The notes beneath the pieces were generated by a model. It saw nothing but the letters and a program-made list of their open reading frames with translations, was not told the origin of the DNA and searched no databases. This document shows positions 1 to 64,000 of a DNA stretch of 64,000 nt, in pieces. The stretch lies in the NCBI RefSeq assembly GCF_020552705.1, contig NZ_JAJBZG010000005.1:682001-746000 (forward strand). Direction: 5' to 3'. Each line of letters opens with the position of its first letter. Position 1 is the stretch's first letter. This stretch comes from Christiangramia sediminis (GTDB lineage: Bacteria > Bacteroidota > Bacteroidia > Flavobacteriales > Flavobacteriaceae). The position numbers were made by a program, and so were the translations under genes.

Positions 1-1
1 T

Positions 2-2794
2 TTTAGTTATATTGGTTATGCCACCAGAGAAATTGCTATAAACGGCCAGACAGAAATTAATGTTAACCTGGCTGAAGATCTTGCTGCTTTAGATGAGGTG
101 GTCGTAGTAGGGTATGGTACCCAGCAAAAAAAGGATCTTACCAGTGCTGTTTCAGTTGTTGATTCTGAGCAAATCTCTAAAAGGCAGACTACCACAGTAG
201 CAGAAAGTTTACAAGGTCTGGCATCCGGAGTTAATGTGCGTGGAGGAGGACAGCCAGGTCAGGAAGCCAGAATTGAGATACGAGGTTTGAAAAACCTTCA
301 GGGTTCCAATCCCTTATATGTTATTGATGGTTTGGTTACCACTGCTAACAGGGATTTTAACCCGAATGATATTGAATCCATTCAAATTTTAAAGGATGCC
401 GCTGCTGCTGCTATATATGGTTCCAGAGCAGCAAACGGGGTGATTATTATTACTACCAAAAAGGGTAAACAAGGACCTCTAAAGGTTACAGTGAGCTCAA
501 AAATGAGTATTACCGATATTCCAAGATATGATCTTGCAAGCCAGGAGGAATTCGTTCGTTTGAACAACATGGCTTATGATAATGGAGGAGTTCCCAGACA
601 AGAACTGGATTTAAGTGTAAATACAGACTGGCAGGAGGAAGTATTCAGAACAGGTTTAATCCAGGATCAGAATGTGAGTTTCTCCGGAGGAGGTGAAAAC
701 TCTTCTTACTTTATCTCAGGGAATTACTTTGGAAATAAAGGAACTGTAATTTCTACAGATTTTGATAGAATTTCCTTCAGAGTTAATTCCAGTGGAGAAA
801 AAGGTATTTTCAGTATTGGAGAAAACCTTGCTTTATCTAATGCAAAAACAGATGAAATTGGAGGATCTGATGGTTTTAGAGGAAATCCATTTTTTGATGT
901 AGTGAGATTGTTTCCAACGATACCGGTTTACGATGAAGATAATCCTGGGGGTTATGGTTATGGTAAATCTGGAGTAGCAAATGTTTTTGCGGCAAACCCA
1001 GTAGCGCTGGCAAATCTTATTGATCAGGAATCAGAGAATTTCAGAATTAGAGGAAATGTCTGGGCAGAGATAGACCCTTTTCCATGGCTAAATTATCGTT
1101 TTAATTTTGGGTATGAGACAAGTTTTGATGAATACCTTTACCTAAGAAGAGAAGGAAACTGGACACTTAATCAACCTTACGAACCTTCTTTTACAAATCA
1201 AAACAGAGCTCAATCTGAAACCATACTTTTTGAAAATACGTTAACTTTTAAAAAGGAGTTTGGAAAACATAATCTATCACTTCTTGTAGGAACTACATAT
1301 CAAAAAAATAAGTATGAACAGATAAACGGTTTAAAAAGAAACCTTCTTATAAATCCTAATACCGGAGAATATTTTGATGTACTTGACCTTGGGGATCAGG
1401 CGCAGGTTGGAGGATTTAGAAATGAATCGCTTTTACTTTCTTATTTAGGTAGACTGGAATATAATTTTGATGATAGATATCTATTAAATGCTGTGCTTCG
1501 TAGAGACGGATCTTCCAGATTTAGTGATGCAAATAAATGGTCAAACTTTCCATCTGTTTCCCTTGGATGGCGTTTGAGTAATGAAAGTTTTTTTAATTCT
1601 GAAACCATTAGTGATCTTAAACTAAGGGCCAGTTATGGTGAACTTGGTAGTGGTAATATTGGAAACTACGAATATCAGGGCTTCATCAACACATTTGGAG
1701 CGATCGTACTTGGAGACGGTCAAACTCTGTACCCTTCTGCAACCCAGGTGAGACTTGCCAATTCAGAATTAAGATGGGAAACTCTCAAGCAAACGAATAT
1801 CGGGTTTGATATGGGTCTTCTAGATAATAAACTTCAATTAACAGGAGATTATTTCATCGCCAAAACTGAAGATGTTCTTTTTGGATTTCCAATCCTGCTT
1901 TCAACAGGAAATGATGGAGGTAATCCCATCTCGAATGCCGCTACAGTTGAAAACAGAGGTTTTGAGTTAAGTGCCTCTTATACAGAACAAGTTAATGATG
2001 ATTTTAATTTTAATGCCTCGGTTAACTTCACAAGATTAAGAAATGAACTTGTATCACTAGGAAATGGGCTAAATGAAAGTATTCAGGGAAATACGATTAC
2101 TAAATCGGGAGAGCCTGTGGGTATGTGGTACGTTCTGCAAACTGATGGCTTGTTTCAGAGCCAGGAAGAAATAAATAATTATACCAATTCTGAAGGAGAT
2201 GTTATTCAACCAAATGCATTACCCGGAGATATCAGGTTCAAGGATGTAAATGATGACGGGCAGATTACGAATGCGGATAAAACAGTAGTGAGTAGTCCCT
2301 GGCCAGACTTTGAGATGGGTTTTAACGCCAGTGCAGAGTACAAGAATTTCGATTTTTCTATGAACTGGATTGGTTCCTTTGGAGCTGAAATTTATAACGG
2401 TTTCAGAAGTGTTGTAGATAGATTTGATGATGATAGTAACTATCGTGCAGGAATCCAGCCATGGACTCCTGAAAATCCTAACACCGATTTCCCTAGAATT
2501 GTTAGAGGAACAACTCTTAATTCAAGAGGCGATTCAGACAGGTGGCTGGAAGATGGCAGTTTTATACGATTAAAGTATGTAGGGATAGGATATAATATTC
2601 CAGAATCTGCAATAAAAAGTATTGGCTTTGATAAGGCGAGAATTAGTCTTTCAGCTCAAAATATTATTACGATCACAGATTACCAAGGGCTGGACCCGGA
2701 GTTTAGTAATCCTAATATTTTTCAGAGAGGTGTTGATTTTGGTTCCTATCCAAATGTTCAAAATTATTCTTTAGGAGTAGAAATTGGTTTCTAA
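2..2794 (+). CDS. SusC/RagA-family TonB-dependent outer-membrane transporter (5' end outside window)
   Basis: Imports large oligosaccharides across the outer membrane together with the SusD partner encoded next. The reading frame is open from base 2 for 930 codons, so only the N-terminus (signal peptide and most of the carboxypeptidase-like domain) is missing. The SusC signature DEVVVVGYGTQ lies near base 90, followed by the plug domain (LQGLASGVNVRGGGQPGQEA and NPLYVIDGL) and a long beta-barrel ending in a C-terminal Phe, as usual for outer-membrane barrels. The stop is 16 bases before the susD start. Substrate is unknown; the downstream GH43 set suggests an arabinose- or xylose-containing glycan (inference). 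Confidence 0.95.
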   Translation, partial: FSYIGYATREIAINGQTEINVNLAEDLAALDEVVVVGYGTQQKKDLTSAVSVVDSEQISKRQTTTVAESLQGLASGVNVRGGGQPGQEARIEIRGLKNLQGSNPLYVIDGLVTTANRDFNPNDIESIQILKDAAAAAIYGSRAANGVIIITTKKGKQGPLKVTVSSKMSITDIPRYDLASQEEFVRLNNMAYDNGGVPRQELDLSVNTDWQEEVFRTGLIQDQNVSFSGGGENSSYFISGNYFGNKGTVISTDFDRISFRVNSSGEKGIFSIGENLALSNAKTDEIGGSDGFRGNPFFDVVRLFPTIPVYDEDNPGGYGYGKSGVANVFAANPVALANLIDQESENFRIRGNVWAEIDPFPWLNYRFNFGYETSFDEYLYLRREGNWTLNQPYEPSFTNQNRAQSETILFENTLTFKKEFGKHNLSLLVGTTYQKNKYEQINGLKRNLLINPNTGEYFDVLDLGDQAQVGGFRNESLLLSYLGRLEYNFDDRYLLNAVLRRDGSSRFSDANKWSNFPSVSLGWRLSNESFFNSETISDLKLRASYGELGSGNIGNYEYQGFINTFGAIVLGDGQTLYPSATQVRLANSELRWETLKQTNIGFDMGLLDNKLQLTGDYFIAKTEDVLFGFPILLSTGNDGGNPISNAATVENRGFELSASYTEQVNDDFNFNASVNFTRLRNELVSLGNGLNESIQGNTITKSGEPVGMWYVLQTDGLFQSQEEINNYTNSEGDVIQPNALPGDIRFKDVNDDGQITNADKTVVSSPWPDFEMGFNASAEYKNFDFSMNWIGSFGAEIYNGFRSVVDRFDDDSNYRAGIQPWTPENPNTDFPRIVRGTTLNSRGDSDRWLEDGSFIRLKYVGIGYNIPESAIKSIGFDKARISLSAQNIITITDYQGLDPEFSNPNIFQRGVDFGSYPNVQNYSLGVEIGF

Positions 2795-2810
2795 ATTAAA
2801 CGTATTCATG

Positions 2811-4340
2811 ATGAAAAAAATAGTACTAATAACAGCAATGATTGGTATCTTTCTAAGTTTCTCAAGTTGTAACGAGGAAGAACTAAATCTTGATAACCCA
2901 AATGCGCTTACCACAGATCAATTCTGGGTAACGCCGAATGATGCAGAACTTGGCTTAAACTCTATTTACGCAATGTTTTACAAGGATGGATTATGGTCAC
3001 GATGGCTTTATTTCCGTCTGGATCTAACTTCAGATGAAGGCTTTAGTCAGAGTCCATGGGTGGAGCTGGCCGACTGGACAAGATTTAATTATATCAATTA
3101 TAATTTCTGGGAAGGAAATGCCGTAACCTGGAGAGATTCTTATAAAGCAATTTTCAGAGCAAACCAGGTATTGGCTTATGTTCCCGATATTGAATTTTCA
3201 GACAGCAATAGAAAACAGCAGATTTTAGCAGAAGCAAAATTCTTAAGAGCACTGCATTATTATTACGCCGGATTGTTATGGGAAAATATCCCAATGGTTT
3301 TAGAACCCTCAACACCGTCAGATCTTCCACAACAGGTATCTCAGGAGGAAGTATTTGCACAGGTTGAACAGGATTTAAATGAAGCCTTCGCAGACCTACC
3401 ATTACAATGGGACGCACAAAATACCGGAAGACCAACAAAAGGAGCTGCGAAAGCTATGCTGGCTAAAGTTTATATGCAACAACGTAGATGGGAAGAAGCA
3501 AAAACAGCACTGGATTTTCTGGTTGTTGGTGAAGGAGCAAATTATAGCCTTGTAGATAATTACAAAGATAATTTTACTGATCTCAATGAAAATAATGCAG
3601 AATCTGTCTTTGAGATCCAGTTTGGAGATCAGCGAAGAGGAGGTACAGATGAAGGGCCTAATGCGGCTGTTTCCAGCACCAGAGCACAATTTTTTGCTCC
3701 CCGAGGTATTGGATGGTCTGATGGGCAGGCCAGATTCTGGCTGGTAGATGCTTTTAAACAAGAATCAACCGTAGATGGTGAAATTGATCCAAGATTACAA
3801 CACTCATTATTTTACCCTAGTCTTTTCGAAGATTTCGGAGATAAGACTTATGGAAGAGATTGGGAATGGGGAGAAGATGAAGCCTGGTTCAGGAAAGGAG
3901 CAAGGGATTATAAAAGAGATAATGAAGATTACTATTCAGAAGTAAACTGGAGAATGATTCGTTATGCTGATATTTTATTACGCTACGCGGAAGTATTAAA
4001 TGAGTTGGGCATGACGGCAGATGCATATCAATATGTAGATATGGTAAGAGCAAGAGCTAATATGGCTCCACTAGCAGAAGCTTACCCTGAAATTGGCAAT
4101 AATGCAGATGCTTTTCTGGATCGCTTAAAAATTGAAAGAGTTCTTGAACTTTCAGGAGAAAGCGTGAGATGGGAAGATTTGAAAAGATGGGGAGATCTTG
4201 AATCTCAGGAAACTGTTGATGAAATCGCACAAAGAGACCCCGATTTTAACAATTTCGAAGTAGGGAAAAATATAAGACTACCCATACCTCAGGTTGAAGT
4301 AGAGAACAATCCTAATCTTGAACAGAACCCTCAATATTAA
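2811..4340 (+). CDS. SusD/RagB-family surface glycan-binding lipoprotein
   Basis: Cell-surface lipoprotein that caps the SusC barrel and binds the glycan. A lipoprotein signal peptide (MKKIVLITAMIG, lipobox FSSC) is followed by an acidic CNEEE stretch of the kind linked to surface export in Bacteroidota. The body has the SusD N-terminal features (LDNPNALTTDQFW, then FRANQVLAYVP) with TPR-like helices, and the C-terminal RYADILLRYAEVLNE motif typical of the family. About 509 residues, normal length. ATG codons lie at 2808 and 2811; I chose 2811 because it gives a standard MKK signal peptide. It follows susC closely and defines the PUL. Confidence 0.95.
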   Translation: MKKIVLITAMIGIFLSFSSCNEEELNLDNPNALTTDQFWVTPNDAELGLNSIYAMFYKDGLWSRWLYFRLDLTSDEGFSQSPWVELADWTRFNYINYNFWEGNAVTWRDSYKAIFRANQVLAYVPDIEFSDSNRKQQILAEAKFLRALHYYYAGLLWENIPMVLEPSTPSDLPQQVSQEEVFAQVEQDLNEAFADLPLQWDAQNTGRPTKGAAKAMLAKVYMQQRRWEEAKTALDFLVVGEGANYSLVDNYKDNFTDLNENNAESVFEIQFGDQRRGGTDEGPNAAVSSTRAQFFAPRGIGWSDGQARFWLVDAFKQESTVDGEIDPRLQHSLFYPSLFEDFGDKTYGRDWEWGEDEAWFRKGARDYKRDNEDYYSEVNWRMIRYADILLRYAEVLNELGMTADAYQYVDMVRARANMAPLAEAYPEIGNNADAFLDRLKIERVLELSGESVRWEDLKRWGDLESQETVDEIAQRDPDFNNFEVGKNIRLPIPQVEVENNPNLEQNPQY

Positions 4341-4345
4341 TAGAA

Positions 4346-4381
4346 ATTCCCTGGAGTTTTGAATTAGCTGCTCCAGGGAAT
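4346..4381 (+). other. Intra-operon hairpin after susD
   Basis: Perfect 11-bp inverted repeat (ATTCCCTGGAG at 4346-4356 and its complement at 4371-4381) directly after the susD stop. It is followed by A-rich sequence, not a T-run, so it looks more like a transcript-stabilising or processing hairpin than a full terminator. Such a structure could keep susCD mRNA more abundant than the enzyme genes downstream (inference). Confidence 0.6.
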
Positions 4382-4398
4382 ATTTAAAAAAACAGAAG

Positions 4399-5586
4399 AT
4401 GAAAAAGATAAATTTCTTCTTATCCATTCTTATGCTTTGTGCATTATTCGCCTGTAAAGAATCAGGGAATAATGATGAAAAGGAGTTAAGTAAAAATGAA
4501 CCTGCTGAGACAGATGAAATCCGTGAGATTTGGACCAAAGAAAAAGCCAATTCATGGTATGATGAACAACCCTGGCTGGTAGGTGCTAATTTCAATCCCA
4601 GTACCGCGATTAACCAGTTAGAAATGTGGCAGGCTGAAACTTTTGATCCTGAAACAATTGACAAGGAACTTGGCTGGGCAGAAGATATAGGGATGAATAC
4701 CATGCGTGTCTATTTACACGACCTTCTTCATAAAAATGACGCTGAAGGTTTGTATACAAGAATGGATAAATTCCTGGAAATCGCAGATAATCATAATATG
4801 AAAATTCTCTTTGTGCTATTTGATTCTTGCTGGGATCCGTTTCCAAAGGCAGGAGAACAAAGAGATCCAAGACCTCATGTACATAATTCAGGATGGGTGC
4901 AAAGCCCGGGTCAGGAAGTTCTTCAGGACAGTTCACAATATGGTCGCCTGGAGAAATATGTGAAAGAAACCGTAGGTGAATTTAAAAATGACGATCGTGT
5001 ACTTGGATGGGACATATGGAATGAGCCGGATAACATGACCGGGCCGTCGTACGAAGATGTTGAAATTCCTAATAAAGTAGATTTAGTAATGCCACTGTTG
5101 GAAAAGGCATTTTCCTGGGCAAGATCTGTAAATCCCAGCCAGCCTTTAACTTCAGGAGTTTGGATAGGAGACTGGAGCAATCAAGATGATATGGAACCCA
5201 TCCATATGATGCAGTTGGAACAGTCTGATATTATAACCTTCCATAATTATAATGAACCCGAAGATTTTGAAAAGAATATTAAGGAACTACAGCGCTATGG
5301 AAAACCAATTCTGTGTACAGAATATATGGCCAGACCAAACGGAAGTACGTTTGAAGGTTTCTTGCCAATAGCAAAGGAATACAGAGTTGGTATGTATAAC
5401 TGGGGATTCGTAGATGGTAAAACTCAAACGAAATATCCGTGGGATAGCTGGACAAAAACTTATACCGCAGAACCTGATGTTTGGTTTCATGAAGTTTTTC
5501 ACACAGATGGTAGACCGTACAAAGAATCTGAAGTAGAACTCATCAAAAAATTAACCGAAGAGGCTAATGCTGAAAATAGCAAATAA
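4399..5586 (+). CDS. Clan GH-A (GH5-like) glycoside hydrolase, lipoprotein
   Basis: Predicted retaining glycoside hydrolase with a TIM-barrel fold. Signal peptide and lipobox (LFACKES, Cys19), then a catalytic domain from about residue 45. The clan GH-A acid/base motif WDIWNEP places the catalytic Glu at 209; the nucleophile motif CTEYMAR gives Glu308. Other barrel-typical stretches are GMNTMRVYLHD and ILFVLFDSCWDP. 395 residues. Paralogous to the product of 9695-10750 (shared ANF.PSTAINQLEMWQ and DPETID.ELG..E). Related proteins are often labelled cellulase-family or 1,4-beta-xylanase, but subfamily and substrate cannot be fixed from sequence alone. Starts 58 bases after susD. Confidence 0.85.
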   Translation: MKKINFFLSILMLCALFACKESGNNDEKELSKNEPAETDEIREIWTKEKANSWYDEQPWLVGANFNPSTAINQLEMWQAETFDPETIDKELGWAEDIGMNTMRVYLHDLLHKNDAEGLYTRMDKFLEIADNHNMKILFVLFDSCWDPFPKAGEQRDPRPHVHNSGWVQSPGQEVLQDSSQYGRLEKYVKETVGEFKNDDRVLGWDIWNEPDNMTGPSYEDVEIPNKVDLVMPLLEKAFSWARSVNPSQPLTSGVWIGDWSNQDDMEPIHMMQLEQSDIITFHNYNEPEDFEKNIKELQRYGKPILCTEYMARPNGSTFEGFLPIAKEYRVGMYNWGFVDGKTQTKYPWDSWTKTYTAEPDVWFHEVFHTDGRPYKESEVELIKKLTEEANAENSK

Positions 5587-5588
5587 GA

Positions 5589-6572
5589 ATGAAAATTATA
5601 TTGTATAGAAACTTTCTATTTCTTTTGCTTTTATCCTTGTTCTTTTCATGTAGTAAAGATTCTGATGAGGGTGGAGTGATAGGAGGAGAACAGGGGAAGG
5701 AAGAGGAAGAGCAAATCGAATCTACACGTAATCACTTTGTTAGTGCACCGAGTGATAATAGTGTTCAGGCAGTTGTGGATAGTGCCAGAAAAGGAGATAC
5801 GATTACTTTAGGCTCCGGTACCCATAGAGTTTCTACTACAGTTTTCTTTAATAAACCAATAGTAATAATAGGCGAAGATGCTGAAAACACTGTTGTTGAA
5901 AAACACAACGGATATTCAGAGGATATTGTAGCCTTCTGGATTGATTCAGATAGCGTGGTTATGAAAAATTTTGAACTGGATGGCAGGGGCGTGGGAGGTC
6001 CTGGAATTATTATTAAAACCAATAGCAATCTGTTCGAGAATATCTACTTACATAACTGCGGTAACTATGATGTGAAGTCGGGAGGTTTTATTTTTGATAA
6101 TGCATTTCTCAATATTATTCGAAACTCCAGAGCAGACAATAACAGGATGGTTGGTTTTTCTCAAAATGATTCCGCAGACAATGAATTTCACGAGGTTAGT
6201 GCATCTGGCAATGGAGCAGAAGGATTGACTATAGATATTGGTAGTCACAATTGTATAGTTAAAAATTCAAATTTTTCTGGAAACAATGCAAAAGCAGGAG
6301 GAGTTGGCGGTATTGGTATCGATGACTCCAACGGAGCTTTTATTGATAACTGCCTTATTGAAGGAACTTTGTTCGAAAAGTCTGGAATAACTTTTCAGAA
6401 TAATATAGGCCCAGATGATGGTTGCAGAATATGGAATTCCACTTTTCGGAATAACTCACTGCACGGAATTTTTCTGCGAAATTGTAACTACCCTGTAACC
6501 AATTTGGGCTTACAGGATAATGTTTTTGAAAATAACGGTGCTGAAGATGTTAAATGGCAATGCGAAACCTAA
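5589..6572 (+). CDS. Right-handed parallel beta-helix lipoprotein
   Basis: Lipoprotein (signal peptide LLLLSLFFSC, then SKDSDEGG) of 327 residues built from short beta-helix rungs: recurring stretches such as VVMKNFELDG, NLFENIYLHNC, NFSGNNA and NSTFRNNSLHG from about residue 100 on. The N-terminal part (VQAVVDSARKGDTITLGSGT) is the usual cap of pectate-lyase/NosD-like helices. In a PUL such proteins may be lyases, epimerases or glycan-binding proteins; I cannot identify catalytic residues. It begins 2 bases after the upstream GH5-like gene and is surely in the same operon. Confidence 0.8.
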   Translation: MKIILYRNFLFLLLLSLFFSCSKDSDEGGVIGGEQGKEEEEQIESTRNHFVSAPSDNSVQAVVDSARKGDTITLGSGTHRVSTTVFFNKPIVIIGEDAENTVVEKHNGYSEDIVAFWIDSDSVVMKNFELDGRGVGGPGIIIKTNSNLFENIYLHNCGNYDVKSGGFIFDNAFLNIIRNSRADNNRMVGFSQNDSADNEFHEVSASGNGAEGLTIDIGSHNCIVKNSNFSGNNAKAGGVGGIGIDDSNGAFIDNCLIEGTLFEKSGITFQNNIGPDDGCRIWNSTFRNNSLHGIFLRNCNYPVTNLGLQDNVFENNGAEDVKWQCET

Positions 6573-6581
6573 AATTTTATT

Positions 6582-7613
6582 ATGACAAGATTTTTATTGA
6601 TTTTAATACTGTTTCCGACTTTAATGTGTGGCCAGCAACCAGATCCTCCTGGTCAAATCAACACCGGTGAAAAAGCTGAAAATGAAGCCTACTTATTTGC
6701 GCATATGACGCACGAAGATTACGGCCGACTTTATTACTCGTTGAGTAAGGATGGTTTGCACTGGCAAAAGCTGAATGCCGGGAAACGTGTTTTTGAATCC
6801 TATCAGGGACACCCTGATATTGTAAAAGGGCCTGATAACCGGTATTATATTGCAGGAAATACCAGTGATTCTTCACCAGATATCAATATCTGGGTTTCTG
6901 AAGATCTAATTGACTGGAAGAATCATGCTGTTTATACACCAGATTTGAAATCGACCCCGGATTATTCTGAAGCTTTACAAAGAATCGGAGCACCCAAATT
7001 ATTCTACGATGAAGCCTCTGCTAAATTTGTAATGACCTGGCATACTCCTCATAAAGAAGGCAACAAGGAAGACCCTGAAAGATATTGGGCGAGTCAGCGA
7101 ACTCTATATGTTTTATCTGATGATCTTAAGAATTTTGAAGGTCCTCCAAATCGACTTTTTGATTGGGATTTTGGGACTATAGATGTGATAATCAGGAAAG
7201 TTAAGGATACTTACTATGCCATCCTCAAAGATGAAACTTATCCAACTTTATACTGGCCTACTGGAAAAACGATTCGTATCGCCAGATCTGGTTCGTTGCT
7301 TGGACCGTATTCTCTTCCGCAGGACCCAATAAGTCCCAATTTTAGAGAGGCGCCGTCGCTTATACCTTCTCCAGACGGTAATATTTGGTATATGTATTAC
7401 GAGCAGTATCCCGGTGTTTCCTACGGTTTGTCTATTGCAGATAATTTAAACGGTCCATGGTTTCAGGCTTCAGGATATACTTTCTTTAGTGACTGGGATA
7501 AATACAGCTTACCTGCAGAAGTGCGTCATGGCTGCATGATCACAATTTCAAAGGAAGAATACGATAATCTTGTTGCTGAATACGGGATTTCAAATCAGGA
7601 AAAGGAGGAATAG
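6582..7613 (+). CDS. GH43-like five-bladed propeller enzyme (divergent)
   Basis: Exported protein (signal peptide with LMCGQ, possibly a lipoprotein) of 343 residues. Repeated propeller-blade motifs fit the GH43/GH32/GH62 superfamily: YYSLSKDGLHWQKL, HPDIVKGPDNRYYIAGN, NIWVSEDLIDWKN, GAPKLFYDEASAKFVMTWH, and SGSLLGPYS. Candidate acidic residues are the Asp in HPDIVKG and the Glu in REAPSLI, but the order of the three GH43 acids is less clear than in its neighbours, so the activity could be an arabinosidase, a related glycosidase, or binding only. It sits 9 bases after the beta-helix gene and 2 bases before the next GH43. Confidence 0.7.
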   Translation: MTRFLLILILFPTLMCGQQPDPPGQINTGEKAENEAYLFAHMTHEDYGRLYYSLSKDGLHWQKLNAGKRVFESYQGHPDIVKGPDNRYYIAGNTSDSSPDINIWVSEDLIDWKNHAVYTPDLKSTPDYSEALQRIGAPKLFYDEASAKFVMTWHTPHKEGNKEDPERYWASQRTLYVLSDDLKNFEGPPNRLFDWDFGTIDVIIRKVKDTYYAILKDETYPTLYWPTGKTIRIARSGSLLGPYSLPQDPISPNFREAPSLIPSPDGNIWYMYYEQYPGVSYGLSIADNLNGPWFQASGYTFFSDWDKYSLPAEVRHGCMITISKEEYDNLVAEYGISNQEKEE

Positions 7614-7615
7614 AT

Positions 7616-8617
7616 ATGAATTTTTCAGGGAAACTTATCATTGTTTGCATTATAGGCTTTTTTATAGCCTGCTCTGGTGATGATAAAAGTCAACCTGATC
7701 CTGTAGACCCGATAGAACCTGTCTCTGAAAAAATTTATCTCGCAGATCCAACCATATATTTTGAGAATGGGACTTACTATTTATACGGAACGTCCCAGGG
7801 AGATCTGGAGAACAGAGGTAATGGCTATCTGGCTTTTACATCAGATGATTTAACGAACTGGGAAGGCCCATCCGGAAACCTTTCCGGTTTTGCCTTACGA
7901 GATCAAAGCGCTTTTGGAAGTGAAGGATTCTGGGCGCCACAGGTTCTGAAACGGAAAGAAAATTACCTCATAGCCTATACGGCAAATGAAAAAATCGGTA
8001 TCGCTGAGAGCGAGAGTCCACTTGGTCCTTTTACCAATTCTGGAAATTCCATAAATGACGATTTAGATCAAATAGATCCATTTATTTTTTTAGATGACGA
8101 TGGTAAAAAATACCTGTATCATGTGAGGTTCGATAATGGTAACCGAATTTATGTTGCTGAAATGAACGATGATTTAGGCGGTGTAAAAACCGAAACCTTA
8201 ACAGAAGTAATTTCTGCTGAAGAAGATTGGGAAAATACCGAAAACGCTACCTGGCCGGTAGCAGAAGGTCCTACAGTTTTTAAAAATAATGATACTTATT
8301 ATCTGATCTATTCTGCTAACGACTTCAGAAATCCAGACTATGCGGTAGGTTATGCTACTAGTGATAATCCCATGGGGCCATGGGCGAAATCTGAAAGCAA
8401 CCCTATAATACATGGAGACGATATTGGGGAATCTGGTGCTGGTCATGGTGATCTTTTCTGGGATGAGAATAACAGAATGCAGTATGTGTTGCACACGCAT
8501 TATTCTGAAAACTCTGTTCATCCAAGAATGACCGGAGTAATCGAAATGAATCTTGAAGATGGAAATATTGTGGCAAAACCTGATAGTTTCCGTTTATTGG
8601 AGAGAACGATAGAATAA
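7616..8617 (+). CDS. GH43 glycoside hydrolase, lipoprotein
   Basis: Predicted inverting arabinofuranosidase/xylosidase-type enzyme. Lipoprotein signal (FFIACSGDD), then a complete GH43 five-bladed propeller: catalytic base Asp in LADPTIYFENGTYYLYGT, pKa-modulating Asp in DQIDPFIFLDDDG, and general acid Glu in WPVAEGPTVF. The stretches GFWAPQVLK and YYLIYSANDFRNPDYAVGYA are family hallmarks. 333 residues, about normal. Strongly similar to the last enzyme of this PUL (11961-12908), suggesting duplication. Starts 2 bases after the upstream stop, so translation is probably coupled. Exact linkage specificity unknown. Confidence 0.88.
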   Translation: MNFSGKLIIVCIIGFFIACSGDDKSQPDPVDPIEPVSEKIYLADPTIYFENGTYYLYGTSQGDLENRGNGYLAFTSDDLTNWEGPSGNLSGFALRDQSAFGSEGFWAPQVLKRKENYLIAYTANEKIGIAESESPLGPFTNSGNSINDDLDQIDPFIFLDDDGKKYLYHVRFDNGNRIYVAEMNDDLGGVKTETLTEVISAEEDWENTENATWPVAEGPTVFKNNDTYYLIYSANDFRNPDYAVGYATSDNPMGPWAKSESNPIIHGDDIGESGAGHGDLFWDENNRMQYVLHTHYSENSVHPRMTGVIEMNLEDGNIVAKPDSFRLLERTIE

Positions 8618-8649
8618 AATTTATTAGATAAACTAAATCAAAACAAATA

Positions 8650-9687
8650 ATGAAAGGAATATATACTTTCACAATGCTGGTTCTTCTGATATGTTCAGGA
8701 GCACTGGCTCAAACTAAAACATTTCAGAATCCGTTGCTGCCTTCGGGTGCAGATCCTTTCAGCACTTATCATAATGGATATTATTACTATACCAACACAC
8801 TTCAGAATAAATTAGTGCTTTGGAAAACAAAAAACCTTGCAAATATTGCTGATGCGGAAAGCAAAACGATCTGGACACCACCTGAAGGCACCATGTATTC
8901 AAAAGAAATATGGGCTCCGGAGTTTCATATCTTTGATGGTAAATGGTACGTCTACTTCGCTGCAGATGATGGAGACAATAATAATCATCGTATGTACGTG
9001 CTGGAAAACAAATCTGAAGATCCATTCCAGGGAAATTGGGAGTTCAAAGGAAAAGTTGCCGCAAATCCAGATCGCTGGGCGATTGATGGGAATGTTTTTA
9101 AACATGAAGGTGAATTATTTATGATCTGGTCTGGCTGGGAAGGAGATACCAATGGCCAGCAGAATATTTATATCGCCAAAATGGAAAACCCGTGGACCAT
9201 CAATACTAACCGGGTTTTAATTTCAGAGCCTACTTATGTCTGGGAAAAACAAGGAGACCTTGATGATGAAATTAATCCGCCTCATGTAAACGTGAATGAG
9301 GGACCACAATATCTGGAACACGATGGTGAAATCTTTATTGTTTATTCAGCCAATGGTTGCTGGACAGATTATTATTCTTTAGGACTTCTGGAGTTTACTG
9401 GAGATGATCTTCTGGATCCTTCGGCCTGGAAAAAATATGATGAACCAATATTCAAGAAATCTGAAGAAAATTCAGTGTATGCACCAGGCCATAATTCCTT
9501 TTTTAAATCACCAGATGGAACAGAAGACTGGATTCTTTATCACGCCAATTCGAATCCCGGAGATGGGTGTGGCGGAAAAAGATCTCCGCGTATGCAAAAA
9601 ATTGAATGGAATGAAGACGGGACTCCCAATCTCGGGGTACCTGTTTCTGAAGAAACCGTATTAAAAATACCATCAGAAAATAAATAA
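8650..9687 (+). CDS. GH43 glycoside hydrolase (exo-arabinofuranosidase-like)
   Basis: Secreted enzyme with signal peptide MKGIYTFTMLVLLICSGALAQ. The GH43 acids appear in order: Asp in LPSGADPFSTYHNGYYY, Asp in RWAIDGNVFKHEG, Glu in VNVNEGPQYL; the central WAPEFHIFDGKWYVYFAADDG is also typical. 345 residues. The pattern resembles exo-acting alpha-L-arabinofuranosidases of the GH43_26 type, a resemblance from memory that needs a subfamily search. It follows the previous GH43 by 32 bases and precedes the second GH5-like gene by 7. Confidence 0.85.
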   Translation: MKGIYTFTMLVLLICSGALAQTKTFQNPLLPSGADPFSTYHNGYYYYTNTLQNKLVLWKTKNLANIADAESKTIWTPPEGTMYSKEIWAPEFHIFDGKWYVYFAADDGDNNNHRMYVLENKSEDPFQGNWEFKGKVAANPDRWAIDGNVFKHEGELFMIWSGWEGDTNGQQNIYIAKMENPWTINTNRVLISEPTYVWEKQGDLDDEINPPHVNVNEGPQYLEHDGEIFIVYSANGCWTDYYSLGLLEFTGDDLLDPSAWKKYDEPIFKKSEENSVYAPGHNSFFKSPDGTEDWILYHANSNPGDGCGGKRSPRMQKIEWNEDGTPNLGVPVSEETVLKIPSENK

Positions 9688-9694
9688 AAACAAT

Positions 9695-10750
9695 ATGAAA
9701 AAGATATTCTTTACCGCGTTAATTCTTACGATTACCTTTAATTCTTTAGCCCAGGAGCGATGGAGCAGAGAAAAAGCACAAAACTGGTATGAGGAACATG
9801 ATTGGTTAAGCGGTGCCAATTTCATCCCGAGTACAGCCATCAATCAGTTGGAAATGTGGCAGGAAGAAAGATTTGATCCTGAAACTATTGACAGGGAACT
9901 TGGTTATGCTGAAAGCATCGGTTTCAATACAATGAGAGTTTATCTGCACAGTTTAGCATACAAAGCCGATAAAGAAGGTTTTAAAAACCGTATGGAAGAA
10001 TATCTCAAAATCGCAGATTCTCACAACATTAAAACCATGTTCGTGTTTTTCGATGATGTTTGGGATGCTAACCCAGAAATAGGAAAGCAACGTGATCCTA
10101 AGCCAGGAATACACAATTCCGGTTGGGTGCAGGATCCAGGTTTTCCGGAATCTGTAGATATGGCCGATTCAAATGAACTGGAATCATACGTGAAAGATAT
10201 TTTAAATACTTTCGGTGATGATGAGCGTATTTTGTTGTGGGATCTTTATAATGAGCCAGGCAACAATGATAAAGGGAATAAATCGATGGCTTTGTTGAAA
10301 AATGTCTTCGAGTGGGCCAGAGAAGCCAATCCGTCGCAACCTCTTTCAGCTGGACTATGGAGATGGAATTTAAAGGATTTGAACACTTTTCAAGCTTTGA
10401 ATTCAGATATTATAACCTATCATTGTTATGATGATCCTGAAGCGCATACAAGAATTATTGAATTATTGAAGACTCATGGCCGTCCAATGATCTGTACAGA
10501 ATATATGGCGCGTACCCGGAATAATACGTTTGCCAATACACTTCCTCTACTTAAAGAGAATAATATTGGTGCGATCAACTGGGGATTGGTAAACGGAAAA
10601 ACAAATACTATTTACGCCTGGAATACTCCAATAGAATCTGGAGAGGAACCGGTTCAATGGTTTCATGATGTTTTCAGAAAAGATGGGACTCCATACAGAC
10701 AAGATGAAGCAAATCTTATTAAAAAACTAAATGTAGAATCTGAGAACTAA
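9695..10750 (+). CDS. Clan GH-A (GH5-like) glycoside hydrolase, secreted
   Basis: Second copy of the TIM-barrel enzyme seen at 4399-5586, here with a plain signal peptide (MKKIFFTALILTITFNSLAQ) instead of a lipobox, so probably periplasmic rather than membrane-anchored. Acid/base Glu is in LLWDLYNEPGN and the nucleophile Glu in CTEYMARTRN. 351 residues; shares SGANFIPSTAINQLEMWQ, ERFDPETIDRELG and NSGWVQDPG-type stretches with its paralogue. Differing location of two paralogues fits sequential cleavage, outside and then inside the outer membrane (inference). Confidence 0.85.
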   Translation: MKKIFFTALILTITFNSLAQERWSREKAQNWYEEHDWLSGANFIPSTAINQLEMWQEERFDPETIDRELGYAESIGFNTMRVYLHSLAYKADKEGFKNRMEEYLKIADSHNIKTMFVFFDDVWDANPEIGKQRDPKPGIHNSGWVQDPGFPESVDMADSNELESYVKDILNTFGDDERILLWDLYNEPGNNDKGNKSMALLKNVFEWAREANPSQPLSAGLWRWNLKDLNTFQALNSDIITYHCYDDPEAHTRIIELLKTHGRPMICTEYMARTRNNTFANTLPLLKENNIGAINWGLVNGKTNTIYAWNTPIESGEEPVQWFHDVFRKDGTPYRQDEANLIKKLNVESEN

Positions 10751-10754
10751 TAAA

Positions 10755-11948
10755 ATGAAAAAATCAAATTTTAGTTTTTTAATTGTCTTTGGGTTTGTCG
10801 TGATTTTTGCGTCCTGCAAGAATGAGTCTAACGAGAATAAAGATGAAGACACCAGTAAGGACAAAATTACTTTTGAAAAGGACTCGGTTCTAAAAAAGCA
10901 AGACTTTGATACCATCATAGATAATAAAGAAGTGAGTCTATATTGGATAGAAAGCGATTCAATTAAGGTTGCATTTACCAACTACGGAGGTAGAATCGCC
11001 GGCCTTTGGGTTCCAGATAGAAATGGTGAAATGACTGATGTTGTGGTTGGTATGAGTAGTATTGAAGGTTTTATAAATTCTACTGAACCTTACTTTGGTG
11101 CTACCATTGGTAGAGTGGGCAATAGAATAGCAAAAGGCAAATTCAGTATTGATGGAACCAATTATTCCGTACCTCTTAACAATGGTGAGAATAGTCTGCA
11201 TGGTGGGAAAAAGGGTTTTCAGTATGTGGTTTGGGATGCTGAACAGCCCGATGAGAAGACGCTAGTTTTGAAGTATCTTTCCGAAGATATGGAGGAAGGT
11301 TTCCCGGGAAATCTTGAAGTAACAGTAACTTATTCTGTGGATAAAGATCAAAATCTTAAAATGGAATACCGTGCAACTACAGATAAAAAAACTCCTGTTA
11401 ATCTTACCAACCATGCATTTTTTAATCTTAATGGAGAAGGTAGTGGTACAATTCTAAATCATGAGGTTAAGTTATTTGCTAAAAAATTCACGCCTGTAGA
11501 CAAGGGATTAATACCCACAGGGGAATTGAGAAACGTGCAAGAAACACCTTTTGATTTTACTGAATTTCATAAGATAGGAGAACGTATTAATACTGAAAAC
11601 ACTCAACTGGAATATGGAAAAGGTTATGACCATAATTTTGTACTTGATGAAAACACCACAAATGGTTTAATGCATGCCGCTGTTGTGATAGGTGATGAAT
11701 CAGGTATTAAGATGGACGTCTTTACAGAGGAGCCGGGAATTCAGTTTTACAGTGGAAATTTTATGCAAGGAAAAAATGAATTCAAATCGGGAGCTACAGA
11801 TAAATTTAGGACGGCATTCGCCATTGAAACACAGCATTTCCCCGACGCGCCAAACCAGGAAAATTTTCCTTCTATCATGCTTGAACCTGGAGATGAATAC
11901 AATACCGTATCAGAATATAGATTCTCGATAGCAGAGCAAGAAAATTAA
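10755..11948 (+). CDS. galM: Aldose 1-epimerase (mutarotase), lipoprotein
   Basis: Interconverts alpha and beta anomers of free sugars released by the PUL enzymes. Lipoprotein signal (IVFGFVVIFASC), then a full galactose-mutarotase-like beta-sandwich: FTNYGGRIAGLWVPD, GATIGRVGNRI, NGENSLHGGKKGF, the catalytic His in VNLTNHAFFNLNGEG and the catalytic Glu in TEEPGIQFYSGNF. 397 residues. Exported mutarotases inside PULs are common in Bacteroidota. Four bases after the GH5-like gene, same operon. The exact sugar is unknown. Confidence 0.88.
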   Translation: MKKSNFSFLIVFGFVVIFASCKNESNENKDEDTSKDKITFEKDSVLKKQDFDTIIDNKEVSLYWIESDSIKVAFTNYGGRIAGLWVPDRNGEMTDVVVGMSSIEGFINSTEPYFGATIGRVGNRIAKGKFSIDGTNYSVPLNNGENSLHGGKKGFQYVVWDAEQPDEKTLVLKYLSEDMEEGFPGNLEVTVTYSVDKDQNLKMEYRATTDKKTPVNLTNHAFFNLNGEGSGTILNHEVKLFAKKFTPVDKGLIPTGELRNVQETPFDFTEFHKIGERINTENTQLEYGKGYDHNFVLDENTTNGLMHAAVVIGDESGIKMDVFTEEPGIQFYSGNFMQGKNEFKSGATDKFRTAFAIETQHFPDAPNQENFPSIMLEPGDEYNTVSEYRFSIAEQEN

Positions 11949-11960
11949 AACTTATTGAAG

Positions 11961-12908
11961 ATGAAATTTTTAAAAATAAACTTGATTTTGTTCTTCTTTG
12001 GGCTAACAACTTTTGGTCAAGAACTTCAAAAAGAACAGATATATCTTGCAGATCCCACAATATTTGAAGAAAACGGGACATATTATTTATACGGAACCAA
12101 GGGTGATCCACGCATTGAAGGGGAAGGATTTTTGGTTTACACTTCCAAAGACCTGAAAAAATGGGAAGGACCAGCGGGAGTTAATGACGGTTTTGCACTA
12201 AAGAAAGGAGCTGCCTTTGGAACGAAAGGTTTCTGGGCGCCACAAATTTTTAAACACGAAAATAAATATTATATGGCCTACACGGCTAATGAAAATATTG
12301 CTATAGCAACTAGCGATAGCCCGTTAGGACCATTTACAAATGATGAAGAAGCATTAAAAGCACCCGTAAGACAAATTGATCCATTCATTTTTTTTGACAA
12401 CGGAAAAGCTTATTTATATCACGTAAGGCTCCAGGATGGTAACCGTATTTTTGTAGCAGAAATGACCCCGGATTTAAAATCGATTAAACCGGAAACTTTA
12501 AAGGAATGTATTAATGCCGAAACTGGATGGGAAGATACTCAGAATGTAGAATGGCCAGTTGCTGAAGGTCCTACAGTTATTAAAAAAGATAATCTGTATT
12601 ACCTGATTTATTCAGCCAATGATTTCAGAAATCCCGATTATGCCGTGGGATATGCTACAAGTGTAAGACCCATGGGTCCGTGGAAGAAGGCAGAGTCAAG
12701 TCCAATTATCTCAAGAAAAACTACACAGAAAAATGGTAGCGGACATGGTGACTTGATTCAAAAAGAGAATGGTAACCTATATTACGTATTTCATACACAT
12801 TATTCAAAGGATATTGTTCATCCGAGGAAAACTGCTCTAGTTAGATTAAATTTTGAATCGTCTGATGTTAAAATAGATTCAGATAGTTTCAAATGGTTAA
12901 AATTATAA
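11961..12908 (+). CDS. GH43 glycoside hydrolase, secreted
   Basis: Last enzyme of the PUL, 315 residues, signal peptide MKFLKINLILFFFGLTTFGQ. GH43 acids: Asp in LADPTIFEENGTYYLYGT, Asp in RQIDPFIFFDNG, Glu in WPVAEGPTVI. It is very close to the enzyme at 7616-8617 (same YYLIYSANDFRNPDYAVGYA stretch), but that copy is a lipoprotein and this one is not. I chose the ATG at 11961 over an upstream TTG at 11955 because it starts the signal peptide cleanly. It begins 12 bases after galM. Confidence 0.88.
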   Translation: MKFLKINLILFFFGLTTFGQELQKEQIYLADPTIFEENGTYYLYGTKGDPRIEGEGFLVYTSKDLKKWEGPAGVNDGFALKKGAAFGTKGFWAPQIFKHENKYYMAYTANENIAIATSDSPLGPFTNDEEALKAPVRQIDPFIFFDNGKAYLYHVRLQDGNRIFVAEMTPDLKSIKPETLKECINAETGWEDTQNVEWPVAEGPTVIKKDNLYYLIYSANDFRNPDYAVGYATSVRPMGPWKKAESSPIISRKTTQKNGSGHGDLIQKENGNLYYVFHTHYSKDIVHPRKTALVRLNFESSDVKIDSDSFKWLKL

Positions 12909-12932
12909 TTAAAATGTCAAGATTATGTTAAA

Positions 12933-13065
12933 GGTGTCTAATTCGGGGACACTCCATAACAGGCAATTTCAATTGTCCTGCAATTACGGGCTCAGAGAAA
13001 TTGAAAGCACTCCCGCCTCGAGTACTCAAACCCTGATGATCTTTTGATTTTCAGGGTTTTTTCTT
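12933..13065 (+). ncRNA. Candidate structured RNA (possible pseudoknot) with terminator, 3' of the PUL
   Basis: The 254-base gap after the last GH43 gene is not protein-coding in any convincing way but holds nested complementarity: GTGTC 12934-12938 with GACAC 12948-12952; CAATTTC 12964-12970 with GAAATTG 12997-13003; CGGG 12987-12990 with CCCG 13012-13015. The last two interleave, as in an H-type pseudoknot. A terminator hairpin follows. It may be a 3'-UTR-derived small RNA, a stand-alone RNA or chance. No promoter with a good -7 element was found in front. Confidence 0.35.
13028..13065 (+). terminator. Rho-independent terminator of the PUL
   Basis: Stem AAACCCTGA (13028-13036) pairs with TCAGGGTTT (13051-13059) and runs into a T-rich tract on the plus strand. 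On the minus strand no T-run follows, so it serves the PUL transcript and/or the candidate RNA before it. Confidence 0.8.
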
Positions 13066-13162
13066 TTATAAATTAGGTATATCCAGAAATAGCACATCCT
13101 CGATAAAGATCAGGAATAATAAATATTGCAATTGTGGATTTCCGGATATTTCTATCCAAATA

Positions 13163-14125
13163 CTAAAACGTAAATCCGATTTTTATTCCTCCCCATTTGG
13201 TAGGGGAGCCGGCATCAAATTCCCTGGTAAGTACCGTGCGGGAATATTCAAAATATAAGGTTCTGGTCTTTAATATAAAACCATAATTGAACTGGCCGGT
13301 AAGTCTGGTTATTTCTTCAGCAGGAATAGTGTACGGACTATCCTTATTAAAAACCCCACCTTGTAGCGTAGCGTCATAACCAATTAGATTTCCTAAAACC
13401 TGGGAATATCCATACAGCTGGAATTTACTTTTGCGATTATTTACCGAAAATGCTGAATTTATAAGTCCGATGTTAGTATTGAGGCCAATAGATGCATTTG
13501 TAAATAAGGTTCCAACTCGTGCCGTAGAATTAGATTGCAGCGATACATAGTCTCCCGCCCTAAATAGCTGCTTTTCATAAGCTAACTCGTAATTTATAAC
13601 TACATCGTTCCTTATCTGATTTCTCCAACCTTGAGGTATTGTGTTTCCCGTAATTTCATGAATACCCACCTGCATTTCCTTTCCAAAGGCGCCAGGGCCT
13701 ATAAGCCCCAAATTCAAGGAAGAAGTTAATCTGGACCTGGCAAGTGTATCTGTGGTAATGGCGAAACTTTTTAGCATGATCGCGGCGGCAAACGGGCGAT
13801 CTCCAAATTGAATTTCAGGACTTCCAATATTAGGAGCTGTAAAACCAATATGTTCTATAGTCAATCCATATTTGACCTTAGAATTTTCAGGAATTAAGAA
13901 AAGATAATTAACAGGATTCTTTTCTAAAAAGGGAGCAACCAATTCCAGGCTGTAACCCTGAGTATAATTTTCATCGGTACCAGAGAAATAATCATTATCG
14001 TAATTAAATCTGAAATAAGAATCACTTGCAATATCCCGGAATGATACCAGGTTATCTATTTTCTGAGCCGATAAAATACTCGGAATCAAAAGAAATAGAA
14101 CAAAGGAAAAAAGATTGTACTTCAT
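13163..14125 (-). CDS. LpxR-family (DUF2219) outer-membrane lipid A deacylase
   Basis: Predicted outer-membrane beta-barrel that removes the 3'-acyloxyacyl group of lipid A. Signal peptide of about 21 residues (LLIPSILSAQ). The LpxR N-terminal motif is clear: RFNYDNDYFSGTDENYTQGY, with the Asn-Asp pair at 44-45 matching the catalytic Asn/Asp of the Salmonella enzyme. Other family blocks are FGDRPFAA, LNLGLIGPGAFGKEMQ and IHEITGNTIPQGWRNQ, with the putative catalytic His. 320 residues, usual length. Encoded alone, convergent with the PUL. Confidence 0.85.
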   Translation of the reverse strand: MKYNLFSFVLFLLIPSILSAQKIDNLVSFRDIASDSYFRFNYDNDYFSGTDENYTQGYSLELVAPFLEKNPVNYLFLIPENSKVKYGLTIEHIGFTAPNIGSPEIQFGDRPFAAAIMLKSFAITTDTLARSRLTSSLNLGLIGPGAFGKEMQVGIHEITGNTIPQGWRNQIRNDVVINYELAYEKQLFRAGDYVSLQSNSTARVGTLFTNASIGLNTNIGLINSAFSVNNRKSKFQLYGYSQVLGNLIGYDATLQGGVFNKDSPYTIPAEEITRLTGQFNYGFILKTRTLYFEYSRTVLTREFDAGSPTKWGGIKIGFTF

Positions 14126-14319
14126 ACTATTATTTACGCAATGAGGTGGGAACTGGTTTTAGCGAATAAACTGGTTCAACCTGATTTCAATTTTTGAATA
14201 ATATAATCTCAAGATATTGAGAGCTAAAACAGATAATTTTTAGGAAGGCTAATTAGTATGAAATAGGTAAATTTTAAAGCAATTTATAAATTGGTGTAGT
14301 GTGGTAAATATGAAAAATA

Positions 14320-14346
14320 AAAAGCTCTGGGTTTTCCAGAGCTTTT
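14320..14346 (-). terminator. Terminator of the outer-membrane protein gene at 14394-15536
   Basis: Perfect 11-bp stem, AAAAGCTCTGG 14320-14330 and complement 14336-14346, with a 5-base loop. On the minus strand it is followed by a T-rich run. Lies 48 bases past the stop of the minus-strand gene. The rest of 14126-14319 shows only a direct repeat AACTGGTT (14151 and 14169). Confidence 0.8.
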
Positions 14347-14393
14347 ATTACCTTAATTTGAATATAATTTAAGTATTCTGCATAAGGTTCTAG

Positions 14394-15536
14394 TCACTCC
14401 AACTGCAACTTTGACTTTGGTTCCATTTCAGAAATTGATTTTCCACCTTTGATGCGGTAGGAAATTCCAAGATTTATAAGATAATCGGCAAACGCGGCGT
14501 CACCATTTCTGGGTTCGCCGGTGGCGATTTGTGTTTCTAGGTCGGTCACACTTTGTGGGCGGTTTCTTCGTATTGCCACAGGAACATTCAGGTTTATGGA
14601 AAAATTATTTTTCATATATGAGATTCCCGGGTCTATTGAGAGAACATTCCCGGGCCTCCTGAAGCCTCCGCTTTCGCCCAGCACATCTTCTACAGGAACA
14701 CCTTCAAATCTGGCCCCCAGGGAAGTTGAAAAATTTTGTGAGATCCCATAACCTAAACCGGCGCGCAAAGCGAACTGATCTGGAACCGACATTATAGATT
14801 CGTTTTCAAGAATTGGACTCAGGGTCTCCCTGAATGTTCTAATTCCATTCGTTTCTTTGGGGTTAAAGAGATAAAATCCACCTCCGTAAACAAAGAGATT
14901 TGTAGTAATAGTTTGATAGAATTGAAAATCGGCTGTAAAACCAAAACCTCCGTCACCCGGCTGGATCGACTGGTCTACCGGCCTCACTTGCGGGGAACCT
15001 TCAGGGCCTACATTATAAAAAATATCGGTAGCGTTATAATTTCCGGTAGGTAGTTTTATACCAAGGCCTAATGCTAAATTTCCATTGGCATGGGTAACCG
15101 GATCAAAAATCCAGTATCCAGCTCCTAATCTTATATCAGCAATTCCCCGTGAAAAAGATTTATTTCGTTCGTTGCGCCCGTGCTCATATAAAGAGGAACG
15201 TTCGTTAAGCACTGTTGGAATGGTAATTCCGGCATACAATCTATCGGTAAGCCCATAGTTCAGACTAAAGTCCCAGGAATGGGAGTAGTTTATTACTTCG
15301 GTATTGTTAGAAACACGATCTGGTTCTTCTTCGGTGCCCTTAAAATGTCGAAAAGACTTAAAGTACCGGTAATTCATCCCCACCTGAAAATCTCCTTTGC
15401 TCAGGAGGTTGCTTTCCAGTTCATTGCCCATACTACAGGAAAAATGTCTTATCGCCACACAACCTTGCGCATTCATAATTTGTGGAAGAAATAAAACGGA
15501 TAAAATTCCGAAGAAAAGAGTGTATCTTAATTTCAT
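14394..15536 (-). CDS. Outer-membrane beta-barrel protein, transporter-like, function unknown
   Basis: 380-residue protein with signal peptide (MKLRYTLFFGILSVLFLPQIMNAQG) and alternating aromatic strands typical of a porin-like barrel: DFQVGMNYRYFKSFRHF, WDFSLNYGLTDRLYAGI, LALGLGIKLPTGNY, INLGISYRIKGG. An unusual Cys pair near the mature N-terminus (GCVAIRHFSCSMGN) could form a disulfide or bind a metal. Proteins of this look are often annotated as 'transporter' without a known substrate. The in-frame ATG at 15536 was preferred over 15560 since it begins the signal peptide. Divergent from the two-component genes, which may control it. Confidence 0.7.
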   Translation of the reverse strand: MKLRYTLFFGILSVLFLPQIMNAQGCVAIRHFSCSMGNELESNLLSKGDFQVGMNYRYFKSFRHFKGTEEEPDRVSNNTEVINYSHSWDFSLNYGLTDRLYAGITIPTVLNERSSLYEHGRNERNKSFSRGIADIRLGAGYWIFDPVTHANGNLALGLGIKLPTGNYNATDIFYNVGPEGSPQVRPVDQSIQPGDGGFGFTADFQFYQTITTNLFVYGGGFYLFNPKETNGIRTFRETLSPILENESIMSVPDQFALRAGLGYGISQNFSTSLGARFEGVPVEDVLGESGGFRRPGNVLSIDPGISYMKNNFSINLNVPVAIRRNRPQSVTDLETQIATGEPRNGDAAFADYLINLGISYRIKGGKSISEMEPKSKLQLE

Positions 15537-15624
15537 AGAGGCTGAAAATTGATAATTCATAGTGTTCCTTCAGCCAAAGTAGTTGTTATTATTGCAGGTT
15601 GGGGGTAATGAAAAATCAAAAAGA

Positions 15625-15659
15625 TTAAGGAAAGGTTAATAGGATTAATAAAAAATTAA
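15625..15659 (+). promoter_or_regulatory. Direct TTAA repeats, candidate OmpR-family operator
   Basis: Four TTAA words at 15625, 15636, 15645 and 15656 (spacings 11, 9, 11) lie between the divergent outer-membrane protein gene and the histidine kinase gene. OmpR/PhoB-type regulators bind direct repeats with an 11-bp period as dimers, and the kinase's partner is of that class. A TAAATTTT element (15676-15683) resembles the -7 box and could serve the kinase gene. Confidence 0.4.
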
Positions 15660-15701
15660 TTAGCCTGGATAATCTTAAATTTTAGTAATATAGATTCCAA
15701 T

Positions 15702-16970
15702 TTGAAACGGAGAAAAGTTTATATCGCCATTTTTATTATTTCGGTAATTGGGCTATTCGTGGTGCAATACCAGTACTTAAGAATAGGCCTCAACCTGGCT
15801 AAAGTTCAATTTGAACAGAAAATTGAACGCGCGGGAAATGATTTAAAGAAAGACCTTTCCCAGGAGAACCAACTTAGTTTTTTAATAGCGCAATCACTGG
15901 AAGGTAGAAATTACTTCACGTTAAGCGCCGATAGTCTGCAGGATGCTTCCCGTCATTTTTTAAATGATTTCGTGGAAGACAGATTAGAAAAAAATAAGAT
16001 CAATACCGACTTTTCGTATAGTTTATATTCTGAAGATAAAAGCATCAATCTTACTTCTCCAAAGCTGGCCGATAGTACAGATTCTGTAATTAGGTATCCA
16101 ATTAAACTGGAAGGTTACCTTCCGGGAATTCTTCAGAAAAATCTTATCCTGGAGCTACAATTTATAGATCTTAACACCTATTTTCTTTCACAATTACAAG
16201 GACTTATTCTGCCCAGCATTTTTTTTCTTGCCATTATCATTTTTGTAGTTATCTGGATGCTACGGATGTTTTACTGGCAAAGAAACCTAATTACTATAAC
16301 CAACGATTTTATCAATAACCTTACCCACGAGCTTAAAACTCCGGTTTTCTCTATTGGAGTAGCAACTAAAATTCTGGAAACCGATTTAGATGAGAATAAA
16401 AAACCCATTGTTTTACAAATTAGAAAACAGCTACAACGTATAAACAAACATATTGAACAGGTTCTGGATCTGGCTAGTCTGGAAAACAGGAAAAAGTATA
16501 TTAGGCTGGAACAAACAGATCTACGGCCAGAACTTTTGCAATATTGTGAAGATTTTAAATTGATTTCCCAGCTAGAAAATTTTAAATTCAATTTTGAACT
16601 GGAAGCAGGGGTTTATAAGGTTAAGGTGGCATTAGCTCATTTTGAAAATGCCATAAACAACCTTTTGGATAATGCTAAAAAATATGCTGAAAACCCCGAG
16701 ATAAGTCTCCATGCATTTACTGATAAAAACAAATTATATATTCGAATCTGCGATAACGGAAAAGGGATTTCAGAAAAAGAAAAACGTCGTATTTTCAAGA
16801 AATTCTATCGGGTTTCTGAAGGAGACCTGCACAGCGTGAAGGGTTATGGCCTGGGATTAAATTATGTTCAGGAAGTCATAAAAAGACACCATGGTCAAAT
16901 TAAATTAGAAAGTGAGTTAGACAAAGGCACACAAATAACATTAATTATACCTCTGGTAAATGTTGCATAA
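15702..16970 (+). CDS. Sensor histidine kinase (two-component system)
   Basis: Membrane histidine kinase of 422 residues. One membrane segment near residues 6-22 and another near 165-188 enclose a roughly 140-residue extracytoplasmic sensor region with no recognisable domain. Then comes HisKA with the phosphorylated His in NNLTHELKTPVFSIG, and HATPase_c with NNLLDNAKKYA (N box), RICDNGKGIS (G1) and YGLGLNYVQEVIKRHHG. No ATG exists at the N-terminus; the frame fits a TTG start giving MKRRKVYIAI. Its last 11 bases overlap the response-regulator gene, implying translational coupling. Ligand unknown. Confidence 0.88.
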   Translation: MKRRKVYIAIFIISVIGLFVVQYQYLRIGLNLAKVQFEQKIERAGNDLKKDLSQENQLSFLIAQSLEGRNYFTLSADSLQDASRHFLNDFVEDRLEKNKINTDFSYSLYSEDKSINLTSPKLADSTDSVIRYPIKLEGYLPGILQKNLILELQFIDLNTYFLSQLQGLILPSIFFLAIIIFVVIWMLRMFYWQRNLITITNDFINNLTHELKTPVFSIGVATKILETDLDENKKPIVLQIRKQLQRINKHIEQVLDLASLENRKKYIRLEQTDLRPELLQYCEDFKLISQLENFKFNFELEAGVYKVKVALAHFENAINNLLDNAKKYAENPEISLHAFTDKNKLYIRICDNGKGISEKEKRRIFKKFYRVSEGDLHSVKGYGLGLNYVQEVIKRHHGQIKLESELDKGTQITLIIPLVNVA

Positions 16971-17667
16971 AAGAAACAAAATATTACTGGTAGAAGATGA
17001 TGATTCGTTAGGCTATTTATTATCTGAATATTTAAAGATCAAAGAATTCGATGTTGAATGGGCCCAAACAGGTACAAAAGCTTTGAGTCTTGTGGAAGAA
17101 CATGCATTCGATCTGGTTATTCTGGATGTTATGATGCCAGATATAGATGGATTTAGCCTGGCTAAAAAACTAACTGCAAGTTACCCGAACCTGCCATTTA
17201 TATTCCTTACTGCCAGGTCGCTAAAAATAGATGTTCTAAAAGGTTTTTCTCTTGGAGCAGTAGATTATTTGAAGAAACCTATTGATGAAGAAGAATTGGT
17301 AGCCAGAATTCAAGCTTTACTATCGCGACTTCAACCACATTCAACTGAATCTGCTGAACAAAAATATTTATATAGTATCGGGAGGTATAACTTCAATAGC
17401 AATAAACAGGAATTGGTAATTGATAATGAAACCATCTCGTTGACCACACGGGAAAGTGAATTATTGCTTTACCTGGTTCAAAATAAAAATAACCTTTGCA
17501 GTCATAAAGATATCTTAGACCTTCTCTGGGGTAAAAACGATTATTTTAACCGTAAGAGTTTAAATGTTTTTATTTCGCATTTACGTAAATATCTGAATCG
17601 GGATCCCAGAATAAAGATTGAAAATTTCCATAAAAAAGGATTTGTCCTAAAGATCAATGAGCTCTGA
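16960..17667 (+). CDS. OmpR/PhoB-family response regulator
   Basis: 235-residue DNA-binding regulator and partner of the preceding kinase. N-terminal receiver domain: acidic pocket LLVEDDDSLGY, phospho-acceptor Asp in DLVILDVMMPD, switch Thr in FIFLTARS, Lys in YLKKPID. C-terminal winged helix from about residue 135 (LTTRESELLLYLVQNKNNLC, then SLNVFISHLRKYL). It may act on the TTAA repeats between the divergent genes upstream (inference). No terminator was seen right after the stop. Confidence 0.9.
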   Translation: MLHKRNKILLVEDDDSLGYLLSEYLKIKEFDVEWAQTGTKALSLVEEHAFDLVILDVMMPDIDGFSLAKKLTASYPNLPFIFLTARSLKIDVLKGFSLGAVDYLKKPIDEEELVARIQALLSRLQPHSTESAEQKYLYSIGRYNFNSNKQELVIDNETISLTTRESELLLYLVQNKNNLCSHKDILDLLWGKNDYFNRKSLNVFISHLRKYLNRDPRIKIENFHKKGFVLKINEL

Positions 17668-17829
17668 AAAAGCCCTAAATCAAATGTTGAAATTATACTC
17701 CTTTGTAAATATTTCTACTTCAGGAATACTCCATATCTGCTTTTTCAGAAAGTCTTGTCAGGTATAATTTATTTTTGATTTCCGTGATTTTCTGAACTCT
17801 CTATTATTTTATATCTAAGATTCAGAACA

Positions 17830-17873
17830 TTGATAAGTATCATATTTTAGAAGTTATTCGTCCCCTATTTTTG
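17830..17873 (+). promoter_or_regulatory. FNR/CRP-type box plus -7 element for ric
   Basis: The 308-base gap 17668-17975 holds one clear signal. TTGATAAGTATCAT at 17830-17843 matches 9 of the 10 specified bases of the FNR consensus TTGATnnnnATCAA. The -7 element TATTTTTG (TAnnTTTG) lies at 17866-17873, 29.5 bases from the box centre to its first base. Placing the transcription start about 7 bases after that element puts the box near -42, the class II activator position. Confidence 0.7.
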
Positions 17874-17975
17874 TGTAATTCATTGATATAAAGTTCTGTT
17901 GTTCTAATCCAAAATATTTTATTCAGACTCCAGCGTTTTTATCACCACCTATTAGTAAAATTTAAATTATTTAAT

Positions 17976-18698
17976 ATGGAACTTACACCAGAAAGAACCG
18001 TCGCCGATTATGTTACTGAAAACATAAAAGCCTCCCACATCTTTAAAAAATACGGAATAGATTTTTGCTGTGGAGGTGGGATAAGTCTAGAAAAAGCCTG
18101 CGCAGATAAAGGAGTGGAATATTCTCAATTACTTGAAGAGCTTCAAAACCTTGATCTTACTGAAAGAAAAGGAGTTAGTTTTAATGATCTCCCTATTAAC
18201 GAGTTAATAGATTATATCGTTGAAAAACATCATAAATATGTTGAGGCTAATATTGGTCTACTTATACAGTACTCTTCTAAAGTTGCTAAGGTTCACGGAG
18301 CCAATAGCCCCGAATTAATCGAAGTGAACAAATTATTCCAGAAAGTGGCTGGCGAATTAGCCTCTCACCTAAAAAAGGAAGAACTTATTCTTTTCCCGTT
18401 TATTAAAAAAATGCTCATAGCAGAAAGAGAAGGAACTCCTATCAATATTCCTCATTTTAATACTGTGGAAAATCCTATTAAAATGATGGAAGACGAGCAT
18501 GAAGAAGCCGGTAATATCTTTAAGGAGATTGCGCGTATCACCAATAATTATACTCCCCCGGCTCATGCCTGTAATACTTACCGGGCGCTTTTTGATAAGC
18601 TTGATGAATTTGAACAGGATCTACACCAGCATATACATCTGGAAAATAATATTTTACATCCAAAAGCCTTAAAGCTGGAAAAGAAACTAAGATCGTGA
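17976..18698 (+). CDS. ric: Ric/ScdA/YtfE-type iron-sulfur cluster repair di-iron protein
   Basis: Cytoplasmic protein that restores iron-sulfur clusters damaged by NO or oxidants. The N-terminal ScdA domain has TVADYVTENIKASHIFKKYG and the conserved FCCGGG Cys pair; the C-terminal hemerythrin-like part supplies iron ligands in YIVEKHHKYVE, ELASHLKKEELILFPF, MMEDEHEEAG and LHQHIHLENNILHPKA. 240 residues, family-typical. Preceded by an FNR-type box and followed, convergently, by an Rrf2 regulator gene, fitting an NO-response role. Confidence 0.93.
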   Translation: MELTPERTVADYVTENIKASHIFKKYGIDFCCGGGISLEKACADKGVEYSQLLEELQNLDLTERKGVSFNDLPINELIDYIVEKHHKYVEANIGLLIQYSSKVAKVHGANSPELIEVNKLFQKVAGELASHLKKEELILFPFIKKMLIAEREGTPINIPHFNTVENPIKMMEDEHEEAGNIFKEIARITNNYTPPAHACNTYRALFDKLDEFEQDLHQHIHLENNILHPKALKLEKKLRS

Positions 18699-18721
18699 AG
18701 TTTTTAAAATATTAATAGAGT

Positions 18722-18779
18722 AGCTGTCTATAAAGTCTAAACAAAACTCGAATTTTAAATTCAACATTTTTAGACAGCT
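18722..18779. terminator. Hairpin between convergent ric and rrf2 genes
   Basis: Perfect 9-bp inverted repeat, AGCTGTCTA 18722-18730 and TAGACAGCT 18771-18779, with a 40-base loop that contains a smaller hairpin (GAATTT with AAATTC). A second pair, AAAGTCTA and TAGACTTT, extends around it into the end of the rrf2 gene. Likely a bidirectional terminator; the long arms also recall a tiny mobile-element end, without proof. Confidence 0.5.
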
Positions 18780-18786
18780 TTCTATT

Positions 18787-19218
18787 TTAGACTTTCAAGA
18801 AACCCAGGCCTGAATCCAGCCGGGAAGTAAGTTCAAGAATAGTCGTTTTTTCAAGCATCTTTTTAAGGTTGTTCCGTATTTCGGCAAAATCAAAATGTAT
18901 AGGGCAGGGATGATCTTCAGAACATTTTTCAAGACCTAATGCGCAACCGGTCATGATCGCATCACCGTCTATGGCTTTTACAATATCTGCGAGTACGAGT
19001 GTTTGGTTTTCGGGAGTAATGAAAAAGCCTCCTTGTGGTCCTTTTGCAGAATTTATTATATCCTGCTGAACAAGTTTCTGCAGGATCTTGGCCGTGAAGG
19101 CTTCGGGAGAATTTATGGCCGCGGCAATTTCTTTAAGACTCGTACGACGTTCTTTTTTAGATCCCCGTGCAATAAATAGACTGGCCCTTATTCCATATTC
19201 ACATGCTTTTGAAAACAT
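18787..19218 (-). CDS. Rrf2-family regulator, NsrR-like (iron-sulfur, probable NO sensor)
   Basis: 143-residue transcription regulator. N-terminal winged helix (MFSKACEYGIRASLFIA, then SPEAFTAKILQKLVQQDII and the wing SAKGPQGGFF) and three Cys at 92, 99 and 105 (GCALGLEKCSEDHPC), the spacing expected for an iron-sulfur-binding NsrR/IscR-type sensor. Context (Ric next door, nos operon, His-rich membrane protein divergent) favours NO sensing, but IscR-like or other Rrf2 roles remain possible. ATG 19218 was chosen over an upstream TTG at 19221. Confidence 0.85.
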   Translation of the reverse strand: MFSKACEYGIRASLFIARGSKKERRTSLKEIAAAINSPEAFTAKILQKLVQQDIINSAKGPQGGFFITPENQTLVLADIVKAIDGDAIMTGCALGLEKCSEDHPCPIHFDFAEIRNNLKKMLEKTTILELTSRLDSGLGFLKV

Positions 19219-19241
19219 CAAGAAAGATTTATAATCTCTGG

Positions 19242-19279
19242 AAAGGTAAAGGAAAAAGACAAATTTATCCTTTATCTTT
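19242..19279. promoter_or_regulatory. Inverted repeat, candidate operator of the Rrf2 regulator
   Basis: In the 106-base gap between divergent rrf2 and the gene at 19325, GGTAAAGGAAAAA (19245-19257) pairs with TTTATCCTTTATC (19264-19276) at 11 of 13 positions, and the match goes on for three more bases on each side. A palindrome placed over a divergent promoter next to a regulator gene is a typical autoregulatory site (inference). Confidence 0.45.
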
Positions 19280-19324
19280 TTTTATTTTATTCGTACAAAT
19301 TTTAATTAATCAATAGGAGTTTTT

Positions 19325-20536
19325 ATGCCTGTTAGAATGTTGAAACGTCATACTATTATTGCCCTTATCTATTTTATGATCATTGCAATATTAGGAGTGC
19401 TTCTCAGGTTTTTTGCCATAACCGATATCCCGGTGAGCTATAAATACATTGTTCACACACATTCGCATATTGCACTTTTAGGTTGGGTGTACACAGCGCT
19501 AACCACAGTTATTTATTTTTCCTTTTTGCGTTCCCAACCCATTAAAAATAAATACCGTATTATTTTCTGGTTTACCCAGGTCACTATTGTAGGGATGTTG
19601 CTTACTTTTCCTTTTACCGGCTACGCCCTGTTTTCAATAATTTTTTCCAGCCTTTTTCTTATCGCCTCTTACTGGTTCGTCTATTTCTTTTTTAAACACT
19701 GTCCTAAAAGCTTAAGAAAAACAGGTTCGTATAAGTTAATACGAATCTCTCTGTGGTATATGGTCATTTCCAGTATCGGTCCCTGGGCTCTTGGCGTTAT
19801 TATGAATACTGCGGGCAGTGGTTCCACTTGGTACCGTAATGCGATCTATTTTTATTTACATTTTCAATATAATGGTTGGTTTATCGTCGCTCTTTGCGGA
19901 ATTTTTCTGTATATCCTGGAGAAAAGATCTTTCATAATTCCTCAAAAGCTTTTTGACAAATTTTATTATTTGCTGAATGCGGGCGTGATCCTCACATTTT
20001 TTCTGTCTTTATTATGGATGCGTCCACACTGGTCCTTTTATCTTCTAGCCTTGATAGGTGGAGTATTTCAATTGATCGCTTTTGGAGTGCTTTTCAGGGC
20101 AATTTATTCTAAAGCTATTTTCGCTTTTAAAAGCCTGTCTCCAATGCTTATCTTTTCTATCAGGCTGGTTGTTTTCTTATTATTCGTAAAACTAATTGCC
20201 CAGGTTTTAGGTTCGTTCCCGGTAATAGCAGAGAGTATTTTCACCAATCTTGATATGATCATTAGTTACATTCACTGGGTTTTTCTGGGGATTGTGAGCG
20301 TGCTTTTACTGGCATTCCTCAATAATTTTAAGCTTCTGAAATTAACAAGAACAGAATTATACATTTACCTTACTGGTTTCTTTTTAACTGAATTCCTTAT
20401 ATTCTTCAGAGGATTAGCAGGCCTTACCGGAATAGGGACTTTGGCTTCTATTCATTTGCTAATCAGCCTGGCCAGTATTATTATTTTTACCGCCCTTGCC
20501 CTGATCCTTGGAAGACAGCTTTTATCAAAGGATTAA
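19325..20536 (+). CDS. His-rich polytopic membrane protein, possibly haem-copper-oxidase- or NO-related
   Basis: 403 residues with about 12 predicted membrane segments, no export signal. Conserved-looking His residues: H44, H46 and H48 in YIVHTHSHIALLGW, H180 in YFYLHFQYNGWF, H236 in WMRPHWSF, H318 in YIHWVFLG, H378 in ASIHLL. The size, segment number and HSHIALLGW/YNGW motifs recall haem-copper oxidase subunit I and NO-related membrane haem proteins, but the His-x-His and His-His ligand pattern of true oxidases is absent, so I do not assign an enzyme. Divergent from the NsrR-like regulator and convergent with nosY; an NO-responsive role is plausible. Confidence 0.65.
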   Translation: MPVRMLKRHTIIALIYFMIIAILGVLLRFFAITDIPVSYKYIVHTHSHIALLGWVYTALTTVIYFSFLRSQPIKNKYRIIFWFTQVTIVGMLLTFPFTGYALFSIIFSSLFLIASYWFVYFFFKHCPKSLRKTGSYKLIRISLWYMVISSIGPWALGVIMNTAGSGSTWYRNAIYFYLHFQYNGWFIVALCGIFLYILEKRSFIIPQKLFDKFYYLLNAGVILTFFLSLLWMRPHWSFYLLALIGGVFQLIAFGVLFRAIYSKAIFAFKSLSPMLIFSIRLVVFLLFVKLIAQVLGSFPVIAESIFTNLDMIISYIHWVFLGIVSVLLLAFLNNFKLLKLTRTELYIYLTGFFLTEFLIFFRGLAGLTGIGTLASIHLLISLASIIIFTALALILGRQLLSKD

Positions 20537-20590
20537 ATAAGTATATTCTACTATACTTGAATCGCCAGCCACACTTTTGGTTCTCCAATT

Positions 20591-21373
20591 TTAAAAATCT
20601 TTACTATTGGCAATTCTTCTGATTGAAATTAGTGGTATGCTTACCCATAGAATGAGCATAACTGATGATAAAATGATACCCTGGTTGGTGCCGAAAAACT
20701 TTTGAAAAACTGCTCCTGTATAACCCAGCAAGGCTGAAATATCCATTTTTAGTAGGATCAATACCCGCGAAAGGTCTATGGGATTAAGCATCGTAGCCAC
20801 CAGCGAAAATTTATCCAGCGGATAATCTTCGAAAAATACCAGTGACATCAGGAACAATCCGTCATAGATCACTGCCAGAAAAAGCCAGAGTAAAATGGCA
20901 TATCCAAAACCTTTTATTTTGTTGTCGTTGGTCAGGGCGATCACAAAAGCCAGGGCAGTGAAGATTAACGTAAGAAAGGCCCCGGTTATTAGCAGCAATG
21001 CGAAATTGCCTATCGCGTTGCTATTAAAGATGCCGTAGAAAATAAATGGTAAGCCCAATCCAATTACCAGGCTCATGGCCAGGGATAAAGCCACACCAAA
21101 GTACTGACCTAAAAAGATAGAGCTTCGTTTCACCGGTTGTGCAAGAAGCAGTTCTGTAAATTCCTTGGAATTATAATAATACATCACCCCAAAAATGGTC
21201 CCGATAAGAGGCACCAGAATTATGATCACATTCATAAGGGTGATCACTGCTTTGGAAAGGTCATTATTCAGGAAAAGAAGTACGAGCCCCAGCAGTAAAT
21301 AGAAAAGAAAATATACGTAGCTCCAGCGGCTTCGCATAAGGTCATAGAAACTGTATTTTAATATCTTAAGCAT
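20591..21373 (-). CDS. nosY: NosY, membrane subunit of the Nos ABC transporter
   Basis: 260-residue ABC-2-type permease with six hydrophobic segments (for example SYVYFLFYLLLGLVLLFL and NVIIILVPLIGTIFGVMYYY). With NosF and NosD it supports copper-centre assembly of N2O reductase, probably by supplying a sulfur species. The stretch YNSKEFTELLLAQPVKRS after the second segment is typical of the family. Its start overlaps nosF by 8 bases, and it is the last gene of the nos operon. A weak AT-rich hairpin (AAGTATA 20539-20545 with TATACTT 20552-20558) lies in the 54 bases before the convergent gene. Confidence 0.9.
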   Translation of the reverse strand: MLKILKYSFYDLMRSRWSYVYFLFYLLLGLVLLFLNNDLSKAVITLMNVIIILVPLIGTIFGVMYYYNSKEFTELLLAQPVKRSSIFLGQYFGVALSLAMSLVIGLGLPFIFYGIFNSNAIGNFALLLITGAFLTLIFTALAFVIALTNDNKIKGFGYAILLWLFLAVIYDGLFLMSLVFFEDYPLDKFSLVATMLNPIDLSRVLILLKMDISALLGYTGAVFQKFFGTNQGIILSSVMLILWVSIPLISIRRIANSKDF

Positions 21374-22076
21374 AACTAGTAGTTAAAATTGATGCTATCG
21401 CATGTTCAAAATCAGGCTGCTCGGTTTTGGCTTTTAATGCCGGAATGCCTCCTTTAAAATAGATCTTACCTTCCAGCAGAAAAACGATCTCATCTGCTAC
21501 TTCTTCTACAAAACTCATGATATGAGAAGTGATAAGAATGGTCTTTCCTTTTTGTTTCTCCTGGGTTATTAATTCTTTTAATCTTAAATGTGAAATAGGA
21601 TCAAGACCGGTAGTAGGTTCATCAAGGATGATCAGCGGACTATCGAACATGAAGGTTAAGACCAGGTTTACCTTCTGTTTGGTTCCTCCTGAAAGATTGC
21701 TAAGTTTCTTATCCAGAAATGCTTCGAGTTTGAAAAGCTCTATCAGTCTTTCGTCTTCCGCCTTTTTATAAGAACGAAGGTCTTTGATCATGCGAATAAG
21801 TTCGCGAACGGTGAGGTTTCCGGGAAAATTAGCGATCTGTGGCAGATAATCAATGTTATTGCGGTATTTCCAGTCATTTTTGACCGATTTTCCATTCAGT
21901 TTAATGCTTCCGGAATTTGGTATGACCATACCCAGAATGCTTTTTATCAAAGTGGTTTTTCCCGAACCATTAGGTCCAAGAACTGCAAAAATTCCTCCTG
22001 GTTCTATTTCCAGGTCGATGCCTTCCAGAACTTGATTTTTGCCGAATTTTTTATGTAGATTTTCAATAGATATCAT
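21366..22076 (-). CDS. nosF: NosF, ATP-binding subunit of the Nos ABC transporter
   Basis: 236-residue cytoplasmic ATPase. Walker A GPNGSGKTTLIKS near residue 34, Q-loop YLPQIANFPGNLTV, ABC signature LSGGTKQKVNL, Walker B LIILDEPTTGLDP, and the switch His in LITSHIMSF. Works with NosY and NosD in maturation of the NosZ copper site. It overlaps nosD by 14 bases upstream and nosY by 8 bases downstream, a tightly coupled set. Confidence 0.93.
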   Translation of the reverse strand: MISIENLHKKFGKNQVLEGIDLEIEPGGIFAVLGPNGSGKTTLIKSILGMVIPNSGSIKLNGKSVKNDWKYRNNIDYLPQIANFPGNLTVRELIRMIKDLRSYKKAEDERLIELFKLEAFLDKKLSNLSGGTKQKVNLVLTFMFDSPLIILDEPTTGLDPISHLRLKELITQEKQKGKTILITSHIMSFVEEVADEIVFLLEGKIYFKGGIPALKAKTEQPDFEHAIASILTTSYA

Positions 22077-23310
22077 GGGACACAGGTTTAAGTAAAGGAT
22101 TCTTATCCATTAGGTTATCTGGCGTAAATACCGGGGAGACCTTTTCCGAAAAATCAATAATATCAATAAAAAGGCTTCTTAAAAGAATGATAGTTTCCGG
22201 TGTTCGGTTCACGATATAGGAGAACAGTTTTACCGGCCGGTAGGGCACATCTCCAATCCCATTCCTGTTGAGGTCGTAGCCCGTGTAGCTGCTCCAGTAA
22301 TTTCTGTCAAAACTGTTATCATTCAATTTGCTGTTATAAGAAATATCGAATGAGTTGTTGAAGAAATTATTCCTGCTGAAAATATTGGAATAACAGGCTC
22401 CTCTAACTTTTATAGCCCAGCCATTATTCCTGAAATCATTATTGGTATAATTGATTCGGTTAGATCCTTCAATATTGATGCCCACCGTATTTTCTACAAA
22501 GTTGTTATTGATAATTTCAGAATCGTTTATTTCCTTCAGCAGCAATCCAAACGAGGCGGTGCCCCAGTTTTTTCTGAAAGTATTACCTTTCATGCTAATG
22601 AACTTGGAAAACATTACTGCCACACCAGCGCCATTGTTCTCAAAAACGTTATTCTCGTAGATATCATTATTTGAAAACATAAAATGAAGTCCATAGCGAA
22701 GGTTGTCTGAACTAATATTATCGCTGATCGTGATCTCATCTGAAAACTCCAGATAAATACCGTCTCTAACTCCTTCTATCCGGTTTCCCTTAACCTCTAC
22801 ATTCTGGCAGTACCAGAGCTGAATGCCGTTTCCGGAGCTGAATTCTTCCACAGCATCACCCATTACAGTATTGTTCAGGACCTTGCCATTTTTAGCTTTT
22901 TCGAGATATATTCCGAAGAAAAGTCGCTGTAATTTTAAATTCTGAAGCAGAAAATTTTCACTTTTCACCACCCGCAAGGCCGCATAATCTGTAGTATAAC
23001 TGGTTCCCACATTTACAATAGTGAGACCATTTATGGTAACATTATTAGCCTGAATGGTGATGATCTCCCCTTTGTTTTCTCCGTCTATCACCGTGTTTTC
23101 CTCGCCTATAATGGTTAGGGGTTTTGCGATCCCGATATTATATTCTTTATAGGTGCCTTTCTTAACATAAATGGTATCACCGGGATTAGCTGCTTCAATG
23201 GCAGATTTGATGCTCTTAAAGTTGCAACCTGAACATACTTCAATAGTATTGCTCCATCCTTTCCAGGAAAAAAGGAATAAGAAGAATAATATGTATCCTG
23301 TTGTTCTCAA
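22063..23310 (-). CDS. nosD: NosD, periplasmic copper-site maturation protein
   Basis: 415-residue exported parallel beta-helix protein with signal peptide (MRTTGYILFFLFLFSWKGWS) and CASH-type rungs: GENTVIDGENKGEIITI, NVTINGLTIVNVG, GDAVEEFSSGNGIQLWY, YLEFSDEITISDN and SNNDIYENNVFENNGAGVAV. Partner of NosFY in building the NosZ copper centre. A Cys pair (EVCSGCNFKS) sits just after the signal peptide. Its start overlaps the end of nosL by 4 bases and its end overlaps nosF by 14. Confidence 0.92.
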   Translation of the reverse strand: MRTTGYILFFLFLFSWKGWSNTIEVCSGCNFKSIKSAIEAANPGDTIYVKKGTYKEYNIGIAKPLTIIGEENTVIDGENKGEIITIQANNVTINGLTIVNVGTSYTTDYAALRVVKSENFLLQNLKLQRLFFGIYLEKAKNGKVLNNTVMGDAVEEFSSGNGIQLWYCQNVEVKGNRIEGVRDGIYLEFSDEITISDNISSDNLRYGLHFMFSNNDIYENNVFENNGAGVAVMFSKFISMKGNTFRKNWGTASFGLLLKEINDSEIINNNFVENTVGINIEGSNRINYTNNDFRNNGWAIKVRGACYSNIFSRNNFFNNSFDISYNSKLNDNSFDRNYWSSYTGYDLNRNGIGDVPYRPVKLFSYIVNRTPETIILLRSLFIDIIDFSEKVSPVFTPDNLMDKNPLLKPVSHDIY

Positions 23311-23741
23311 TTTTTACTTATATAAGGTTGGATCTCTAGCCAGTTAAAAAGCTGTCCGCTATAATCAGATTGCATCCGGCTGGCAGAATCGTCTACGCCA
23401 AAGGCCGATAAGTTGGCGCCCATCGGGCTGGATATCTGTTCGCTTACAAGATAAGTTGCGAATGTAGCGTCTATCAACTCGCCTGGATTATTATAATCGT
23501 TTACCAGTACCAGTTCAAAATCTTTAGCTGTATTGTCACTTTTATAATTGATCATACATTCTATCGCATCGAACTTGTAAACTTTTCCTTTGTTGGTCAC
23601 TAATTCTGAAGCGTGCTGCTTATCTACAATGGTCATTTTGCAATACTGGCATCCTTCCTCGCCATATCGTATAGGTTCAGGACCTACTTCGCAGGAGGTG
23701 AATAACACAGCCATTAAGAGTATATATATTAAGCGTCCCAT
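23307..23741 (-). CDS. nosL: NosL, copper-chaperone lipoprotein
   Basis: 144-residue lipoprotein (VLFTSCEVGPEP) that binds Cu(I) and delivers it to apo-NosZ. The NosL hallmark CQYCKMTIVDKQHASELVT follows the lipobox, and KVYKFDAIECMINY supplies another Cys and Met. Length is within the NosL range. It overlaps nosD by 4 bases, indicating coupled translation, and follows the membrane-protein gene at 23746 by only 4 bases. Confidence 0.92.
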   Translation of the reverse strand: MGRLIYILLMAVLFTSCEVGPEPIRYGEEGCQYCKMTIVDKQHASELVTNKGKVYKFDAIECMINYKSDNTAKDFELVLVNDYNNPGELIDATFATYLVSEQISSPMGANLSAFGVDDSASRMQSDYSGQLFNWLEIQPYISKN

Positions 23742-23745
23742 AATT

Positions 23746-24363
23746 CTAATTATTTGTTTCCCATTCCTTCTTTCCTATAAAAAAGGCAATTAGTGACAAG
23801 GCCATCCCCGCGAATAACATGTACGCTCCTGTATGAGGCCAAGAATCTACATCGAAATTCAACATTTTCTGGTGTCCGAATAAAGGCGGTTTATAGGTCA
23901 TTGGTGTCCCATCAGGATGCGTCATTTTCATGATAGCATTTGGATCCAGATCTGTTCCATATTCAGTAAGCCAGTTATTAAAATCATACATTCCAAGTAT
24001 GCCCAGCACACTCGTTAAAATTAACCATCCCAGGAACCACTTATAACTTAGCTTTCCAAAGAATCCAAGTATGCCAATGATCACTCCCAATGCTGCCATA
24101 CCGCCTATTACTATTGGGAATACTTCAAATTCCCACATTTCTTCAGGTTTTGGGATCTTTTTCATCCCGATGTAGTGATTAAGCCCGTCTATATTCTGAA
24201 TATCGAATTCATTAACTCCTTCGATTCCGGTGATATAAATGTTCATACCCATAGGATCCGGGTATTGTGGAGCACCCAGCATGATATTCCATAGTGGGAA
24301 TTTAAATAGGCCCAGCAGCAGTAGTGAACCTAAGATCATTATTATTCCGGCTTTTTTCATCAT
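23746..24363 (-). CDS. nos-operon membrane protein, function unknown (occupies the NosB position)
   Basis: 205 residues, four or so membrane segments (residues 5-22, about 82-102, 107-125 and 177-195). Between them is an extracytoplasmic loop with conserved-looking features: NIDGLNHYIGMKKIPKPEE and, later, MTYKPPLFGHQKMLNFDVDSWPHTG. The His, Met and Cys-free character could allow copper or haem contacts. Clade II nos clusters often carry a small membrane protein (NosB) just after nosZ; this gene holds that position, but homology to NosB is not shown. A second ATG at 24360 is equally possible as start. Confidence 0.7.
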   Translation of the reverse strand: MMKKAGIIMILGSLLLLGLFKFPLWNIMLGAPQYPDPMGMNIYITGIEGVNEFDIQNIDGLNHYIGMKKIPKPEEMWEFEVFPIVIGGMAALGVIIGILGFFGKLSYKWFLGWLILTSVLGILGMYDFNNWLTEYGTDLDPNAIMKMTHPDGTPMTYKPPLFGHQKMLNFDVDSWPHTGAYMLFAGMALSLIAFFIGKKEWETNN

Positions 24364-24379
24364 TATATTTTTTTATTAG

Positions 24380-24444
24380 AAAGGCGGGAGTACTTATTAA
24401 CCCCCGCCTTTGTAGAAATACATGCTCTTTGTATCATGTATTTC
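24380..24444 (-). other. Two hairpins directly after nosZ
   Basis: In the 97-base gap after nosZ there are two perfect inverted repeats: GAAATACATG 24415-24424 with CATGTATTTC 24435-24444, and AAAGGCGGG 24380-24388 with CCCGCCTTT 24403-24411. In the direction of transcription the second is followed by only TTTC, so read-through to nosL-nosD-nosF-nosY is likely. They could protect the nosZ part of the mRNA and lower expression of the maturation genes (inference). Confidence 0.55.
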
Positions 24445-24460
24445 CTCCTCTAACTAAACA

Positions 24461-26425
24461 TCAATCTTCACCTAAAGACCAGCTTAGGTCTATATTGGAA
24501 TCTTTGGGGGATACTCTTATATATCCCTGCATTTCCTGGTGTAAAGCGGAACAGAAATCTGTACAGTAGAATGGCCATACCCCAACTTTCTTAGGTTCCC
24601 AGGTAAGGGTTTTGGTTTGTCCCGGCATAATAAGCAACTCGGCATTATTGGCACCAATCATGGCAAAACCGTGAGGGACATCAAAATCCTGTTCGTGGTT
24701 AGTAATGTGGAAGTATACTTTATCGCCTACTTTAATTCCTTCAATATTATCTGGGGTAAAGTGGCTACGAATCATGGTCATATACACATGGACTTCGTTT
24801 CCATCTCTTTCCACTCTGGCATCTCCGTTTGCGATGGTAGCATACTCATGCTTGTTCTCTGCCAGTTTATAGATCTTCTGAGAATTCTCTTTGATGATTT
24901 CGGCTGGGATTCCTGCTGCATAGTGCGGTTCACCATGAGTTGGGAAATCCAGTAGAAGTTCCATTTTATCGCCCGAGATATCAAATAGCTGAGCCGAATG
25001 TTCCAACTCGGGTCCGGTGGGCAGGTATCGGTCTTTTGTGATCTTGTTCATGGATACCGCATATTTCCCAAAAGGATGCGCAGAGTTCCCACCAGGGATC
25101 ATCACGTGTCCAACCGAATAGTAATTAGGCTGACGGTCTATTACCTCCTGGGTTTCCACGTTCCATTTTACCAGTTCAGATGAGATAAAGAATGTAGTAT
25201 AAGCGTTACCCTTTCCATCAAACTCGGTGTGGAGAGGGCCTAAACCGGCCTGTTTTACAGTACCTGCTAACACATCTTCAAATTTTAAGATCGGGATACC
25301 GTAAGCATCACCATCAAAACGTTTGTTTTCAATGGCATCGATCATTTTTGTGAAGGAGTGAATGGTTAGATCGGCAGAAAGTTTCCCGTTCCCAATAATA
25401 TATTCACCAGATGGATCTACATCGCAGCCATGGGGTGATTTAGGAGTAGGGAGTAAAAATACTGCGCCTGGAACTTCGGTAGGATCTACCGTCAAAACCT
25501 CTTTTTTCATTGTAGAAGTAGCGGTGTGGGTATGGTCATCATACACATTATGCGCATATTCTGCCGGCATCATTTTTCCACCGCCATTGTTCACATACTC
25601 TTCGATTTTTTTCCAGTTTACCGCCGCGATAAAATCTTTATCATTCTGGGAAGCGTTTACTTCTAAAAGCGTATTGGCTTCTTCAGTATTATAGGTAGTA
25701 AAAAAGAACCATCCATGAGATTTTCCACGTCCGGGGTGAGAGAGGTCATAATCGAAGCCAGGCATGATTAACTGGAACTTGATATTCATACGACCTGTTT
25801 CTGGCGCAACACTAATAAAAGACAGCGTTCCCTTAAACTTACCCTTATACTCGTTTATAGGCATATCCTGCTGTGGTACAGGTACAGAGAAGCGGGTTCC
25901 CGCGACTACATACTCGGTATTTTCAGTTACAAATGATGAACTGTGGTTACCGGCTGAGTTTGGAACTTCAATAATTTCAGTAGTTTCAAACGTCTTTAGA
26001 TCAATTTTAGCGATCCTTGGGGTGTTGTTACCATTTATAAATATCCAGCGTCCATCCAGTTTTCCTTCGGTTTGGGAAATATCGGGGTGGTGGGAATCAT
26101 CCCAGGGAATAAAACCATGGGATGTATTTAACATGGGCTTTGTTTCTTCAGAATATCCGTACCCACTGGTAGGGAATTGTGAAAAAACAGGGATCTCTTT
26201 GAACATTCTGCCAGACGGTAAACCGTAAACGGTAAGGTTACCACTATAACCACCGGAAATAAAGGCGTAGAAATCATCATGTTCCCCCGGGGCCACGTAT
26301 ACTTTTTCAGCGGCGCTGGAAGCCAGGGCTCCACGATCTCCATTTTTTGAATTTTCACTGTTGTTACAGCTAAAGAAACTGGCTGATATTATCAGCGAGA
26401 ATATATAAAGAATTGAATTTTTCAT
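24461..26425 (-). CDS. nosZ: Nitrous oxide reductase NosZ, clade II type, lipoprotein
   Basis: Catalytic enzyme reducing N2O to N2 in the periplasm. 654 residues. The export signal is Sec/lipoprotein (SLIISASFFSC, Cys20) with no twin-arginine, a mark of clade II. CuZ-domain His-bearing motifs are visible: YDDHTHTAT, GLGPLHTEFDG, PGGNSAHPFGKY and HGEPHYAAG. The C-terminal cupredoxin has the CuA set WPFYCTDFCSALHQEM with Cys621, Cys625, His629 and Met632. No fused cytochrome domain, so electrons probably come from the cytochrome c gene at the operon head. It starts 19 bases after the FAS1 gene. Confidence 0.96.
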   Translation of the reverse strand: MKNSILYIFSLIISASFFSCNNSENSKNGDRGALASSAAEKVYVAPGEHDDFYAFISGGYSGNLTVYGLPSGRMFKEIPVFSQFPTSGYGYSEETKPMLNTSHGFIPWDDSHHPDISQTEGKLDGRWIFINGNNTPRIAKIDLKTFETTEIIEVPNSAGNHSSSFVTENTEYVVAGTRFSVPVPQQDMPINEYKGKFKGTLSFISVAPETGRMNIKFQLIMPGFDYDLSHPGRGKSHGWFFFTTYNTEEANTLLEVNASQNDKDFIAAVNWKKIEEYVNNGGGKMMPAEYAHNVYDDHTHTATSTMKKEVLTVDPTEVPGAVFLLPTPKSPHGCDVDPSGEYIIGNGKLSADLTIHSFTKMIDAIENKRFDGDAYGIPILKFEDVLAGTVKQAGLGPLHTEFDGKGNAYTTFFISSELVKWNVETQEVIDRQPNYYSVGHVMIPGGNSAHPFGKYAVSMNKITKDRYLPTGPELEHSAQLFDISGDKMELLLDFPTHGEPHYAAGIPAEIIKENSQKIYKLAENKHEYATIANGDARVERDGNEVHVYMTMIRSHFTPDNIEGIKVGDKVYFHITNHEQDFDVPHGFAMIGANNAELLIMPGQTKTLTWEPKKVGVWPFYCTDFCSALHQEMQGYIRVSPKDSNIDLSWSLGED

Positions 26426-26444
26426 GATTGTTCTAATTAGGATC

Positions 26445-27017
26445 TTATTTAGTTTCAGGGATTATTACTTTGTCTACTACGTGTACAATACCATTCCCGG
26501 CAGGGACGCTGGCAATAATTTTAGCTCCACCAACATAAACATCCTCACCTTTTACTTCCACAGGAATACTAAGGTCACTTGCCTGGCCAAGTTTCTTGAA
26601 TTTCTTCAGAAATTCCTTATCATATTTTCCGGGGGTTACATGGTGTTTAAGTATTTGTGCCAGTTTCACCTTGTTTTCTGGTTTTAGGAGATCCTCAACG
26701 GTCCCATCTGGTAAGGCTGCGAAAGCTTCATCAGTGGGTGCGAAAACCATCAGGGGTCCTGCATTTACCAGCACATTTTCCAGTTCGGCCGCCTGTACAG
26801 CCGCTACCAGGGTCTTATGATCTTCAGAGCCTATAGCAATGTCAAGAACCGTAGGCTGGGATAAATCATCTTTAATAAAAGCCTGTCCCTGTCTTTCCAG
26901 GGAGGTTTCCTCGCTAACTTCCTCCGTACTTTCAGGTTCCGCTTCTTCGTTCGTACGACAGGATATAACTCCTGCGATGAGTACTGCCAGAAATAGGATT
27001 TTTAAAATGGATTTCAT
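26445..27017 (-). CDS. FAS1 (fasciclin) domain lipoprotein in the nos operon
   Basis: 190-residue lipoprotein (IAGVISCRTNEE, Cys20). A single FAS1 domain covers about residues 55-190: TVLDIAIGSEDHKTLVAAVQ, the H1 motif GPLMVFAPTDEAFAALP, ILKHHVTPGKY, and the H2-like GNGIVHVVDKVIIP. FAS1 domains are mostly adhesion or ligand-binding modules; a role in N2O respiration is not established. Its place between the cytochrome c gene and nosZ argues for a periplasmic helper or assembly function (inference). Confidence 0.85.
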   Translation of the reverse strand: MKSILKILFLAVLIAGVISCRTNEEAEPESTEEVSEETSLERQGQAFIKDDLSQPTVLDIAIGSEDHKTLVAAVQAAELENVLVNAGPLMVFAPTDEAFAALPDGTVEDLLKPENKVKLAQILKHHVTPGKYDKEFLKKFKKLGQASDLSIPVEVKGEDVYVGGAKIIASVPAGNGIVHVVDKVIIPETK

Positions 27018-27050
27018 AATGGTTGATTTTTGGTGATTCCAATTTCATTC

Positions 27051-27554
27051 TTATTCCAGGGTTCTGAAATACTCCAGTATCTGTCTGGCTTCTTCTTCGG
27101 TTAGATTCTGATTTGCCATGGGAGATCCATTATGCTCTATTAACAATTGCTTCGCGATAGGATCTTTAAGGATCATCTCTTCAGGATTGAGCATCATATT
27201 CATCACCCATTCCGGAGATCTTCTGTCAAGTACTCCTTTTGGCGCCGGGCCAATGAATTTTTTGTCGGGCTTATGACAAGCAAGACATTTAGAATCGAAG
27301 ATCACTTTTCCCTTGGTTGCCATGGATTGGTCGATCTCATCTGGTATTTCCAGGTTTTTAACGGGTCCGATCCCTTTATTGCTCATATCATTCATATTTA
27401 CAGAGGAAGAAACAGGTTCAGTCTTTTTGACCTCTTCTTTCTTAGAATAATTTCCGAGTTGAACTTCTTCTGATTCTTTTTTCTCTTCACTGTTACCGCA
27501 ACTAACGAGAGCGACCAGCATCATCGCCCAAAAACTTTTTATTATATATTTCAT
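27051..27554 (-). CDS. Monohaem cytochrome c lipoprotein, probable electron donor to NosZ
   Basis: 167-residue lipoprotein (MLVALVSCGNSE, Cys19) with a charged linker followed by a class I cytochrome c domain: haem motif CLACHKPDKKFIGPAP near residue 90 and the axial Met in GSPMANQNLTEEEARQILEYF near the C-terminus. First gene of the minus-strand nos operon, 34 bases before the FAS1 gene. It likely carries electrons from the quinol-oxidising complex to the CuA site of NosZ (inference from context). Its promoter has an FNR-type box. Confidence 0.9.
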   Translation of the reverse strand: MKYIIKSFWAMMLVALVSCGNSEEKKESEEVQLGNYSKKEEVKKTEPVSSSVNMNDMSNKGIGPVKNLEIPDEIDQSMATKGKVIFDSKCLACHKPDKKFIGPAPKGVLDRRSPEWVMNMMLNPEEMILKDPIAKQLLIEHNGSPMANQNLTEEEARQILEYFRTLE

Positions 27555-27580
27555 AATGGTTGATATTTAAATAATCTATT

Positions 27581-27626
27581 CAAAAGTAGGTGGGAAGCCG
27601 AAGAGAAAATATGACAAATATCATAT
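27581..27626 (-). promoter_or_regulatory. FNR-type box plus -7 element for the nos operon
   Basis: ATATGACAAATATCATAT at 27609-27626 is an 18-base near-perfect palindrome. On the minus strand the -7 element TACTTTTG occupies 27588-27581, starting 29.5 bases from the palindrome centre, the same geometry as at ric. The start codon of the cytochrome c gene is 27 bases further on. This lies in the 298-base divergent gap 27555-27852. Confidence 0.7.
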
Positions 27627-27792
27627 TTCGGATAGATTTGTCCTTTATTATGAAATTAGCTACAGCCCTAGGCCTTAATTGGCTGAGCGGTGAATTATTT
27701 CAAGCTGGAATATTTATCAGGAAATTTTTTTTAGCAGGAACAGATTTCTTAATTAATAGAATTAAAGTTATACCCTATTAATTAGGTGAAAA

Positions 27793-27836
27793 CTGATATT
27801 TCTCATTTTTAGGCTCCGCACTCCCGGGTATTTTTG
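27793..27836 (+). promoter_or_regulatory. FNR-type half-conserved box plus -7 element for hemN
   Basis: CTGATATTTCTCAT at 27793-27806 keeps 7 of 10 FNR consensus bases. The -7 element TATTTTTG is at 27829-27836, again with 29.5 bases from box centre to its first base. The hemN ATG is 17 bases downstream. Confidence 0.55.
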
Positions 27837-27852
27837 ACCTAAATATAATAGC

Positions 27853-29217
27853 ATGGATTCAGCATTAATTGAGAAATATAATATCCCGGGGCCTCGATAC
27901 ACTAGTTATCCCACAGTGCCTTATTGGGACGACCAGAAATTTTCTTTAAAGAAGTATAAGGAAACGTTGATCTATAGTTTTAAAGAGTCAAACCAGGAGC
28001 AGGGGATCAGTCTTTATATCCATCTGCCTTTTTGTGAAAGTCTGTGTACTTTTTGCGGATGTAATAAAAGGATCACTAAAAATCACGGGGTTGAAATTCC
28101 ATATATAGAGTCTGTCCTCAAGGAATGGAAATTATATTTGGATCTTCTGGACGAAAAGCCAATTATTAAAGAACTTCATCTGGGAGGAGGGACACCTACT
28201 TTTTTTTCTGCTGAAAACCTGGAATTGCTGCTTAACGGAATTTTTAGATATGCCGTAAAAGCTGAAAATGCTGAATTCAGTTTTGAAGGTCATCCGAATA
28301 ATACTAACCGGCAACATCTTGCTACCCTGTCCTCTTTCGGTTTTAAGAGATTGAGTTACGGAGTACAGGATTACAATGAGAAAGTGCAAAAGGCAATTCA
28401 TAGAATTCAGTCTTTTGAACAGGTTAAAAATGCTACTATTTCAGCCCGGGAATTAGGTTATGAATCAGTGGGGCACGATATCATATTTGGTTTACCATTT
28501 CAGGAGGAAATGCACATTGTGGAAACGCTCTCTAAAACAATAGAACTAATGCCAGACCGGATAGCTTTTTATAGTTATGCGCATGTTCCATGGATAAAAG
28601 GAAACGGTCAAAGAGGTTTTAAAGATGAGGATCTGCCAGGTCCTGCTGAAAAGAGGAGACAATATGAAACGGGTAAAAAAATGCTGCTTAGAGCCGGCTA
28701 TGTTGAAATTGGAATGGATCATTTTGCCCTCCCCTCAGATTCGCTTTCCAAATCTGTAGAGAATAAGAGCATTCACAGGAATTTTATGGGGTATACTTCT
28801 TCGAAAACCCAGGTAATGATAGGATTGGGAGTATCGGCTATCGGAGATAGCTGGTATGGTTTTGGACAGAATGTAAAAGGTGTGGAAGAATATCAGAATC
28901 TACTAAAAAATGATATTTTACCCATCTTTAAAGGGCATATTTTAACTGAAGAAGATCTTAAGATTCGCGAACATATCTTAAATATAATGTGTCAGTTAAA
29001 GACCAGTTTGCCTAAGGACGAAATGAATTCTGAAGCTTATAAAAAGATGCGCTCAGGTTTACATGAAATGGAAGCAGACGATCTGGTTATGTGGAAAGAT
29101 AACGAGCTACTGGTAACAGAAAAAGGCCGGGCTTTTTGCAGAAATATAGCCATGGCCTTTGATCTTAGACTTCAAAGAAATAAACCGGAACAAAGATTAT
29201 TCTCTATGACCATTTAG
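27853..29217 (+). CDS. hemN: Oxygen-independent coproporphyrinogen III oxidase (radical SAM) HemN
   Basis: Converts coproporphyrinogen III to protoporphyrinogen IX without O2, securing haem supply for cytochromes in low oxygen. 454 residues. N-terminal GPRYTSYPTVPYW and the radical-SAM cluster motif in YIHLPFCESLCTFCGCNKR are diagnostic of true HemN, as are LHLGGGTPTFF, RLSYGVQDYNEKVQKAIHR and GHDIIFGLPFQ. The C-terminal HemN domain is present. Its last 4 bases overlap the convergent thioredoxin-like gene. Expression is probably anaerobically induced, judging by the upstream box. Confidence 0.95.
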   Translation: MDSALIEKYNIPGPRYTSYPTVPYWDDQKFSLKKYKETLIYSFKESNQEQGISLYIHLPFCESLCTFCGCNKRITKNHGVEIPYIESVLKEWKLYLDLLDEKPIIKELHLGGGTPTFFSAENLELLLNGIFRYAVKAENAEFSFEGHPNNTNRQHLATLSSFGFKRLSYGVQDYNEKVQKAIHRIQSFEQVKNATISARELGYESVGHDIIFGLPFQEEMHIVETLSKTIELMPDRIAFYSYAHVPWIKGNGQRGFKDEDLPGPAEKRRQYETGKKMLLRAGYVEIGMDHFALPSDSLSKSVENKSIHRNFMGYTSSKTQVMIGLGVSAIGDSWYGFGQNVKGVEEYQNLLKNDILPIFKGHILTEEDLKIREHILNIMCQLKTSLPKDEMNSEAYKKMRSGLHEMEADDLVMWKDNELLVTEKGRAFCRNIAMAFDLRLQRNKPEQRLFSMTI

Positions 29218-29834
29218 GACGCGGGTTTTAACCGGTGCTCGTTGAGCTGTATTTCCATATTGGAAATTTCAGAAATAATTTCCTGTCCTTTATCCCGGTT
29301 ATACCAGATCTGTATTTCTTTTTTTATCTGGTCGTCTATTCTTCCATGCTCTTTTTTATAGTCTTCCATTATTTTGGTGGCTGCTTTAGATCGTGGTCCC
29401 CAAGTCGTAAGAATATTTAAATTTTCATAGGTAAGGATCAGTTTAGGAATAGAGCGGCTGCCGTTGGTTAAAAACAGGTCCATAAATTCCGGATTTTCAT
29501 CCCTGAGCAGAATTCTGAGTTCAATTTTCGGACTTAACTCCGCTAATTTATTCAAAACAGGGATTGTTTGTGCACCATCCCCGCACCAGGATTCGAGAAG
29601 GACTATCCAGTATTGTTTTTGATCTATTTGCTGAAAAACCTCCGCCGTATTTTCAGGAATTTCTACCTTCGCATCCATTCTTTTCATCCGGCTGAAATTC
29701 AATTTGGTGAAGTTCATTCTTTCCACACTCCATTCGCCAGTATTACTATCTTTCAGGATAAGTTGTTCCACCATACTTTTATAAGCGGGGTAACTCATCG
29801 ATTTGTCTAAACTATTTTTAATTATCGATTGCAT
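29214..29834 (-). CDS. Thioredoxin-fold protein with a single active-site Cys
   Basis: 206-residue cytoplasmic protein. The central region, WIVLLESWCGDGAQTIPVLNKLAEL and the later SIPKLILTYE (cis-Pro loop), shows a thioredoxin fold, but the active site is WCGDG with only one Cys, so it is not a normal dithiol oxidoreductase. Helical extensions flank the domain. Convergent with hemN and divergent from the cco cluster; it shares the strong palindrome at 29912-29929. Possible roles are peroxide or NO-linked redox handling; none is proven. Confidence 0.75.
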   Translation of the reverse strand: MQSIIKNSLDKSMSYPAYKSMVEQLILKDSNTGEWSVERMNFTKLNFSRMKRMDAKVEIPENTAEVFQQIDQKQYWIVLLESWCGDGAQTIPVLNKLAELSPKIELRILLRDENPEFMDLFLTNGSRSIPKLILTYENLNILTTWGPRSKAATKIMEDYKKEHGRIDDQIKKEIQIWYNRDKGQEIISEISNMEIQLNEHRLKPAS

Positions 29835-29883
29835 CTGTTCAGTATTAGGTAAATAACTTTTTGAGACTAATAAAATTAGTTCC

Positions 29884-29958
29884 TAAAATTAACCGGATTA
29901 GGATTTATAAAATATGATGAAGATCATATCTGCTGAAATCTGCGAATTTTTAATTTTC
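29884..29958. promoter_or_regulatory. Bidirectional FNR-type box between thioredoxin-like gene and cco cluster
   Basis: ATATGATGAAGATCATAT at 29912-29929 is perfectly palindromic apart from its 4-base spacer and is the best site in the window. For the minus-strand gene, TAATTTTA (29891-29884) starts 29.5 bases from the centre; for the plus-strand gene at 30004, TAATTTTC (29951-29958) starts 30.5 bases away. One dimer site could drive both directions. Confidence 0.7.
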
Positions 29959-30003
29959 CTTTATGACAGCTAAAGGTCTGAATTTCTTAAATTTAGAATA
30001 AAA

Positions 30004-30219
30004 ATGAATATTAAACCTATCACCTGGCTGTATATTACATCGCTGATCCTCGTGTTGGTTGCGGCGTGTTCATATTTCAACGTTTCCTTTCCTATTGTTT
30101 TCTTTCTGGTAGTAACCGGGCAGCTTTTTCTTATTTATACGGTTTACCGGATCCTGACAGAGAAGTACACGACCACTAAGACTTTTGATGATTTTTACGA
30201 AGATCATTTTATAGATTAA
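30004..30219 (+). CDS. Small two-segment membrane protein at head of cco cluster
   Basis: 71 residues, with two hydrophobic segments (about residues 8-24 and 28-48) and a short acidic cytoplasmic tail (FDDFYEDHFID). No family recognised. It is the first plus-strand gene after the strong FNR-type box and precedes ccoI by 86 bases that contain a further box. A cbb3 assembly or stability factor is a reasonable guess only. Confidence 0.7.
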   Translation: MNIKPITWLYITSLILVLVAACSYFNVSFPIVFFLVVTGQLFLIYTVYRILTEKYTTTKTFDDFYEDHFID

Positions 30220-30237
30220 TAGGTAAGCGTTGGAAAC

Positions 30238-30281
30238 ATGATTTCAGTCATTTTTTAAGCGGAAGTAAAATTGAATTTTTG
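30238..30281 (+). promoter_or_regulatory. FNR-type box plus -7-like element for ccoI
   Basis: ATGATTTCAGTCAT at 30238-30251 keeps 7 of 10 consensus bases; AATTTTTG at 30274-30281 differs from TAnnTTTG in one base and begins exactly 29.5 bases from the box centre. The ccoI GTG start lies 24 bases beyond. Confidence 0.5.
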
Positions 30282-30305
30282 ACCCGGATTTAAACTGGCT
30301 CAAAA

Positions 30306-32708
30306 GTGGATTGTTATCATTGTGGAGAAGAATGCAGAAGTGAGACACTGCTCTTTCAGGAAAAATATTTTTGTTGTAGCGGTTGTAAAACTGTATTTGA
30401 GATCCTTGATAGCAACGATCTTTCTTATTATTATGATCTGGAAAAATCTCCCGGAATCTCTCCTAACCTGAAAGAAGGTAAGTATGACTATTTGGAGAAT
30501 ACCGAAATTCTGGATAAACTACTTGAATTTGATCACGGGAATACCCAGATCGTATCTTTTACCATCCCCTCAATTCATTGTAGTTCCTGTATCTGGATAC
30601 TTGAAAACCTGAATAAGCTTCATAAGGGCATTAAAAGTTCACAGGTAGATTTTCCTAAAAAGACGATCAGGCTAAGTTTTTCTTCGGAAGAACTAAGCCT
30701 GAAGAATCTGGTGCTACTACTTGTACGTATTGGTTATGAGCCAAATATTTCATTAGACAATTTTGAAAAAAAGGAGAACGGTATAGACCGAAGTTTAATT
30801 TATAAACTGGGAGTGGCGGGTTTTGCTTTTGGCAATATCATGTTCCTTTCTTTTCCTGAATATTTTGAGATCAATGAATTCTGGTTAGAGCAGTTCAAAC
30901 ATTTATTTCGCTGGTTAATGTTCAGTTTTTCTTTGCCGGTGGTATTTTATTCCGGGAAAGACTATTTCATATCTGCCTATAAAGGACTTAGATCTGGGAT
31001 TCTTAATATAGATGTTCCCATAGCCCTGGGAATTAGTGTACTTTTTTTAAGGAGTACGGCGGAAATTGCCCTGGACCTGGGCACCGGATTCTTTGACAGC
31101 CTCAGCGGACTCGTTTTCTTCCTGTTACTGGGGAAATTCTTTCAGCAGAAAACCTATTCATTTTTATCCTTCGAAAGAGATTACAAATCCTATTTCCCTA
31201 TTGCGGTGACCCGGATCTTTACTGAAGAAGGAAAAACCCGGGAAGAACAGATACAGGTTTATAAGATAGAGAAAGGAGACAGGATCATTATTAGAAACGA
31301 GGAGCTTATCCCCATGGATGCTATCCTTATTAAAGGAAAGGCGAAAATAGATTACAGTTTTGTGACCGGTGAAGCAGAACCAGTTACAAAGATAAGTGGC
31401 GATAAACTCTATGCAGGTGGAAGACAGCAGGGAGGTATTATTGAACTTGAGGCCCTAAAGCAGGTGCAGCAAAGTTATCTTACTCAATTATGGAGTGATG
31501 AGGTTTTTAGCAAAGACAAGAATTCTGTTTTCCAGAATCTTACCAATCAAATTAGTAAACGCTTTACCTATGCTGTATTGAGCATAGCCATACTATCTTC
31601 AGCTTTCTGGATATTTTATGATGCATCAAAAGCCTGGAATGTCTTTACCGCAGTACTTATCATCGCCTGTCCCTGTGCTATCGCTTTGGCTGCTCCCTTC
31701 ACCCTGGGAAATATATTGAGGATATTTGGAAAAAATCACCTGTATCTTAAAGACGCCAATATCATCGAGCAAACTGCCGAAATTGACACCGTGGTTTTTG
31801 ACAAGACCGGGACGATAACTACCAATGACCGGAGCCGTATTGAATATGAAGGTATAGAGCTCACCAACGAGGAAAAGCAATTGCTTAGTGGAAGTTTGCG
31901 GGCTTCAAATCACCCCTTAAGCCGTTCCCTGTATAATATTCTGGATAAACATAATATTTCTACCCCGGAGAGTTTTACCGAACATACCGGGCAGGGACTG
32001 GAAACCACTTACAAAGATCTCCGCCTTAAGATCGGTTCGCCGGCTTTCGTCAATCAAACTGAAACCATTGATTCTGGAGTTCCTAATAAGAAAAAACCTG
32101 AAAAAACTTCAGTTTATATAAGTGCGAACGATCAATACAAAGGTTGTTTTAGTTTTCATAATTCTTACCGGGATGGACTTGCTGAATTATTCAGAAGACT
32201 TTCTGAGGACCGGGAACTTATCATCCTTTCGGGAGATAATGATGGGGAACGGGAAAGACTACAGGAAATAGTGCCGGAAGGAACCAGAATGTTCTTTAAT
32301 CAGAAACCGGGAAATAAACTTCAGTTCATTAAAGATCTTCAGCAAAAGGGTAGAAAGGTGATGATGGTGGGTGATGGATTGAATGATGCCGGAGCACTGG
32401 CTCAGAGTAACGTGGGTATAGTGATTTCTGAAGATATCAACGTTTTTTCACCGGCCTGCGATGGAATTCTGGGTGCAAAACGATTTAAAGATCTGGGTAA
32501 GTTTTTTGATCTCTCTGGCAAGGCTATCAAGGTTATAAAATTAAGTTTTTTACTATCCCTTTTCTATAATCTCATAGGACTTGGTTTTGCCGTATCCGGA
32601 AATCTTATGCCGGTGGTTGCAGCTATTTTGATGCCTTTGAGTTCCATTAGCATCGTGGTATTCACTACGCTGATGACACAATTCATATCTAAAGATCTAA
32701 AAAAATAA
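30306..32708 (+). CDS. ccoI: CcoI, copper-transporting P1B-type ATPase for cbb3 oxidase assembly
   Basis: 800-residue P-type ATPase exporting Cu(I) for the CuB site of cbb3 oxidase. The N-terminus has a Cys-rich zinc-finger-like part (CYHCGEECRSE, KYFCCSGCKTVFE) and a heavy-metal domain (IHCSSCIWILENLN). Membrane metal site ACPCAIALAAPF, phosphorylation motif VFDKTGTITTND, and hinge GDGLNDAGAL are all intact. The start must be GTG 30306: the upstream in-frame triplets reach a stop at 30291 with no ATG between. First gene of the canonical cco order. Confidence 0.93.
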   Translation: MDCYHCGEECRSETLLFQEKYFCCSGCKTVFEILDSNDLSYYYDLEKSPGISPNLKEGKYDYLENTEILDKLLEFDHGNTQIVSFTIPSIHCSSCIWILENLNKLHKGIKSSQVDFPKKTIRLSFSSEELSLKNLVLLLVRIGYEPNISLDNFEKKENGIDRSLIYKLGVAGFAFGNIMFLSFPEYFEINEFWLEQFKHLFRWLMFSFSLPVVFYSGKDYFISAYKGLRSGILNIDVPIALGISVLFLRSTAEIALDLGTGFFDSLSGLVFFLLLGKFFQQKTYSFLSFERDYKSYFPIAVTRIFTEEGKTREEQIQVYKIEKGDRIIIRNEELIPMDAILIKGKAKIDYSFVTGEAEPVTKISGDKLYAGGRQQGGIIELEALKQVQQSYLTQLWSDEVFSKDKNSVFQNLTNQISKRFTYAVLSIAILSSAFWIFYDASKAWNVFTAVLIIACPCAIALAAPFTLGNILRIFGKNHLYLKDANIIEQTAEIDTVVFDKTGTITTNDRSRIEYEGIELTNEEKQLLSGSLRASNHPLSRSLYNILDKHNISTPESFTEHTGQGLETTYKDLRLKIGSPAFVNQTETIDSGVPNKKKPEKTSVYISANDQYKGCFSFHNSYRDGLAELFRRLSEDRELIILSGDNDGERERLQEIVPEGTRMFFNQKPGNKLQFIKDLQQKGRKVMMVGDGLNDAGALAQSNVGIVISEDINVFSPACDGILGAKRFKDLGKFFDLSGKAIKVIKLSFLLSLFYNLIGLGFAVSGNLMPVVAAILMPLSSISIVVFTTLMTQFISKDLKK

Positions 32709-32723
32709 AAGAACCCCTCAAAG

Positions 32724-32767
32724 CTGACAATGGTCATTTTTTAGACCCTGCTCTCAGGATACTTTTA
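32724..32767 (+). promoter_or_regulatory. Variant FNR-type box plus -7-like element for ccoS-ccoNO
   Basis: CTGACAATGGTCAT at 32724-32737 has the perfect TGAC-4-GTCA dyad, a variant of TGAT-4-ATCA. TACTTTTA at 32760-32767 (7 of 8 to TAnnTTTG) begins exactly 29.5 bases from its centre. The ccoS ATG is 21 bases downstream. Confidence 0.5.
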
Positions 32768-32787
32768 CACCCAGATTAAAAGAAAAA

Positions 32788-32982
32788 ATGAGCATTATCT
32801 ACATGTTACTGGCTATTAGTGTGGTTGTAGCCATCATCTTCTTCATCGCCTTTATAATTTCTGTCAGGAAAGGTCAGTATGACGATGTATACACGCCCTC
32901 AGTACGAATGCTTTTTGATGATGAACTTGTTAAACCCGATCCTAAAGAAAATCAACCCGTCAATAAAGTGAAATCAAATTAA
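32788..32982 (+). CDS. ccoS: CcoS, cbb3 oxidase assembly protein
   Basis: 64-residue single-span protein (hydrophobic residues 4-25) with the CcoS pattern: IIYMLLAISVVVAIIFFIAF then RKGQYDDVYTPSVRMLFDD. Required in other bacteria for cofactor insertion into CcoN. Located between ccoI and ccoNO, 2 bases before the latter, so translation is probably coupled. Confidence 0.92.
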   Translation: MSIIYMLLAISVVVAIIFFIAFIISVRKGQYDDVYTPSVRMLFDDELVKPDPKENQPVNKVKSN

Positions 32983-32984
32983 TT

Positions 32985-35180
32985 ATGGAACTACAGCAGT
33001 TTTATTACGATAATAAGATCGTAAAGAAATTTATCATTGCCACCATGTTTTGGGGCATTATTGGTATGAGCGTTGGCTTATTGCTCGCCTTTATGTTCAT
33101 ATTTCCTAATGTAACCGAGGGTATTTCCTGGCTCAGCTTTGGTAGACTTAGACCCCTGCATACCAATGCGGTGATCTTTGCCTTTGTGGGTAATGCGATC
33201 TTTGCCGGGGTGTATTATTCCACGCAACGTCTATTAAAGGCGAGAATGTGGAGTGATGCGCTTAGTAATATCAATTTCTGGGGCTGGCAGCTTATTATCG
33301 TTGGAGCGGCGATCACTTTACCGCTGGGATATACTTCCTCCAAAGAATATGCTGAGCTGGAATGGCCTTTTGATATTGCAATCGCTATTATATGGGTAGC
33401 TTTTGGAGCCAATTTAATTGGGACCATGATCAAAAGAAGACAGCGTCACCTGTATGTGGCTATCTGGTTCTATCTGGCCACTTTTGTAACTGTAGCGGTA
33501 CTTCATATTTTCAATAATATCGAAATACCTGTTTCTGCTTTTAAGAGTTATTCTTTCTATTCAGGTGTTCAGGATGCCCTGGTTCAATGGTGGTACGGGC
33601 ATAATGCTGTAGCATTTTTCCTTACTACCCCATTCCTTGGATTGATGTATTATTTTGTGCCGAAAGCAGCCAATCGCCCGGTATATTCTTATCGACTTTC
33701 TATTATACACTTCTGGTCTCTGATCTTTATTTACATCTGGGCAGGACCTCACCATTTATTGTATACTTCTTTACCAGACTGGGCACAGAATCTTGGGGTT
33801 GCCTTTTCTGTAATGCTATTATTCCCATCCTGGGGAGGAATGATCAACGGTTTACTAACACTTCGTGGAGCCTGGGATAAAGTGAGGGTAGATCCTGTTC
33901 TTAAATTCATGGTGGTGGCGATTACCGGTTACGGAATGGCAACATTTGAAGGCCCCATGTTATCACTTAAAAATGTAAATGCCATCGCGCACTTTAGTGA
34001 CTGGATCATTGCGCATGTTCACGTAGGCGCATTGGCCTGGAACGGATTTTTAACCTTCGGTATGATATACTGGCTGGTGCCGAGATTATTTAAAACTAAT
34101 TTATGGTCCTTAAAACTTGCGAATACACACTTCTGGATAGGAACACTTGGGATCATCATTTATACGTTGCCGATGTATGTTGCGGGATTCGTACAGGCTT
34201 CAATGTGGAAACAGTTCAATCCAGATGGAACTCTTACATACGGTAACTTCCTTGAAACAGTAACTCAGATCATCCCAATGTACTGGATGAGAGCTATTGG
34301 GGGGAGTTTATACATCGTAGGTGCTTTTGTGATGCTTTATAACATTGTAAAAACCGTTCGTCAGGGTAGTGAAGTGGAAGATGAACTTGCTGAAGCTGCC
34401 GCTTTACAACCCGTAACTAAGAAAAGAACTGCCGGGGAAGCATATCACAGCTGGCTGGAAAGAAGACCGGTAAAACTTACCATTTTCGCAACCATCGCCA
34501 TCCTGATTGGAGGAATTGTTCAGATAGTCCCTTCCTTAATGGTAGATGATTATGTGCCGGTGATCTCCAGTGTAAAACCTTATACACCTTTAGAACTTGA
34601 AGGACGGGATCTATATATTCGTGAAGGTTGTGTATCCTGTCACTCACAAATGATAAGACCTTTCAGAAGTGAAGTGGAACGCTATGGAGAATATTCTAAA
34701 GCCGGGGAATATAGATATGATTACCCTTTCTTATGGGGAAGTAAAAGAACCGGTCCCGATCTGCACAGGATAGGACAGAAATATTCAGATAACTGGCACC
34801 TGAACCATATGTACGATCCGCAAAGTACTTCTTCAGGTTCTATAATGCCTTCCTATACCTGGCTAATTCAGGACGCGCTGGACAAATCTGATACGGAAGC
34901 TAAAATGCGGGCCATGCAAACCCTGGGAGTTCCTTATACAGATGAGGAGATCGGAAGAGCTCAGCAATGGATGACAAAACAGGGAGCTCAAATTGAACAG
35001 AACCTTTATTCAGATCCAGATTTTGTAACCAGTTATGAGGCTGATAAAAAGTATGCAGAAGAAAATGGCATTGAATTCACAGAAATGCGGGATCGTGAGA
35101 TCGTAGCCTTGATCGCATACCTGCAAAGACTGGGCACAGACATTAAAGCCGAAGATTTAAAAGAAGTATCAACTAATTAA
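32985..35180 (+). CDS. ccoNO: Fused CcoN-CcoO, catalytic plus monohaem subunits of cbb3 oxidase
   Basis: 731-residue fusion of the catalytic subunit (about 1-470) and the membrane-bound cytochrome c subunit (about 495-731) of the high-affinity oxidase. CcoN ligands are visible: His in LRPLHTNAVIFAF, the CuB His in WWYGHNAVAFF, the His pair in AGPHHLLYTSLPDW and the HVH in WIIAHVHVGALAW. The CcoO part starts with a membrane segment (FATIAILIGGIVQIV) and carries YIREGCVSCHSQMIRPFRSE. The linker QPVTKKRTAGEAYHSW joins them with no stop. The fusion is known in Bacteroidota. Confidence 0.96.
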   Translation: MELQQFYYDNKIVKKFIIATMFWGIIGMSVGLLLAFMFIFPNVTEGISWLSFGRLRPLHTNAVIFAFVGNAIFAGVYYSTQRLLKARMWSDALSNINFWGWQLIIVGAAITLPLGYTSSKEYAELEWPFDIAIAIIWVAFGANLIGTMIKRRQRHLYVAIWFYLATFVTVAVLHIFNNIEIPVSAFKSYSFYSGVQDALVQWWYGHNAVAFFLTTPFLGLMYYFVPKAANRPVYSYRLSIIHFWSLIFIYIWAGPHHLLYTSLPDWAQNLGVAFSVMLLFPSWGGMINGLLTLRGAWDKVRVDPVLKFMVVAITGYGMATFEGPMLSLKNVNAIAHFSDWIIAHVHVGALAWNGFLTFGMIYWLVPRLFKTNLWSLKLANTHFWIGTLGIIIYTLPMYVAGFVQASMWKQFNPDGTLTYGNFLETVTQIIPMYWMRAIGGSLYIVGAFVMLYNIVKTVRQGSEVEDELAEAAALQPVTKKRTAGEAYHSWLERRPVKLTIFATIAILIGGIVQIVPSLMVDDYVPVISSVKPYTPLELEGRDLYIREGCVSCHSQMIRPFRSEVERYGEYSKAGEYRYDYPFLWGSKRTGPDLHRIGQKYSDNWHLNHMYDPQSTSSGSIMPSYTWLIQDALDKSDTEAKMRAMQTLGVPYTDEEIGRAQQWMTKQGAQIEQNLYSDPDFVTSYEADKKYAEENGIEFTEMRDREIVALIAYLQRLGTDIKAEDLKEVSTN

Positions 35181-35191
35181 AACCTGAGACC

Positions 35192-35401
35192 ATGTTGAAA
35201 TTTGTAAAAGGTCCATTGGAAAGTATAGAAGGGGTAGCAATTTATCCAATCATCTCACTCTTAATATTTTTCATCTTTTTTACTGCGCTTTTCTGGTGGG
35301 TTTTCACTGCCAAAAAAGATTATATCAAAAAGGTGAGTGATATCCCCCTTGAGCTGGATGAGGAAAATACCATGGAATTTAATCAAAAAGAAAACAGATG
35401 A
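35192..35401 (+). CDS. ccoQ: CcoQ-like small subunit of cbb3 oxidase
   Basis: 69 residues with one membrane span (PIISLLIFFIFFTALFWWVF) followed by a Lys-rich then acidic tail (TAKKDYIKKVSDIPLELDEE). Position between ccoNO and ccoP and the size fit CcoQ, which stabilises the complex. It overlaps ccoP by 4 bases and follows ccoNO by 11. Confidence 0.88.
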   Translation: MLKFVKGPLESIEGVAIYPIISLLIFFIFFTALFWWVFTAKKDYIKKVSDIPLELDEENTMEFNQKENR

Positions 35402-36360
35402 AAAGAATATTTTCAGCATTAAGAATCACAGGTCTAATTGCCCTCGCTATCATTTTGGCAGAAACGACCTTGGAAACAGGAGACCAATCTGTTTTTGAAG
35501 CTCATCCCATATTTTGGCTTATTCTGGGAGTGATCCTTCTCATAGCGATCGCTATAGAAGCATCAGTGGCAGCCTTGGAGAGAACATTATATATGTCTTT
35601 AAAACCAGATGCCCGGGCCAGGTATGAGAATGCCATGGCGGTGAAAAAGCAAAAACGTTTTGCCTGGTTCAAAGAAACCTATAACAATCTTCTGGATAAA
35701 AAACCTATTGAAAAGGAAGAAGAGATCATCCTGGATCATAATTATGACGGGATCAAAGAACTGGATAATAACCTTCCGCCGTGGTGGCTTTACGGATTTT
35801 ATGCGAGTATCATTTTTGCCGGGATCTATATGGCGAGATATCACATTTTCGACGGAGCGACCCAGAAGGAGGAGTATATAACAGAGGTCGCCGAAGCCAG
35901 AGAGGCGGTTGAAGAATACAAGAAGAACGCAAAAGGTTTAATAGACGCCAATACGGTGGAATTACTAACCGGAACCGAAGATATAAATGCGGGTAAAGCG
36001 ATCTTCAGTGGGAACTGTGCTGCCTGTCATAAAATGGACGGTGGTGGCGGAATTGGTCCTAACCTAACTGATTCTTACTGGATCCTTGGGGGAGGTATCA
36101 AAAATGTTTTCAATACAATTTCTGAAGGAGGCCGTGCCGGTAAAGGAATGGTGGCCTGGAAAACAGATTTGAAGCCTGAAGAAATGGCGCAGGTGGCCAG
36201 TTATGTTTTGAGTTTACATTCTACCACACCTCTGGATCCCAAGGAACCCGAGGGAGAACTTTGGGTGGATCCAGATGCAAGAGTAGATGAGGTTGAGGTG
36301 GAAATGATAGATTCAGCTTCTGTAGAAATAGAAATGGATTACGAAAAAACAGAAGAATAA
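35398..36360 (+). CDS. ccoP: CcoP, cytochrome c subunit of cbb3 oxidase (only one haem motif)
   Basis: 320-residue membrane-anchored subunit passing electrons to CcoO/CcoN. Two or three hydrophobic segments lie in the first half (residues 8-22, 38-60 and about 128-145, LPPWWLYGFYASIIFAG), then a cytochrome domain with CAACHKMDGGGGIGPNL at 207-211 and the distal Met in GKGMVAWK. Proteobacterial CcoP carries two CxxCH motifs; here only one exists. The C-terminal tail is acidic. Overlaps ccoQ by 4 bases. Confidence 0.93.
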   Translation: MKRIFSALRITGLIALAIILAETTLETGDQSVFEAHPIFWLILGVILLIAIAIEASVAALERTLYMSLKPDARARYENAMAVKKQKRFAWFKETYNNLLDKKPIEKEEEIILDHNYDGIKELDNNLPPWWLYGFYASIIFAGIYMARYHIFDGATQKEEYITEVAEAREAVEEYKKNAKGLIDANTVELLTGTEDINAGKAIFSGNCAACHKMDGGGGIGPNLTDSYWILGGGIKNVFNTISEGGRAGKGMVAWKTDLKPEEMAQVASYVLSLHSTTPLDPKEPEGELWVDPDARVDEVEVEMIDSASVEIEMDYEKTEE

Positions 36361-36374
36361 AAGACCCCACCCGA

Positions 36375-36413
36375 AACTGTAAAAAACAGTTCCGACCTCC
36401 CCAAAGGGGAGGT
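36375..36413 (+). other. Two short hairpins between ccoP and ccoG
   Basis: AACTGT 36375-36380 with ACAGTT 36386-36391, then ACCTCCCC 36395-36402 with GGGGAGGT 36406-36413. No T-run follows, so complete termination is unlikely. The second hairpin has the look of a dispersed palindromic repeat. Confidence 0.45.
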
Positions 36414-36446
36414 AATTAAAATATAATTAAAGATTAGATAAACATT

Positions 36447-37868
36447 TTGGATAAGGACGAGCACGAAAGATTCAGGGATAGTATAGGAACACTTACTTCA
36501 GAAGGTAAACGTTCCTGGGTATATCCTAAAAAACCTGAAGGGCGGTTATATAAATACCGTAAATGGGTAAGCTATATTCTTTTAGCTATACTTTTTACAG
36601 CTCCTTTTATTAAGATCAACGGGAATCAGTTCCTTATGTTCAACGTGCTGGAACGAAGGTTCAATATTTTCGGAGAAATTTTCTGGCCACAGGATTTCTA
36701 TCTATTTGTTCTGATGATGTTGATTGGGGTAGTATTTATTTTATTGTTCACCGTAGCCTTTGGAAGGATATTTTGCGGGTGGATCTGCCCGCAAACCATC
36801 TTTATGGAAATGGTTTTCCGAAGAATTGAGTACTGGATAGAAGGAGACAGGGGTAAACAAATACGCCTGGATAAACAGGAATGGAATGCTGAAAAGATCA
36901 GGAAGAAGGGGATAAAATGGAGCATATTTTTTGTGATCTCCTTTCTAATTGCCAATGTATTCCTGGCCTATCTTATAGGCAGTGACCGGCTGCTCTTATA
37001 TATTTCGGAAGGTCCGCTGGCTCATATGAGTACCTTGATCTCGCTGCTCATTTTTACCGGAGTATTTTATTTTGTCTTTGCCTGGTTTAGAGAACAGGTT
37101 TGCATTATAGCCTGCCCGTATGGCCGGTTACAGGGTGTGTTACTGGATAACAAATCTATCGTTGTAGCCTACGATCATAAAAGAGGAGAGAAGGAAAAAG
37201 GAAGGGCTAAATTCAAGAAGAACGAAGATAGGGAAGCAAGCGGAAAAGGAGATTGTATAGACTGTTTTCAATGCGTTCAGGTTTGTCCTACCGGGATAGA
37301 TATCAGAAATGGAACACAATTGGAATGTGTGAACTGTACTGCCTGTATCGATGCCTGTAACCATATGATGGATGCGGTTGATCTTCCTCAGGGCTTGATA
37401 AGATATGCCAGTGAGGAAAATATAGAAAAGAAGAAAAAATTTAAGTTCACTCCGCGTATCAAAGGTTATGCGGCGGTATTGTTTATCCTGGTTTCGGTTT
37501 TAACCGGGATGCTCTTTTTAAGAAGTGATGTAGAAGCAAATATTCTCAGACTTCCCGGTCAGCTTTACGAGCACAAGGACGATAATATCATTAGCAATGT
37601 CTATACCTATAAACTGATCAATAAGACTTCTCTGGATTATGAAAATGTTAGGTTTAAGCTGCTTTCCCATGATGGAAGTATAGAAACTGTGAAGGGAAAT
37701 TCTATTCTTATTCCTGCCAATGGACTGGCTGAAGGAACCCTATTTATTGAAATAAATCAAGGCGCACTGGAAAAAGAAAAAGATAAAATTATCATCGAAG
37801 TATATGACGGTGATAAACTTATTGAAACAACCGGGACCACTTTTTTAGGTCCGAGAAGTTATAATTAG
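36447..37868 (+). CDS. ccoG: CcoG, polyferredoxin / copper-reducing cbb3 assembly factor
   Basis: 473-residue membrane protein that reduces copper for CcoI in cbb3 biogenesis. Five or so membrane segments; FGRIFCGWICPQTIFMEMVFRRIEYWIEG is the CcoG hallmark region, followed by ACPYGRLQGVL and two 4Fe-4S motifs (CIDCFQCVQVCPTGIDIR and CVNCTACIDACNHMM). The C-terminal 110 residues form the periplasmic Ig-like domain. The start has to be TTG 36447: an in-frame stop sits at 36435 and no ATG intervenes. Confidence 0.93.
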   Translation: MDKDEHERFRDSIGTLTSEGKRSWVYPKKPEGRLYKYRKWVSYILLAILFTAPFIKINGNQFLMFNVLERRFNIFGEIFWPQDFYLFVLMMLIGVVFILLFTVAFGRIFCGWICPQTIFMEMVFRRIEYWIEGDRGKQIRLDKQEWNAEKIRKKGIKWSIFFVISFLIANVFLAYLIGSDRLLLYISEGPLAHMSTLISLLIFTGVFYFVFAWFREQVCIIACPYGRLQGVLLDNKSIVVAYDHKRGEKEKGRAKFKKNEDREASGKGDCIDCFQCVQVCPTGIDIRNGTQLECVNCTACIDACNHMMDAVDLPQGLIRYASEENIEKKKKFKFTPRIKGYAAVLFILVSVLTGMLFLRSDVEANILRLPGQLYEHKDDNIISNVYTYKLINKTSLDYENVRFKLLSHDGSIETVKGNSILIPANGLAEGTLFIEINQGALEKEKDKIIIEVYDGDKLIETTGTTFLGPRSYN

Positions 37869-37961
37869 AAGTGAGATATAAGTATGGAAATGTTGGAATG
37901 GTCTATTGATATTGATGCATTAGTAGGAAGCAGAGGGAATCAAAATTAAAAACAAGAAATT

Positions 37962-38411
37962 ATGAAATTAAATTGGGGAACCGGAATTGTAATAGGAATG
38001 CTGTTATTCATTGGTTTCATCATGTATTTCGTGGTGACCATGCTAAGTAGTTCAGACTATGACCATGATCTGGTAGTAGAAGATTATTACAAGGCAGAAC
38101 TGCACTACCAGCAGGATATAGATGCGGAAGAGAATGCCCTGGCATTGGATGAACATATAGAACTGGAAAGAGAGGGAGCTCAAATGTACATAAAGTTCCC
38201 GGAGACTATAAATCTGGAACAGCTGGAAGGAACAGTTACTTTTTACAGGCCTTCAAATAAAAAACTTGATTTTAGTATTCCCTTTTCAACAATTCAGCAG
38301 CAAAAATTTGAAGTGCCAGTATCCCAGTTGGTAAAAGGCAGGTGGAACCTTAAGATCAGCTGGCAGGAAAATGGAAAGGATTATCTGTTCAAAAAGGAAA
38401 TTCTATACTAA
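37962..38411 (+). CDS. fixH: FixH-family cbb3 oxidase accessory protein
   Basis: 149-residue protein with one N-terminal membrane span (GTGIVIGMLLFIGFIMYFVV) and a periplasmic domain: YDHDLVVEDYYKAELHYQQDID is the FixH signature, followed by a beta-rich region (LEGTVTFYRPSNKKLD). Associated with copper transport into cbb3 oxidase. ATG directly after a short AT-rich gap of 93 bases that shows no clear signal. Confidence 0.9.
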   Translation: MKLNWGTGIVIGMLLFIGFIMYFVVTMLSSSDYDHDLVVEDYYKAELHYQQDIDAEENALALDEHIELEREGAQMYIKFPETINLEQLEGTVTFYRPSNKKLDFSIPFSTIQQQKFEVPVSQLVKGRWNLKISWQENGKDYLFKKEILY

Positions 38412-38412
38412 A

Positions 38413-39138
38413 ATGCTTCTTTCAGCGCTCATATTCGGTTTACTGGGTAGTTTCCATTGTATTGGGATGTGTGGTCCTATTGCATTTTTACTACCACTGG
38501 AAAGAGATAATAAACCTAAAAAATTACTGCAGATCTTTCTGTATCACTTTGGCAGGATCTTCTCTTATGCTGTGATTGGATTAGCTTTCGGTATTGTGGG
38601 AAAAGGTCTGTCCTTATTTGGATTGCAGCAGCAGTTATCAATAATTATTGGAATTCTAATGTTGCTACTGGTTCTTATTCCGAAGCGAAAACTTGGAAAA
38701 TGGAACCCTGAGCATGCCGGTTTTAAATTCGTCAACAAACTAAAGAATCAGCTTGGCCGTGAACTTAAAAAGAAAAGACCAGATACATTCTTTAGTGTAG
38801 GATTTCTAAACGGATTTCTTCCTTGCGGATTGGTTTATATGGCTGTACTGGGTGCCATTGCCGGGGGTAGCGCTTGGGAAGGAAGTCTATATATGGTTCT
38901 TTTTGGTATGGGTACGATCCCACTAATGACCAGTGCAATCTGGATCAGCAATATAATATCTGTAAAAAGCAGAAAGTATATTCGCAGACTTATTCCTGTT
39001 TTTGTCGGAATTGTTGCGGTCTTATTTATTCTCCGGGGCTTGGGACTTGGTATACCCTTTGTATCGCCAAAACCTCAAATTGAACAGATCTCTTCAGGAT
39101 TTGAATGTCATCAACCTTTACAAATTACAAAATCATAA
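38413..39138 (+). CDS. SafE/TauE-like (CcoH/DsbD-type) membrane protein of the cco cluster
   Basis: 241-residue membrane protein with about six segments. The start motif SALIFGLLGSFHCIGMCGPIAFLLP and the central FLNGFLPCGLVYMAVLGAIAGG place it in the 'sulfite exporter TauE/SafE' or urease-accessory-like family, whose members next to cco genes are tied to copper or cytochrome assembly. The conserved His-Cys and Pro-Cys pairs could bind metal. ATG 38413 was chosen; an upstream extension to 38371 would overlap fixH by 41 bases and spoil the N-terminal segment. Confidence 0.85.
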   Translation: MLLSALIFGLLGSFHCIGMCGPIAFLLPLERDNKPKKLLQIFLYHFGRIFSYAVIGLAFGIVGKGLSLFGLQQQLSIIIGILMLLLVLIPKRKLGKWNPEHAGFKFVNKLKNQLGRELKKKRPDTFFSVGFLNGFLPCGLVYMAVLGAIAGGSAWEGSLYMVLFGMGTIPLMTSAIWISNIISVKSRKYIRRLIPVFVGIVAVLFILRGLGLGIPFVSPKPQIEQISSGFECHQPLQITKS

Positions 39139-39141
39139 ATT

Positions 39142-39279
39142 ATGCTATCTCAATTAACTATCCCGCTTGTAAACTGGAATCTGGGAACCGGAATTATCTT
39201 ATTTTTCGGAGTCGTATGTCTGGTATTAATCCTTATTGTAAATAATATGGTGAATAGCGACCAGAAGAAAAATAAATGA
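39142..39279 (+). CDS. Tiny single-span membrane protein ending the cco cluster
   Basis: 45-codon reading frame three bases after the SafE-like gene, predicted MLSQLTIPLVNWNLGTG then a hydrophobic segment (IILFFGVVCLVLILIVNN) and a Lys-rich end (DQKKNK). Closeness to the operon and its clean one-span topology make it a likely real gene. Function unknown. The following 268 bases to 39547 contain only promoter-like sequence for the next gene. Confidence 0.65.
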   Translation: MLSQLTIPLVNWNLGTGIILFFGVVCLVLILIVNNMVNSDQKKNK

Positions 39280-39498
39280 AATCAATAATAATTTATTTCA
39301 ATTTGCTATCTACAGGTGAAGAAGGTTTTAATTTCCTCAATTTCCCGAAGATCGAAATTAGTTTAAATTTATAAGCTGAAATTTTCGCAGATAAATCTCT
39401 CAAAATATTAGCCAGCTTCTATGTACTCTAATTTTTATTATATTGACCACTGTTTTTTCACCTAAAAAGTTGAAGATTTATCTTTGGTAAAATAGATT

Positions 39499-39506
39499 TA
39501 CTTTTG
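39499..39506 (+). promoter_or_regulatory. -7 promoter element of the PAS kinase gene
   Basis: TACTTTTG fits TAnnTTTG and lies 41 bases before the ATG. No FNR-type palindrome occurs at the position where the respiratory promoters have one. Confidence 0.5.
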
Positions 39507-39547
39507 TCGAAATTTTCATCATTTTCATTTTTTGCTATTAAAAGAAT

Positions 39548-42163
39548 ATGAGCTATACTTCTGAAGACTCAGAAAATAAGAAAAAGAAAGATTCGGCAAT
39601 AAAATCCTTATCTCGTAGTATTGTAGATACGGTACAGGAACCAATGTTAATCCTGGATGTGGATCTAAATTTTATAAATGCGAATACTGGTTTTTACAAT
39701 ACTTTTGAGATTGTAAATGAGCAGGCTCTTCAATTAGAACTGGAACAAAATAACCCACACTTTAAGCAGCTAAAATCCAATCTTGAAGCGGAGTTAGCTG
39801 TAAATAAGAATATTGAAAATTCAGAATTCTCCTTAGTACTTCCAAAATCGGGCGTTAGAAAATTCCTCATTAATGCCAGTAAAATTGATGATCCTGAGTT
39901 AATTCTGGTATCATTTACTGAACAAAAGGACAATCTTGAGAAATTTGATGAAATTTTCTCGCAGGCTCCCGCCATGATATGTATACTTCGCGGCCCTGAA
40001 CATGTTTTTGACCGGGCAAATGAAAATTACCTTCAAATTGTTGGGAATAGAGATATTATTGGCAAAACCGTTAGGCAGGCAGTTCCGGAGTTAGACGGAC
40101 AGGGTTTTTATGAAATGTTAGATAATGTCTATAAAACCGGGAAAGCATTTACTGGTAGTGAAATTCCAGTGAAGATTGATAATGGAGAAAAGAAGTTAAA
40201 GAATTCTTTCCTGGATTTTGTTTATCAGCCAATATTTGAAGAATCTGGAGCCGTGGGCGGCATATTTGTTCACGCCATAGATATTACCGAGAAAGTTAAA
40301 GCCATACGAAAACTTGAGGAAAGTGAAAATGAATTAAGGAATCTAATTGATACCGTACCTGCCATTATATGGATTACCAGTGAAAGCGGAAAGAATTCCT
40401 ATTTGAATAAAAAATGGTATGAATTTACGGGTCAAACCCAAAGCGAAGCTCATGATTTTGGCTGGCTGAATGTAATACATCCTGAGGATAGAAAAAGAGT
40501 AGAAAAAGAGTTCCTGAAATCAAACAATGAGAGATCACCCTTTCATGCAAGTTTCAGGCTGCGCAACAGCGAAGGGGATTATAGGTGGGTATTAGATAGC
40601 GGAAGTCCTAAATATAATAGTGAAGGAGCCTATGAAGGGATGATAGGTACCGTGATAGATATAAATGAAGAAAAAATTAAAGAGCAGCTTATACGGGAAA
40701 AACAACATCGAATAAGGTCTATTATTGAAGAGGCAGATGTAGCTACCGCACTATATACCGGCCGCGAGATGAAAATTGAAATGGCCAATGATGCCATGAT
40801 AGAGCTTTGGGGAAAAGATCATTCGGTTATTGGAAAAACACTGCATGAAGCACTACCTGAACTGGAAGGGCAGCCTTTTCACGAACTGCTTCAGAATGTT
40901 TATACCACCGGCAAGACCTACTGGGGAAAAGAAGATCCTGTAGATCTGGTTATCAACAATAAATTGCACACCGGTTATTTCAACTTCACCTACAAAGCAT
41001 TAAGTGATGAAAAAGGGGAGATCTATGGAATTTTGAATATGGCCGTCGATGTTTCAGAAATTGTAGAATCTAAAAAGCTTTTAAAAGATAGTGAAGAGAG
41101 ATACCGGCAAATGGCCGATCTTATGCCGGAAAAAGTTTCCAATATAGATCCCCAAGGGAATGTCGTTTATTTTAATCAGGGCTGGCTGGATTATACAGGA
41201 CTTTCAAAAGAAGAATTTGAAGAGCAGGGTCTTAACAGCTTTATATCTCCTGCTGAAAAAGATGAATTTGAGAAAGCATGGAATTATTCGCTGGAAACCG
41301 GAAACGATTTTGAAATGGAACTTCGTTATCTCAATAAAAAAGGGAAATATAAGTGGCATCTTAACCGGGCAGAAGCGATCACAGATGCCAATGGAGATAT
41401 TCAGCTCTGGATATGCACGGCTACTGAAATTCAGAAGATAAAAGCTGAAGAGAAACGAAAGGAAGATTTTCTTAAACTGGTGAGTCATGAGTTAAAAACA
41501 CCGGTGACCTCCATAAAGGGATATGTGCAGTTACTCCTGAGTCTCCTTAAAAGTGAAAAAGGAGTACCCCTCACTGCCATTCCGTTTCAAACTTCCTTAG
41601 AGCGTATAGATCAGCAAGTGGTGCGACTCACCAGGCTCATCTCAGAAATGCTCGATCTGTCCAGAATCGAAAAAAATAAGCTGGTCCTTAAAAAGGAAAA
41701 TTTCAGTTTAAATAAATTAATTGCTGAAACGATTCAGGACATAAATTATACCAATACCCAATACAATATTAAGCTTACCGAAGAATTTGACTGTAATATT
41801 TATGCCGATAAGGATAGGATCGGCCAGGTATTGATCAACCTGGTGACCAATGCGATAAAATATTCTCCGGAGAACCAGGATATTGAAGTGAAAATTGAGA
41901 AAGAGGGAAAAAATAAAGTGGCGGTAAGCGTTATAGATTCAGGAATTGGGATTGATAAAGAGAATCAAAAGAAAATTTTTAAGCGCTTTTATCGTATAGA
42001 TTTTAAACATGAAGATACCTACTCGGGCTTTGGAATAGGTCTTTATCTGGCCAATGAAATTATGAGACGTCATAATGGTAAAATTAGTGTAGATAGTGAA
42101 AAAGATAAAGGTTCAGTTTTTACCTTTAGCCTGGATGTGGTATCCAAAGATTTTAAAGAATAA
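39548..42163 (+). CDS. Multi-PAS sensor histidine kinase, cytoplasmic
   Basis: 871 residues without membrane segments. At least four PAS-type units: about 18-130 (weak), 135-255 (APAMICILRGPEHVFDRANENYLQIVGN), 260-380 (TVPAIIWITSESGKNSYLNKKWYEFTG), 390-510 (ATALYTGREMKIEMANDAMIELWG) and 515-635 (LMPEKVSNIDPQGNVVYFNQGW). HisKA has LVSHELKTPVTSIKGYVQLL; HATPase_c has NLVTNAIKYSPENQ, VIDSGIGIDKENQ and SGFGIGLYLANEI. Three bases before the CheY-like gene, so a pair. Signal unknown; its place after the cco cluster hints at redox or respiration but proves nothing. Confidence 0.9.
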   Translation: MSYTSEDSENKKKKDSAIKSLSRSIVDTVQEPMLILDVDLNFINANTGFYNTFEIVNEQALQLELEQNNPHFKQLKSNLEAELAVNKNIENSEFSLVLPKSGVRKFLINASKIDDPELILVSFTEQKDNLEKFDEIFSQAPAMICILRGPEHVFDRANENYLQIVGNRDIIGKTVRQAVPELDGQGFYEMLDNVYKTGKAFTGSEIPVKIDNGEKKLKNSFLDFVYQPIFEESGAVGGIFVHAIDITEKVKAIRKLEESENELRNLIDTVPAIIWITSESGKNSYLNKKWYEFTGQTQSEAHDFGWLNVIHPEDRKRVEKEFLKSNNERSPFHASFRLRNSEGDYRWVLDSGSPKYNSEGAYEGMIGTVIDINEEKIKEQLIREKQHRIRSIIEEADVATALYTGREMKIEMANDAMIELWGKDHSVIGKTLHEALPELEGQPFHELLQNVYTTGKTYWGKEDPVDLVINNKLHTGYFNFTYKALSDEKGEIYGILNMAVDVSEIVESKKLLKDSEERYRQMADLMPEKVSNIDPQGNVVYFNQGWLDYTGLSKEEFEEQGLNSFISPAEKDEFEKAWNYSLETGNDFEMELRYLNKKGKYKWHLNRAEAITDANGDIQLWICTATEIQKIKAEEKRKEDFLKLVSHELKTPVTSIKGYVQLLLSLLKSEKGVPLTAIPFQTSLERIDQQVVRLTRLISEMLDLSRIEKNKLVLKKENFSLNKLIAETIQDINYTNTQYNIKLTEEFDCNIYADKDRIGQVLINLVTNAIKYSPENQDIEVKIEKEGKNKVAVSVIDSGIGIDKENQKKIFKRFYRIDFKHEDTYSGFGIGLYLANEIMRRHNGKISVDSEKDKGSVFTFSLDVVSKDFKE

Positions 42164-42166
42164 AAT

Positions 42167-42541
42167 ATGGCTCAGGAACAAAAAATTCTCATTATAGATG
42201 ATGACCCGGGGATTGGAGATATGATGCAACTTGTGCTTCAGTTCAATGGATATGATATTATTGTTTCTGAAAAACCCGATGAGGCAGAAGATATTATATT
42301 GACCCACCAGGTAGATTTGATAATTCTGGACATGCTCATTTCGGGAATTAATGGTACCGACGTTTGTAAACGATTAAGGGATAATGAAGATCCAGAAATT
42401 GCAAACACTCCCATTTTAATGATGTCGGCCCTTCATGATGCAGTAAAGAAATGTAAAAAGGCAGGAGCAAATGATTTTTTATCCAAACCCTTTGAAGTGG
42501 ATGATTTACTTTTAAAAGTGAAGGAACTGTTAGAAGATTAA
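42167..42541 (+). CDS. CheY-like single-domain response regulator
   Basis: 124 residues forming only a receiver domain: IIDDDPGIGDMM acidic pocket, phospho-acceptor Asp in DLIILDMLISGINGTDV, ILMMSALHD for the switch and FLSKPFEVDDLL with the conserved Lys. No output domain, so it acts by protein contact or as part of a relay with the PAS kinase encoded three bases upstream. The 85 bases after it contain a weak hairpin (AAGCC with GGCTT, near 42592-42613). Confidence 0.9.
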   Translation: MAQEQKILIIDDDPGIGDMMQLVLQFNGYDIIVSEKPDEAEDIILTHQVDLIILDMLISGINGTDVCKRLRDNEDPEIANTPILMMSALHDAVKKCKKAGANDFLSKPFEVDDLLLKVKELLED

Positions 42542-42626
42542 GTCTGCAGGATTGACGGCGTAAGGAATATATAAAATTAAGACCAAAGAGAAGCCTGCAG
42601 CGATGCCGGCTTTTTAAATTTAGATT

Positions 42627-43637
42627 ATGTCGCAAAATAAAAAAATATCATATTCTGTTCTCGAACTTGCCGTAGTTGGTCAGGATATTCCTCATACAAA
42701 AGTATTTGAAAATAGTGTGGAGCTTGCCAGAACTGCAGAAGGTTTAGGTTATAAAAGATTCTGGCTGGCAGAACATCATAATATGGTGAGTATAGCGAGT
42801 TCGGCAACCACCGTTCTTATGAGCCATATCGCGGCCAAAACCAAAAGTATAAGGATTGGTTCCGGGGGGATAATGCTACCAAACCATTCCCCGCTTATCG
42901 TTGCTGAACAATTCGGAACTTTGGGTTCCCTATACCCGGGAAGGATAGACATGGGCCTGGGCAGAGCTCCGGGAACAGATCAGGTAACCGCGCATGCCAT
43001 TAGGAGTGACCGGATGAATTCGGTCTTTAAATTTCCGCATGAAATTGATGAAATTCAGCGATATTTCAAGAATGATAGAACCTCTACAAAAGTAAGGGCG
43101 ACGGTGGCTGAAGGGGTAAAAGTGCCTATGTATGTTTTGGGATCCAGTACAGATAGTGCGCACGTTGCTGCAGAAAAGGGACTTCCCTATGTTTTTGCCA
43201 GTCATTTTGCACCTGCCCAGTTATTCCAGGCTATGGAAATTTATTACAGAGAATTTCAGCCTTCAGAATACCTGGAAGAGCCGTACAGTATTGCCGGAAT
43301 TAATGTCACCGCTGCAGCTACTAATGAGGAAGCTGAAAAACTATCTACCAGCTCCCTTAGAATGATGGTAGGCGTTCTTACAGGAAACCTGGATTACTTG
43401 CAAAAACCTGTTGAAATGAATGCGGAACTGAAAGAGGTGCGTGACAATCCTGCGTTGCAGAGAATGTTGCAATATGCCTTTGTAGGAGATCGTAAAACCA
43501 TTCAACAGAAAACTGAAGAATTTCTGAAGCAAACGGGGGTAGATGAGGTAATTGTTGCTTCTCATATCTATGATCAGGAAGACAGGATCAAATCTTATAA
43601 GATATTTTCGGAGGTTATGAAGGAGATCAATTCATGA
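42627..43637 (+). CDS. Luciferase-like (LLM class) flavin-dependent monooxygenase
   Basis: 336-residue enzyme of the bacterial-luciferase fold, probably FMN-using. Family motifs: GLGYKRFWLAEHHNMVSIASSATTVLMSHIAAKT, IRIGSGGIMLPNHSPLIVAEQFGTL and YPGRIDMGLGRAPGTD. This subgroup (often labelled MsnO8-type LLM oxidoreductase) has no assigned substrate in general. Independent gene; the next gene, a flavin reductase-like protein, could supply reducing power, though the 109-base gap suggests separate promoters. Confidence 0.88.
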   Translation: MSQNKKISYSVLELAVVGQDIPHTKVFENSVELARTAEGLGYKRFWLAEHHNMVSIASSATTVLMSHIAAKTKSIRIGSGGIMLPNHSPLIVAEQFGTLGSLYPGRIDMGLGRAPGTDQVTAHAIRSDRMNSVFKFPHEIDEIQRYFKNDRTSTKVRATVAEGVKVPMYVLGSSTDSAHVAAEKGLPYVFASHFAPAQLFQAMEIYYREFQPSEYLEEPYSIAGINVTAAATNEEAEKLSTSSLRMMVGVLTGNLDYLQKPVEMNAELKEVRDNPALQRMLQYAFVGDRKTIQQKTEEFLKQTGVDEVIVASHIYDQEDRIKSYKIFSEVMKEINS

Positions 43638-43746
43638 TCATTTATTAAACTTCCTTAAAATATTATAAAAACGGTTAAATATCAGCTTGACAAAGCACTC
43701 CTCACTTAATTTTCCATTTTAATTCTTTACCTTAAAAAGAAAAACC

Positions 43747-44415
43747 ATGGAAAAGATAGTAAAGATAAAATCAGTTGGTCAGGTAACGCACGATGTTAAA
43801 CAGTTTATAGTTGAAAAGCCACAGGGATATGAATTTACTCCCGGGCATGCCACTGAAGTTTCAATTAATAAAGAAGATTGGAAAGAGGAGAAAAGACCTT
43901 TTACCTTTACGAGTTTAAATGAAGATGATGATCTTGAATTCACCATCAAGATCTATCCAGACCATGATGGAGTCACCGAGCAGCTGGGGAAATTAAAGGT
44001 CGGGGATGAGCTTATAGTTCGCGATACCTGGGGTGCGATAGAATATAAAGGCCCGGGTTATATAATTGCAGGTGGAGCAGGCATCACTCCTTATATTTCT
44101 ATGTTGCGAGATCTGGATAAAAAAGGAAAAGCGAAAGGCATGCATCTCATTTTCTCTAATAAAACCGATAAGGATATTATTATGAAGGAAGAGCTGGACC
44201 GGCTGCTGAATAATAATACTACCCACGTGATCACAGATCAGAAAGATACAAAGTATACCAATGCTTATTTAAATGAAGATTTTCTCAAGAAAGAGATCAA
44301 AGATCTGAATAAACGATTTTATGTGTGCGGACCACCGGAAATGACTGAAGAAATCAGTAACATCCTTGAAAAACTTGGCGCAGATACAGATTCAGTTCAA
44401 CTCGATGATCAGTAG
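43747..44415 (+). CDS. FAD-binding ferredoxin/flavodoxin reductase-like oxidoreductase
   Basis: 222-residue single-module NAD(P)H oxidoreductase. FAD-binding barrel with RPFTFTSLNEDDDLEFTIK (the RxxT/S motif), followed by the nucleotide-binding half: GPGYIIAGGAGITPYISMLRDL and FYVCGPPEMTEEI. No iron-sulfur domain. It may deliver electrons to a flavin enzyme, haem protein or ferredoxin; partner unknown. Upstream, TTGACA occurs near 43687 but the host's usual -7 box is not obvious. Confidence 0.88.
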   Translation: MEKIVKIKSVGQVTHDVKQFIVEKPQGYEFTPGHATEVSINKEDWKEEKRPFTFTSLNEDDDLEFTIKIYPDHDGVTEQLGKLKVGDELIVRDTWGAIEYKGPGYIIAGGAGITPYISMLRDLDKKGKAKGMHLIFSNKTDKDIIMKEELDRLLNNNTTHVITDQKDTKYTNAYLNEDFLKKEIKDLNKRFYVCGPPEMTEEISNILEKLGADTDSVQLDDQ

Positions 44416-44478
44416 TATAATTGTATTTAGGAGAGCGATCAAAAAAAATAGCCTGTATGTCTGATTCCTGGTAAATCG

Positions 44479-44601
44479 TTAGTAGCCTAAAAGACCATTT
44501 TTAAAGTTTTCAAAGTCAGTAATAATGACATAAGCAATTATTAAGAAGATAGCAATAAGGAAAATTTTGAAATAATTTTTTCGGGAAATGATTTTACTCA
44601 T
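44479..44601 (-). CDS. Tiny single-span membrane protein downstream of Coa1-like gene
   Basis: 40-codon frame starting 8 bases after the stop of the Coa1-like gene: MSKIISRKNYFKIF, a hydrophobic run (LIAIFLIIAYVIIT) and the tail DFENFKNGLLGY. Positive N-terminus and clean topology support a real inner-membrane microprotein in the same transcript. Function unknown. Confidence 0.6.
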   Translation of the reverse strand: MSKIISRKNYFKIFLIAIFLIIAYVIITDFENFKNGLLGY

Positions 44602-44609
44602 GAATGATT

Positions 44610-45041
44610 TTAGTTTTGTGGGTTGATAATTTTTATAGTCTGTATATCTTCAGAAGCATCGCTCATTCTAATATGTAATAGCTCGTATTTCCATTTATCA
44701 CCCTCTTTATATGCGGTAAGATCTAATTTAGCTTTTCCCTTATCCCCCTGAACTTTAATGGTGGAAGTCACGTTTTTATTTTTATTCGAATATCGAACTT
44801 CTCCATTAAGAATAGTCATTTTATCGATAGGCTGAATCTTCCCTAAAGATTCCAGGACACGTGCATCATTATTTGCTTTTTCAATAGCAATTTGATAAAG
44901 ATCTTTATCGGCATAAGCCTGGGCAAGATCTGTAGAAACCTTGCCTAATCCCGAAGATGCAAGAAGATAGATCACAAGAATACTGATGGTAGCTATAGGA
45001 ACTAACCATTTATAATTTTTGTTCAACCAGGTTGTTTTCAT
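44610..45041 (-). CDS. Coa1-like cytochrome oxidase assembly family protein
   Basis: 143 residues with one N-terminal membrane span (WLVPIATISILVIYLLASSGLG) and a globular domain resembling the Coa1 fold: YQIAIEKANNDARVLESLGKIQPID, GEVRYSNKNKNVTSTIKVQGDKGKAKLDL and a C-terminal KWKYELLHIRM. In mitochondria Coa1 helps cytochrome oxidase assembly; bacterial relatives are mostly uncharacterised and widespread, so a link with the cbb3 cluster 6 kb away is only a hint. Confidence 0.75.
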   Translation of the reverse strand: MKTTWLNKNYKWLVPIATISILVIYLLASSGLGKVSTDLAQAYADKDLYQIAIEKANNDARVLESLGKIQPIDKMTILNGEVRYSNKNKNVTSTIKVQGDKGKAKLDLTAYKEGDKWKYELLHIRMSDASEDIQTIKIINPQN

Positions 45042-45142
45042 GATTTCAATTTAATTGAGGGAGTTACTGTAAAACTCCAAATTAGAGAAAAACTTTTAAA
45101 ATAGGAGATTGCAACTAACCAATTAGATTCCTAAATCACTAT

Positions 45143-45610
45143 TCAGGTATAAAGCAGTGCTAGAACAAATGGGATAGTAACTGTTACAGATATAAGAGCC
45201 GGTTTTACCCAGCTTTTTTTCTCGAATTCAATATTTTTCCCGAGATATCGATTCCAGAAATATTCATTTAGAATTACGGCTCCCAGAATATTTAGCGGGA
45301 TGGTAAATTTGCTGGTACTTACCGAATTTACTGTGAAAATGATACCGACCGTATAGAGGATGGAAAATATTAGCACCTGTATACGTCCTTTTTTTTCGCC
45401 TATCTTTTTGAGATTGCTCATTAAGATCGCTGCACCAAAAATTGTGGAAAAAATTAGCGAAAAGGCGGTGATAACTCGTTTGGAATAGAGTTGAGGAGGA
45501 ATTTCAGTAATCTCGTTCTCCTCGAATTCTTCATTGTCAGGATTTTCAAATTCTTGATTTAAGGATTCCCTTTCTTTAATTTCCGCTTTATAATTTAAAA
45601 ATGTTCTCAA
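45143..45610 (-). CDS. Membrane protein of unknown function
   Basis: 155 residues: an acidic N-terminal tail (ENPDNEEFEENEITEIPPQ) followed by four hydrophobic segments between about residues 46 and 154. No family recognised; NEYFWNRYLGK between the third and fourth segments resembles linkers in uncharacterised Bacteroidota proteins. Alone on the minus strand; flanking gaps (45042-45142 and 45611-45755) show nothing notable. Confidence 0.65.
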   Translation of the reverse strand: MRTFLNYKAEIKERESLNQEFENPDNEEFEENEITEIPPQLYSKRVITAFSLIFSTIFGAAILMSNLKKIGEKKGRIQVLIFSILYTVGIIFTVNSVSTSKFTIPLNILGAVILNEYFWNRYLGKNIEFEKKSWVKPALISVTVTIPFVLALLYT

Positions 45611-45755
45611 TACGATATGAGTTTATACTGCGCAAAACTTGCGGAAGTAGGGATGCAGTTTTGCCCAATAGGCTAGTGACAGCGAAGGTAAAAAAAAGTA
45701 TATTAATCCCATAGGATAATAGAAAAACTAATAACATTCGGCGACTGATGGTAAA

Positions 45756-46091
45756 TTATCTTTGACCTAAGATTAGCGTGCTTTGATTTTGCCTGTTTTT
45801 AAGCTCTTCTTCCACTTTCTCCACAAAAAGAAAGATAATAAACAGCGTAAGAAGTATAGATATTACCAGGAGCTTAAGATCTTTTATATTCTCTAATCTG
45901 GCCTTGTATCTTATTTTTTCTATGACCTCGTTAAATTTTTTTTCAGGGATTTTCTCAAATAGTATCCCATCCAGGGGCATTTCATCTTTATGAATATTTT
46001 CCCGAAGATCTTCTTTGAATTTTGGCTTGTTAGAATATAAAAGAGATTTGTTATGGTTTTGCTGACTGGTTATTTCGACTCTCTTAGACAT
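45756..46091 (-). CDS. Small single-span protein of unknown function
   Basis: 111 residues, charged N-terminal 75 residues with likely helix (EKIPEKKFNEVIEKIRYKARLEN) and one membrane span near the C-terminus (LLVISILLTLFIIFLFVE), like a tail-anchored protein. No known domain. Coding likelihood rests on length and sensible topology only. Confidence 0.5.
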   Translation of the reverse strand: MSKRVEITSQQNHNKSLLYSNKPKFKEDLRENIHKDEMPLDGILFEKIPEKKFNEVIEKIRYKARLENIKDLKLLVISILLTLFIIFLFVEKVEEELKNRQNQSTLILGQR

Positions 46092-46182
46092 CTTTAATTT
46101 ATTATTTATGAATTAGCCTTCAGCAGATGAAGATCATCCAATCTTAACCGGCTAGGATCGTATAAGTTAAGAATTTTTTTAA

Positions 46183-46210
46183 ACCCGAAACTTTAATTAA
46201 AGTTTCGGGT
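46183..46210 (-). terminator. Perfect 28-base palindrome, probable terminator of the SnoaL-like gene
   Basis: ACCCGAAACTTTAA (46183-46196) is followed at once by its exact complement (46197-46210). On the minus strand it is followed by TTTAAAAAAA. Lies 100 bases after the stop of the gene at 46311-47183. Remaining sequence 46092-46310 shows nothing else. Confidence 0.6.
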
Positions 46211-46310
46211 GTGCTATTATCAAATTAACGAGGCTTAATGAGCTGTGGTTAGTTTTTAAACTTACTCTTGCAATATCATAAAAGTCATGACCTGGACCGA
46301 AAATATTTAA

Positions 46311-47183
46311 TTAATCATTCTCAGATTCAGCTAATTTTTTAGTATCCACATATTGCTGAAAGGCAACAATTTTTCCATCCTTAAGCGTCCATAGATGAGC
46401 CGCCTGCGCATCATAAGCCTGACCGTTCTTCCATTTTGCATCATATCTTAGGGTGGCCAGAATCTGATTATTGCTCATTTCATGTAGCTCAATATCCTTT
46501 AATTTAAAATATTCATGTTCGGTCATGATCCTGCCAAAAACGCCATTCATAACAGCGTCTGGACCCACATATGGATTATCTTCTGCGTATTTATTCCCTT
46601 CAGCTTCATTCCATTGGATTTCTGGATCCATTTGGCTAAGAACGCCAGGCACATTTCCCGATGAAAAAGCACTATAAACCGAATCTATTAATTTCATATT
46701 TTGTGCATCTGAAATCAGCCCTAACTGCCCCATAAATTCCATATTATCCATAAAATCGTGCTCTTCCAGGATTTTACCATTCTTCATTTTTACCAGGGTC
46801 ACCCCTTCGAGGTCGAGATTTTTTCCAGTGGCCGGGATTCCGAAGAAATCTCCCGAATGTGTTCCTTTGAATCTCCAGTGTTTTACGATATTATCGTCCT
46901 GCCCAAAAATATTGATGATGTCAAAGTTTATATCTGAAAAGCCGGTCAGGAAATTCTGATAATAATTTTTAAAATTTTCAATGCCTTTAATATTTTCGGG
47001 ACTGTTTATGATGACCACATTTTCATCAAAACTTGAATTGTTGATCTGGTCTATCTCCCCGTTGTTCAGGATCTCATCCCATACCCGGGAGTAAGTTTCG
47101 ATATTCTTTTCAGTTTGATTCTGTGCAAATGACAGGCTAATACCAAAAAGTATCAGGGCTAAAAGGATGGCTGATTTTTTCAT
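46311..47183 (-). CDS. Secreted protein with two SnoaL/NTF2-like domains
   Basis: 290 residues with signal peptide MKKSAILLALILFGISLSFAQ. Two cone-shaped NTF2-like domains in tandem: the first resembles SnoaL-type ester cyclases (SRVWDEILNNGEIDQINN, HWRFKGTHSGDFFGIPATGKNLDLEGVTLVKMKNGKI), the second a SnoaL/DUF4440-like unit (SVYSAFSSGNVPGVLSQMDPEIQWNEAEG, HLWTLKDGKIVAFQQYVDT). Substrate unknown. An upstream ATG would add 31 residues in front of the signal peptide, so 47183 is preferred. Confidence 0.8.
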   Translation of the reverse strand: MKKSAILLALILFGISLSFAQNQTEKNIETYSRVWDEILNNGEIDQINNSSFDENVVIINSPENIKGIENFKNYYQNFLTGFSDINFDIINIFGQDDNIVKHWRFKGTHSGDFFGIPATGKNLDLEGVTLVKMKNGKILEEHDFMDNMEFMGQLGLISDAQNMKLIDSVYSAFSSGNVPGVLSQMDPEIQWNEAEGNKYAEDNPYVGPDAVMNGVFGRIMTEHEYFKLKDIELHEMSNNQILATLRYDAKWKNGQAYDAQAAHLWTLKDGKIVAFQQYVDTKKLAESEND

Positions 47184-47372
47184 GATTGAAAATATTAAAA
47201 TAATTATCCCTGTTAAGGTATAAAATACTGATATACAATTCAATATATTTTTTTTAAAATCAGTCAATTGATGCAAATAACCCGATAACGACCACTACTA
47301 TTTTCATATCAAAATTGAAAAATCCTTGATATGGCTAAAGTAACATGGAAAACACATCTTGAATTTAATAAG

Positions 47373-47519
47373 TTATTCCCGGAGCTTTGTATAAAAACTT
47401 ATTGCTTTTTCATAGGTTGCGTTGTTAGCATCAATTAAAATCTTATCAATAATTTTTTCACCTATCACTTTATACGAGTTTAAAGCATTATAACTAAACG
47501 AACGTAGGAAAGTTGTAAA
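47373..47519 (-). pseudogene. Possible C-terminal gene remnant
   Basis: In the 559-base AT-rich gap 47277-47835 one minus-strand frame of about 49 codons without start codon reads protein-like: NSYKVIGEKIIDKILID, then ANNATYEKAISFYTKLRE and a stop. Amino-acid composition is plausible for a helix-rich C-terminus, but no family is recognised. The rest of the gap shows no features. Confidence 0.3.
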
Positions 47520-47835
47520 TCAAAAACTGTACTTCTTGTCTTAACCATAGACAATTAATATAGTTGTTAAGTAATAGAAAAGGTCTGTGTTAAGCTTGTT
47601 TGTGATCTTATATATATGGTTGTAATATAAATGTCATTATACTCATAACTAATTGTATATTAGTATTTTAAAACGTATTTTAGTTCATTAAATTCTCCTC
47701 ATTCTATTTTTATCAACTTATTGCTGTTTTATGTAAATCTGTTACTATAGCTTTTTAGGAATAGTATTTTCTATGTCAAATAGGAAATCAAAGATTAAAA
47801 GCAAACACAGTAATTACCACTTAAACCAATTAATT

Positions 47836-48363
47836 ATGAGAAATCGATTTGTATTTCTATTCGTATTAGTAGCAATTTTATTTGCTTGCAGCAGTGATTC
47901 TATAAGCAATGATGATCTTGATTTGATTAATCTAGAGGTCAAATTACAAGCGGGCACAGAACGTCCCTTCAAAATAAAAAAAGTAGAAGGCACTTATAGC
48001 TTCATTCCAGGTGATGGTGAATCATGCTCAGCTATCGTTCTAAATGCTATTGGCGAAGGAACTATGTCACATCTAGGATTTAGTACGATGTTAGAGGAAT
48101 GGTGTTCTAATGGACCAACTGACCTTGGTACAAGATCAATCACGATTATAGCTGCAAATGGTGACGAATTGAGAGGCACTCATAGTACTATTCTATTTAC
48201 TTCGGCTACTTCTTTTGAAGAAACATTGAACTTTGACGGTGGAACCGGACGGTTTGAAAATGCCAAAGGTGTATTCATAGAAACTGTAGAAATTATTGAA
48301 GATATCCCAGGTGGACCTACTGGAACATTTGTTATGAGCGGCGAGGGAACGATAACGTATTAA
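47836..48363 (+). CDS. Lipoprotein of unknown function, beta-rich
   Basis: 175-residue lipoprotein (VLVAILFACSSDS). The mature part is beta-rich with FKIKKVEGTYSFIPGD, a Cys pair (ESCSAIVLN, EEWCSNGP), and FDGGTGRFENAKGVF, a motif seen in small secreted barrel proteins of the allene-oxide-cyclase-like or DUF3224-like sort. That link is tentative. The longer frame from 47773 lacks a signal peptide at its start, so ATG 47836 is preferred. A strong terminator follows. Confidence 0.7.
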   Translation: MRNRFVFLFVLVAILFACSSDSISNDDLDLINLEVKLQAGTERPFKIKKVEGTYSFIPGDGESCSAIVLNAIGEGTMSHLGFSTMLEEWCSNGPTDLGTRSITIIAANGDELRGTHSTILFTSATSFEETLNFDGGTGRFENAKGVFIETVEIIEDIPGGPTGTFVMSGEGTITY

Positions 48364-48374
48364 TTAGGCATAAT

Positions 48375-48427
48375 ATGCAAAAAAGCTCATTCAAAGCATC
48401 TAGTACTTGGAATGAGCTTTTTTGCAT
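48375..48427 (+). terminator. Strong terminator of the lipoprotein gene
   Basis: Perfect 18-bp inverted repeat: the arm at 48375-48392 begins ATGCAAAAAAGCTC, and its complement at 48410-48427 contains the T-tract GCTTTTTTGC. Loop of 17 bases. It starts 11 bases after the stop codon. Confidence 0.8.
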
Positions 48428-48584
48428 GGTACAGCTACTTTTACTTGTTAGCGTAATTCGCGCAAACTCCTTTGCTAGTGTTCAAAGAGTATCTCGAAAA
48501 TTCGTTAGAACTTCCTTTACGCAGTACCTTTTTGCCATCTTAGGGCTCAAGCAACTAGCAATACACAAGAACATTGACAACTCT

Positions 48585-49244
48585 TCATTTGGTGAACTGA
48601 ATCTCAACTAAATAATAATGCGGAATATTGAATTCGTTTCCGAAGTCTTCCGGAGAAATTTCAGATTGCGCCACTTTGCAATAAGAACCTGATCCATCAG
48701 GATCACGGTTAGGTGTAATAACTGACATTATATAAAAAGGGCTGTTTATATCTTCTTTTAGCAGCTTTTTTGCTCCAAAAAAATCTTTGACGGCATAACG
48801 GCCATTGTCATGTGTAGTCGGGAAATAGGCTTGCTTACTGCCATATCTTTCACCCTTGATCCAAAATTTAATATCTTCTTTTCCTATTTTACTCAGTAGT
48901 TTGAATGAGCTTTGTGCGGAATCTATTTTGAAATAATCATTCCCGCGCTCATCAAATAGAACAGATGTATTGATCAACTCCCCATCTAAAAATTCCTTTA
49001 CCTTAATCACGAAGTATTTTCCCGTAATGGAATTTCCTTTAAATGTAAATTCTGTCTGGTTGATATTTTCAAATTGGAATAAAGTCTGAAGATCCGGGTT
49101 TTCAACACCATTTTTTATCGTGACATCTACGATTGAAGTATCAGGCACGACTGTTTTATTGGTTATTTCTGAATTTTCAATAGATAAATTTTGTGCATTG
49201 GAGAAAAATGAGATCAATAGAATAAATAAGGTGATTTTTTTCAT
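48585..49244 (-). CDS. Secreted protein of unknown function
   Basis: 219 residues with signal peptide MKKITLFILLISFFSNAQ. Beta-rich throughout, for example IENSEITNKTVVPDTSIVDV, FKGNSITGKYFVIKVKEF and SEISPEDFGNEFNIPHYYLV. No domain recognised. Single gene between the lipoprotein terminator and the TPR operon; upstream gap 49245-49344 has nothing notable. Confidence 0.7.
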   Translation of the reverse strand: MKKITLFILLISFFSNAQNLSIENSEITNKTVVPDTSIVDVTIKNGVENPDLQTLFQFENINQTEFTFKGNSITGKYFVIKVKEFLDGELINTSVLFDERGNDYFKIDSAQSSFKLLSKIGKEDIKFWIKGERYGSKQAYFPTTHDNGRYAVKDFFGAKKLLKEDINSPFYIMSVITPNRDPDGSGSYCKVAQSEISPEDFGNEFNIPHYYLVEIQFTK

Positions 49245-49344
49245 GTGCTGGGTTATTATGAGGGTAAATTAGTAGAGGGCCTCTATTTTAATGTTTAGCT
49301 ACTGTTTTGAGTCAGTGATCTATGCCCAAATTTTATATTACGTT

Positions 49345-50148
49345 TTAAGTGCTCTTATTTAAAGTTTTAACCTGTGCCAGGTCACTTTTATAGATCTCAT
49401 TTAAATATTCAGAATATGGATCATTCCTTTTATAATTAAAATACTTCTCCGCTTTCTCCAAATGGGATTTAGCAAGCTCTTTTTTGCCGTCTTCTGAATA
49501 TATTTTAGCTAAGCCTAAATGAGCTTCCACAGAATATTTGGACTGCTCCAGTGCTTTTTTATAATAATTTATAGCCGCTTCCAGGTTTCCCATTTCGTAT
49601 TCACAAATTCCAATGTAAACGAAAGATTGAATATCTGCCCAGTCTTCTCCCTGGTTTTCGATACTTTTTTTGAAGTGTTTACTGGCTTTCTGGTAATCTC
49701 CCAGGCCATAATAGGATTCTCCCCTTAAGAAATCGATATCTTCTCCCCACGGGGTATCGATTACTCCGGGAGTAAGGGAGTCCAGTCGATCAAAATCAGC
49801 TAAAGCTCCCTTGAAATTCCTTAAAAATCGAAGCTTCATATATCCTCTATAACCCAGATGCATTTTTGGGTCTAGGGTAACCGCTTTGTCAAGAAGCATG
49901 AAGCCTTCTTCGTAATAACCTCTTTTATTGAAGGGTACCGATTGTTCAAAGTAAATCCGGTCATTTTCAGGATCCTTAAATTTTAAGATCTCGAACATTT
50001 TCTGGGAAAGTTCACTTCCCTGCATATTCGCGGCGAAAGAATATCTTTTTTCCGGTGAGGAAAATAGCAGCATATAGATCACAACGATAGAGTAGCCTGT
50101 AAGCAACGTGGCTAAGATCAATTTGAGGATTTTAAATAATTTTTTCAT
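49345..50148 (-). CDS. Membrane-anchored TPR protein
   Basis: 267 residues with one N-terminal membrane span (ILATLLTGYSIVVIYMLLF) and five or six TPR-like helical hairpins from about residue 75: GYYEEGFMLLDKAVTLDPKM, ALADFDRLDSL, GDYQKASKHFKKSIENQG, GNLEAAINYYKKALEQSKYS and GKKELAKSHLEKAEKYF. A scaffold protein with unknown partner. It starts 5 bases after the TonB-C-like gene, so the two form an operon. Confidence 0.8.
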   Translation of the reverse strand: MKKLFKILKLILATLLTGYSIVVIYMLLFSSPEKRYSFAANMQGSELSQKMFEILKFKDPENDRIYFEQSVPFNKRGYYEEGFMLLDKAVTLDPKMHLGYRGYMKLRFLRNFKGALADFDRLDSLTPGVIDTPWGEDIDFLRGESYYGLGDYQKASKHFKKSIENQGEDWADIQSFVYIGICEYEMGNLEAAINYYKKALEQSKYSVEAHLGLAKIYSEDGKKELAKSHLEKAEKYFNYKRNDPYSEYLNEIYKSDLAQVKTLNKST

Positions 50149-50153
50149 TCAGC

Positions 50154-50648
50154 CTAAAATATATCTACCAGTTTATCATTTCTAATTTTAAAATTCAGCA
50201 CATAGTAGCTGTCATAGGTATTGTAGTCATTACTTGCCGGATTCCAGTTTTTTAATTTAAGTAGAGCTCCTTCTATTTTCTCAATATTGGCGGGACTTAT
50301 AGCCATTTCTTCCATATCCAGATCTGTAGCCTTATGACGAAATCTTCCTATTTCCCCTTCACAATTCACAATAAATCTGAAGGTGATTAAACCTGATCCC
50401 TTGTAGTTTAGCTCCTCCAGCTCGGGAAATATTTTATTTTTGATCGCTCTTTTGCCTCCTTCAAAATCGGTATCCATTCCATAATACTGGGTGATTCTAT
50501 CTTCATTACAAACCTGGAAGTCATGATCCTGTTCTTTATTTTCGCTTAGATCACCAATCCTGTTTTTTGCTTGATAATTGAGCCAGCCAGTAAGTATAAT
50601 GGCCACCAGGAAACTTATTAATAGGAAAATATTTGTTTTACTTTTCAA
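50154..50648 (-). CDS. Single-span protein with TonB C-terminal-like domain
   Basis: 164 residues: membrane span near residues 7-24, then a periplasmic domain with KNKIFPELEELNYKGSGLITFRFIVNCEGEIGRFR, which resembles the TonB C-terminal fold (GLITFRFIVNxxGEI is typical of 'energy transducer TonB' relatives in Bacteroidota). No Pro-rich linker, so not a true TonB. Encoded 5 bases upstream of the TPR protein. Confidence 0.65.
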   Translation of the reverse strand: MKSKTNIFLLISFLVAIILTGWLNYQAKNRIGDLSENKEQDHDFQVCNEDRITQYYGMDTDFEGGKRAIKNKIFPELEELNYKGSGLITFRFIVNCEGEIGRFRHKATDLDMEEMAISPANIEKIEGALLKLKNWNPASNDYNTYDSYYVLNFKIRNDKLVDIF

Positions 50649-50699
50649 ATCTCAAGTTTAAAGACTTTATGTGATAATAATGATTTTGAGCCTGAAAGT

Positions 50700-50930
50700 T
50701 TATGTAGTTCTATTACTGAATTCAGGTTGAAATGTTCGCGGTTCTTTTTTTAGTTTTGGTCCCAATTGGAAATAAATAATCGATCCCAGTACCGGAAATA
50801 ATAGAATTATGGCAATCCATATAAAGGTTAGTGAATTATTCTGAAATCTCGATCTTGAAATATCTACGAAGGCCCAAACCCAGAGAATTACAGTTAATAT
50901 CAATAGGCTAAACATTAAAATTTCATACAT
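50700..50930 (-). CDS. PLDc_N-type two-span small membrane protein
   Basis: 76 residues with two membrane segments (LMFSLLILTVILWVWAFVDI and TFIWIAIILLFPVLGSIIYF) and the PLDc_N consensus: VDISRSRF between them and FPVLGSIIYFQLG after. This module also occurs at the N-terminus of cardiolipin synthases; the stand-alone version has no known role. Confidence 0.8.
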   Translation of the reverse strand: MYEILMFSLLILTVILWVWAFVDISRSRFQNNSLTFIWIAIILLFPVLGSIIYFQLGPKLKKEPRTFQPEFSNRTT

Positions 50931-51108
50931 ATATGTTCCGTTGTTTTATTTAATACCAGTAGAGGAATAAGTTTGCGGAAGTAGGGAATGCAACCTATAA
51001 GGCAACACTGTAATTGACACCTGAAACTGGTTATTTATTAATTTAATTAATTTTTATGTAATAAAGATAACAGATAAAATCAAACGATAAATTCTCCTGG
51101 TTTTATAT

Positions 51109-51246
51109 TTAAGGAATTACATGCGTATGAGCTTTATACAAATACTTAGGGGTAATTTGCTTTAACACAAAATGGGCTACATCTGCACGGGAGATCATCC
51201 TGGTGAAAATATAATTATCAAGGTTTTCACCGTGTTCGCAGTACAT
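51109..51246 (-). pseudogene. C-terminal remnant of an NAD(P)-binding (SDR/NmrA-like) protein
   Basis: Inside the 334-base gap 50931-51264 a 45-codon minus frame reads ...TRMISRADVAHFVLKQI then TPKYLYKAHTHVIP and stop. ISRADVAxFxLxQL..xxYLxKA is the usual end of atypical SDR proteins related to NmrA, while everything upstream (Rossmann part) is missing. Best explained as a decayed gene. The rest of the gap is AT-rich without features. Confidence 0.5.
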
Positions 51247-51264
51247 CTTCTTTTCCCCATTTTA

Positions 51265-51759
51265 CTAGTGCCTCCAATGATTAGAATTTTTATCTTGATT
51301 ACTTGCCATTATTTTGTCAATTCGCCTTTTATTTTGCTGTTGTAATAACGAGGGATATAAATTCATTAAAATGTTAGGGATCATTATTATTAGTCCAAGT
51401 ACCATACTTGTACTATAACTTTTGTACACGGCAAAAAGCGCCACAAAAATAAATCCGATTAAATGACTTATTTCAGAAAGAGTCATTTCATTTCGTATTT
51501 CGGTCAAATCAGTATTTTTCTTTTCAAACTTTATTTTCTGGTTGAAAAATTTGAAAAAAGTGTTTCTTACTATCCACTTAAAGTTATAGAGTCCAATAAT
51601 TTTATTCAGAGTTATACTTCTAATAAAATTTAAATTTGATAGTTTGTTGTAATATATAGTTTTCATAAGAATACCGTTAAGTATCATTCCGACTATCCAA
51701 GATATGAAGGACAATGATATTCCAAATATTAAACCTGCCATTATATGTTTCATTATCAT
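51265..51759 (-). CDS. Membrane protein, distant CrtO-like acyltransferase resemblance
   Basis: 164 residues with about four hydrophobic segments (for example HIMAGLIFGISLSFISWIVG and YSTSMVLGLIIMIPNILMN). The end MNLYPSLLQQQNKRRIDKI resembles the NxYPxxxQxxNRxRI end of glycosyl-4,4'-diaponeurosporenoate acyltransferase-like proteins, and HLIGFIFVAL fits the same family; no activity can be claimed. Base composition is more AT-rich than the housekeeping genes. A second ATG lies at 51753. Confidence 0.55.
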   Translation of the reverse strand: MIMKHIMAGLIFGISLSFISWIVGMILNGILMKTIYYNKLSNLNFIRSITLNKIIGLYNFKWIVRNTFFKFFNQKIKFEKKNTDLTEIRNEMTLSEISHLIGFIFVALFAVYKSYSTSMVLGLIIMIPNILMNLYPSLLQQQNKRRIDKIMASNQDKNSNHWRH

Positions 51760-51778
51760 TTTCCAAATTGTAACTATT

Positions 51779-51816
51779 GTTCCCGCTCACCGTATGTTGG
51801 TGGTATAAGGGACGCA
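51779..51816. repeat. Imperfect inverted-repeat element before the CPBP gene cluster
   Basis: Nested short arms TCCC/GGGA and CACC/GGTG around a 7-base core, in the gap 51760-51880. It resembles palindromic elements found near small laterally moved genes in Bacteroidota. No second copy was found in the window, so its nature is open. Confidence 0.25.
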
Positions 51817-51880
51817 GATTTGTGGATTTAGTAATTTTAGAATAAATCCCTAAAATAACTGTTTTCAATCAACTACCCCG

Positions 51881-52741
51881 TTATTTGCAGTGAAGCCTGT
51901 CGTGATTAGTTTTTTTCCAATAGTGCATTGAAATTGCCGCAATTGTAATTAGTATGGCAACTAAAGATAGTATAGAACCTTCAAAACCAAATGCTCCTCC
52001 ATTCAAAATATTTTTCTCTGGTATACTAAGCTTTAAAACAGAATATGTATTTTGACCACTTACATTAAAACCTAAAATTGTTTGAAAAAAATTCCAACTA
52101 AAATGCAGTGCGATTGGAAACAATAGGTTTTTTGTATGTATATAAGTTATACCCAGTAGGATACCAGCGAGAAAAATGTTTGTAGAACCAATGATATCAA
52201 TGTTAGGATTAAAACCATGCATTAATGAAAATAGAACTGCTGAAATAAACAATGCTATATATTTATTAAAAGAGTACATAAGGTTCCTTAAAACATAGCC
52301 TCGATATAGTATTTCTTCTGTAAGAGAAACCAGAACAAAAATGGTTATTGAAATTAATATTTGATTAAAGTCAAAATTGATATTTTGAATATTTATTTCT
52401 CCCAGGATTTGTAATATTCCAAATCCTGACAATATGATGAGAGCTCCAATTGCAAAACCTGTCCAGAAGCTCTTCATATTATTTTTAAATCTTAATCCAA
52501 TTTCTATAAATTTTTCTCTATCTATATATTTTAAATATAACCAAACGATTAATATCGTTCCCAAAAAAGTAAAGAGTTGAATAATCAATCTTTGAGCTGG
52601 TGTTTTCTCAATTTCTATATTGCTATATGAAAAACCCGTTAAAACTCCACCAATTAATTGAAAAACTCCAACTATAAAAATGTATGGGAAAATTATAAAT
52701 AGTATTCTTAACCATCCCTGATATTTTGATTGTTCACTCAT
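51881..52741 (-). CDS. CPBP-family intramembrane metalloprotease
   Basis: 286 residues, about eight membrane segments. Glutamic-type CPBP/Abi motif LTEEILYRGYVLRNLM (EExxxR), then ISAVLFSLMHGFNPN with the catalytic His and ALHFSWNFFQ with another. Roles in the family include prenyl-protein processing, bacteriocin immunity and membrane stress; none can be chosen here. The gene is very AT-rich compared with prs and serS nearby, suggesting later arrival (inference). Confidence 0.85.
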   Translation of the reverse strand: MSEQSKYQGWLRILFIIFPYIFIVGVFQLIGGVLTGFSYSNIEIEKTPAQRLIIQLFTFLGTILIVWLYLKYIDREKFIEIGLRFKNNMKSFWTGFAIGALIILSGFGILQILGEINIQNINFDFNQILISITIFVLVSLTEEILYRGYVLRNLMYSFNKYIALFISAVLFSLMHGFNPNIDIIGSTNIFLAGILLGITYIHTKNLLFPIALHFSWNFFQTILGFNVSGQNTYSVLKLSIPEKNILNGGAFGFEGSILSLVAILITIAAISMHYWKKTNHDRLHCK

Positions 52742-52817
52742 AATAAAAAATTAATCTCAATTCATTTACCACTAGAAATTGTTTTTAAACTTTCAATTCC
52801 CGGGCAAAGGATAGTTT

Positions 52818-53825
52818 TTAGTTTTGAAATTCCTTTTTTCGTTCTTCAATCTTTGCTTCCAGCTGAGATAAACATTCCTTATATTCTTTAGCGTTCCATA
52901 CTATATCCCAGGTAGCAACATAATCCTCCAGTGGTTTTAAGCCAACTTCTGCCCGTCTTGGATCTATGTTTTCCGGGTCTTGTAAAGGTGATACATAATA
53001 TTCTCCCGTTTCAGGATCCCGCCCTATCTGGCTTCCGTAGATCTGTCTTTCACCATTTCTTAAGGCTACCCGGTCTTCCATCAAGGCCAGGCTCCCTGGG
53101 CTGGCATTTCCTTTCTTTACTGCGTCCCTGAACATGGGTAAATATTTTTCCTGAACCTCCAGCGGGGCGTGTTGTATCACTAAGAACAGGGTGGAATTTC
53201 CCTGGTCTCCAACCACATCGGCTCCCAGCCAGCCCCGTTCATCAAGAATTTTCTGGACCTTTAGAACATTGATGGAATCCAATTTATTTATCTTATCCCA
53301 GTGGGCTTGCATCTCTTCAGAATCTCTTCCATATGCTGCTTCTACCGCACTCATTTCTTGTCTTAGATCCTGGTCGTCCCTGTAGATCGTATCTAAGATT
53401 GCCACTAGTTCTGGTTCCAGGTTTCCCTGTGCAGCTTCTTTATTTTTCTTTATCATCGCCAGCACTTCAGCCCAGCGATCATAGCAGTTAAGTTCTTCCA
53501 GGGCCGGATCTGTTGAGATTTGGCCATAACTGGAGTAATTTCCTTTTTCGGCGATCCTGAACAATTGTACAAAGGCAGAGTCCGGTTCCTTGGCTAAAGC
53601 CCAGGCACTGGCCGCATAATACCGGTGGGTATTATATCCTTTATCTCCCCAGGCTGTGAAAGCTTCAGAATATTTTTCAGCAGCAAGCTTATAATCTTCA
53701 TTTTCATATAAATCCCGGGCTTTATTCACCAGGTCATTATATTTTTCCTTGTCCTGGCTATAGGAAGAATTAAAGCTTAACAGGCTTAAAAGGGCTGAAA
53801 GTATGAGGTTTATCATCAGTTTCAT
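52818..53825 (-). CDS. Secreted protein with N-terminal TPR-like region, function unknown
   Basis: 335 residues with signal peptide MKLMINLILSALLSLLSFNSSYSQ. Residues about 28-100 look TPR-like (LYENEDYKLAAEKYSEAF, GYNTHRYYAASAWALA). The rest (DDQDLRQEMSAVEAAYGRDSEEM, DERGWLGADVVGDQGNSTLFLVIQHA, QEKYLPMFRDAVKKGNASPG, GLKPLEDYVATWDIVW) matches a DUF6624-like type of secreted Bacteroidota protein, recalled and not verified. ATG 53825 chosen over 53888 to give a proper signal peptide. Confidence 0.75.
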   Translation of the reverse strand: MKLMINLILSALLSLLSFNSSYSQDKEKYNDLVNKARDLYENEDYKLAAEKYSEAFTAWGDKGYNTHRYYAASAWALAKEPDSAFVQLFRIAEKGNYSSYGQISTDPALEELNCYDRWAEVLAMIKKNKEAAQGNLEPELVAILDTIYRDDQDLRQEMSAVEAAYGRDSEEMQAHWDKINKLDSINVLKVQKILDERGWLGADVVGDQGNSTLFLVIQHAPLEVQEKYLPMFRDAVKKGNASPGSLALMEDRVALRNGERQIYGSQIGRDPETGEYYVSPLQDPENIDPRRAEVGLKPLEDYVATWDIVWNAKEYKECLSQLEAKIEERKKEFQN

Positions 53826-53992
53826 TTTCAAATTATGGATGAAGCTATTGTTTTGAGCGCCTAAAGCTAAGATTTTCCTATCAAACACACGGTTGAGTGT
53901 ATTAAAAATATGTTTTTAAGTACTTTCCCTTAATTTATACATCTTTCTTTCTAAGCAGTTGTTATTATTCTGTTTTCACAAGGATAAATTTT

Positions 53993-54000
53993 TAAATTTG
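53993..54000 (+). promoter_or_regulatory. -7 promoter element of prs
   Basis: TAAATTTG fits TAnnTTTG exactly and ends 40 bases before the prs ATG. A TTTTC sequence about 17 bases upstream may be a weak -33 element. Confidence 0.55.
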
Positions 54001-54039
54001 CATGCAACGATATCAAACACACAACAAAAACAACACAAA

Positions 54040-54975
54040 ATGCCTGCAACAGAAGCAAAGATCTTTAACTGTACACAAAGCCGCGAACTAGCCGAGAAGA
54101 TCGCCGGTTACTATGGTACAAAACTGGGAAATGTGATCACCTCTACGTATAGTGATGGTGAATTTCAGCCTTCTTTTGAAGAATCGGTAAGGGGTTCCCG
54201 TGTATTTATCATCGGATCCACCCATCCCGGGGCAGATCACCTTATGGAAATGTTACTGATGCTGGACGCTGCAAAAAGAGCTTCGGCCAGGCATATCACT
54301 GCGGTAATGCCATATTTTGGATGGGCAAGACAGGATAGAAAAGACAAACCTCGTGTGCCTATCGCGGCGAAAATGATCGCCAGTATCCTGGAAACTGCCG
54401 GGGCTACAAGAATTATTACGATGGACCTGCATGCAGACCAGATTCAGGGTTTCTTTGAAAAGCCGGTAGATCATCTCTATGCAAGTACCGTTTTTCTTCC
54501 TTACCTCAAAGAACTTGGACTTGATAATTTAACCATTGCTTCACCGGATATGGGTGGTTCCAAAAGAGCTTATGCCTATTCCAAAGCTTTGGAAAGTGAT
54601 GTGGTCATCTGTTACAAACAAAGAGCCAAGGCCAATGTGATCTCGCATATGGAACTTATTGGTGATGTGACCGGAAAGAACGTGGTATTGGTAGATGATA
54701 TGGTAGATACTGCCGGAACGCTTACCAAAGCTGCAGACCTTATGATGGAACGCGGTGCATTGAGCGTTCGTGCTATTTGTACGCATCCTGTACTTTCAGG
54801 TGAAGCATACGATCGTATCGAAAAATCCAAACTTCAGGAATTGATCGTTACAGATTCTATTCCGCTGAGACAGGAAAGCAAAAAAATTAAAGTGGTAAGC
54901 TGTGCTGAGCTTTTCGCTGATGTGATGAAGCGAGTTCAGGACAATGAGTCTATAAGTTCTAAGTTCATTATGTAA
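54040..54975 (+). CDS. prs: Ribose-phosphate pyrophosphokinase (PRPP synthetase)
   Basis: Makes PRPP from ribose 5-phosphate and ATP for purine, pyrimidine, His, Trp and NAD synthesis. 311 residues, standard. Motifs: SDGEFQPSFEESVRGSRVFIIGS, PYFGWARQDRKDKPRVPIAAK (flexible loop), MDLHADQIQGFFEKPVDHLYA, and the PRPP-binding VVLVDDMVDTAGTLTKAADLM. The frame extends upstream to 53959, but ATG 54040 matches the family start and lies properly behind the promoter element. Confidence 0.96.
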   Translation: MPATEAKIFNCTQSRELAEKIAGYYGTKLGNVITSTYSDGEFQPSFEESVRGSRVFIIGSTHPGADHLMEMLLMLDAAKRASARHITAVMPYFGWARQDRKDKPRVPIAAKMIASILETAGATRIITMDLHADQIQGFFEKPVDHLYASTVFLPYLKELGLDNLTIASPDMGGSKRAYAYSKALESDVVICYKQRAKANVISHMELIGDVTGKNVVLVDDMVDTAGTLTKAADLMMERGALSVRAICTHPVLSGEAYDRIEKSKLQELIVTDSIPLRQESKKIKVVSCAELFADVMKRVQDNESISSKFIM

Positions 54976-55018
54976 TTATTCCACTAGGATTTCCATACTG
55001 AGGCTCGTCAAGTTATTC

Positions 55019-55044
55019 TTGTCACACTGAGCCTGTCGAAGTGT
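55019..55044. repeat. Dispersed hairpin repeat, copy 1
   Basis: A 26-base sequence whose core is CACACTGAGCCTGTCGAAGTG, cut here to its arms CACACT and AGTGTG, occurs here and again at 56949-56974. The 224-base gap 54976-55199 also holds a degenerate copy before it and a palindrome ATCCTGAA/TTCAGGAT near 55130-55151. Such elements are scattered through many Bacteroidota genomes. Confidence 0.7.
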
Positions 55045-55199
55045 GAGGAACATTCAACAGTGATTATTAAACAATTAGTAGAAGGATAATGAAGAGATTC
55101 TCCCTACGGTCCAAATGATAATTAGCTTGAGATCCTGAAACAAGTTCAGGATGACGTCTAAGGGGTTGTCACTTCGAGGGAAACGAAGCAGTTTCACTC

Positions 55200-56825
55200 T
55201 TACACAGACTTTATCTCATTTTCATTGCCGGTAAGATTCTGGCTACATTCAGGTTCATTTTTGTTCACAGCGTAGATCTCCAGTTTTTTACCGGTCACTT
55301 TTTGGAATAGTTTAGACTTTTGCTCTGCTCCCCAGATCTCGAGTTCGGGATCGCCCATGGTAGTGAGGTACAAATTCACTTTTTCTGTACCATTATCTAT
55401 TTCCAGTTTTTCAACATTTTGATAATGGCTGCGATCGAGTCCGTCGGCTAATCTTAATAATCCGGAAAGATTTTTAACCTTCTTCCGAAGTGGTTTTTCA
55501 AGCTTTTTATATAGAAAATGTCTCTTTTTCGGGTGAGTTCTTCGGTGATATCTGGCGACATTTGCCATGATGTTGATCTCATCTTCGGTAAAACCTCTTA
55601 GATCTGAATGTCTTATGAGGTACAACGCATGTTTATGATGCTTTCTATAGGAAATATAATAACCAATATCATGAAGAAGACTCGCATATTCCAGTAATTC
55701 CCTGTCTTGTTCCTCCAGTTTCAGTTCTGCCTTAAACTCGTCAAAAAGCTGCAGTGCGATAGAGGCCACGTGCGTAGAATGTGCTTCCATCCAGTTACAC
55801 TTTCTCAGCAATTCAAAAATGCTACGCTTACGCGGATCGGGGAAATTAGCCACCATATCCAGTTTCGGCCTTTCTTTTTTGATAAAATTAAGGATCATTC
55901 CATCTCTTAAAGCGGCTTCAGAGATCCTGATATTTTCGATATTGAACTTTTTCAATAAATATTTTACCAGCACCATCCCGGGATTGATGATGTCTATCCG
56001 CTTTTCATCCAGCTCACTGATCTTCTTGCGCTCGGTTCTGTCCAGCTCAACAAAGTCCTTATATAGAGATTTAAAATCTGAAGCTGAAAAAGTGAGTTCA
56101 TTCAAACTCATATTGGCCGTAAGAGAATTTCTACTGGCTACCATGGCTCCGATGTTTTCCATAGTTCCTGATGAGCCGATCATGGTCTTTACGTTATGTT
56201 TTTTAATTATCTCACCTATCTCGCCCAGCTCCTTTTTATAATGTTTGCGCAGAGCTTTTATCTCTTCATCTACAATGGGGTCTGTTTTTACAAATTTTGC
56301 GGCCATTCTCGCGACACCCAGTTTCAGGCTTTTATGATAAAGGAACTTTTCATTGTTTCCTATGATAAATTCCACGCTTCCCCCGCCAATGTCTACCATC
56401 AGCACCATTTCTTCGTCCAGTGCGATACTATGCCGAACGGCATACCCAATGAGTTCTGCCTCCATGTTACCGGGAATGGCTCTTGCCTTTATATCTGCCT
56501 CATCTTGCATGCGCTGAATAAAATCCCCGCCGTTTCTGGCTTCCCGTATTGCTGAAGTTGCAAAAGCTATGATCTCTTCCACCTGCTGGGAATCACAGAG
56601 GAATTTGATGCGTTTCAGAGCATCAAGTCCACGTTGCATCGCATCTTCACTAAGGTGATTATCCATTCCTTTTTCGGCAAGGATCACCATTTCCTTCAGT
56701 TTATCTATAGTTCGGAAACTACCATCGGGGTAAATATCTACCAGCACCGCGTGGAAGGAATTGGTCCCGAGATCTATTGCCGCGATACGTTTGGTGGGAG
56801 TGGAGTTATTAGATATATTTTCCAT
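55200..56825 (-). CDS. ppx: Exopolyphosphatase / pppGpp phosphatase (Ppx/GppA) with HD domain
   Basis: 541-residue cytoplasmic enzyme degrading inorganic polyphosphate and possibly pppGpp. N-terminal actin-like ATPase fold: RIAAIDLGTNSFHAVLVDI (phosphate 1), FATSAIREARNG, LMVDIGGGSVEFIIG (phosphate 2) and MIGSSGTMENIGAM. C-terminal HD-type region from about residue 320: CNWMEAHSTHVASIAL and YASLLHDIGYYISYRKHHKHA with metal-binding His/Asp. Length matches long Ppx forms. Monocistronic, upstream gap 56826-57194. Confidence 0.92.
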   Translation of the reverse strand: MENISNNSTPTKRIAAIDLGTNSFHAVLVDIYPDGSFRTIDKLKEMVILAEKGMDNHLSEDAMQRGLDALKRIKFLCDSQQVEEIIAFATSAIREARNGGDFIQRMQDEADIKARAIPGNMEAELIGYAVRHSIALDEEMVLMVDIGGGSVEFIIGNNEKFLYHKSLKLGVARMAAKFVKTDPIVDEEIKALRKHYKKELGEIGEIIKKHNVKTMIGSSGTMENIGAMVASRNSLTANMSLNELTFSASDFKSLYKDFVELDRTERKKISELDEKRIDIINPGMVLVKYLLKKFNIENIRISEAALRDGMILNFIKKERPKLDMVANFPDPRKRSIFELLRKCNWMEAHSTHVASIALQLFDEFKAELKLEEQDRELLEYASLLHDIGYYISYRKHHKHALYLIRHSDLRGFTEDEINIMANVARYHRRTHPKKRHFLYKKLEKPLRKKVKNLSGLLRLADGLDRSHYQNVEKLEIDNGTEKVNLYLTTMGDPELEIWGAEQKSKLFQKVTGKKLEIYAVNKNEPECSQNLTGNENEIKSV

Positions 56826-56948
56826 GTATTCCGATGCTTGGTTAATTCATAAACTTCAAGTTAACCAAATTTGCCCGGAAAGAATTATAAGGCTTTGTGA
56901 AAAAGAGTATTTAGTATTGAGATGTTAGAAGTGATGTGCTGTTTTAAA

Positions 56949-56974
56949 TTGTCACACTGAGCCTGTCGAAGTGT
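56949..56974. repeat. Dispersed hairpin repeat, copy 2
   Basis: Same 26-base element as at 55019-55044, identical over its length and in the same orientation. It lies in the 369-base gap between ppx and rplY; apart from the rplY promoter element nothing else is seen there. Confidence 0.7.
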
Positions 56975-57105
56975 AATGGGAAATATCGATATTCCAATCG
57001 AATCTATAAGTGTTTAATATTCAAAACTCTATCGTCTAATATCTCAGATCTACCATCTATCAGAACTTTTTAACTAACAGGGTTTTATAGATTAATAAAA
57101 AGACT

Positions 57106-57113
57106 TACTTTTG
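57106..57113 (+). promoter_or_regulatory. -7 promoter element of rplY
   Basis: TACTTTTG matches TAnnTTTG. It lies 82 bases before the ATG, leaving a leader of about 75 bases, long enough for translational feedback control as in many ribosomal protein genes; no structure was identified. Confidence 0.55.
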
Positions 57114-57194
57114 CCTCCTGAAATTTTTGCGCAAATGAAGGCAGTCCATTAAGTGACCAGACGACATTTGCTAATAATAATTTAAAATAAACAA

Positions 57195-57857
57195 ATGAAA
57201 TCAATTACGATCAACGGATCTAAAAGAGAAAGCGTAGGCAAGAAGGCAACGAAAGCACTACGTAATGCTGGACAGGTTCCTTGCGTATTGTACGGGGTAG
57301 AAGGTGATCCACTACACTTTGCAGCAGAGGAAATATCATTCCAGAACTTAGTGTACACACCAGATGTACATACTGTAAAAATCAAATTAGGAAGTGGAGA
57401 GTCTTATGACGCGATCCTTCAGGATATTCAATTTCATCCTGTAACAGATGCGATCCTTCATGTAGATTTCTATCAGATCTTTGAGGACAAACCAATTACT
57501 ATGGAAATCCCAATTCACACTGAAGGTGTGGCCAGAGGGGTTAAGAACGGTGGTGTATTAAGATACAACCTTCGTCGTCTTAAAGTAAGAGGATTGCCTG
57601 GAGATCTTCCAGATTATATCGTAGCTAACGTGACTAAACTTAAAATTGGTCAGAAGCTTTACGTAACTGGAGTAGATAGCAAGGATTTTGTGATCCAGCA
57701 CCCAGATAACACTGTGATATGTCAGGTAAGAACATCTCGTAACCTTGTAGAACTTGAGGACGAAGATGAAGACGAAGATGATGTAGCAGCAGACGAAGTA
57801 CCAGCAACTGAAGTTGATGATCAGGCAGCTGTAAAAGAAGGAGAAGATAAAGAATAA
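57195..57857 (+). CDS. rplY: 50S ribosomal protein L25/general stress protein Ctc
   Basis: 220-residue 5S-rRNA-binding protein of the long Ctc type. N-terminal L25 domain ([48 protein letters not shown]) and C-terminal TL5/Ctc beta domain ([27 protein letters not shown]), then an acidic tail of about 35 residues ([20 protein letters not shown]) typical for Bacteroidota. Followed by a strong terminator. Confidence 0.95.
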
Positions 57858-57875
57858 GCTTCTTTGAATAGTTTT

Positions 57876-57920
57876 AAAAAGCATTCCTTTCGGTTCAAAC
57901 CGATTCGGAATGCTTTTTTA
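57876..57920 (+). terminator. Terminator of rplY
   Basis: 12-bp perfect stem, AAAAAGCATTCC 57876-57887 and GGAATGCTTTTT 57907-57918, with an inner TCGGTT/ACCGA-type hairpin and a T-run. Confidence 0.85.
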
Positions 57921-58064
57921 TTTAATCTCATTTCCTCATAAGCTTTCCCTTGGAAGGGTCGGAACTCTTTTTCGTAGTTCCCGTTTGAGGATAAAAACTT
58001 CGGTTTTGTTTTTTCTGAATTAAAAGTATCTGATTAATTTTATCTTTACCAAAACACAAATTGG

Positions 58065-58691
58065 ATGCTTTCATTCTTCGGAAGGATATTTAATAAGAAA
58101 GAGACCGGGGAGAACATAGATCCCATGAAGAAATTTTTGATCGTTGGTCTGGGCAATATTGGCCCTAAATATGAAAATACCAGGCATAATATAGGATTTA
58201 AAATCCTTGATGAGCTTGCTCGTGAAAAAGAAGTGGCTTTTGAAACTCAAAAACTCGGTGATGTGGCGAGCTTTAAATTTAAAGGAAGAACTTTCGTTCT
58301 GCTAAAACCCAGTACTTACATGAATCTAAGCGGAAAAGCCGTGAATTACTGGATGCAGAAGGAAAAGATCGCCCTGGAAAATCTTCTCGTAGTTACAGAT
58401 GATCTAAACCTACCCTTTGGAACGCTGAGGTTAAAGACCAAAGGCAGCGATGGTGGCCATAACGGTCTAAAGGATATACAGATACAACTGAATACCACTA
58501 AATATAACCGTTTTAGATTCGGAATAAGTGATGAATTCTCAAAAGGAAATCAGATAGATTATGTGCTGGGTGAATGGGGGGAAGAAGAAAAGAAAGAAAT
58601 GGCTGAACGTTTAAAAACTTCGGCAGAATTGATACAATCTTTCGGAACCGCGGGAGTTTCCAATACTATGAATACATTTAACGGAAAATAG
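58065..58691 (+). CDS. pth: Peptidyl-tRNA hydrolase
   Basis: Releases tRNA from peptidyl-tRNA that drops off ribosomes. 208 residues. Motifs: [24 protein letters not shown] (catalytic His), [35 protein letters not shown] and [13 protein letters not shown] 20-residue extension precedes the usual start (Met at 58125); flavobacterial Pth proteins often have such a basic extension, so I kept the longer form. A TATCTTTA sequence shortly upstream resembles the -7 box. ribF follows 6 bases later. Confidence 0.94.
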
Positions 58692-58697
58692 CAGAAT

Positions 58698-59633
58698 TTG
58701 AAAGAGCATAAAGGAGCCAACTCATTCATAAGTGAACGCCAAACGGTGGTTACCATAGGGACTTTTGACGGGGTGCATGCAGGACATAGAAAGATCATAG
58801 AACGCCTTGTGAATTCTGCCAGTGCGAATAACCTGGATTCGGTGGTGCTTACCTTTTTTCCACACCCGAGAATGGTGCTGCAAAAAGAAAGCGGACTCCA
58901 GCTTATCAATACTATAGAAGAACGTAAAAGATTACTGGAACAAACCGGGATAGACCACTTGGTGGTGCATCCATTTACGCATCAGTTCTCCAGACTCACC
59001 GCAATTGAATTTGTGCGCGATATCTTAGTAAATAAACTTAAGGCTAAAAAGATCATTATTGGCTACGATCATAGATTTGGACGAAATCGTACGGCAGATA
59101 TCAATGACCTGAAGCAATTTGGAGAAGATTTTGGTTTTGAAGTAGAAGAGATCTCGCAGCAGGATGTAGAACAGGTTGCGGTAAGTTCAACTAAAATAAG
59201 GAATGCGCTCATAGAAGGGCGCGTGGAAAGAGCCAATATGTATCTTAATCATCCTTTTACCCTTAACGGAACTATTGTGAAGGGCCGTGGGATTGGTAAA
59301 GATCTTGGTTTCCCTACCGCTAATCTTGAGATAGCTGAAGATTATAAACTCATTCCCAAGAATGGAGTTTACGTGGTGCGCACCAAAATAGATGGAGAGA
59401 CCGTCCAGGGGATGATGAATATTGGTACCAACCCCACTGTGGGTGGAAAGGAAAAGACCATTGAAGCTAACTTTTTTGATCTGGACAAAGATCTTTACGG
59501 AAAATCACTGGAAATCGAACTACTTGTGCGAATTCGGGATGAAAAGAAATTCTCTTCTGTAAACGATCTTCAGATCGCCATGAAACAGGACCAGGCCTTC
59601 TCAAAACAGTATCTAAAAGACAACGATGCTTAA
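58698..59633 (+). CDS. ribF: Bifunctional riboflavin kinase / FAD synthetase
   Basis: Makes FMN and FAD from riboflavin. 311 residues. FAD-synthetase domain first (TVVTIGTFDGVHAGHRKIIERL, FFPHPRMVLQ, IIGYDHRFGRNR), then riboflavin kinase (GTIVKGRGIGKDLGFPTANLEI, NGVYVVRTKIDGETVQGMMNIGTNPT). The start must be TTG 58698: an in-frame stop is 9 bases upstream and the next ATG lies beyond the GTFDGVH motif. The end overlaps the HTTM gene by 8 bases. Confidence 0.95.
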   Translation: MKEHKGANSFISERQTVVTIGTFDGVHAGHRKIIERLVNSASANNLDSVVLTFFPHPRMVLQKESGLQLINTIEERKRLLEQTGIDHLVVHPFTHQFSRLTAIEFVRDILVNKLKAKKIIIGYDHRFGRNRTADINDLKQFGEDFGFEVEEISQQDVEQVAVSSTKIRNALIEGRVERANMYLNHPFTLNGTIVKGRGIGKDLGFPTANLEIAEDYKLIPKNGVYVVRTKIDGETVQGMMNIGTNPTVGGKEKTIEANFFDLDKDLYGKSLEIELLVRIRDEKKFSSVNDLQIAMKQDQAFSKQYLKDNDA

Positions 59634-60945
59634 CAGGTGGCTTTTTAAGCAAGTCGATAATTCTGCTCTCGTTGTATTCCGGGCGTTGTTCGGTTTATTG
59701 ATCGCTATAGAAGCTTTTGGAGCAATCTTTACAGGCTGGATAAGAAGAACACTTATAGAACCCGATTTCACCTTTAATTTTATAGGTTTTGAGTTTCTGC
59801 AACCGCTACCCGGTGACGGTATGCTATGGTATTATGGGATCATGGGGGTCTTTGGAATCTTCGTGATGCTGGGATTCAAATATCGCTTAAGTATTATCTG
59901 TTACGGAATTATGTGGGCGGCGGTTTATCTAATGCAAAAGTCTTCCTATAATAATCACTATTATTTATTGATGTTGCTTTGCTTCATCATGAGTTTTTTA
60001 CCCGCAAACCGTTGGTTTTCACTGGACGCAAAGATGAAACCTGAAATTAGCAGAATTTCAATGCCCCGTTGGGTTTGGGTTGTGATCGTGCTACAACTCT
60101 GGATCGTCTATACCTATGCTTCGGTAGCAAAAATGTATCCGGACTGGTTAGACGGGAGTTTCCCGGCACTTCTCATGAGATCCAAGGCAGATTACTGGCT
60201 GGTAGGAGAATTTCTTCAGCAGGGATGGGTACGCTACGCCATCGCTTATTTTGGATTGTTATTTGACCTTTTGATCATTCCTTTTTTGTTATGGAGAAAG
60301 ACCAGGCTGGCTACCTTTTTAGCCGCAATATTCTTTCACCTTTTCAACAGTTTCATCTTTCATATTGGTATATTTCCCTATATGTCCCTGGCCTTCTGTA
60401 TCTTCTTTTTCCCTTCAGAAAAGATCAATAAGTGGTTTCTTCGGAATAAGAAGAAATATTATGATAAAGGGGAGATCATCGTGCCTTCCTGGAATAAGAT
60501 ATTTATTGGGGCAATGGCCGTTTGGTTTCTTATTCAACTATGCCTGCCTTTAAGACACTGGTTCTTTAAAGATGATGTACTCTGGACTGAAGAAGGACAC
60601 CGCCTAAGCTGGCGAATGATGTTGAGGGGAAAAAGCGGAAGGGTAACTTTTAAGGTAGTGGAAAAAGGAACTACAGATACAGTTTTCGTTGATAAAAAGG
60701 ATTACCTCTCCAGAAAACAAATGCGTGCCATTACTACCAAGCCAGATTTGATCTGGCAGTTCGCCCAGCGTATAGAAGAAGAATATGCTGAAAAAGGTAA
60801 AGATGTTGAAGTCTATGCTGAAGGGAAAATAAGTGTGAATGGCGGACCTTATAAACCGCTAATAGATCCCAAGGTTGATCTTGCTGCAGAGAAATGGCAG
60901 CATTTTAAACATCACGACTGGATTCTTCCCTCAAATTCGGAGTAA
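59626..60945 (+). CDS. HTTM (vitamin K-dependent gamma-carboxylase-like) membrane protein
   Basis: 439 residues. N-terminal HTTM membrane domain of about seven segments with family stretches FRALFGLLIAIEAFGAIFTGW, WIVYTYASVAKMYPDWLDG (a Lys sits where gamma-carboxylases have theirs) and LFNSFIFHIGIFPYMSL; then a soluble C-terminal part with EEGHRLSWRMMLRGKSGRVTF. Bacterial members have no settled function and lack substrates known in animals. Overlaps ribF by 8 bases; present at this place in relatives as far as I recall. Confidence 0.88.
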   Translation: MLNRWLFKQVDNSALVVFRALFGLLIAIEAFGAIFTGWIRRTLIEPDFTFNFIGFEFLQPLPGDGMLWYYGIMGVFGIFVMLGFKYRLSIICYGIMWAAVYLMQKSSYNNHYYLLMLLCFIMSFLPANRWFSLDAKMKPEISRISMPRWVWVVIVLQLWIVYTYASVAKMYPDWLDGSFPALLMRSKADYWLVGEFLQQGWVRYAIAYFGLLFDLLIIPFLLWRKTRLATFLAAIFFHLFNSFIFHIGIFPYMSLAFCIFFFPSEKINKWFLRNKKKYYDKGEIIVPSWNKIFIGAMAVWFLIQLCLPLRHWFFKDDVLWTEEGHRLSWRMMLRGKSGRVTFKVVEKGTTDTVFVDKKDYLSRKQMRAITTKPDLIWQFAQRIEEEYAEKGKDVEVYAEGKISVNGGPYKPLIDPKVDLAAEKWQHFKHHDWILPSNSE

Positions 60946-60964
60946 TTATCTTCCCTGCTTTTGT

Positions 60965-60972
60965 TACATTTG
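60965..60972 (+). promoter_or_regulatory. -7 promoter element of serS
   Basis: TACATTTG matches TAnnTTTG exactly, 44 bases before the serS ATG. Confidence 0.5.
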
Positions 60973-61015
60973 CTGCTTAGAAAATTATAAACGGTAAATA
61001 AAAAAACCCGGCCTC

Positions 61016-62287
61016 ATGTTACAGGTTTCAAATATTGCAGAACATAAAGAAGAATATATTAAAGCTCTTAAAAAAAGGAACTTTAATGCTGAAGATATCT
61101 TTGAACAGGTTTTAAGTCTGGATGAAACCAGAAGATCTACCCAGGCAAAACTTGACGATACCCTGGCGAACTCCAATAAAATGTCTAAAGAGATTGGATT
61201 GATGTTCAAGAATGGAGAACATCAAAAAGCAAATATGTTGAAAGAAAAGACGGGAAAACTGAAAGAAGAGTCTAAAGAACTTTCAGAAAAACTTACGTCT
61301 ACCGTGGCCGATCTTCAGAATTTGCTTTATACCATCCCGAATATTCCGCACGATTCAGTTCCTGCAGGAATGACAGAAGATGATAATGAAGAGATCTTTA
61401 AAGAAGGAGATATTCCTGTACTTGCTGAAGGTTCACTTCCACACTGGGAGCTAGCGAAGAAATACGATATTATAGATTTTGAACTGGGAAATAAGATCAC
61501 TGGTGCCGGTTTTCCTGTTTATAAAGGAAAAGGAGCACGACTTCAACGCGCTCTTATCACCTGGTTTTTAGATAAAGCTACCGAAGCCGGATATACTGAA
61601 TTTCAATTACCCTTAATGGTGAATGAAGCTTCAGGGTTTGGAACAGGTCAGTTGCCAGATAAGGAAGGCCAGATGTACCACGTGACTGAAGATGATCTTT
61701 ACCTCATCCCGACCGCTGAGGTGCCCATGACCAATATGTTCCGTGATAACCTAATGAACGAAAAGGATTTTCCTATTCTTTGTACCGGTTATACCCCATG
61801 TTTCAGAAGAGAAGCGGGATCTTACGGAGCTCACGTTCGTGGGTTGAACCGTTTGCATCAATTTGATAAAGTAGAGATCGTAAGGCTGGAAACCCCGGCG
61901 AATTCGTATGCTGCCCTGGATACTATGGTAGATCACATTAAAGGGCTGCTTAAAGAACTTAAATTACCCTACAGGATCTTAAGACTTTGTGGTGGTGATC
62001 TTGGTTTTACCGCGGCATTGACCTTTGATTTTGAAGTTTTCTCTACGGCCCAGGATCGCTGGCTGGAAATCAGTTCGGTTTCAAACTTCGAGAATTTCCA
62101 GGCAAACCGGTTGAAACTGAGATTCAAAAATAAAGAGAATAATAAGGAACTTGCTCATACTCTTAACGGAAGTGCACTGGCTCTTCCAAGAGTGCTTGCC
62201 GGAATCCTTGAGAACTATCAAACGGAAGGCGGGATCAAAATACCTGATGTTCTGGTACCTTATTGCGGTTTCGATAAGATAGATTAA
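61016..62287 (+). CDS. serS: Serine-tRNA ligase
   Basis: Charges tRNA-Ser (and tRNA-Sec where present) with serine. 423 residues. N-terminal coiled-coil arm (about 30-105: DETRRSTQAKLDDTLANSNK, KEESKELSEKL), then the class II core: motif 1 region RLQRALITWFLDKATEAGYTEF, TSE-like LIPTAEVPMTNMFRD, motif 2 CFRREAGSYGAHVRGLNRLHQFDKVE, motif 3 GSALALPRVLAGILENYQ. Complete and typical. Confidence 0.97.
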   Translation: MLQVSNIAEHKEEYIKALKKRNFNAEDIFEQVLSLDETRRSTQAKLDDTLANSNKMSKEIGLMFKNGEHQKANMLKEKTGKLKEESKELSEKLTSTVADLQNLLYTIPNIPHDSVPAGMTEDDNEEIFKEGDIPVLAEGSLPHWELAKKYDIIDFELGNKITGAGFPVYKGKGARLQRALITWFLDKATEAGYTEFQLPLMVNEASGFGTGQLPDKEGQMYHVTEDDLYLIPTAEVPMTNMFRDNLMNEKDFPILCTGYTPCFRREAGSYGAHVRGLNRLHQFDKVEIVRLETPANSYAALDTMVDHIKGLLKELKLPYRILRLCGGDLGFTAALTFDFEVFSTAQDRWLEISSVSNFENFQANRLKLRFKNKENNKELAHTLNGSALALPRVLAGILENYQTEGGIKIPDVLVPYCGFDKID

Positions 62288-62303
62288 TCATCCTAACATA
62301 TTT

Positions 62304-62344
62304 AAAAACAGCGCAAATGTTTATATTTACATATGCGCTGTTTT
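62304..62344 (+). terminator. serS terminator-like hairpin overlapping the next start codon
   Basis: AAAACAGCGCAAATGT (62304-62319) pairs with 62329-62344 in 15 of 16 positions and a T-run follows. The 3' arm includes the ATG (62333) proposed for the TPR gene. Confidence 0.65.
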
Positions 62345-64000
62345 ATTTTTATAGCTTTATGGTTTATAGCCGGTTGTGGGCTTTATGCTCAAAGTGAACA
62401 ACTGGCAAAGAATTTCTTTGACCAGGGTGAATATGAGAAAGCGCTGAAGGTTTACCAAAAACTATACGAGCAAAATCCTGCCAATCCCGTTTATTTTAAT
62501 GGAGTTGTTTCTTCAAATCAGCAAATGGAAAATTTTGAAGAAGCTGAAAAAATGCTGATGGATCGCCTTAACCGTACGGCAAACAATCCTTCCATACTCA
62601 TAGAACTGGGACATAATTATGAACTGCAGGAAGACCAGGAAAAAGCAACCCGTTTTTATGAGGAAGCCCTCCAGGCTATAGAAGCACGACCAAATTACGC
62701 TTACTCGATCGCCCGTGGTTTCGAACAATATAACCTGCTGGAATATGCCGCCAAAGCTTATGAAAGAGCTATGGCCACCGACACCGACCGCAATTATAAT
62801 CTTCAGCTTGCCCGTATTTATGGAGAACAGGGTAAGATCGAAGAAATGTTCAGCAATTATCTTGATCTTATTGAAGATGATATGAAATTTTACGGGATCG
62901 CGAACAGAGAGTTCAACCGTTATATTTCTGAAGATCCCCAGTCTGAAGCTAATATCATATTCAGAAAATTATTGCTGAAGAGACTTCAGGAAGATCCCCA
63001 ATTGCTTTATAATGAAATGCTAAGCTGGCTGTTTATTCAGCAAAAAGATTTCGATAAAGCATTTGCCCAGGAGCGGGCGATCTTCAAAAGAGGAGAAAAT
63101 TCATTACAGGGAATCCTTAATCTTGCAGTGATGGCCAAAGAGGCTGAGGAGTATGAAACTGCCGAGGAAGTGATTGCCTATGCTATTGAAGTATCTCCCT
63201 CGAGAACTTTTAATCTTCAGGCTAGACACTTTCTTTTAAATATTCAGTTGGAGACTGCAAAAGCTGATGCTTATGCTAAAGTTGAAGAAGACTTTAAATT
63301 GCTTTTGGAGGAATTTGGGTATAATCAGGAAACTCTGGATGTGCAGATAGATTATGCCAATTTTATGGCATTTAAGCTTGATAAAAAGGAGGAAGCGATC
63401 ACTTTATTAAAAAGATCTGCAGAAATTACTCCGGATAAATTTAACCTTGCCAAGGTGAAAATGGCCATGGCAGATATTTTAGTGGTTCAGGAAAAATTCA
63501 ACGAAGCCCTGATCTATTATTCACAGATACAAAACCTGGTAAAAAATGATGTTATTTCGCAGGATGCCAGGTTTAAAGTTGCCAAAACCAGTTATTATAA
63601 GGGAGATTTTGACTGGGCGAAAACACAGCTGGACATATTAAAAACTTCAACTTCCCAGTTAATCGCAAATGATGCGATGGAACTAAGTTTACTTATTAGC
63701 GATAACTCTCTGGAAGATTCTACCCAAACCGCATTGAAGAAATTTGCGCATGCAGATCTGCTGGCGTTTCAAAAAAAGAATCCCGAAGCCATACAGGCTT
63801 TAGATTCCATACTTATTAATCATAAGGGTGAGAAGATCGAGGACGAAGCTTTGCTTAGCCAGGCGAAACTTTATGAAGAAGAACAAGACTTTGTAAAAGC
63901 AGAACGAAATTACCTGGAGATCATTAACTCATTTAATAATGATATACTTGCCGATAATGCTCATTATTTGCTGGCAGAACTCTATGCCAATCAACTTCAG
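62333..64000 (+). CDS. Large TPR-repeat secreted protein (3' end outside window)
   Basis: Open for 556 codons to the window edge without a stop. Signal peptide MRCFIFIALWFIAGCGLYAQ, then at least a dozen TPR-like helical pairs: AKNFFDQGEYEKALKVYQKL, NFEEAEKMLMDRLNR, DQEKATRFYEEALQAI, EYETAEEVIAYAIEVSPS, EKFNEALIYYSQIQ, KGDFDWAKTQLDILK and QDFVKAERNYLEIINSF. A TPR protein at this place after serS is common in Flavobacteriaceae (from memory); it is followed there by envelope genes. Periplasmic scaffold role inferred. Confidence 0.85.
   Translation, partial: MRCFIFIALWFIAGCGLYAQSEQLAKNFFDQGEYEKALKVYQKLYEQNPANPVYFNGVVSSNQQMENFEEAEKMLMDRLNRTANNPSILIELGHNYELQEDQEKATRFYEEALQAIEARPNYAYSIARGFEQYNLLEYAAKAYERAMATDTDRNYNLQLARIYGEQGKIEEMFSNYLDLIEDDMKFYGIANREFNRYISEDPQSEANIIFRKLLLKRLQEDPQLLYNEMLSWLFIQQKDFDKAFAQERAIFKRGENSLQGILNLAVMAKEAEEYETAEEVIAYAIEVSPSRTFNLQARHFLLNIQLETAKADAYAKVEEDFKLLLEEFGYNQETLDVQIDYANFMAFKLDKKEEAITLLKRSAEITPDKFNLAKVKMAMADILVVQEKFNEALIYYSQIQNLVKNDVISQDARFKVAKTSYYKGDFDWAKTQLDILKTSTSQLIANDAMELSLLISDNSLEDSTQTALKKFAHADLLAFQKKNPEAIQALDSILINHKGEKIEDEALLSQAKLYEEEQDFVKAERNYLEIINSFNNDILADNAHYLLAELYANQLQ

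Follow-up and report, generated by a model that had tools for sequence, protein, structure and literature searches.

Background

At class II promoters of Escherichia coli, the activator is centred at -41.5 and the -10 hexamer starts at -12, and a glutamate in the helix of FNR and CRP contacts TGA. In rhizobia and Caulobacterales, according to passages of PMC7888657 and PMC4999443, the FixL-FixJ-FixK cascade combines a PAS kinase carrying the FixL heme histidine with a receiver domain and with a Crp/FNR DNA-binding part that is devoid of FNR's CxxC, and its targets are cco and heme-synthesis genes. For the Flavobacteriaceae, a family with unusual core promoters, activators seem to have been little studied, as far as the open-licence literature goes. 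Passages of PMC9723704 place the TAnnTTTG box of the sigma-A promoters of Flavobacterium psychrophilum at -12 to -5 on the basis of mapped start sites, and report that oxygen limitation induces cbb3 and heme genes in this organism; these passages describe no activator site, and the main text of that paper names neither Fnr nor Crp. A CRP/FNR homologue of Flavobacteriales has been predicted, in a passage of PMC8510549, to be a MalR-like carbon sensor. The titles and abstract openings examined in the open-licence literature yielded, for Flavobacteriaceae, neither a heme-PAS kinase paired with a receiver-Crp fusion nor a description of the promoter geometry considered below; the same holds for the passages of PMC12040651, PMC13370916 and PMC8510549. 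Here we analyse a 64,000-nucleotide stretch of the Christiangramia sediminis genome (the window), in which both the TAnnTTTG box and an FNR-like dyad occur in one fixed arrangement.

Results

Six promoters of the window share a dyad TGAYnnnnRTCA that is followed, after a gap of 23 bases, by a TAnnTTTG-like element, the distance from the dyad centre to the first base of the element being exactly 29.5 bases in each case (Table 1). The first-pass annotation had listed six pairs at this fixed distance, and all of them are present with the place, strand and spacing it gave. The dyad has the full score of 8/8 everywhere except at hemN (7/8); the element scores 6/6 at ric, nos and hemN and 5/6 at the thioredoxin-like gene, ccoI and ccoS-ccoNO. 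The ric promoter is a perfect match, with a T following the dyad and a G ending the element.

Table 1. Promoters and genes of the window (positions counted from its first nucleotide) and the two candidate regulators encoded elsewhere in the genome
Feature	Position	Strand	Details
ric promoter	17831-17873	+	dyad TGATaagtATCA 17831-17842; element TATTTTTG 17866-17873
ric, iron-sulfur cluster repair di-iron protein	17976-18698	+	NCBIfam TIGR03652 above cut-off; ScdA_N and hemerythrin
nos cluster	20591-27554	-	profile matches; presumably one transcript
NosL, NosD, ABC ATPase	within 20591-27554	-	domain matches
likely ABC permease	within 20591-27554	-	Pfam, below cut-off
nos cluster protein	23746-24363	-	no family match
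Sec-type NosZ	24461-26425	-	TIGR04246 above cut-off
fasciclin-domain protein	within 20591-27554	-	domain match
nos cluster cytochrome c	27051-27554	-	domain match
nos cluster promoter	27581-27623	-	dyad 27612-27623 (- strand); element TACTTTTG 27588-27581
hemN promoter	27794-27836	+	dyad TGATatttCTCA (7/8) 27794-27805; element TATTTTTG 27829-27836
hemN, oxygen-independent coproporphyrinogen III oxidase	27853-29217	+	TIGR00538 above cut-off
thioredoxin-like protein	29214-29834	-	Pfam Thioredoxin_9
thioredoxin-like gene promoter	29884-29926	-	dyad 29915-29926 (- strand); element TAATTTTA 29891-29884
ccoI promoter	30239-30281	+	dyad TGATttcaGTCA 30239-30250; element AATTTTTG 30274-30281, without first T
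ccoI-type heavy-metal P-type ATPase	30306-32708	+	Pfam; ATPase-cat_bd domain
ccoS-ccoNO promoter	32725-32767	+	dyad TGACaatgGTCA 32725-32736; element TACTTTTA 32760-32767
ccoS-ccoG genes	32788-37868	+	Pfam
ccoS	32788-32982	+	Pfam FixS
fused ccoN-ccoO	32985-35180	+	Pfam COX1 and FixO
ccoP	35398-36360	+	Pfam FixP_N
ccoG	36447-37868	+	Pfam FixG_C
receiver-Crp fusion	C1:103918-104955		outside the window; candidate reader
receiver-Crp fusion	C3:602353-603399		outside the window; candidate reader

When considering such a regularity, one has to ask whether AT-rich DNA would yield dyads and boxes at whatever spacing. Single matches do arise, at a rate of about 1.6 per gap per genome. However, five of the seven perfect dyads of the window have an element of at least 5/6 at gap 23, and at most one has it at any other gap from 5 to 60. 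In the whole C. sediminis genome, 17 of the 65 strict matches with gaps of 8-38 fall at gap 23, as against 0-5 (mean 1.6) at each of the other gaps (Poisson P ~2e-12). Twelve of these 17 also carry a T right after the dyad and have a purine as the last base of the element, both bases lying outside the search pattern; among the other five, three lie within reading frames, one points toward the gene of the kinase described below and one is upstream of a Usp gene. Since gap 23 exceeds the average over all remaining gaps examined about 11-fold in C. sediminis and about 8-fold in Flavobacteriaceae, and since conserved unselected columns accompany it, chance, which the first-pass annotation had already deemed unlikely, is ruled out for the set, though not for each individual match; as an account of the set it is negligible.

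The scan of related genomes that the first-pass annotation had recommended bears out the spacing within the family. The 120 Flavobacteriaceae genomes contain 1833 matches at gap 23 versus about 230 per nearby gap (the gaps 16-22, seven in number, sum to 1582, and the seven from 24 to 30 to 1622), and the reversed-pattern control gave 139. Around 80 loci encoding the receiver-Crp fusion described below, the top-ranking 80 among at least 562 relatives, there are 245 gap-23 sites, whereas any other gap between 5 and 60 has 0-16. A T follows the dyad in 242 of these 245 sites and a purine ends the element in 243, as compared to 130 and 112, respectively, of 216 matches at control gaps 8-22 and 25-60, a control that omits gaps 23 and 24. 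The column preceding TGA (256 windows, all from these best-80 loci, from L035-L037 and from the window analysed here) is C in 0.64, A in 0.30 and T in only 0.03 of the cases. The dyad core is shared with E. coli FNR and FnrN, but the outer T of their TTGAT, that is, of the upstream half site of the FNR box TTGATnnnnATCAA, is rare here. The ric site of the window does carry a T before TGA. Beyond the family, the rule loses generality. In a sample of 392 genomes from the phylum, with the reversed pattern as the only control, the excess is clear in Flavobacteriaceae, in some other parts of the order and class to which it belongs, and in a single distant family; in most other families it is low or absent. 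The rule for Bacteroidota as a whole that had been envisaged is accordingly rejected: the promoter code is common in Flavobacteriaceae and patchy elsewhere.

The members of the regulon differ in how well they are conserved. A gap-23 site is found within 300 bases of hemN at 26 of 30 loci and within 1200 bases of ccoNO at 28 of 30 (25/29 and 27/29 without C. sediminis), these being the best 30 of 43 and 48 matches, respectively, in 60 genomes that include C. sediminis. The gene that we take to be ccoI, judging by its domain make-up and by its position ahead of ccoS, as is the convention, has a site in all eight relatives in which ccoI was found, and there, too, the element is without its first T. 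The nos, thioredoxin and ccoI comparison covered nine genomes, four with nosZ, of which three have the nos cytochrome gene; this gene is preceded by a gap-23 site in all three, and in G001, where nosZ is present, neither a cytochrome match nor a site within 450 bases of nosZ was found. By contrast with these genes, which uphold the larger part of the proposed regulon (hemN, nos, ccoI and cco), ric has a site at only 4 of 30 loci, C. sediminis included and the other three imperfect (30 of 31 matches from 28 genomes, two of which contribute two loci each), and the thioredoxin-like gene at neither of two relatives. Both were therefore dropped as conserved members and are taken as sites of C. sediminis only.

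The first-pass annotation had put the dyad centre near -42 and had called the -7 element unusual. If the start-site-mapped box of F. psychrophilum, at -12 to -5, applies to C. sediminis, the 29.5-base distance would set the centre at -41.5, the classical class II position, at all six sites, with the core element at -12. The spacing would then equal the one at class II promoters of E. coli and not be unusual, so that the TA of TAnnTTTG would sit at the position of the TA of TATAAT. The -41.5 centre would be shared with E. coli FNR and FnrN; the core promoter, TAnnTTTG, is different.

A search for the Crp/Fnr gene returned four HTH_Crp_2 genes in C. sediminis. Two of them encode fusions of a receiver with cNMP_binding and HTH_Crp_2 domains, and both fusions are located among gap-23 sites; the other two, L003 and L004, have other helices and are without the FNR-like Cys set. 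One fusion is encoded directly after a PAS histidine kinase with FixL heme-binding residues. The other fusion gene (L002) does not adjoin a kinase gene but is flanked by genes for Usp and a DUF3298 protein. Among the 80 relatives, the kinase adjoins the fusion in 78 by rule and in 79 after inspection, the 80th locus lying at a contig end.

The number of sites follows the presence of the regulator. The median of gap-23 sites is 18.5 in genomes with the full fusion (n=54; a match of G002 to the receiver part only was not counted), 11 in those where only the Crp part is matched (n=47) and 1 in those with neither (n=19); genomes with either form differ from those without at P 3e-9 across the 120 Flavobacteriaceae. 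The exception among genomes without either form is G048 (82% complete), with 31 sites and no regulator found. This link is a correlation, and L003 or L004, Crp/FNR-like proteins of the same genome, might read the sites instead; however, their helices, SRVVVSR and TRAVVNR, do not fit E..IR and lack the glutamate that contacts TGA, and their similarity to the Crp part of the fusion is weak (E 2e-4 and 2e-6), which makes them very improbable readers.

In the alignment, the histidine corresponding to FixL His200 is kept in 78/78 relatives and the arginine corresponding to Arg220 in 77/78, both also in the C. sediminis kinase; two other FixL residues, Arg206 and Ile215, are not conserved. The kinase thus has the proximal histidine and distal arginine of a FixL-like heme-PAS domain, and heme is predicted. 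The closest solved relatives of its PAS domain are FixL and DosP, and against the NCBIfam FixL equivalog the kinase scores 103 bits, far below the cut-off of 850. The receiver retains the phospho-acceptor Asp, the acid pocket and the Lys of FixJ in 82/82 sequences, and E, I and R of the recognition helix are likewise found in 82/82, E and R being also part of the frame-finding pattern, which lost none of the 80 loci; the Ile is not universal, as L216, a class-mate fusion, has Ser in its place. The LuxR-type output of FixJ is absent from the fusion. Like FixK, the fusion has no CxxC, but FixK is a separate protein whereas this one is attached to a receiver, and it scores 63 bits against the Caulobacter-type FixK model (cut-off 300). 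CxxC is found in none of eight fusions examined, including both from C. sediminis; two of the eight, L216 and L232, which come from other families, have a single Cys, in one of the remaining two Cys columns.

A classical iron-sulfur FNR could nevertheless read the sites, with the fusions controlling something else. All 14 standalone homologues examined from other Flavobacteriaceae genera, chosen by hand and including those of G025 and G038, which also have a fusion, carry an FNR-like Cys set of CxxC and two more conserved Cys columns, along with the E..IR helix seen in the fusion; the four Cys columns recur in 4/4 standalone homologues of family f47 and in L228. In several genomes (G008, G012, G028, G038, G044) the distance from the standalone gene to ccoNO is no more than 6 kb, and genomes with a Crp-part match but without fusion still have their median of 11 sites. 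Yet no Cys-bearing homologue was found among the four HTH_Crp_2 genes of C. sediminis, which already weakens this reading for this genome, and it is the fusions that lie among gap-23 sites there. Furthermore, the Cys set is found in none of three standalone homologues from family f2 of the order (L225, L226, L231), so that the notion that all standalone homologues bear it was rejected; since the genomes of these three have 12-13 sites, the Cys set is not needed for the promoter code. We therefore consider an iron-sulfur FNR unlikely as the reader in C. sediminis. What stands of the FNR-type class II regulon first proposed is its FNR/FixK-type geometry, fixed to the base; what does not stand is the iron-sulfur FNR as the best reader, the better candidate being the receiver-Crp fusion beside the FixL-like kinase.

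Heme PAS domains can bind NO, perfect sites stand at the ric and nos promoters, and the relatives of the fusion's Crp part with solved structures include DNR, all of which would suit an NO-responsive reader of the DNR/NnrR/HcpR type and a regulon for nitrosative stress and N2O. Such a reader seems improbable to us, as cco and hemN are the most conserved members and ric is not conserved. HcpR2 of Bacteroides shares the Crp/FNR family, nitrogen-oxide genes and the phylum with the system described here, but according to passages of PMC1274295 it is predicted to read another box, GTAACnnnnGTTAC, and in most species to control nothing but hcp.

We also considered whether the operon of kinase and fusion regulates itself, and dropped this idea. 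The C. sediminis gap-23 pair there lacks both unselected bases, and among the relatives gap 23 occurs in 0/77 and gap 24 in 15/77 kinase promoters (77 of 78 had sufficient upstream sequence); by eye, the dyads beside the operon often seem to face the divergent gene.

Discussion

Site geometry and its conservation, gene order, residue conservation and the co-occurrence of regulator and sites jointly form the basis of the following scenario. It appears quite likely that the sites define a low-oxygen regulon with class II activator promoters, governed by a FixL-like kinase that acts on a fused FixJ-receiver/FixK-type activator; in C. sediminis, the reader is most likely one or both of the receiver-Crp fusions. 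A dimer of the Crp/FNR superfamily would bind (C/A)TGAY-N4-RTCAT centred at -41.5 and activate the RNA polymerase with the primary sigma factor on the TAnnTTTG box between -12 and -5. As oxygen falls (or, possibly, in response to NO), the heme-PAS kinase would transfer a phosphate to the fusion's receiver, whereupon the fusion would bind its sites and turn on the cbb3 oxidase with its assembly genes, as well as anaerobic heme synthesis, N2O respiration and stress proteins (Usp, Hsp20).

The resemblance to FixL-FixJ-FixK extends to the heme histidine of the PAS kinase, the receiver, the Crp/FNR part without CxxC and the cco and heme-synthesis targets. There are differences as well: in the cascade, FixJ and FixK are separate and linked by transcription of fixK, whereas here receiver and Crp part form one chain, and the box is (C/A)TGAY instead of TTGAT. 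With the FixJ receiver joined to a DNA-binding part of the FixK type, the synthesis of new FixK through FixJ would be skipped, so that a two-protein oxygen-sensing system probably does in one step what takes rhizobia two. On balance, we favor the view that many Flavobacteriaceae have replaced or supplemented the iron-sulfur FNR by a FixL-like heme-PAS kinase and a FixJ-receiver/FixK fusion that acts on the same box at the same class II position, genera differing in whether a Cys-FNR, the fusion or both work on the shared code.

In this scenario, a one-line rule would allow low-oxygen promoters to be predicted across many genera of a family that is important in the sea and in soil. With respect to a class II activator, the TAnnTTTG box is indicated to have the register of TATAAT, and the geometry between activator and polymerase would therefore be conserved despite the different box. 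The family would offer a natural experiment in which one promoter code is read either by a Cys-FNR or by a receiver-FNR under the control of a heme kinase, and the regulator found in a given flavobacterium would predict which sensor switches on N2O reduction and the cbb3 oxidase.

A fixed spacing between dyad and promoter element

All six promoters that the first-pass annotation had singled out for a dyad set at a constant distance from a downstream element were confirmed: each has a 12-base dyad, TGAYnnnnRTCA (matched at 7/8 positions before hemN), followed exactly 23 bases on, on the transcribed strand, by a TAnnTTTG-like element. The genes behind these pairs are listed below; a single reading frame encodes both ccoN and ccoO.

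Genes behind dyad-element pairs in the window
Target	Gene start	Strand	Promoter
ric	17976	+	
nos cluster (first gene, cytochrome c)	27554	-	
hemN	27853	+	
thioredoxin-like gene	29834	-	
ccoI	30306	+	30239-30281
ccoS-ccoNO-ccoP-ccoG	32788	+	

Next to ric lies a gene for an Rrf2-family regulator (window 18787-19221, - strand), through which ric may be under a second control tied to NO or iron-sulfur. The genes directly 5' of ric (15702-17667) encode a histidine kinase paired with a response regulator of the OmpR type, separate from the kinase-fusion system discussed below.

The spacing extends well beyond the window. The strict pair, searched at gaps of 8-38 bases, has 65 matches in the 3.25-Mb genome. 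Gap 23 accounts for 17, and the remaining 30 gaps share 48 with at most 5 per gap (P about 2e-12 for the excess). Twelve of the 17 also have a T right after the dyad and a purine ending the element, both being bases outside the search pattern; of the five without one or both, three fall within reading frames, one points toward the gene of the kinase described below and one precedes a Usp gene. Conforming matches beyond the window precede Usp genes (L035:12147, L036:793 and L039:881, in other regions of the genome; a fourth, Usp-type, was read by eye at the edge of L036), Hsp20, an MlaE-type ABC operon, a 138-aa protein with no Pfam match and a globin-like protein (globin by eye). A 130-aa protein (L037:4469-4861, genome C1 about 102.5 kb), which follows a full gap-23 site at a distance of about 350 bases, resembles a truncated globin by eye and has no family match in Pfam or NCBIfam. 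The gap-23 sites of L035, L036, L037 and L039 have no fewer than five Usp genes (Pfam) close to them or downstream, and Hsp20 and PPDK in the vicinity, a set resembling a dormancy or hypoxia stimulon.

Conservation within and beyond the family

The family surveyed, judging from the closest named relatives of the regulator considered below (Christiangramia/Gramella, 78-84% identity, among the best 80), would be Flavobacteriaceae. Across 120 of its genomes, one per genus, gap 23 has 1833 matches, against means of 226 at gaps 16-22 and 232 at gaps 24-30 and 139 for the reversed pattern at gap 23; in 83 of these genomes the count is above background (P < 0.001). At orthologous promoters, with 30 loci each for hemN and ccoNO (the own genome being one of each 30), gap-23 sites are present at 26/30 for hemN (runner-up gap 17, in 4) and 28/30 for ccoNO (runner-up gap 36, in 10), as well as in 8/8 relatives for ccoI and 3/3 for the nos cytochrome. 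As members of the proposed regulon, ric and the thioredoxin-like gene are not conserved: the site is present at 4/30 ric loci, one of them that of the own genome and the three others with imperfect matches, and in 0/2 relatives for the thioredoxin-like gene. The weak match of the ccoI element is itself conserved, since the first T of TAnnTTTG is absent from the window promoter and is replaced by A or C in all eight relatives (L279, L281, L283, L287, L289, L290, L292, L295); this deviation may tune ccoI expression.

The suggestion of a rule for Bacteroidota proved too broad. In 392 genomes of the phylum, site numbers were compared with those of the reversed pattern as the single control. By this measure the family surveyed above shows a strong excess and some parts of its order and class a moderate one; it is strong again in a single distant family (f47; G387, G422, G495, G499), with 25-36 gap-23 sites per genome and reversed controls of 0-1.

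The candidate regulator

The C. sediminis genome has four HTH_Crp_2 genes, two of which encode fusions of a receiver, cNMP_binding and HTH_Crp_2; both lie amid gap-23 sites. Upstream of the first lies the gene of a PAS histidine kinase whose PAS domain, among solved structures, best matches FixL and DosP; the second has no kinase alongside, its neighbours being Usp and a DUF3298 protein. Among the best 80 named relatives of the first fusion, a set rule places the kinase immediately before the fusion in 78, and inspection adds L083; the remaining one (L082) lies at a contig end. The residue aligned with FixL His200 is His in 78/78 kinases and that aligned with Arg220 is Arg in 77/78; Arg206 and Ile215 are not retained. 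All 82 sequences compared share the same receiver residues, and the same E, I and R in the recognition helix, with a single Ser-to-Thr as the exception. Around the fusion genes of the 80 relatives there are 245 gap-23 sites, versus 0-16 at every other gap from 5 to 60. A dyad is also present between the FixL-like kinase gene and its divergent neighbour, which by eye looks Usp-like (L037:8334-8376; kinase promoters L074-L153). Toward the kinase, its spacing in the relatives is 23 in 0/77 and 24 in 15/77, and no evidence was found in these relatives that the kinase-fusion operon itself obeys the gap-23 rule.

Other genera have standalone homologues. All 14 examined in the family share a CxxC, two further Cys columns and the E..IR helix, a Cys set like that of Fe-S FNR, which recurs with the helix in four standalone homologues of f47, a family whose four genomes named above have a standalone FNR-like protein with this Cys set, and in one of family f8. 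CxxC is present in 0/8 fusions examined. Three standalone proteins of family f2, in the same order (L225, L226, L231), have the same recognition helix without the FNR-like Cys, and their genomes have 12-13 gap-23 sites. Full fusions occur in five of the searched class-mates (G168, G218, G244, G485, G503); G122, G133 and G319, with zero sites, gave no Crp-part match at 1e-15.

Site numbers follow the presence of the regulator: genomes that have a full fusion (54) show a median of 18.5 sites, those that match only the Crp part (47) a median of 11, and those with neither (19) a median of 1. Many of the 19 genomes are small; G039, G073 and G087, at 3.0-3.4 Mb, have zero sites. An exception is G048, with 31 sites and no regulator homologue found; this genome is 82% complete, and a missing contig is the likely cause.

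Position and proposed mechanism

In a study of mapped starts in F. psychrophilum (PMC9723704), the TAnnTTTG box occupies -12 to -5; the dyad centre would therefore fall at -41.5, in class II register. Taken together, 256 distinct windows from the surroundings of fusion genes give the consensus A-n-(C/A)-TGAY-n-W-W-T-RTCA-T-n-T-T-T-T ... TA-n-(T/A)-TTT-(G/A), in which TGAY, RTCA, TA and TTT had been required by the search pattern; the T-rich tract after the dyad would occupy the position of a -33 element.

The earlier attribution to an FNR-type, class II activator was right in kind, but the sensor of this proposed low-oxygen regulon is probably of the two-component type. As the best reading, we infer that low oxygen would release the putative heme-PAS kinase, that the fusion would then be phosphorylated, and that in this form it would bind at -41.5 and activate transcription. 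In rhizobia and Caulobacterales, as described in PMC7888657 and PMC4999443, FixL is followed by FixJ and then by newly made FixK; here, in contrast, two of these three parts form one protein.
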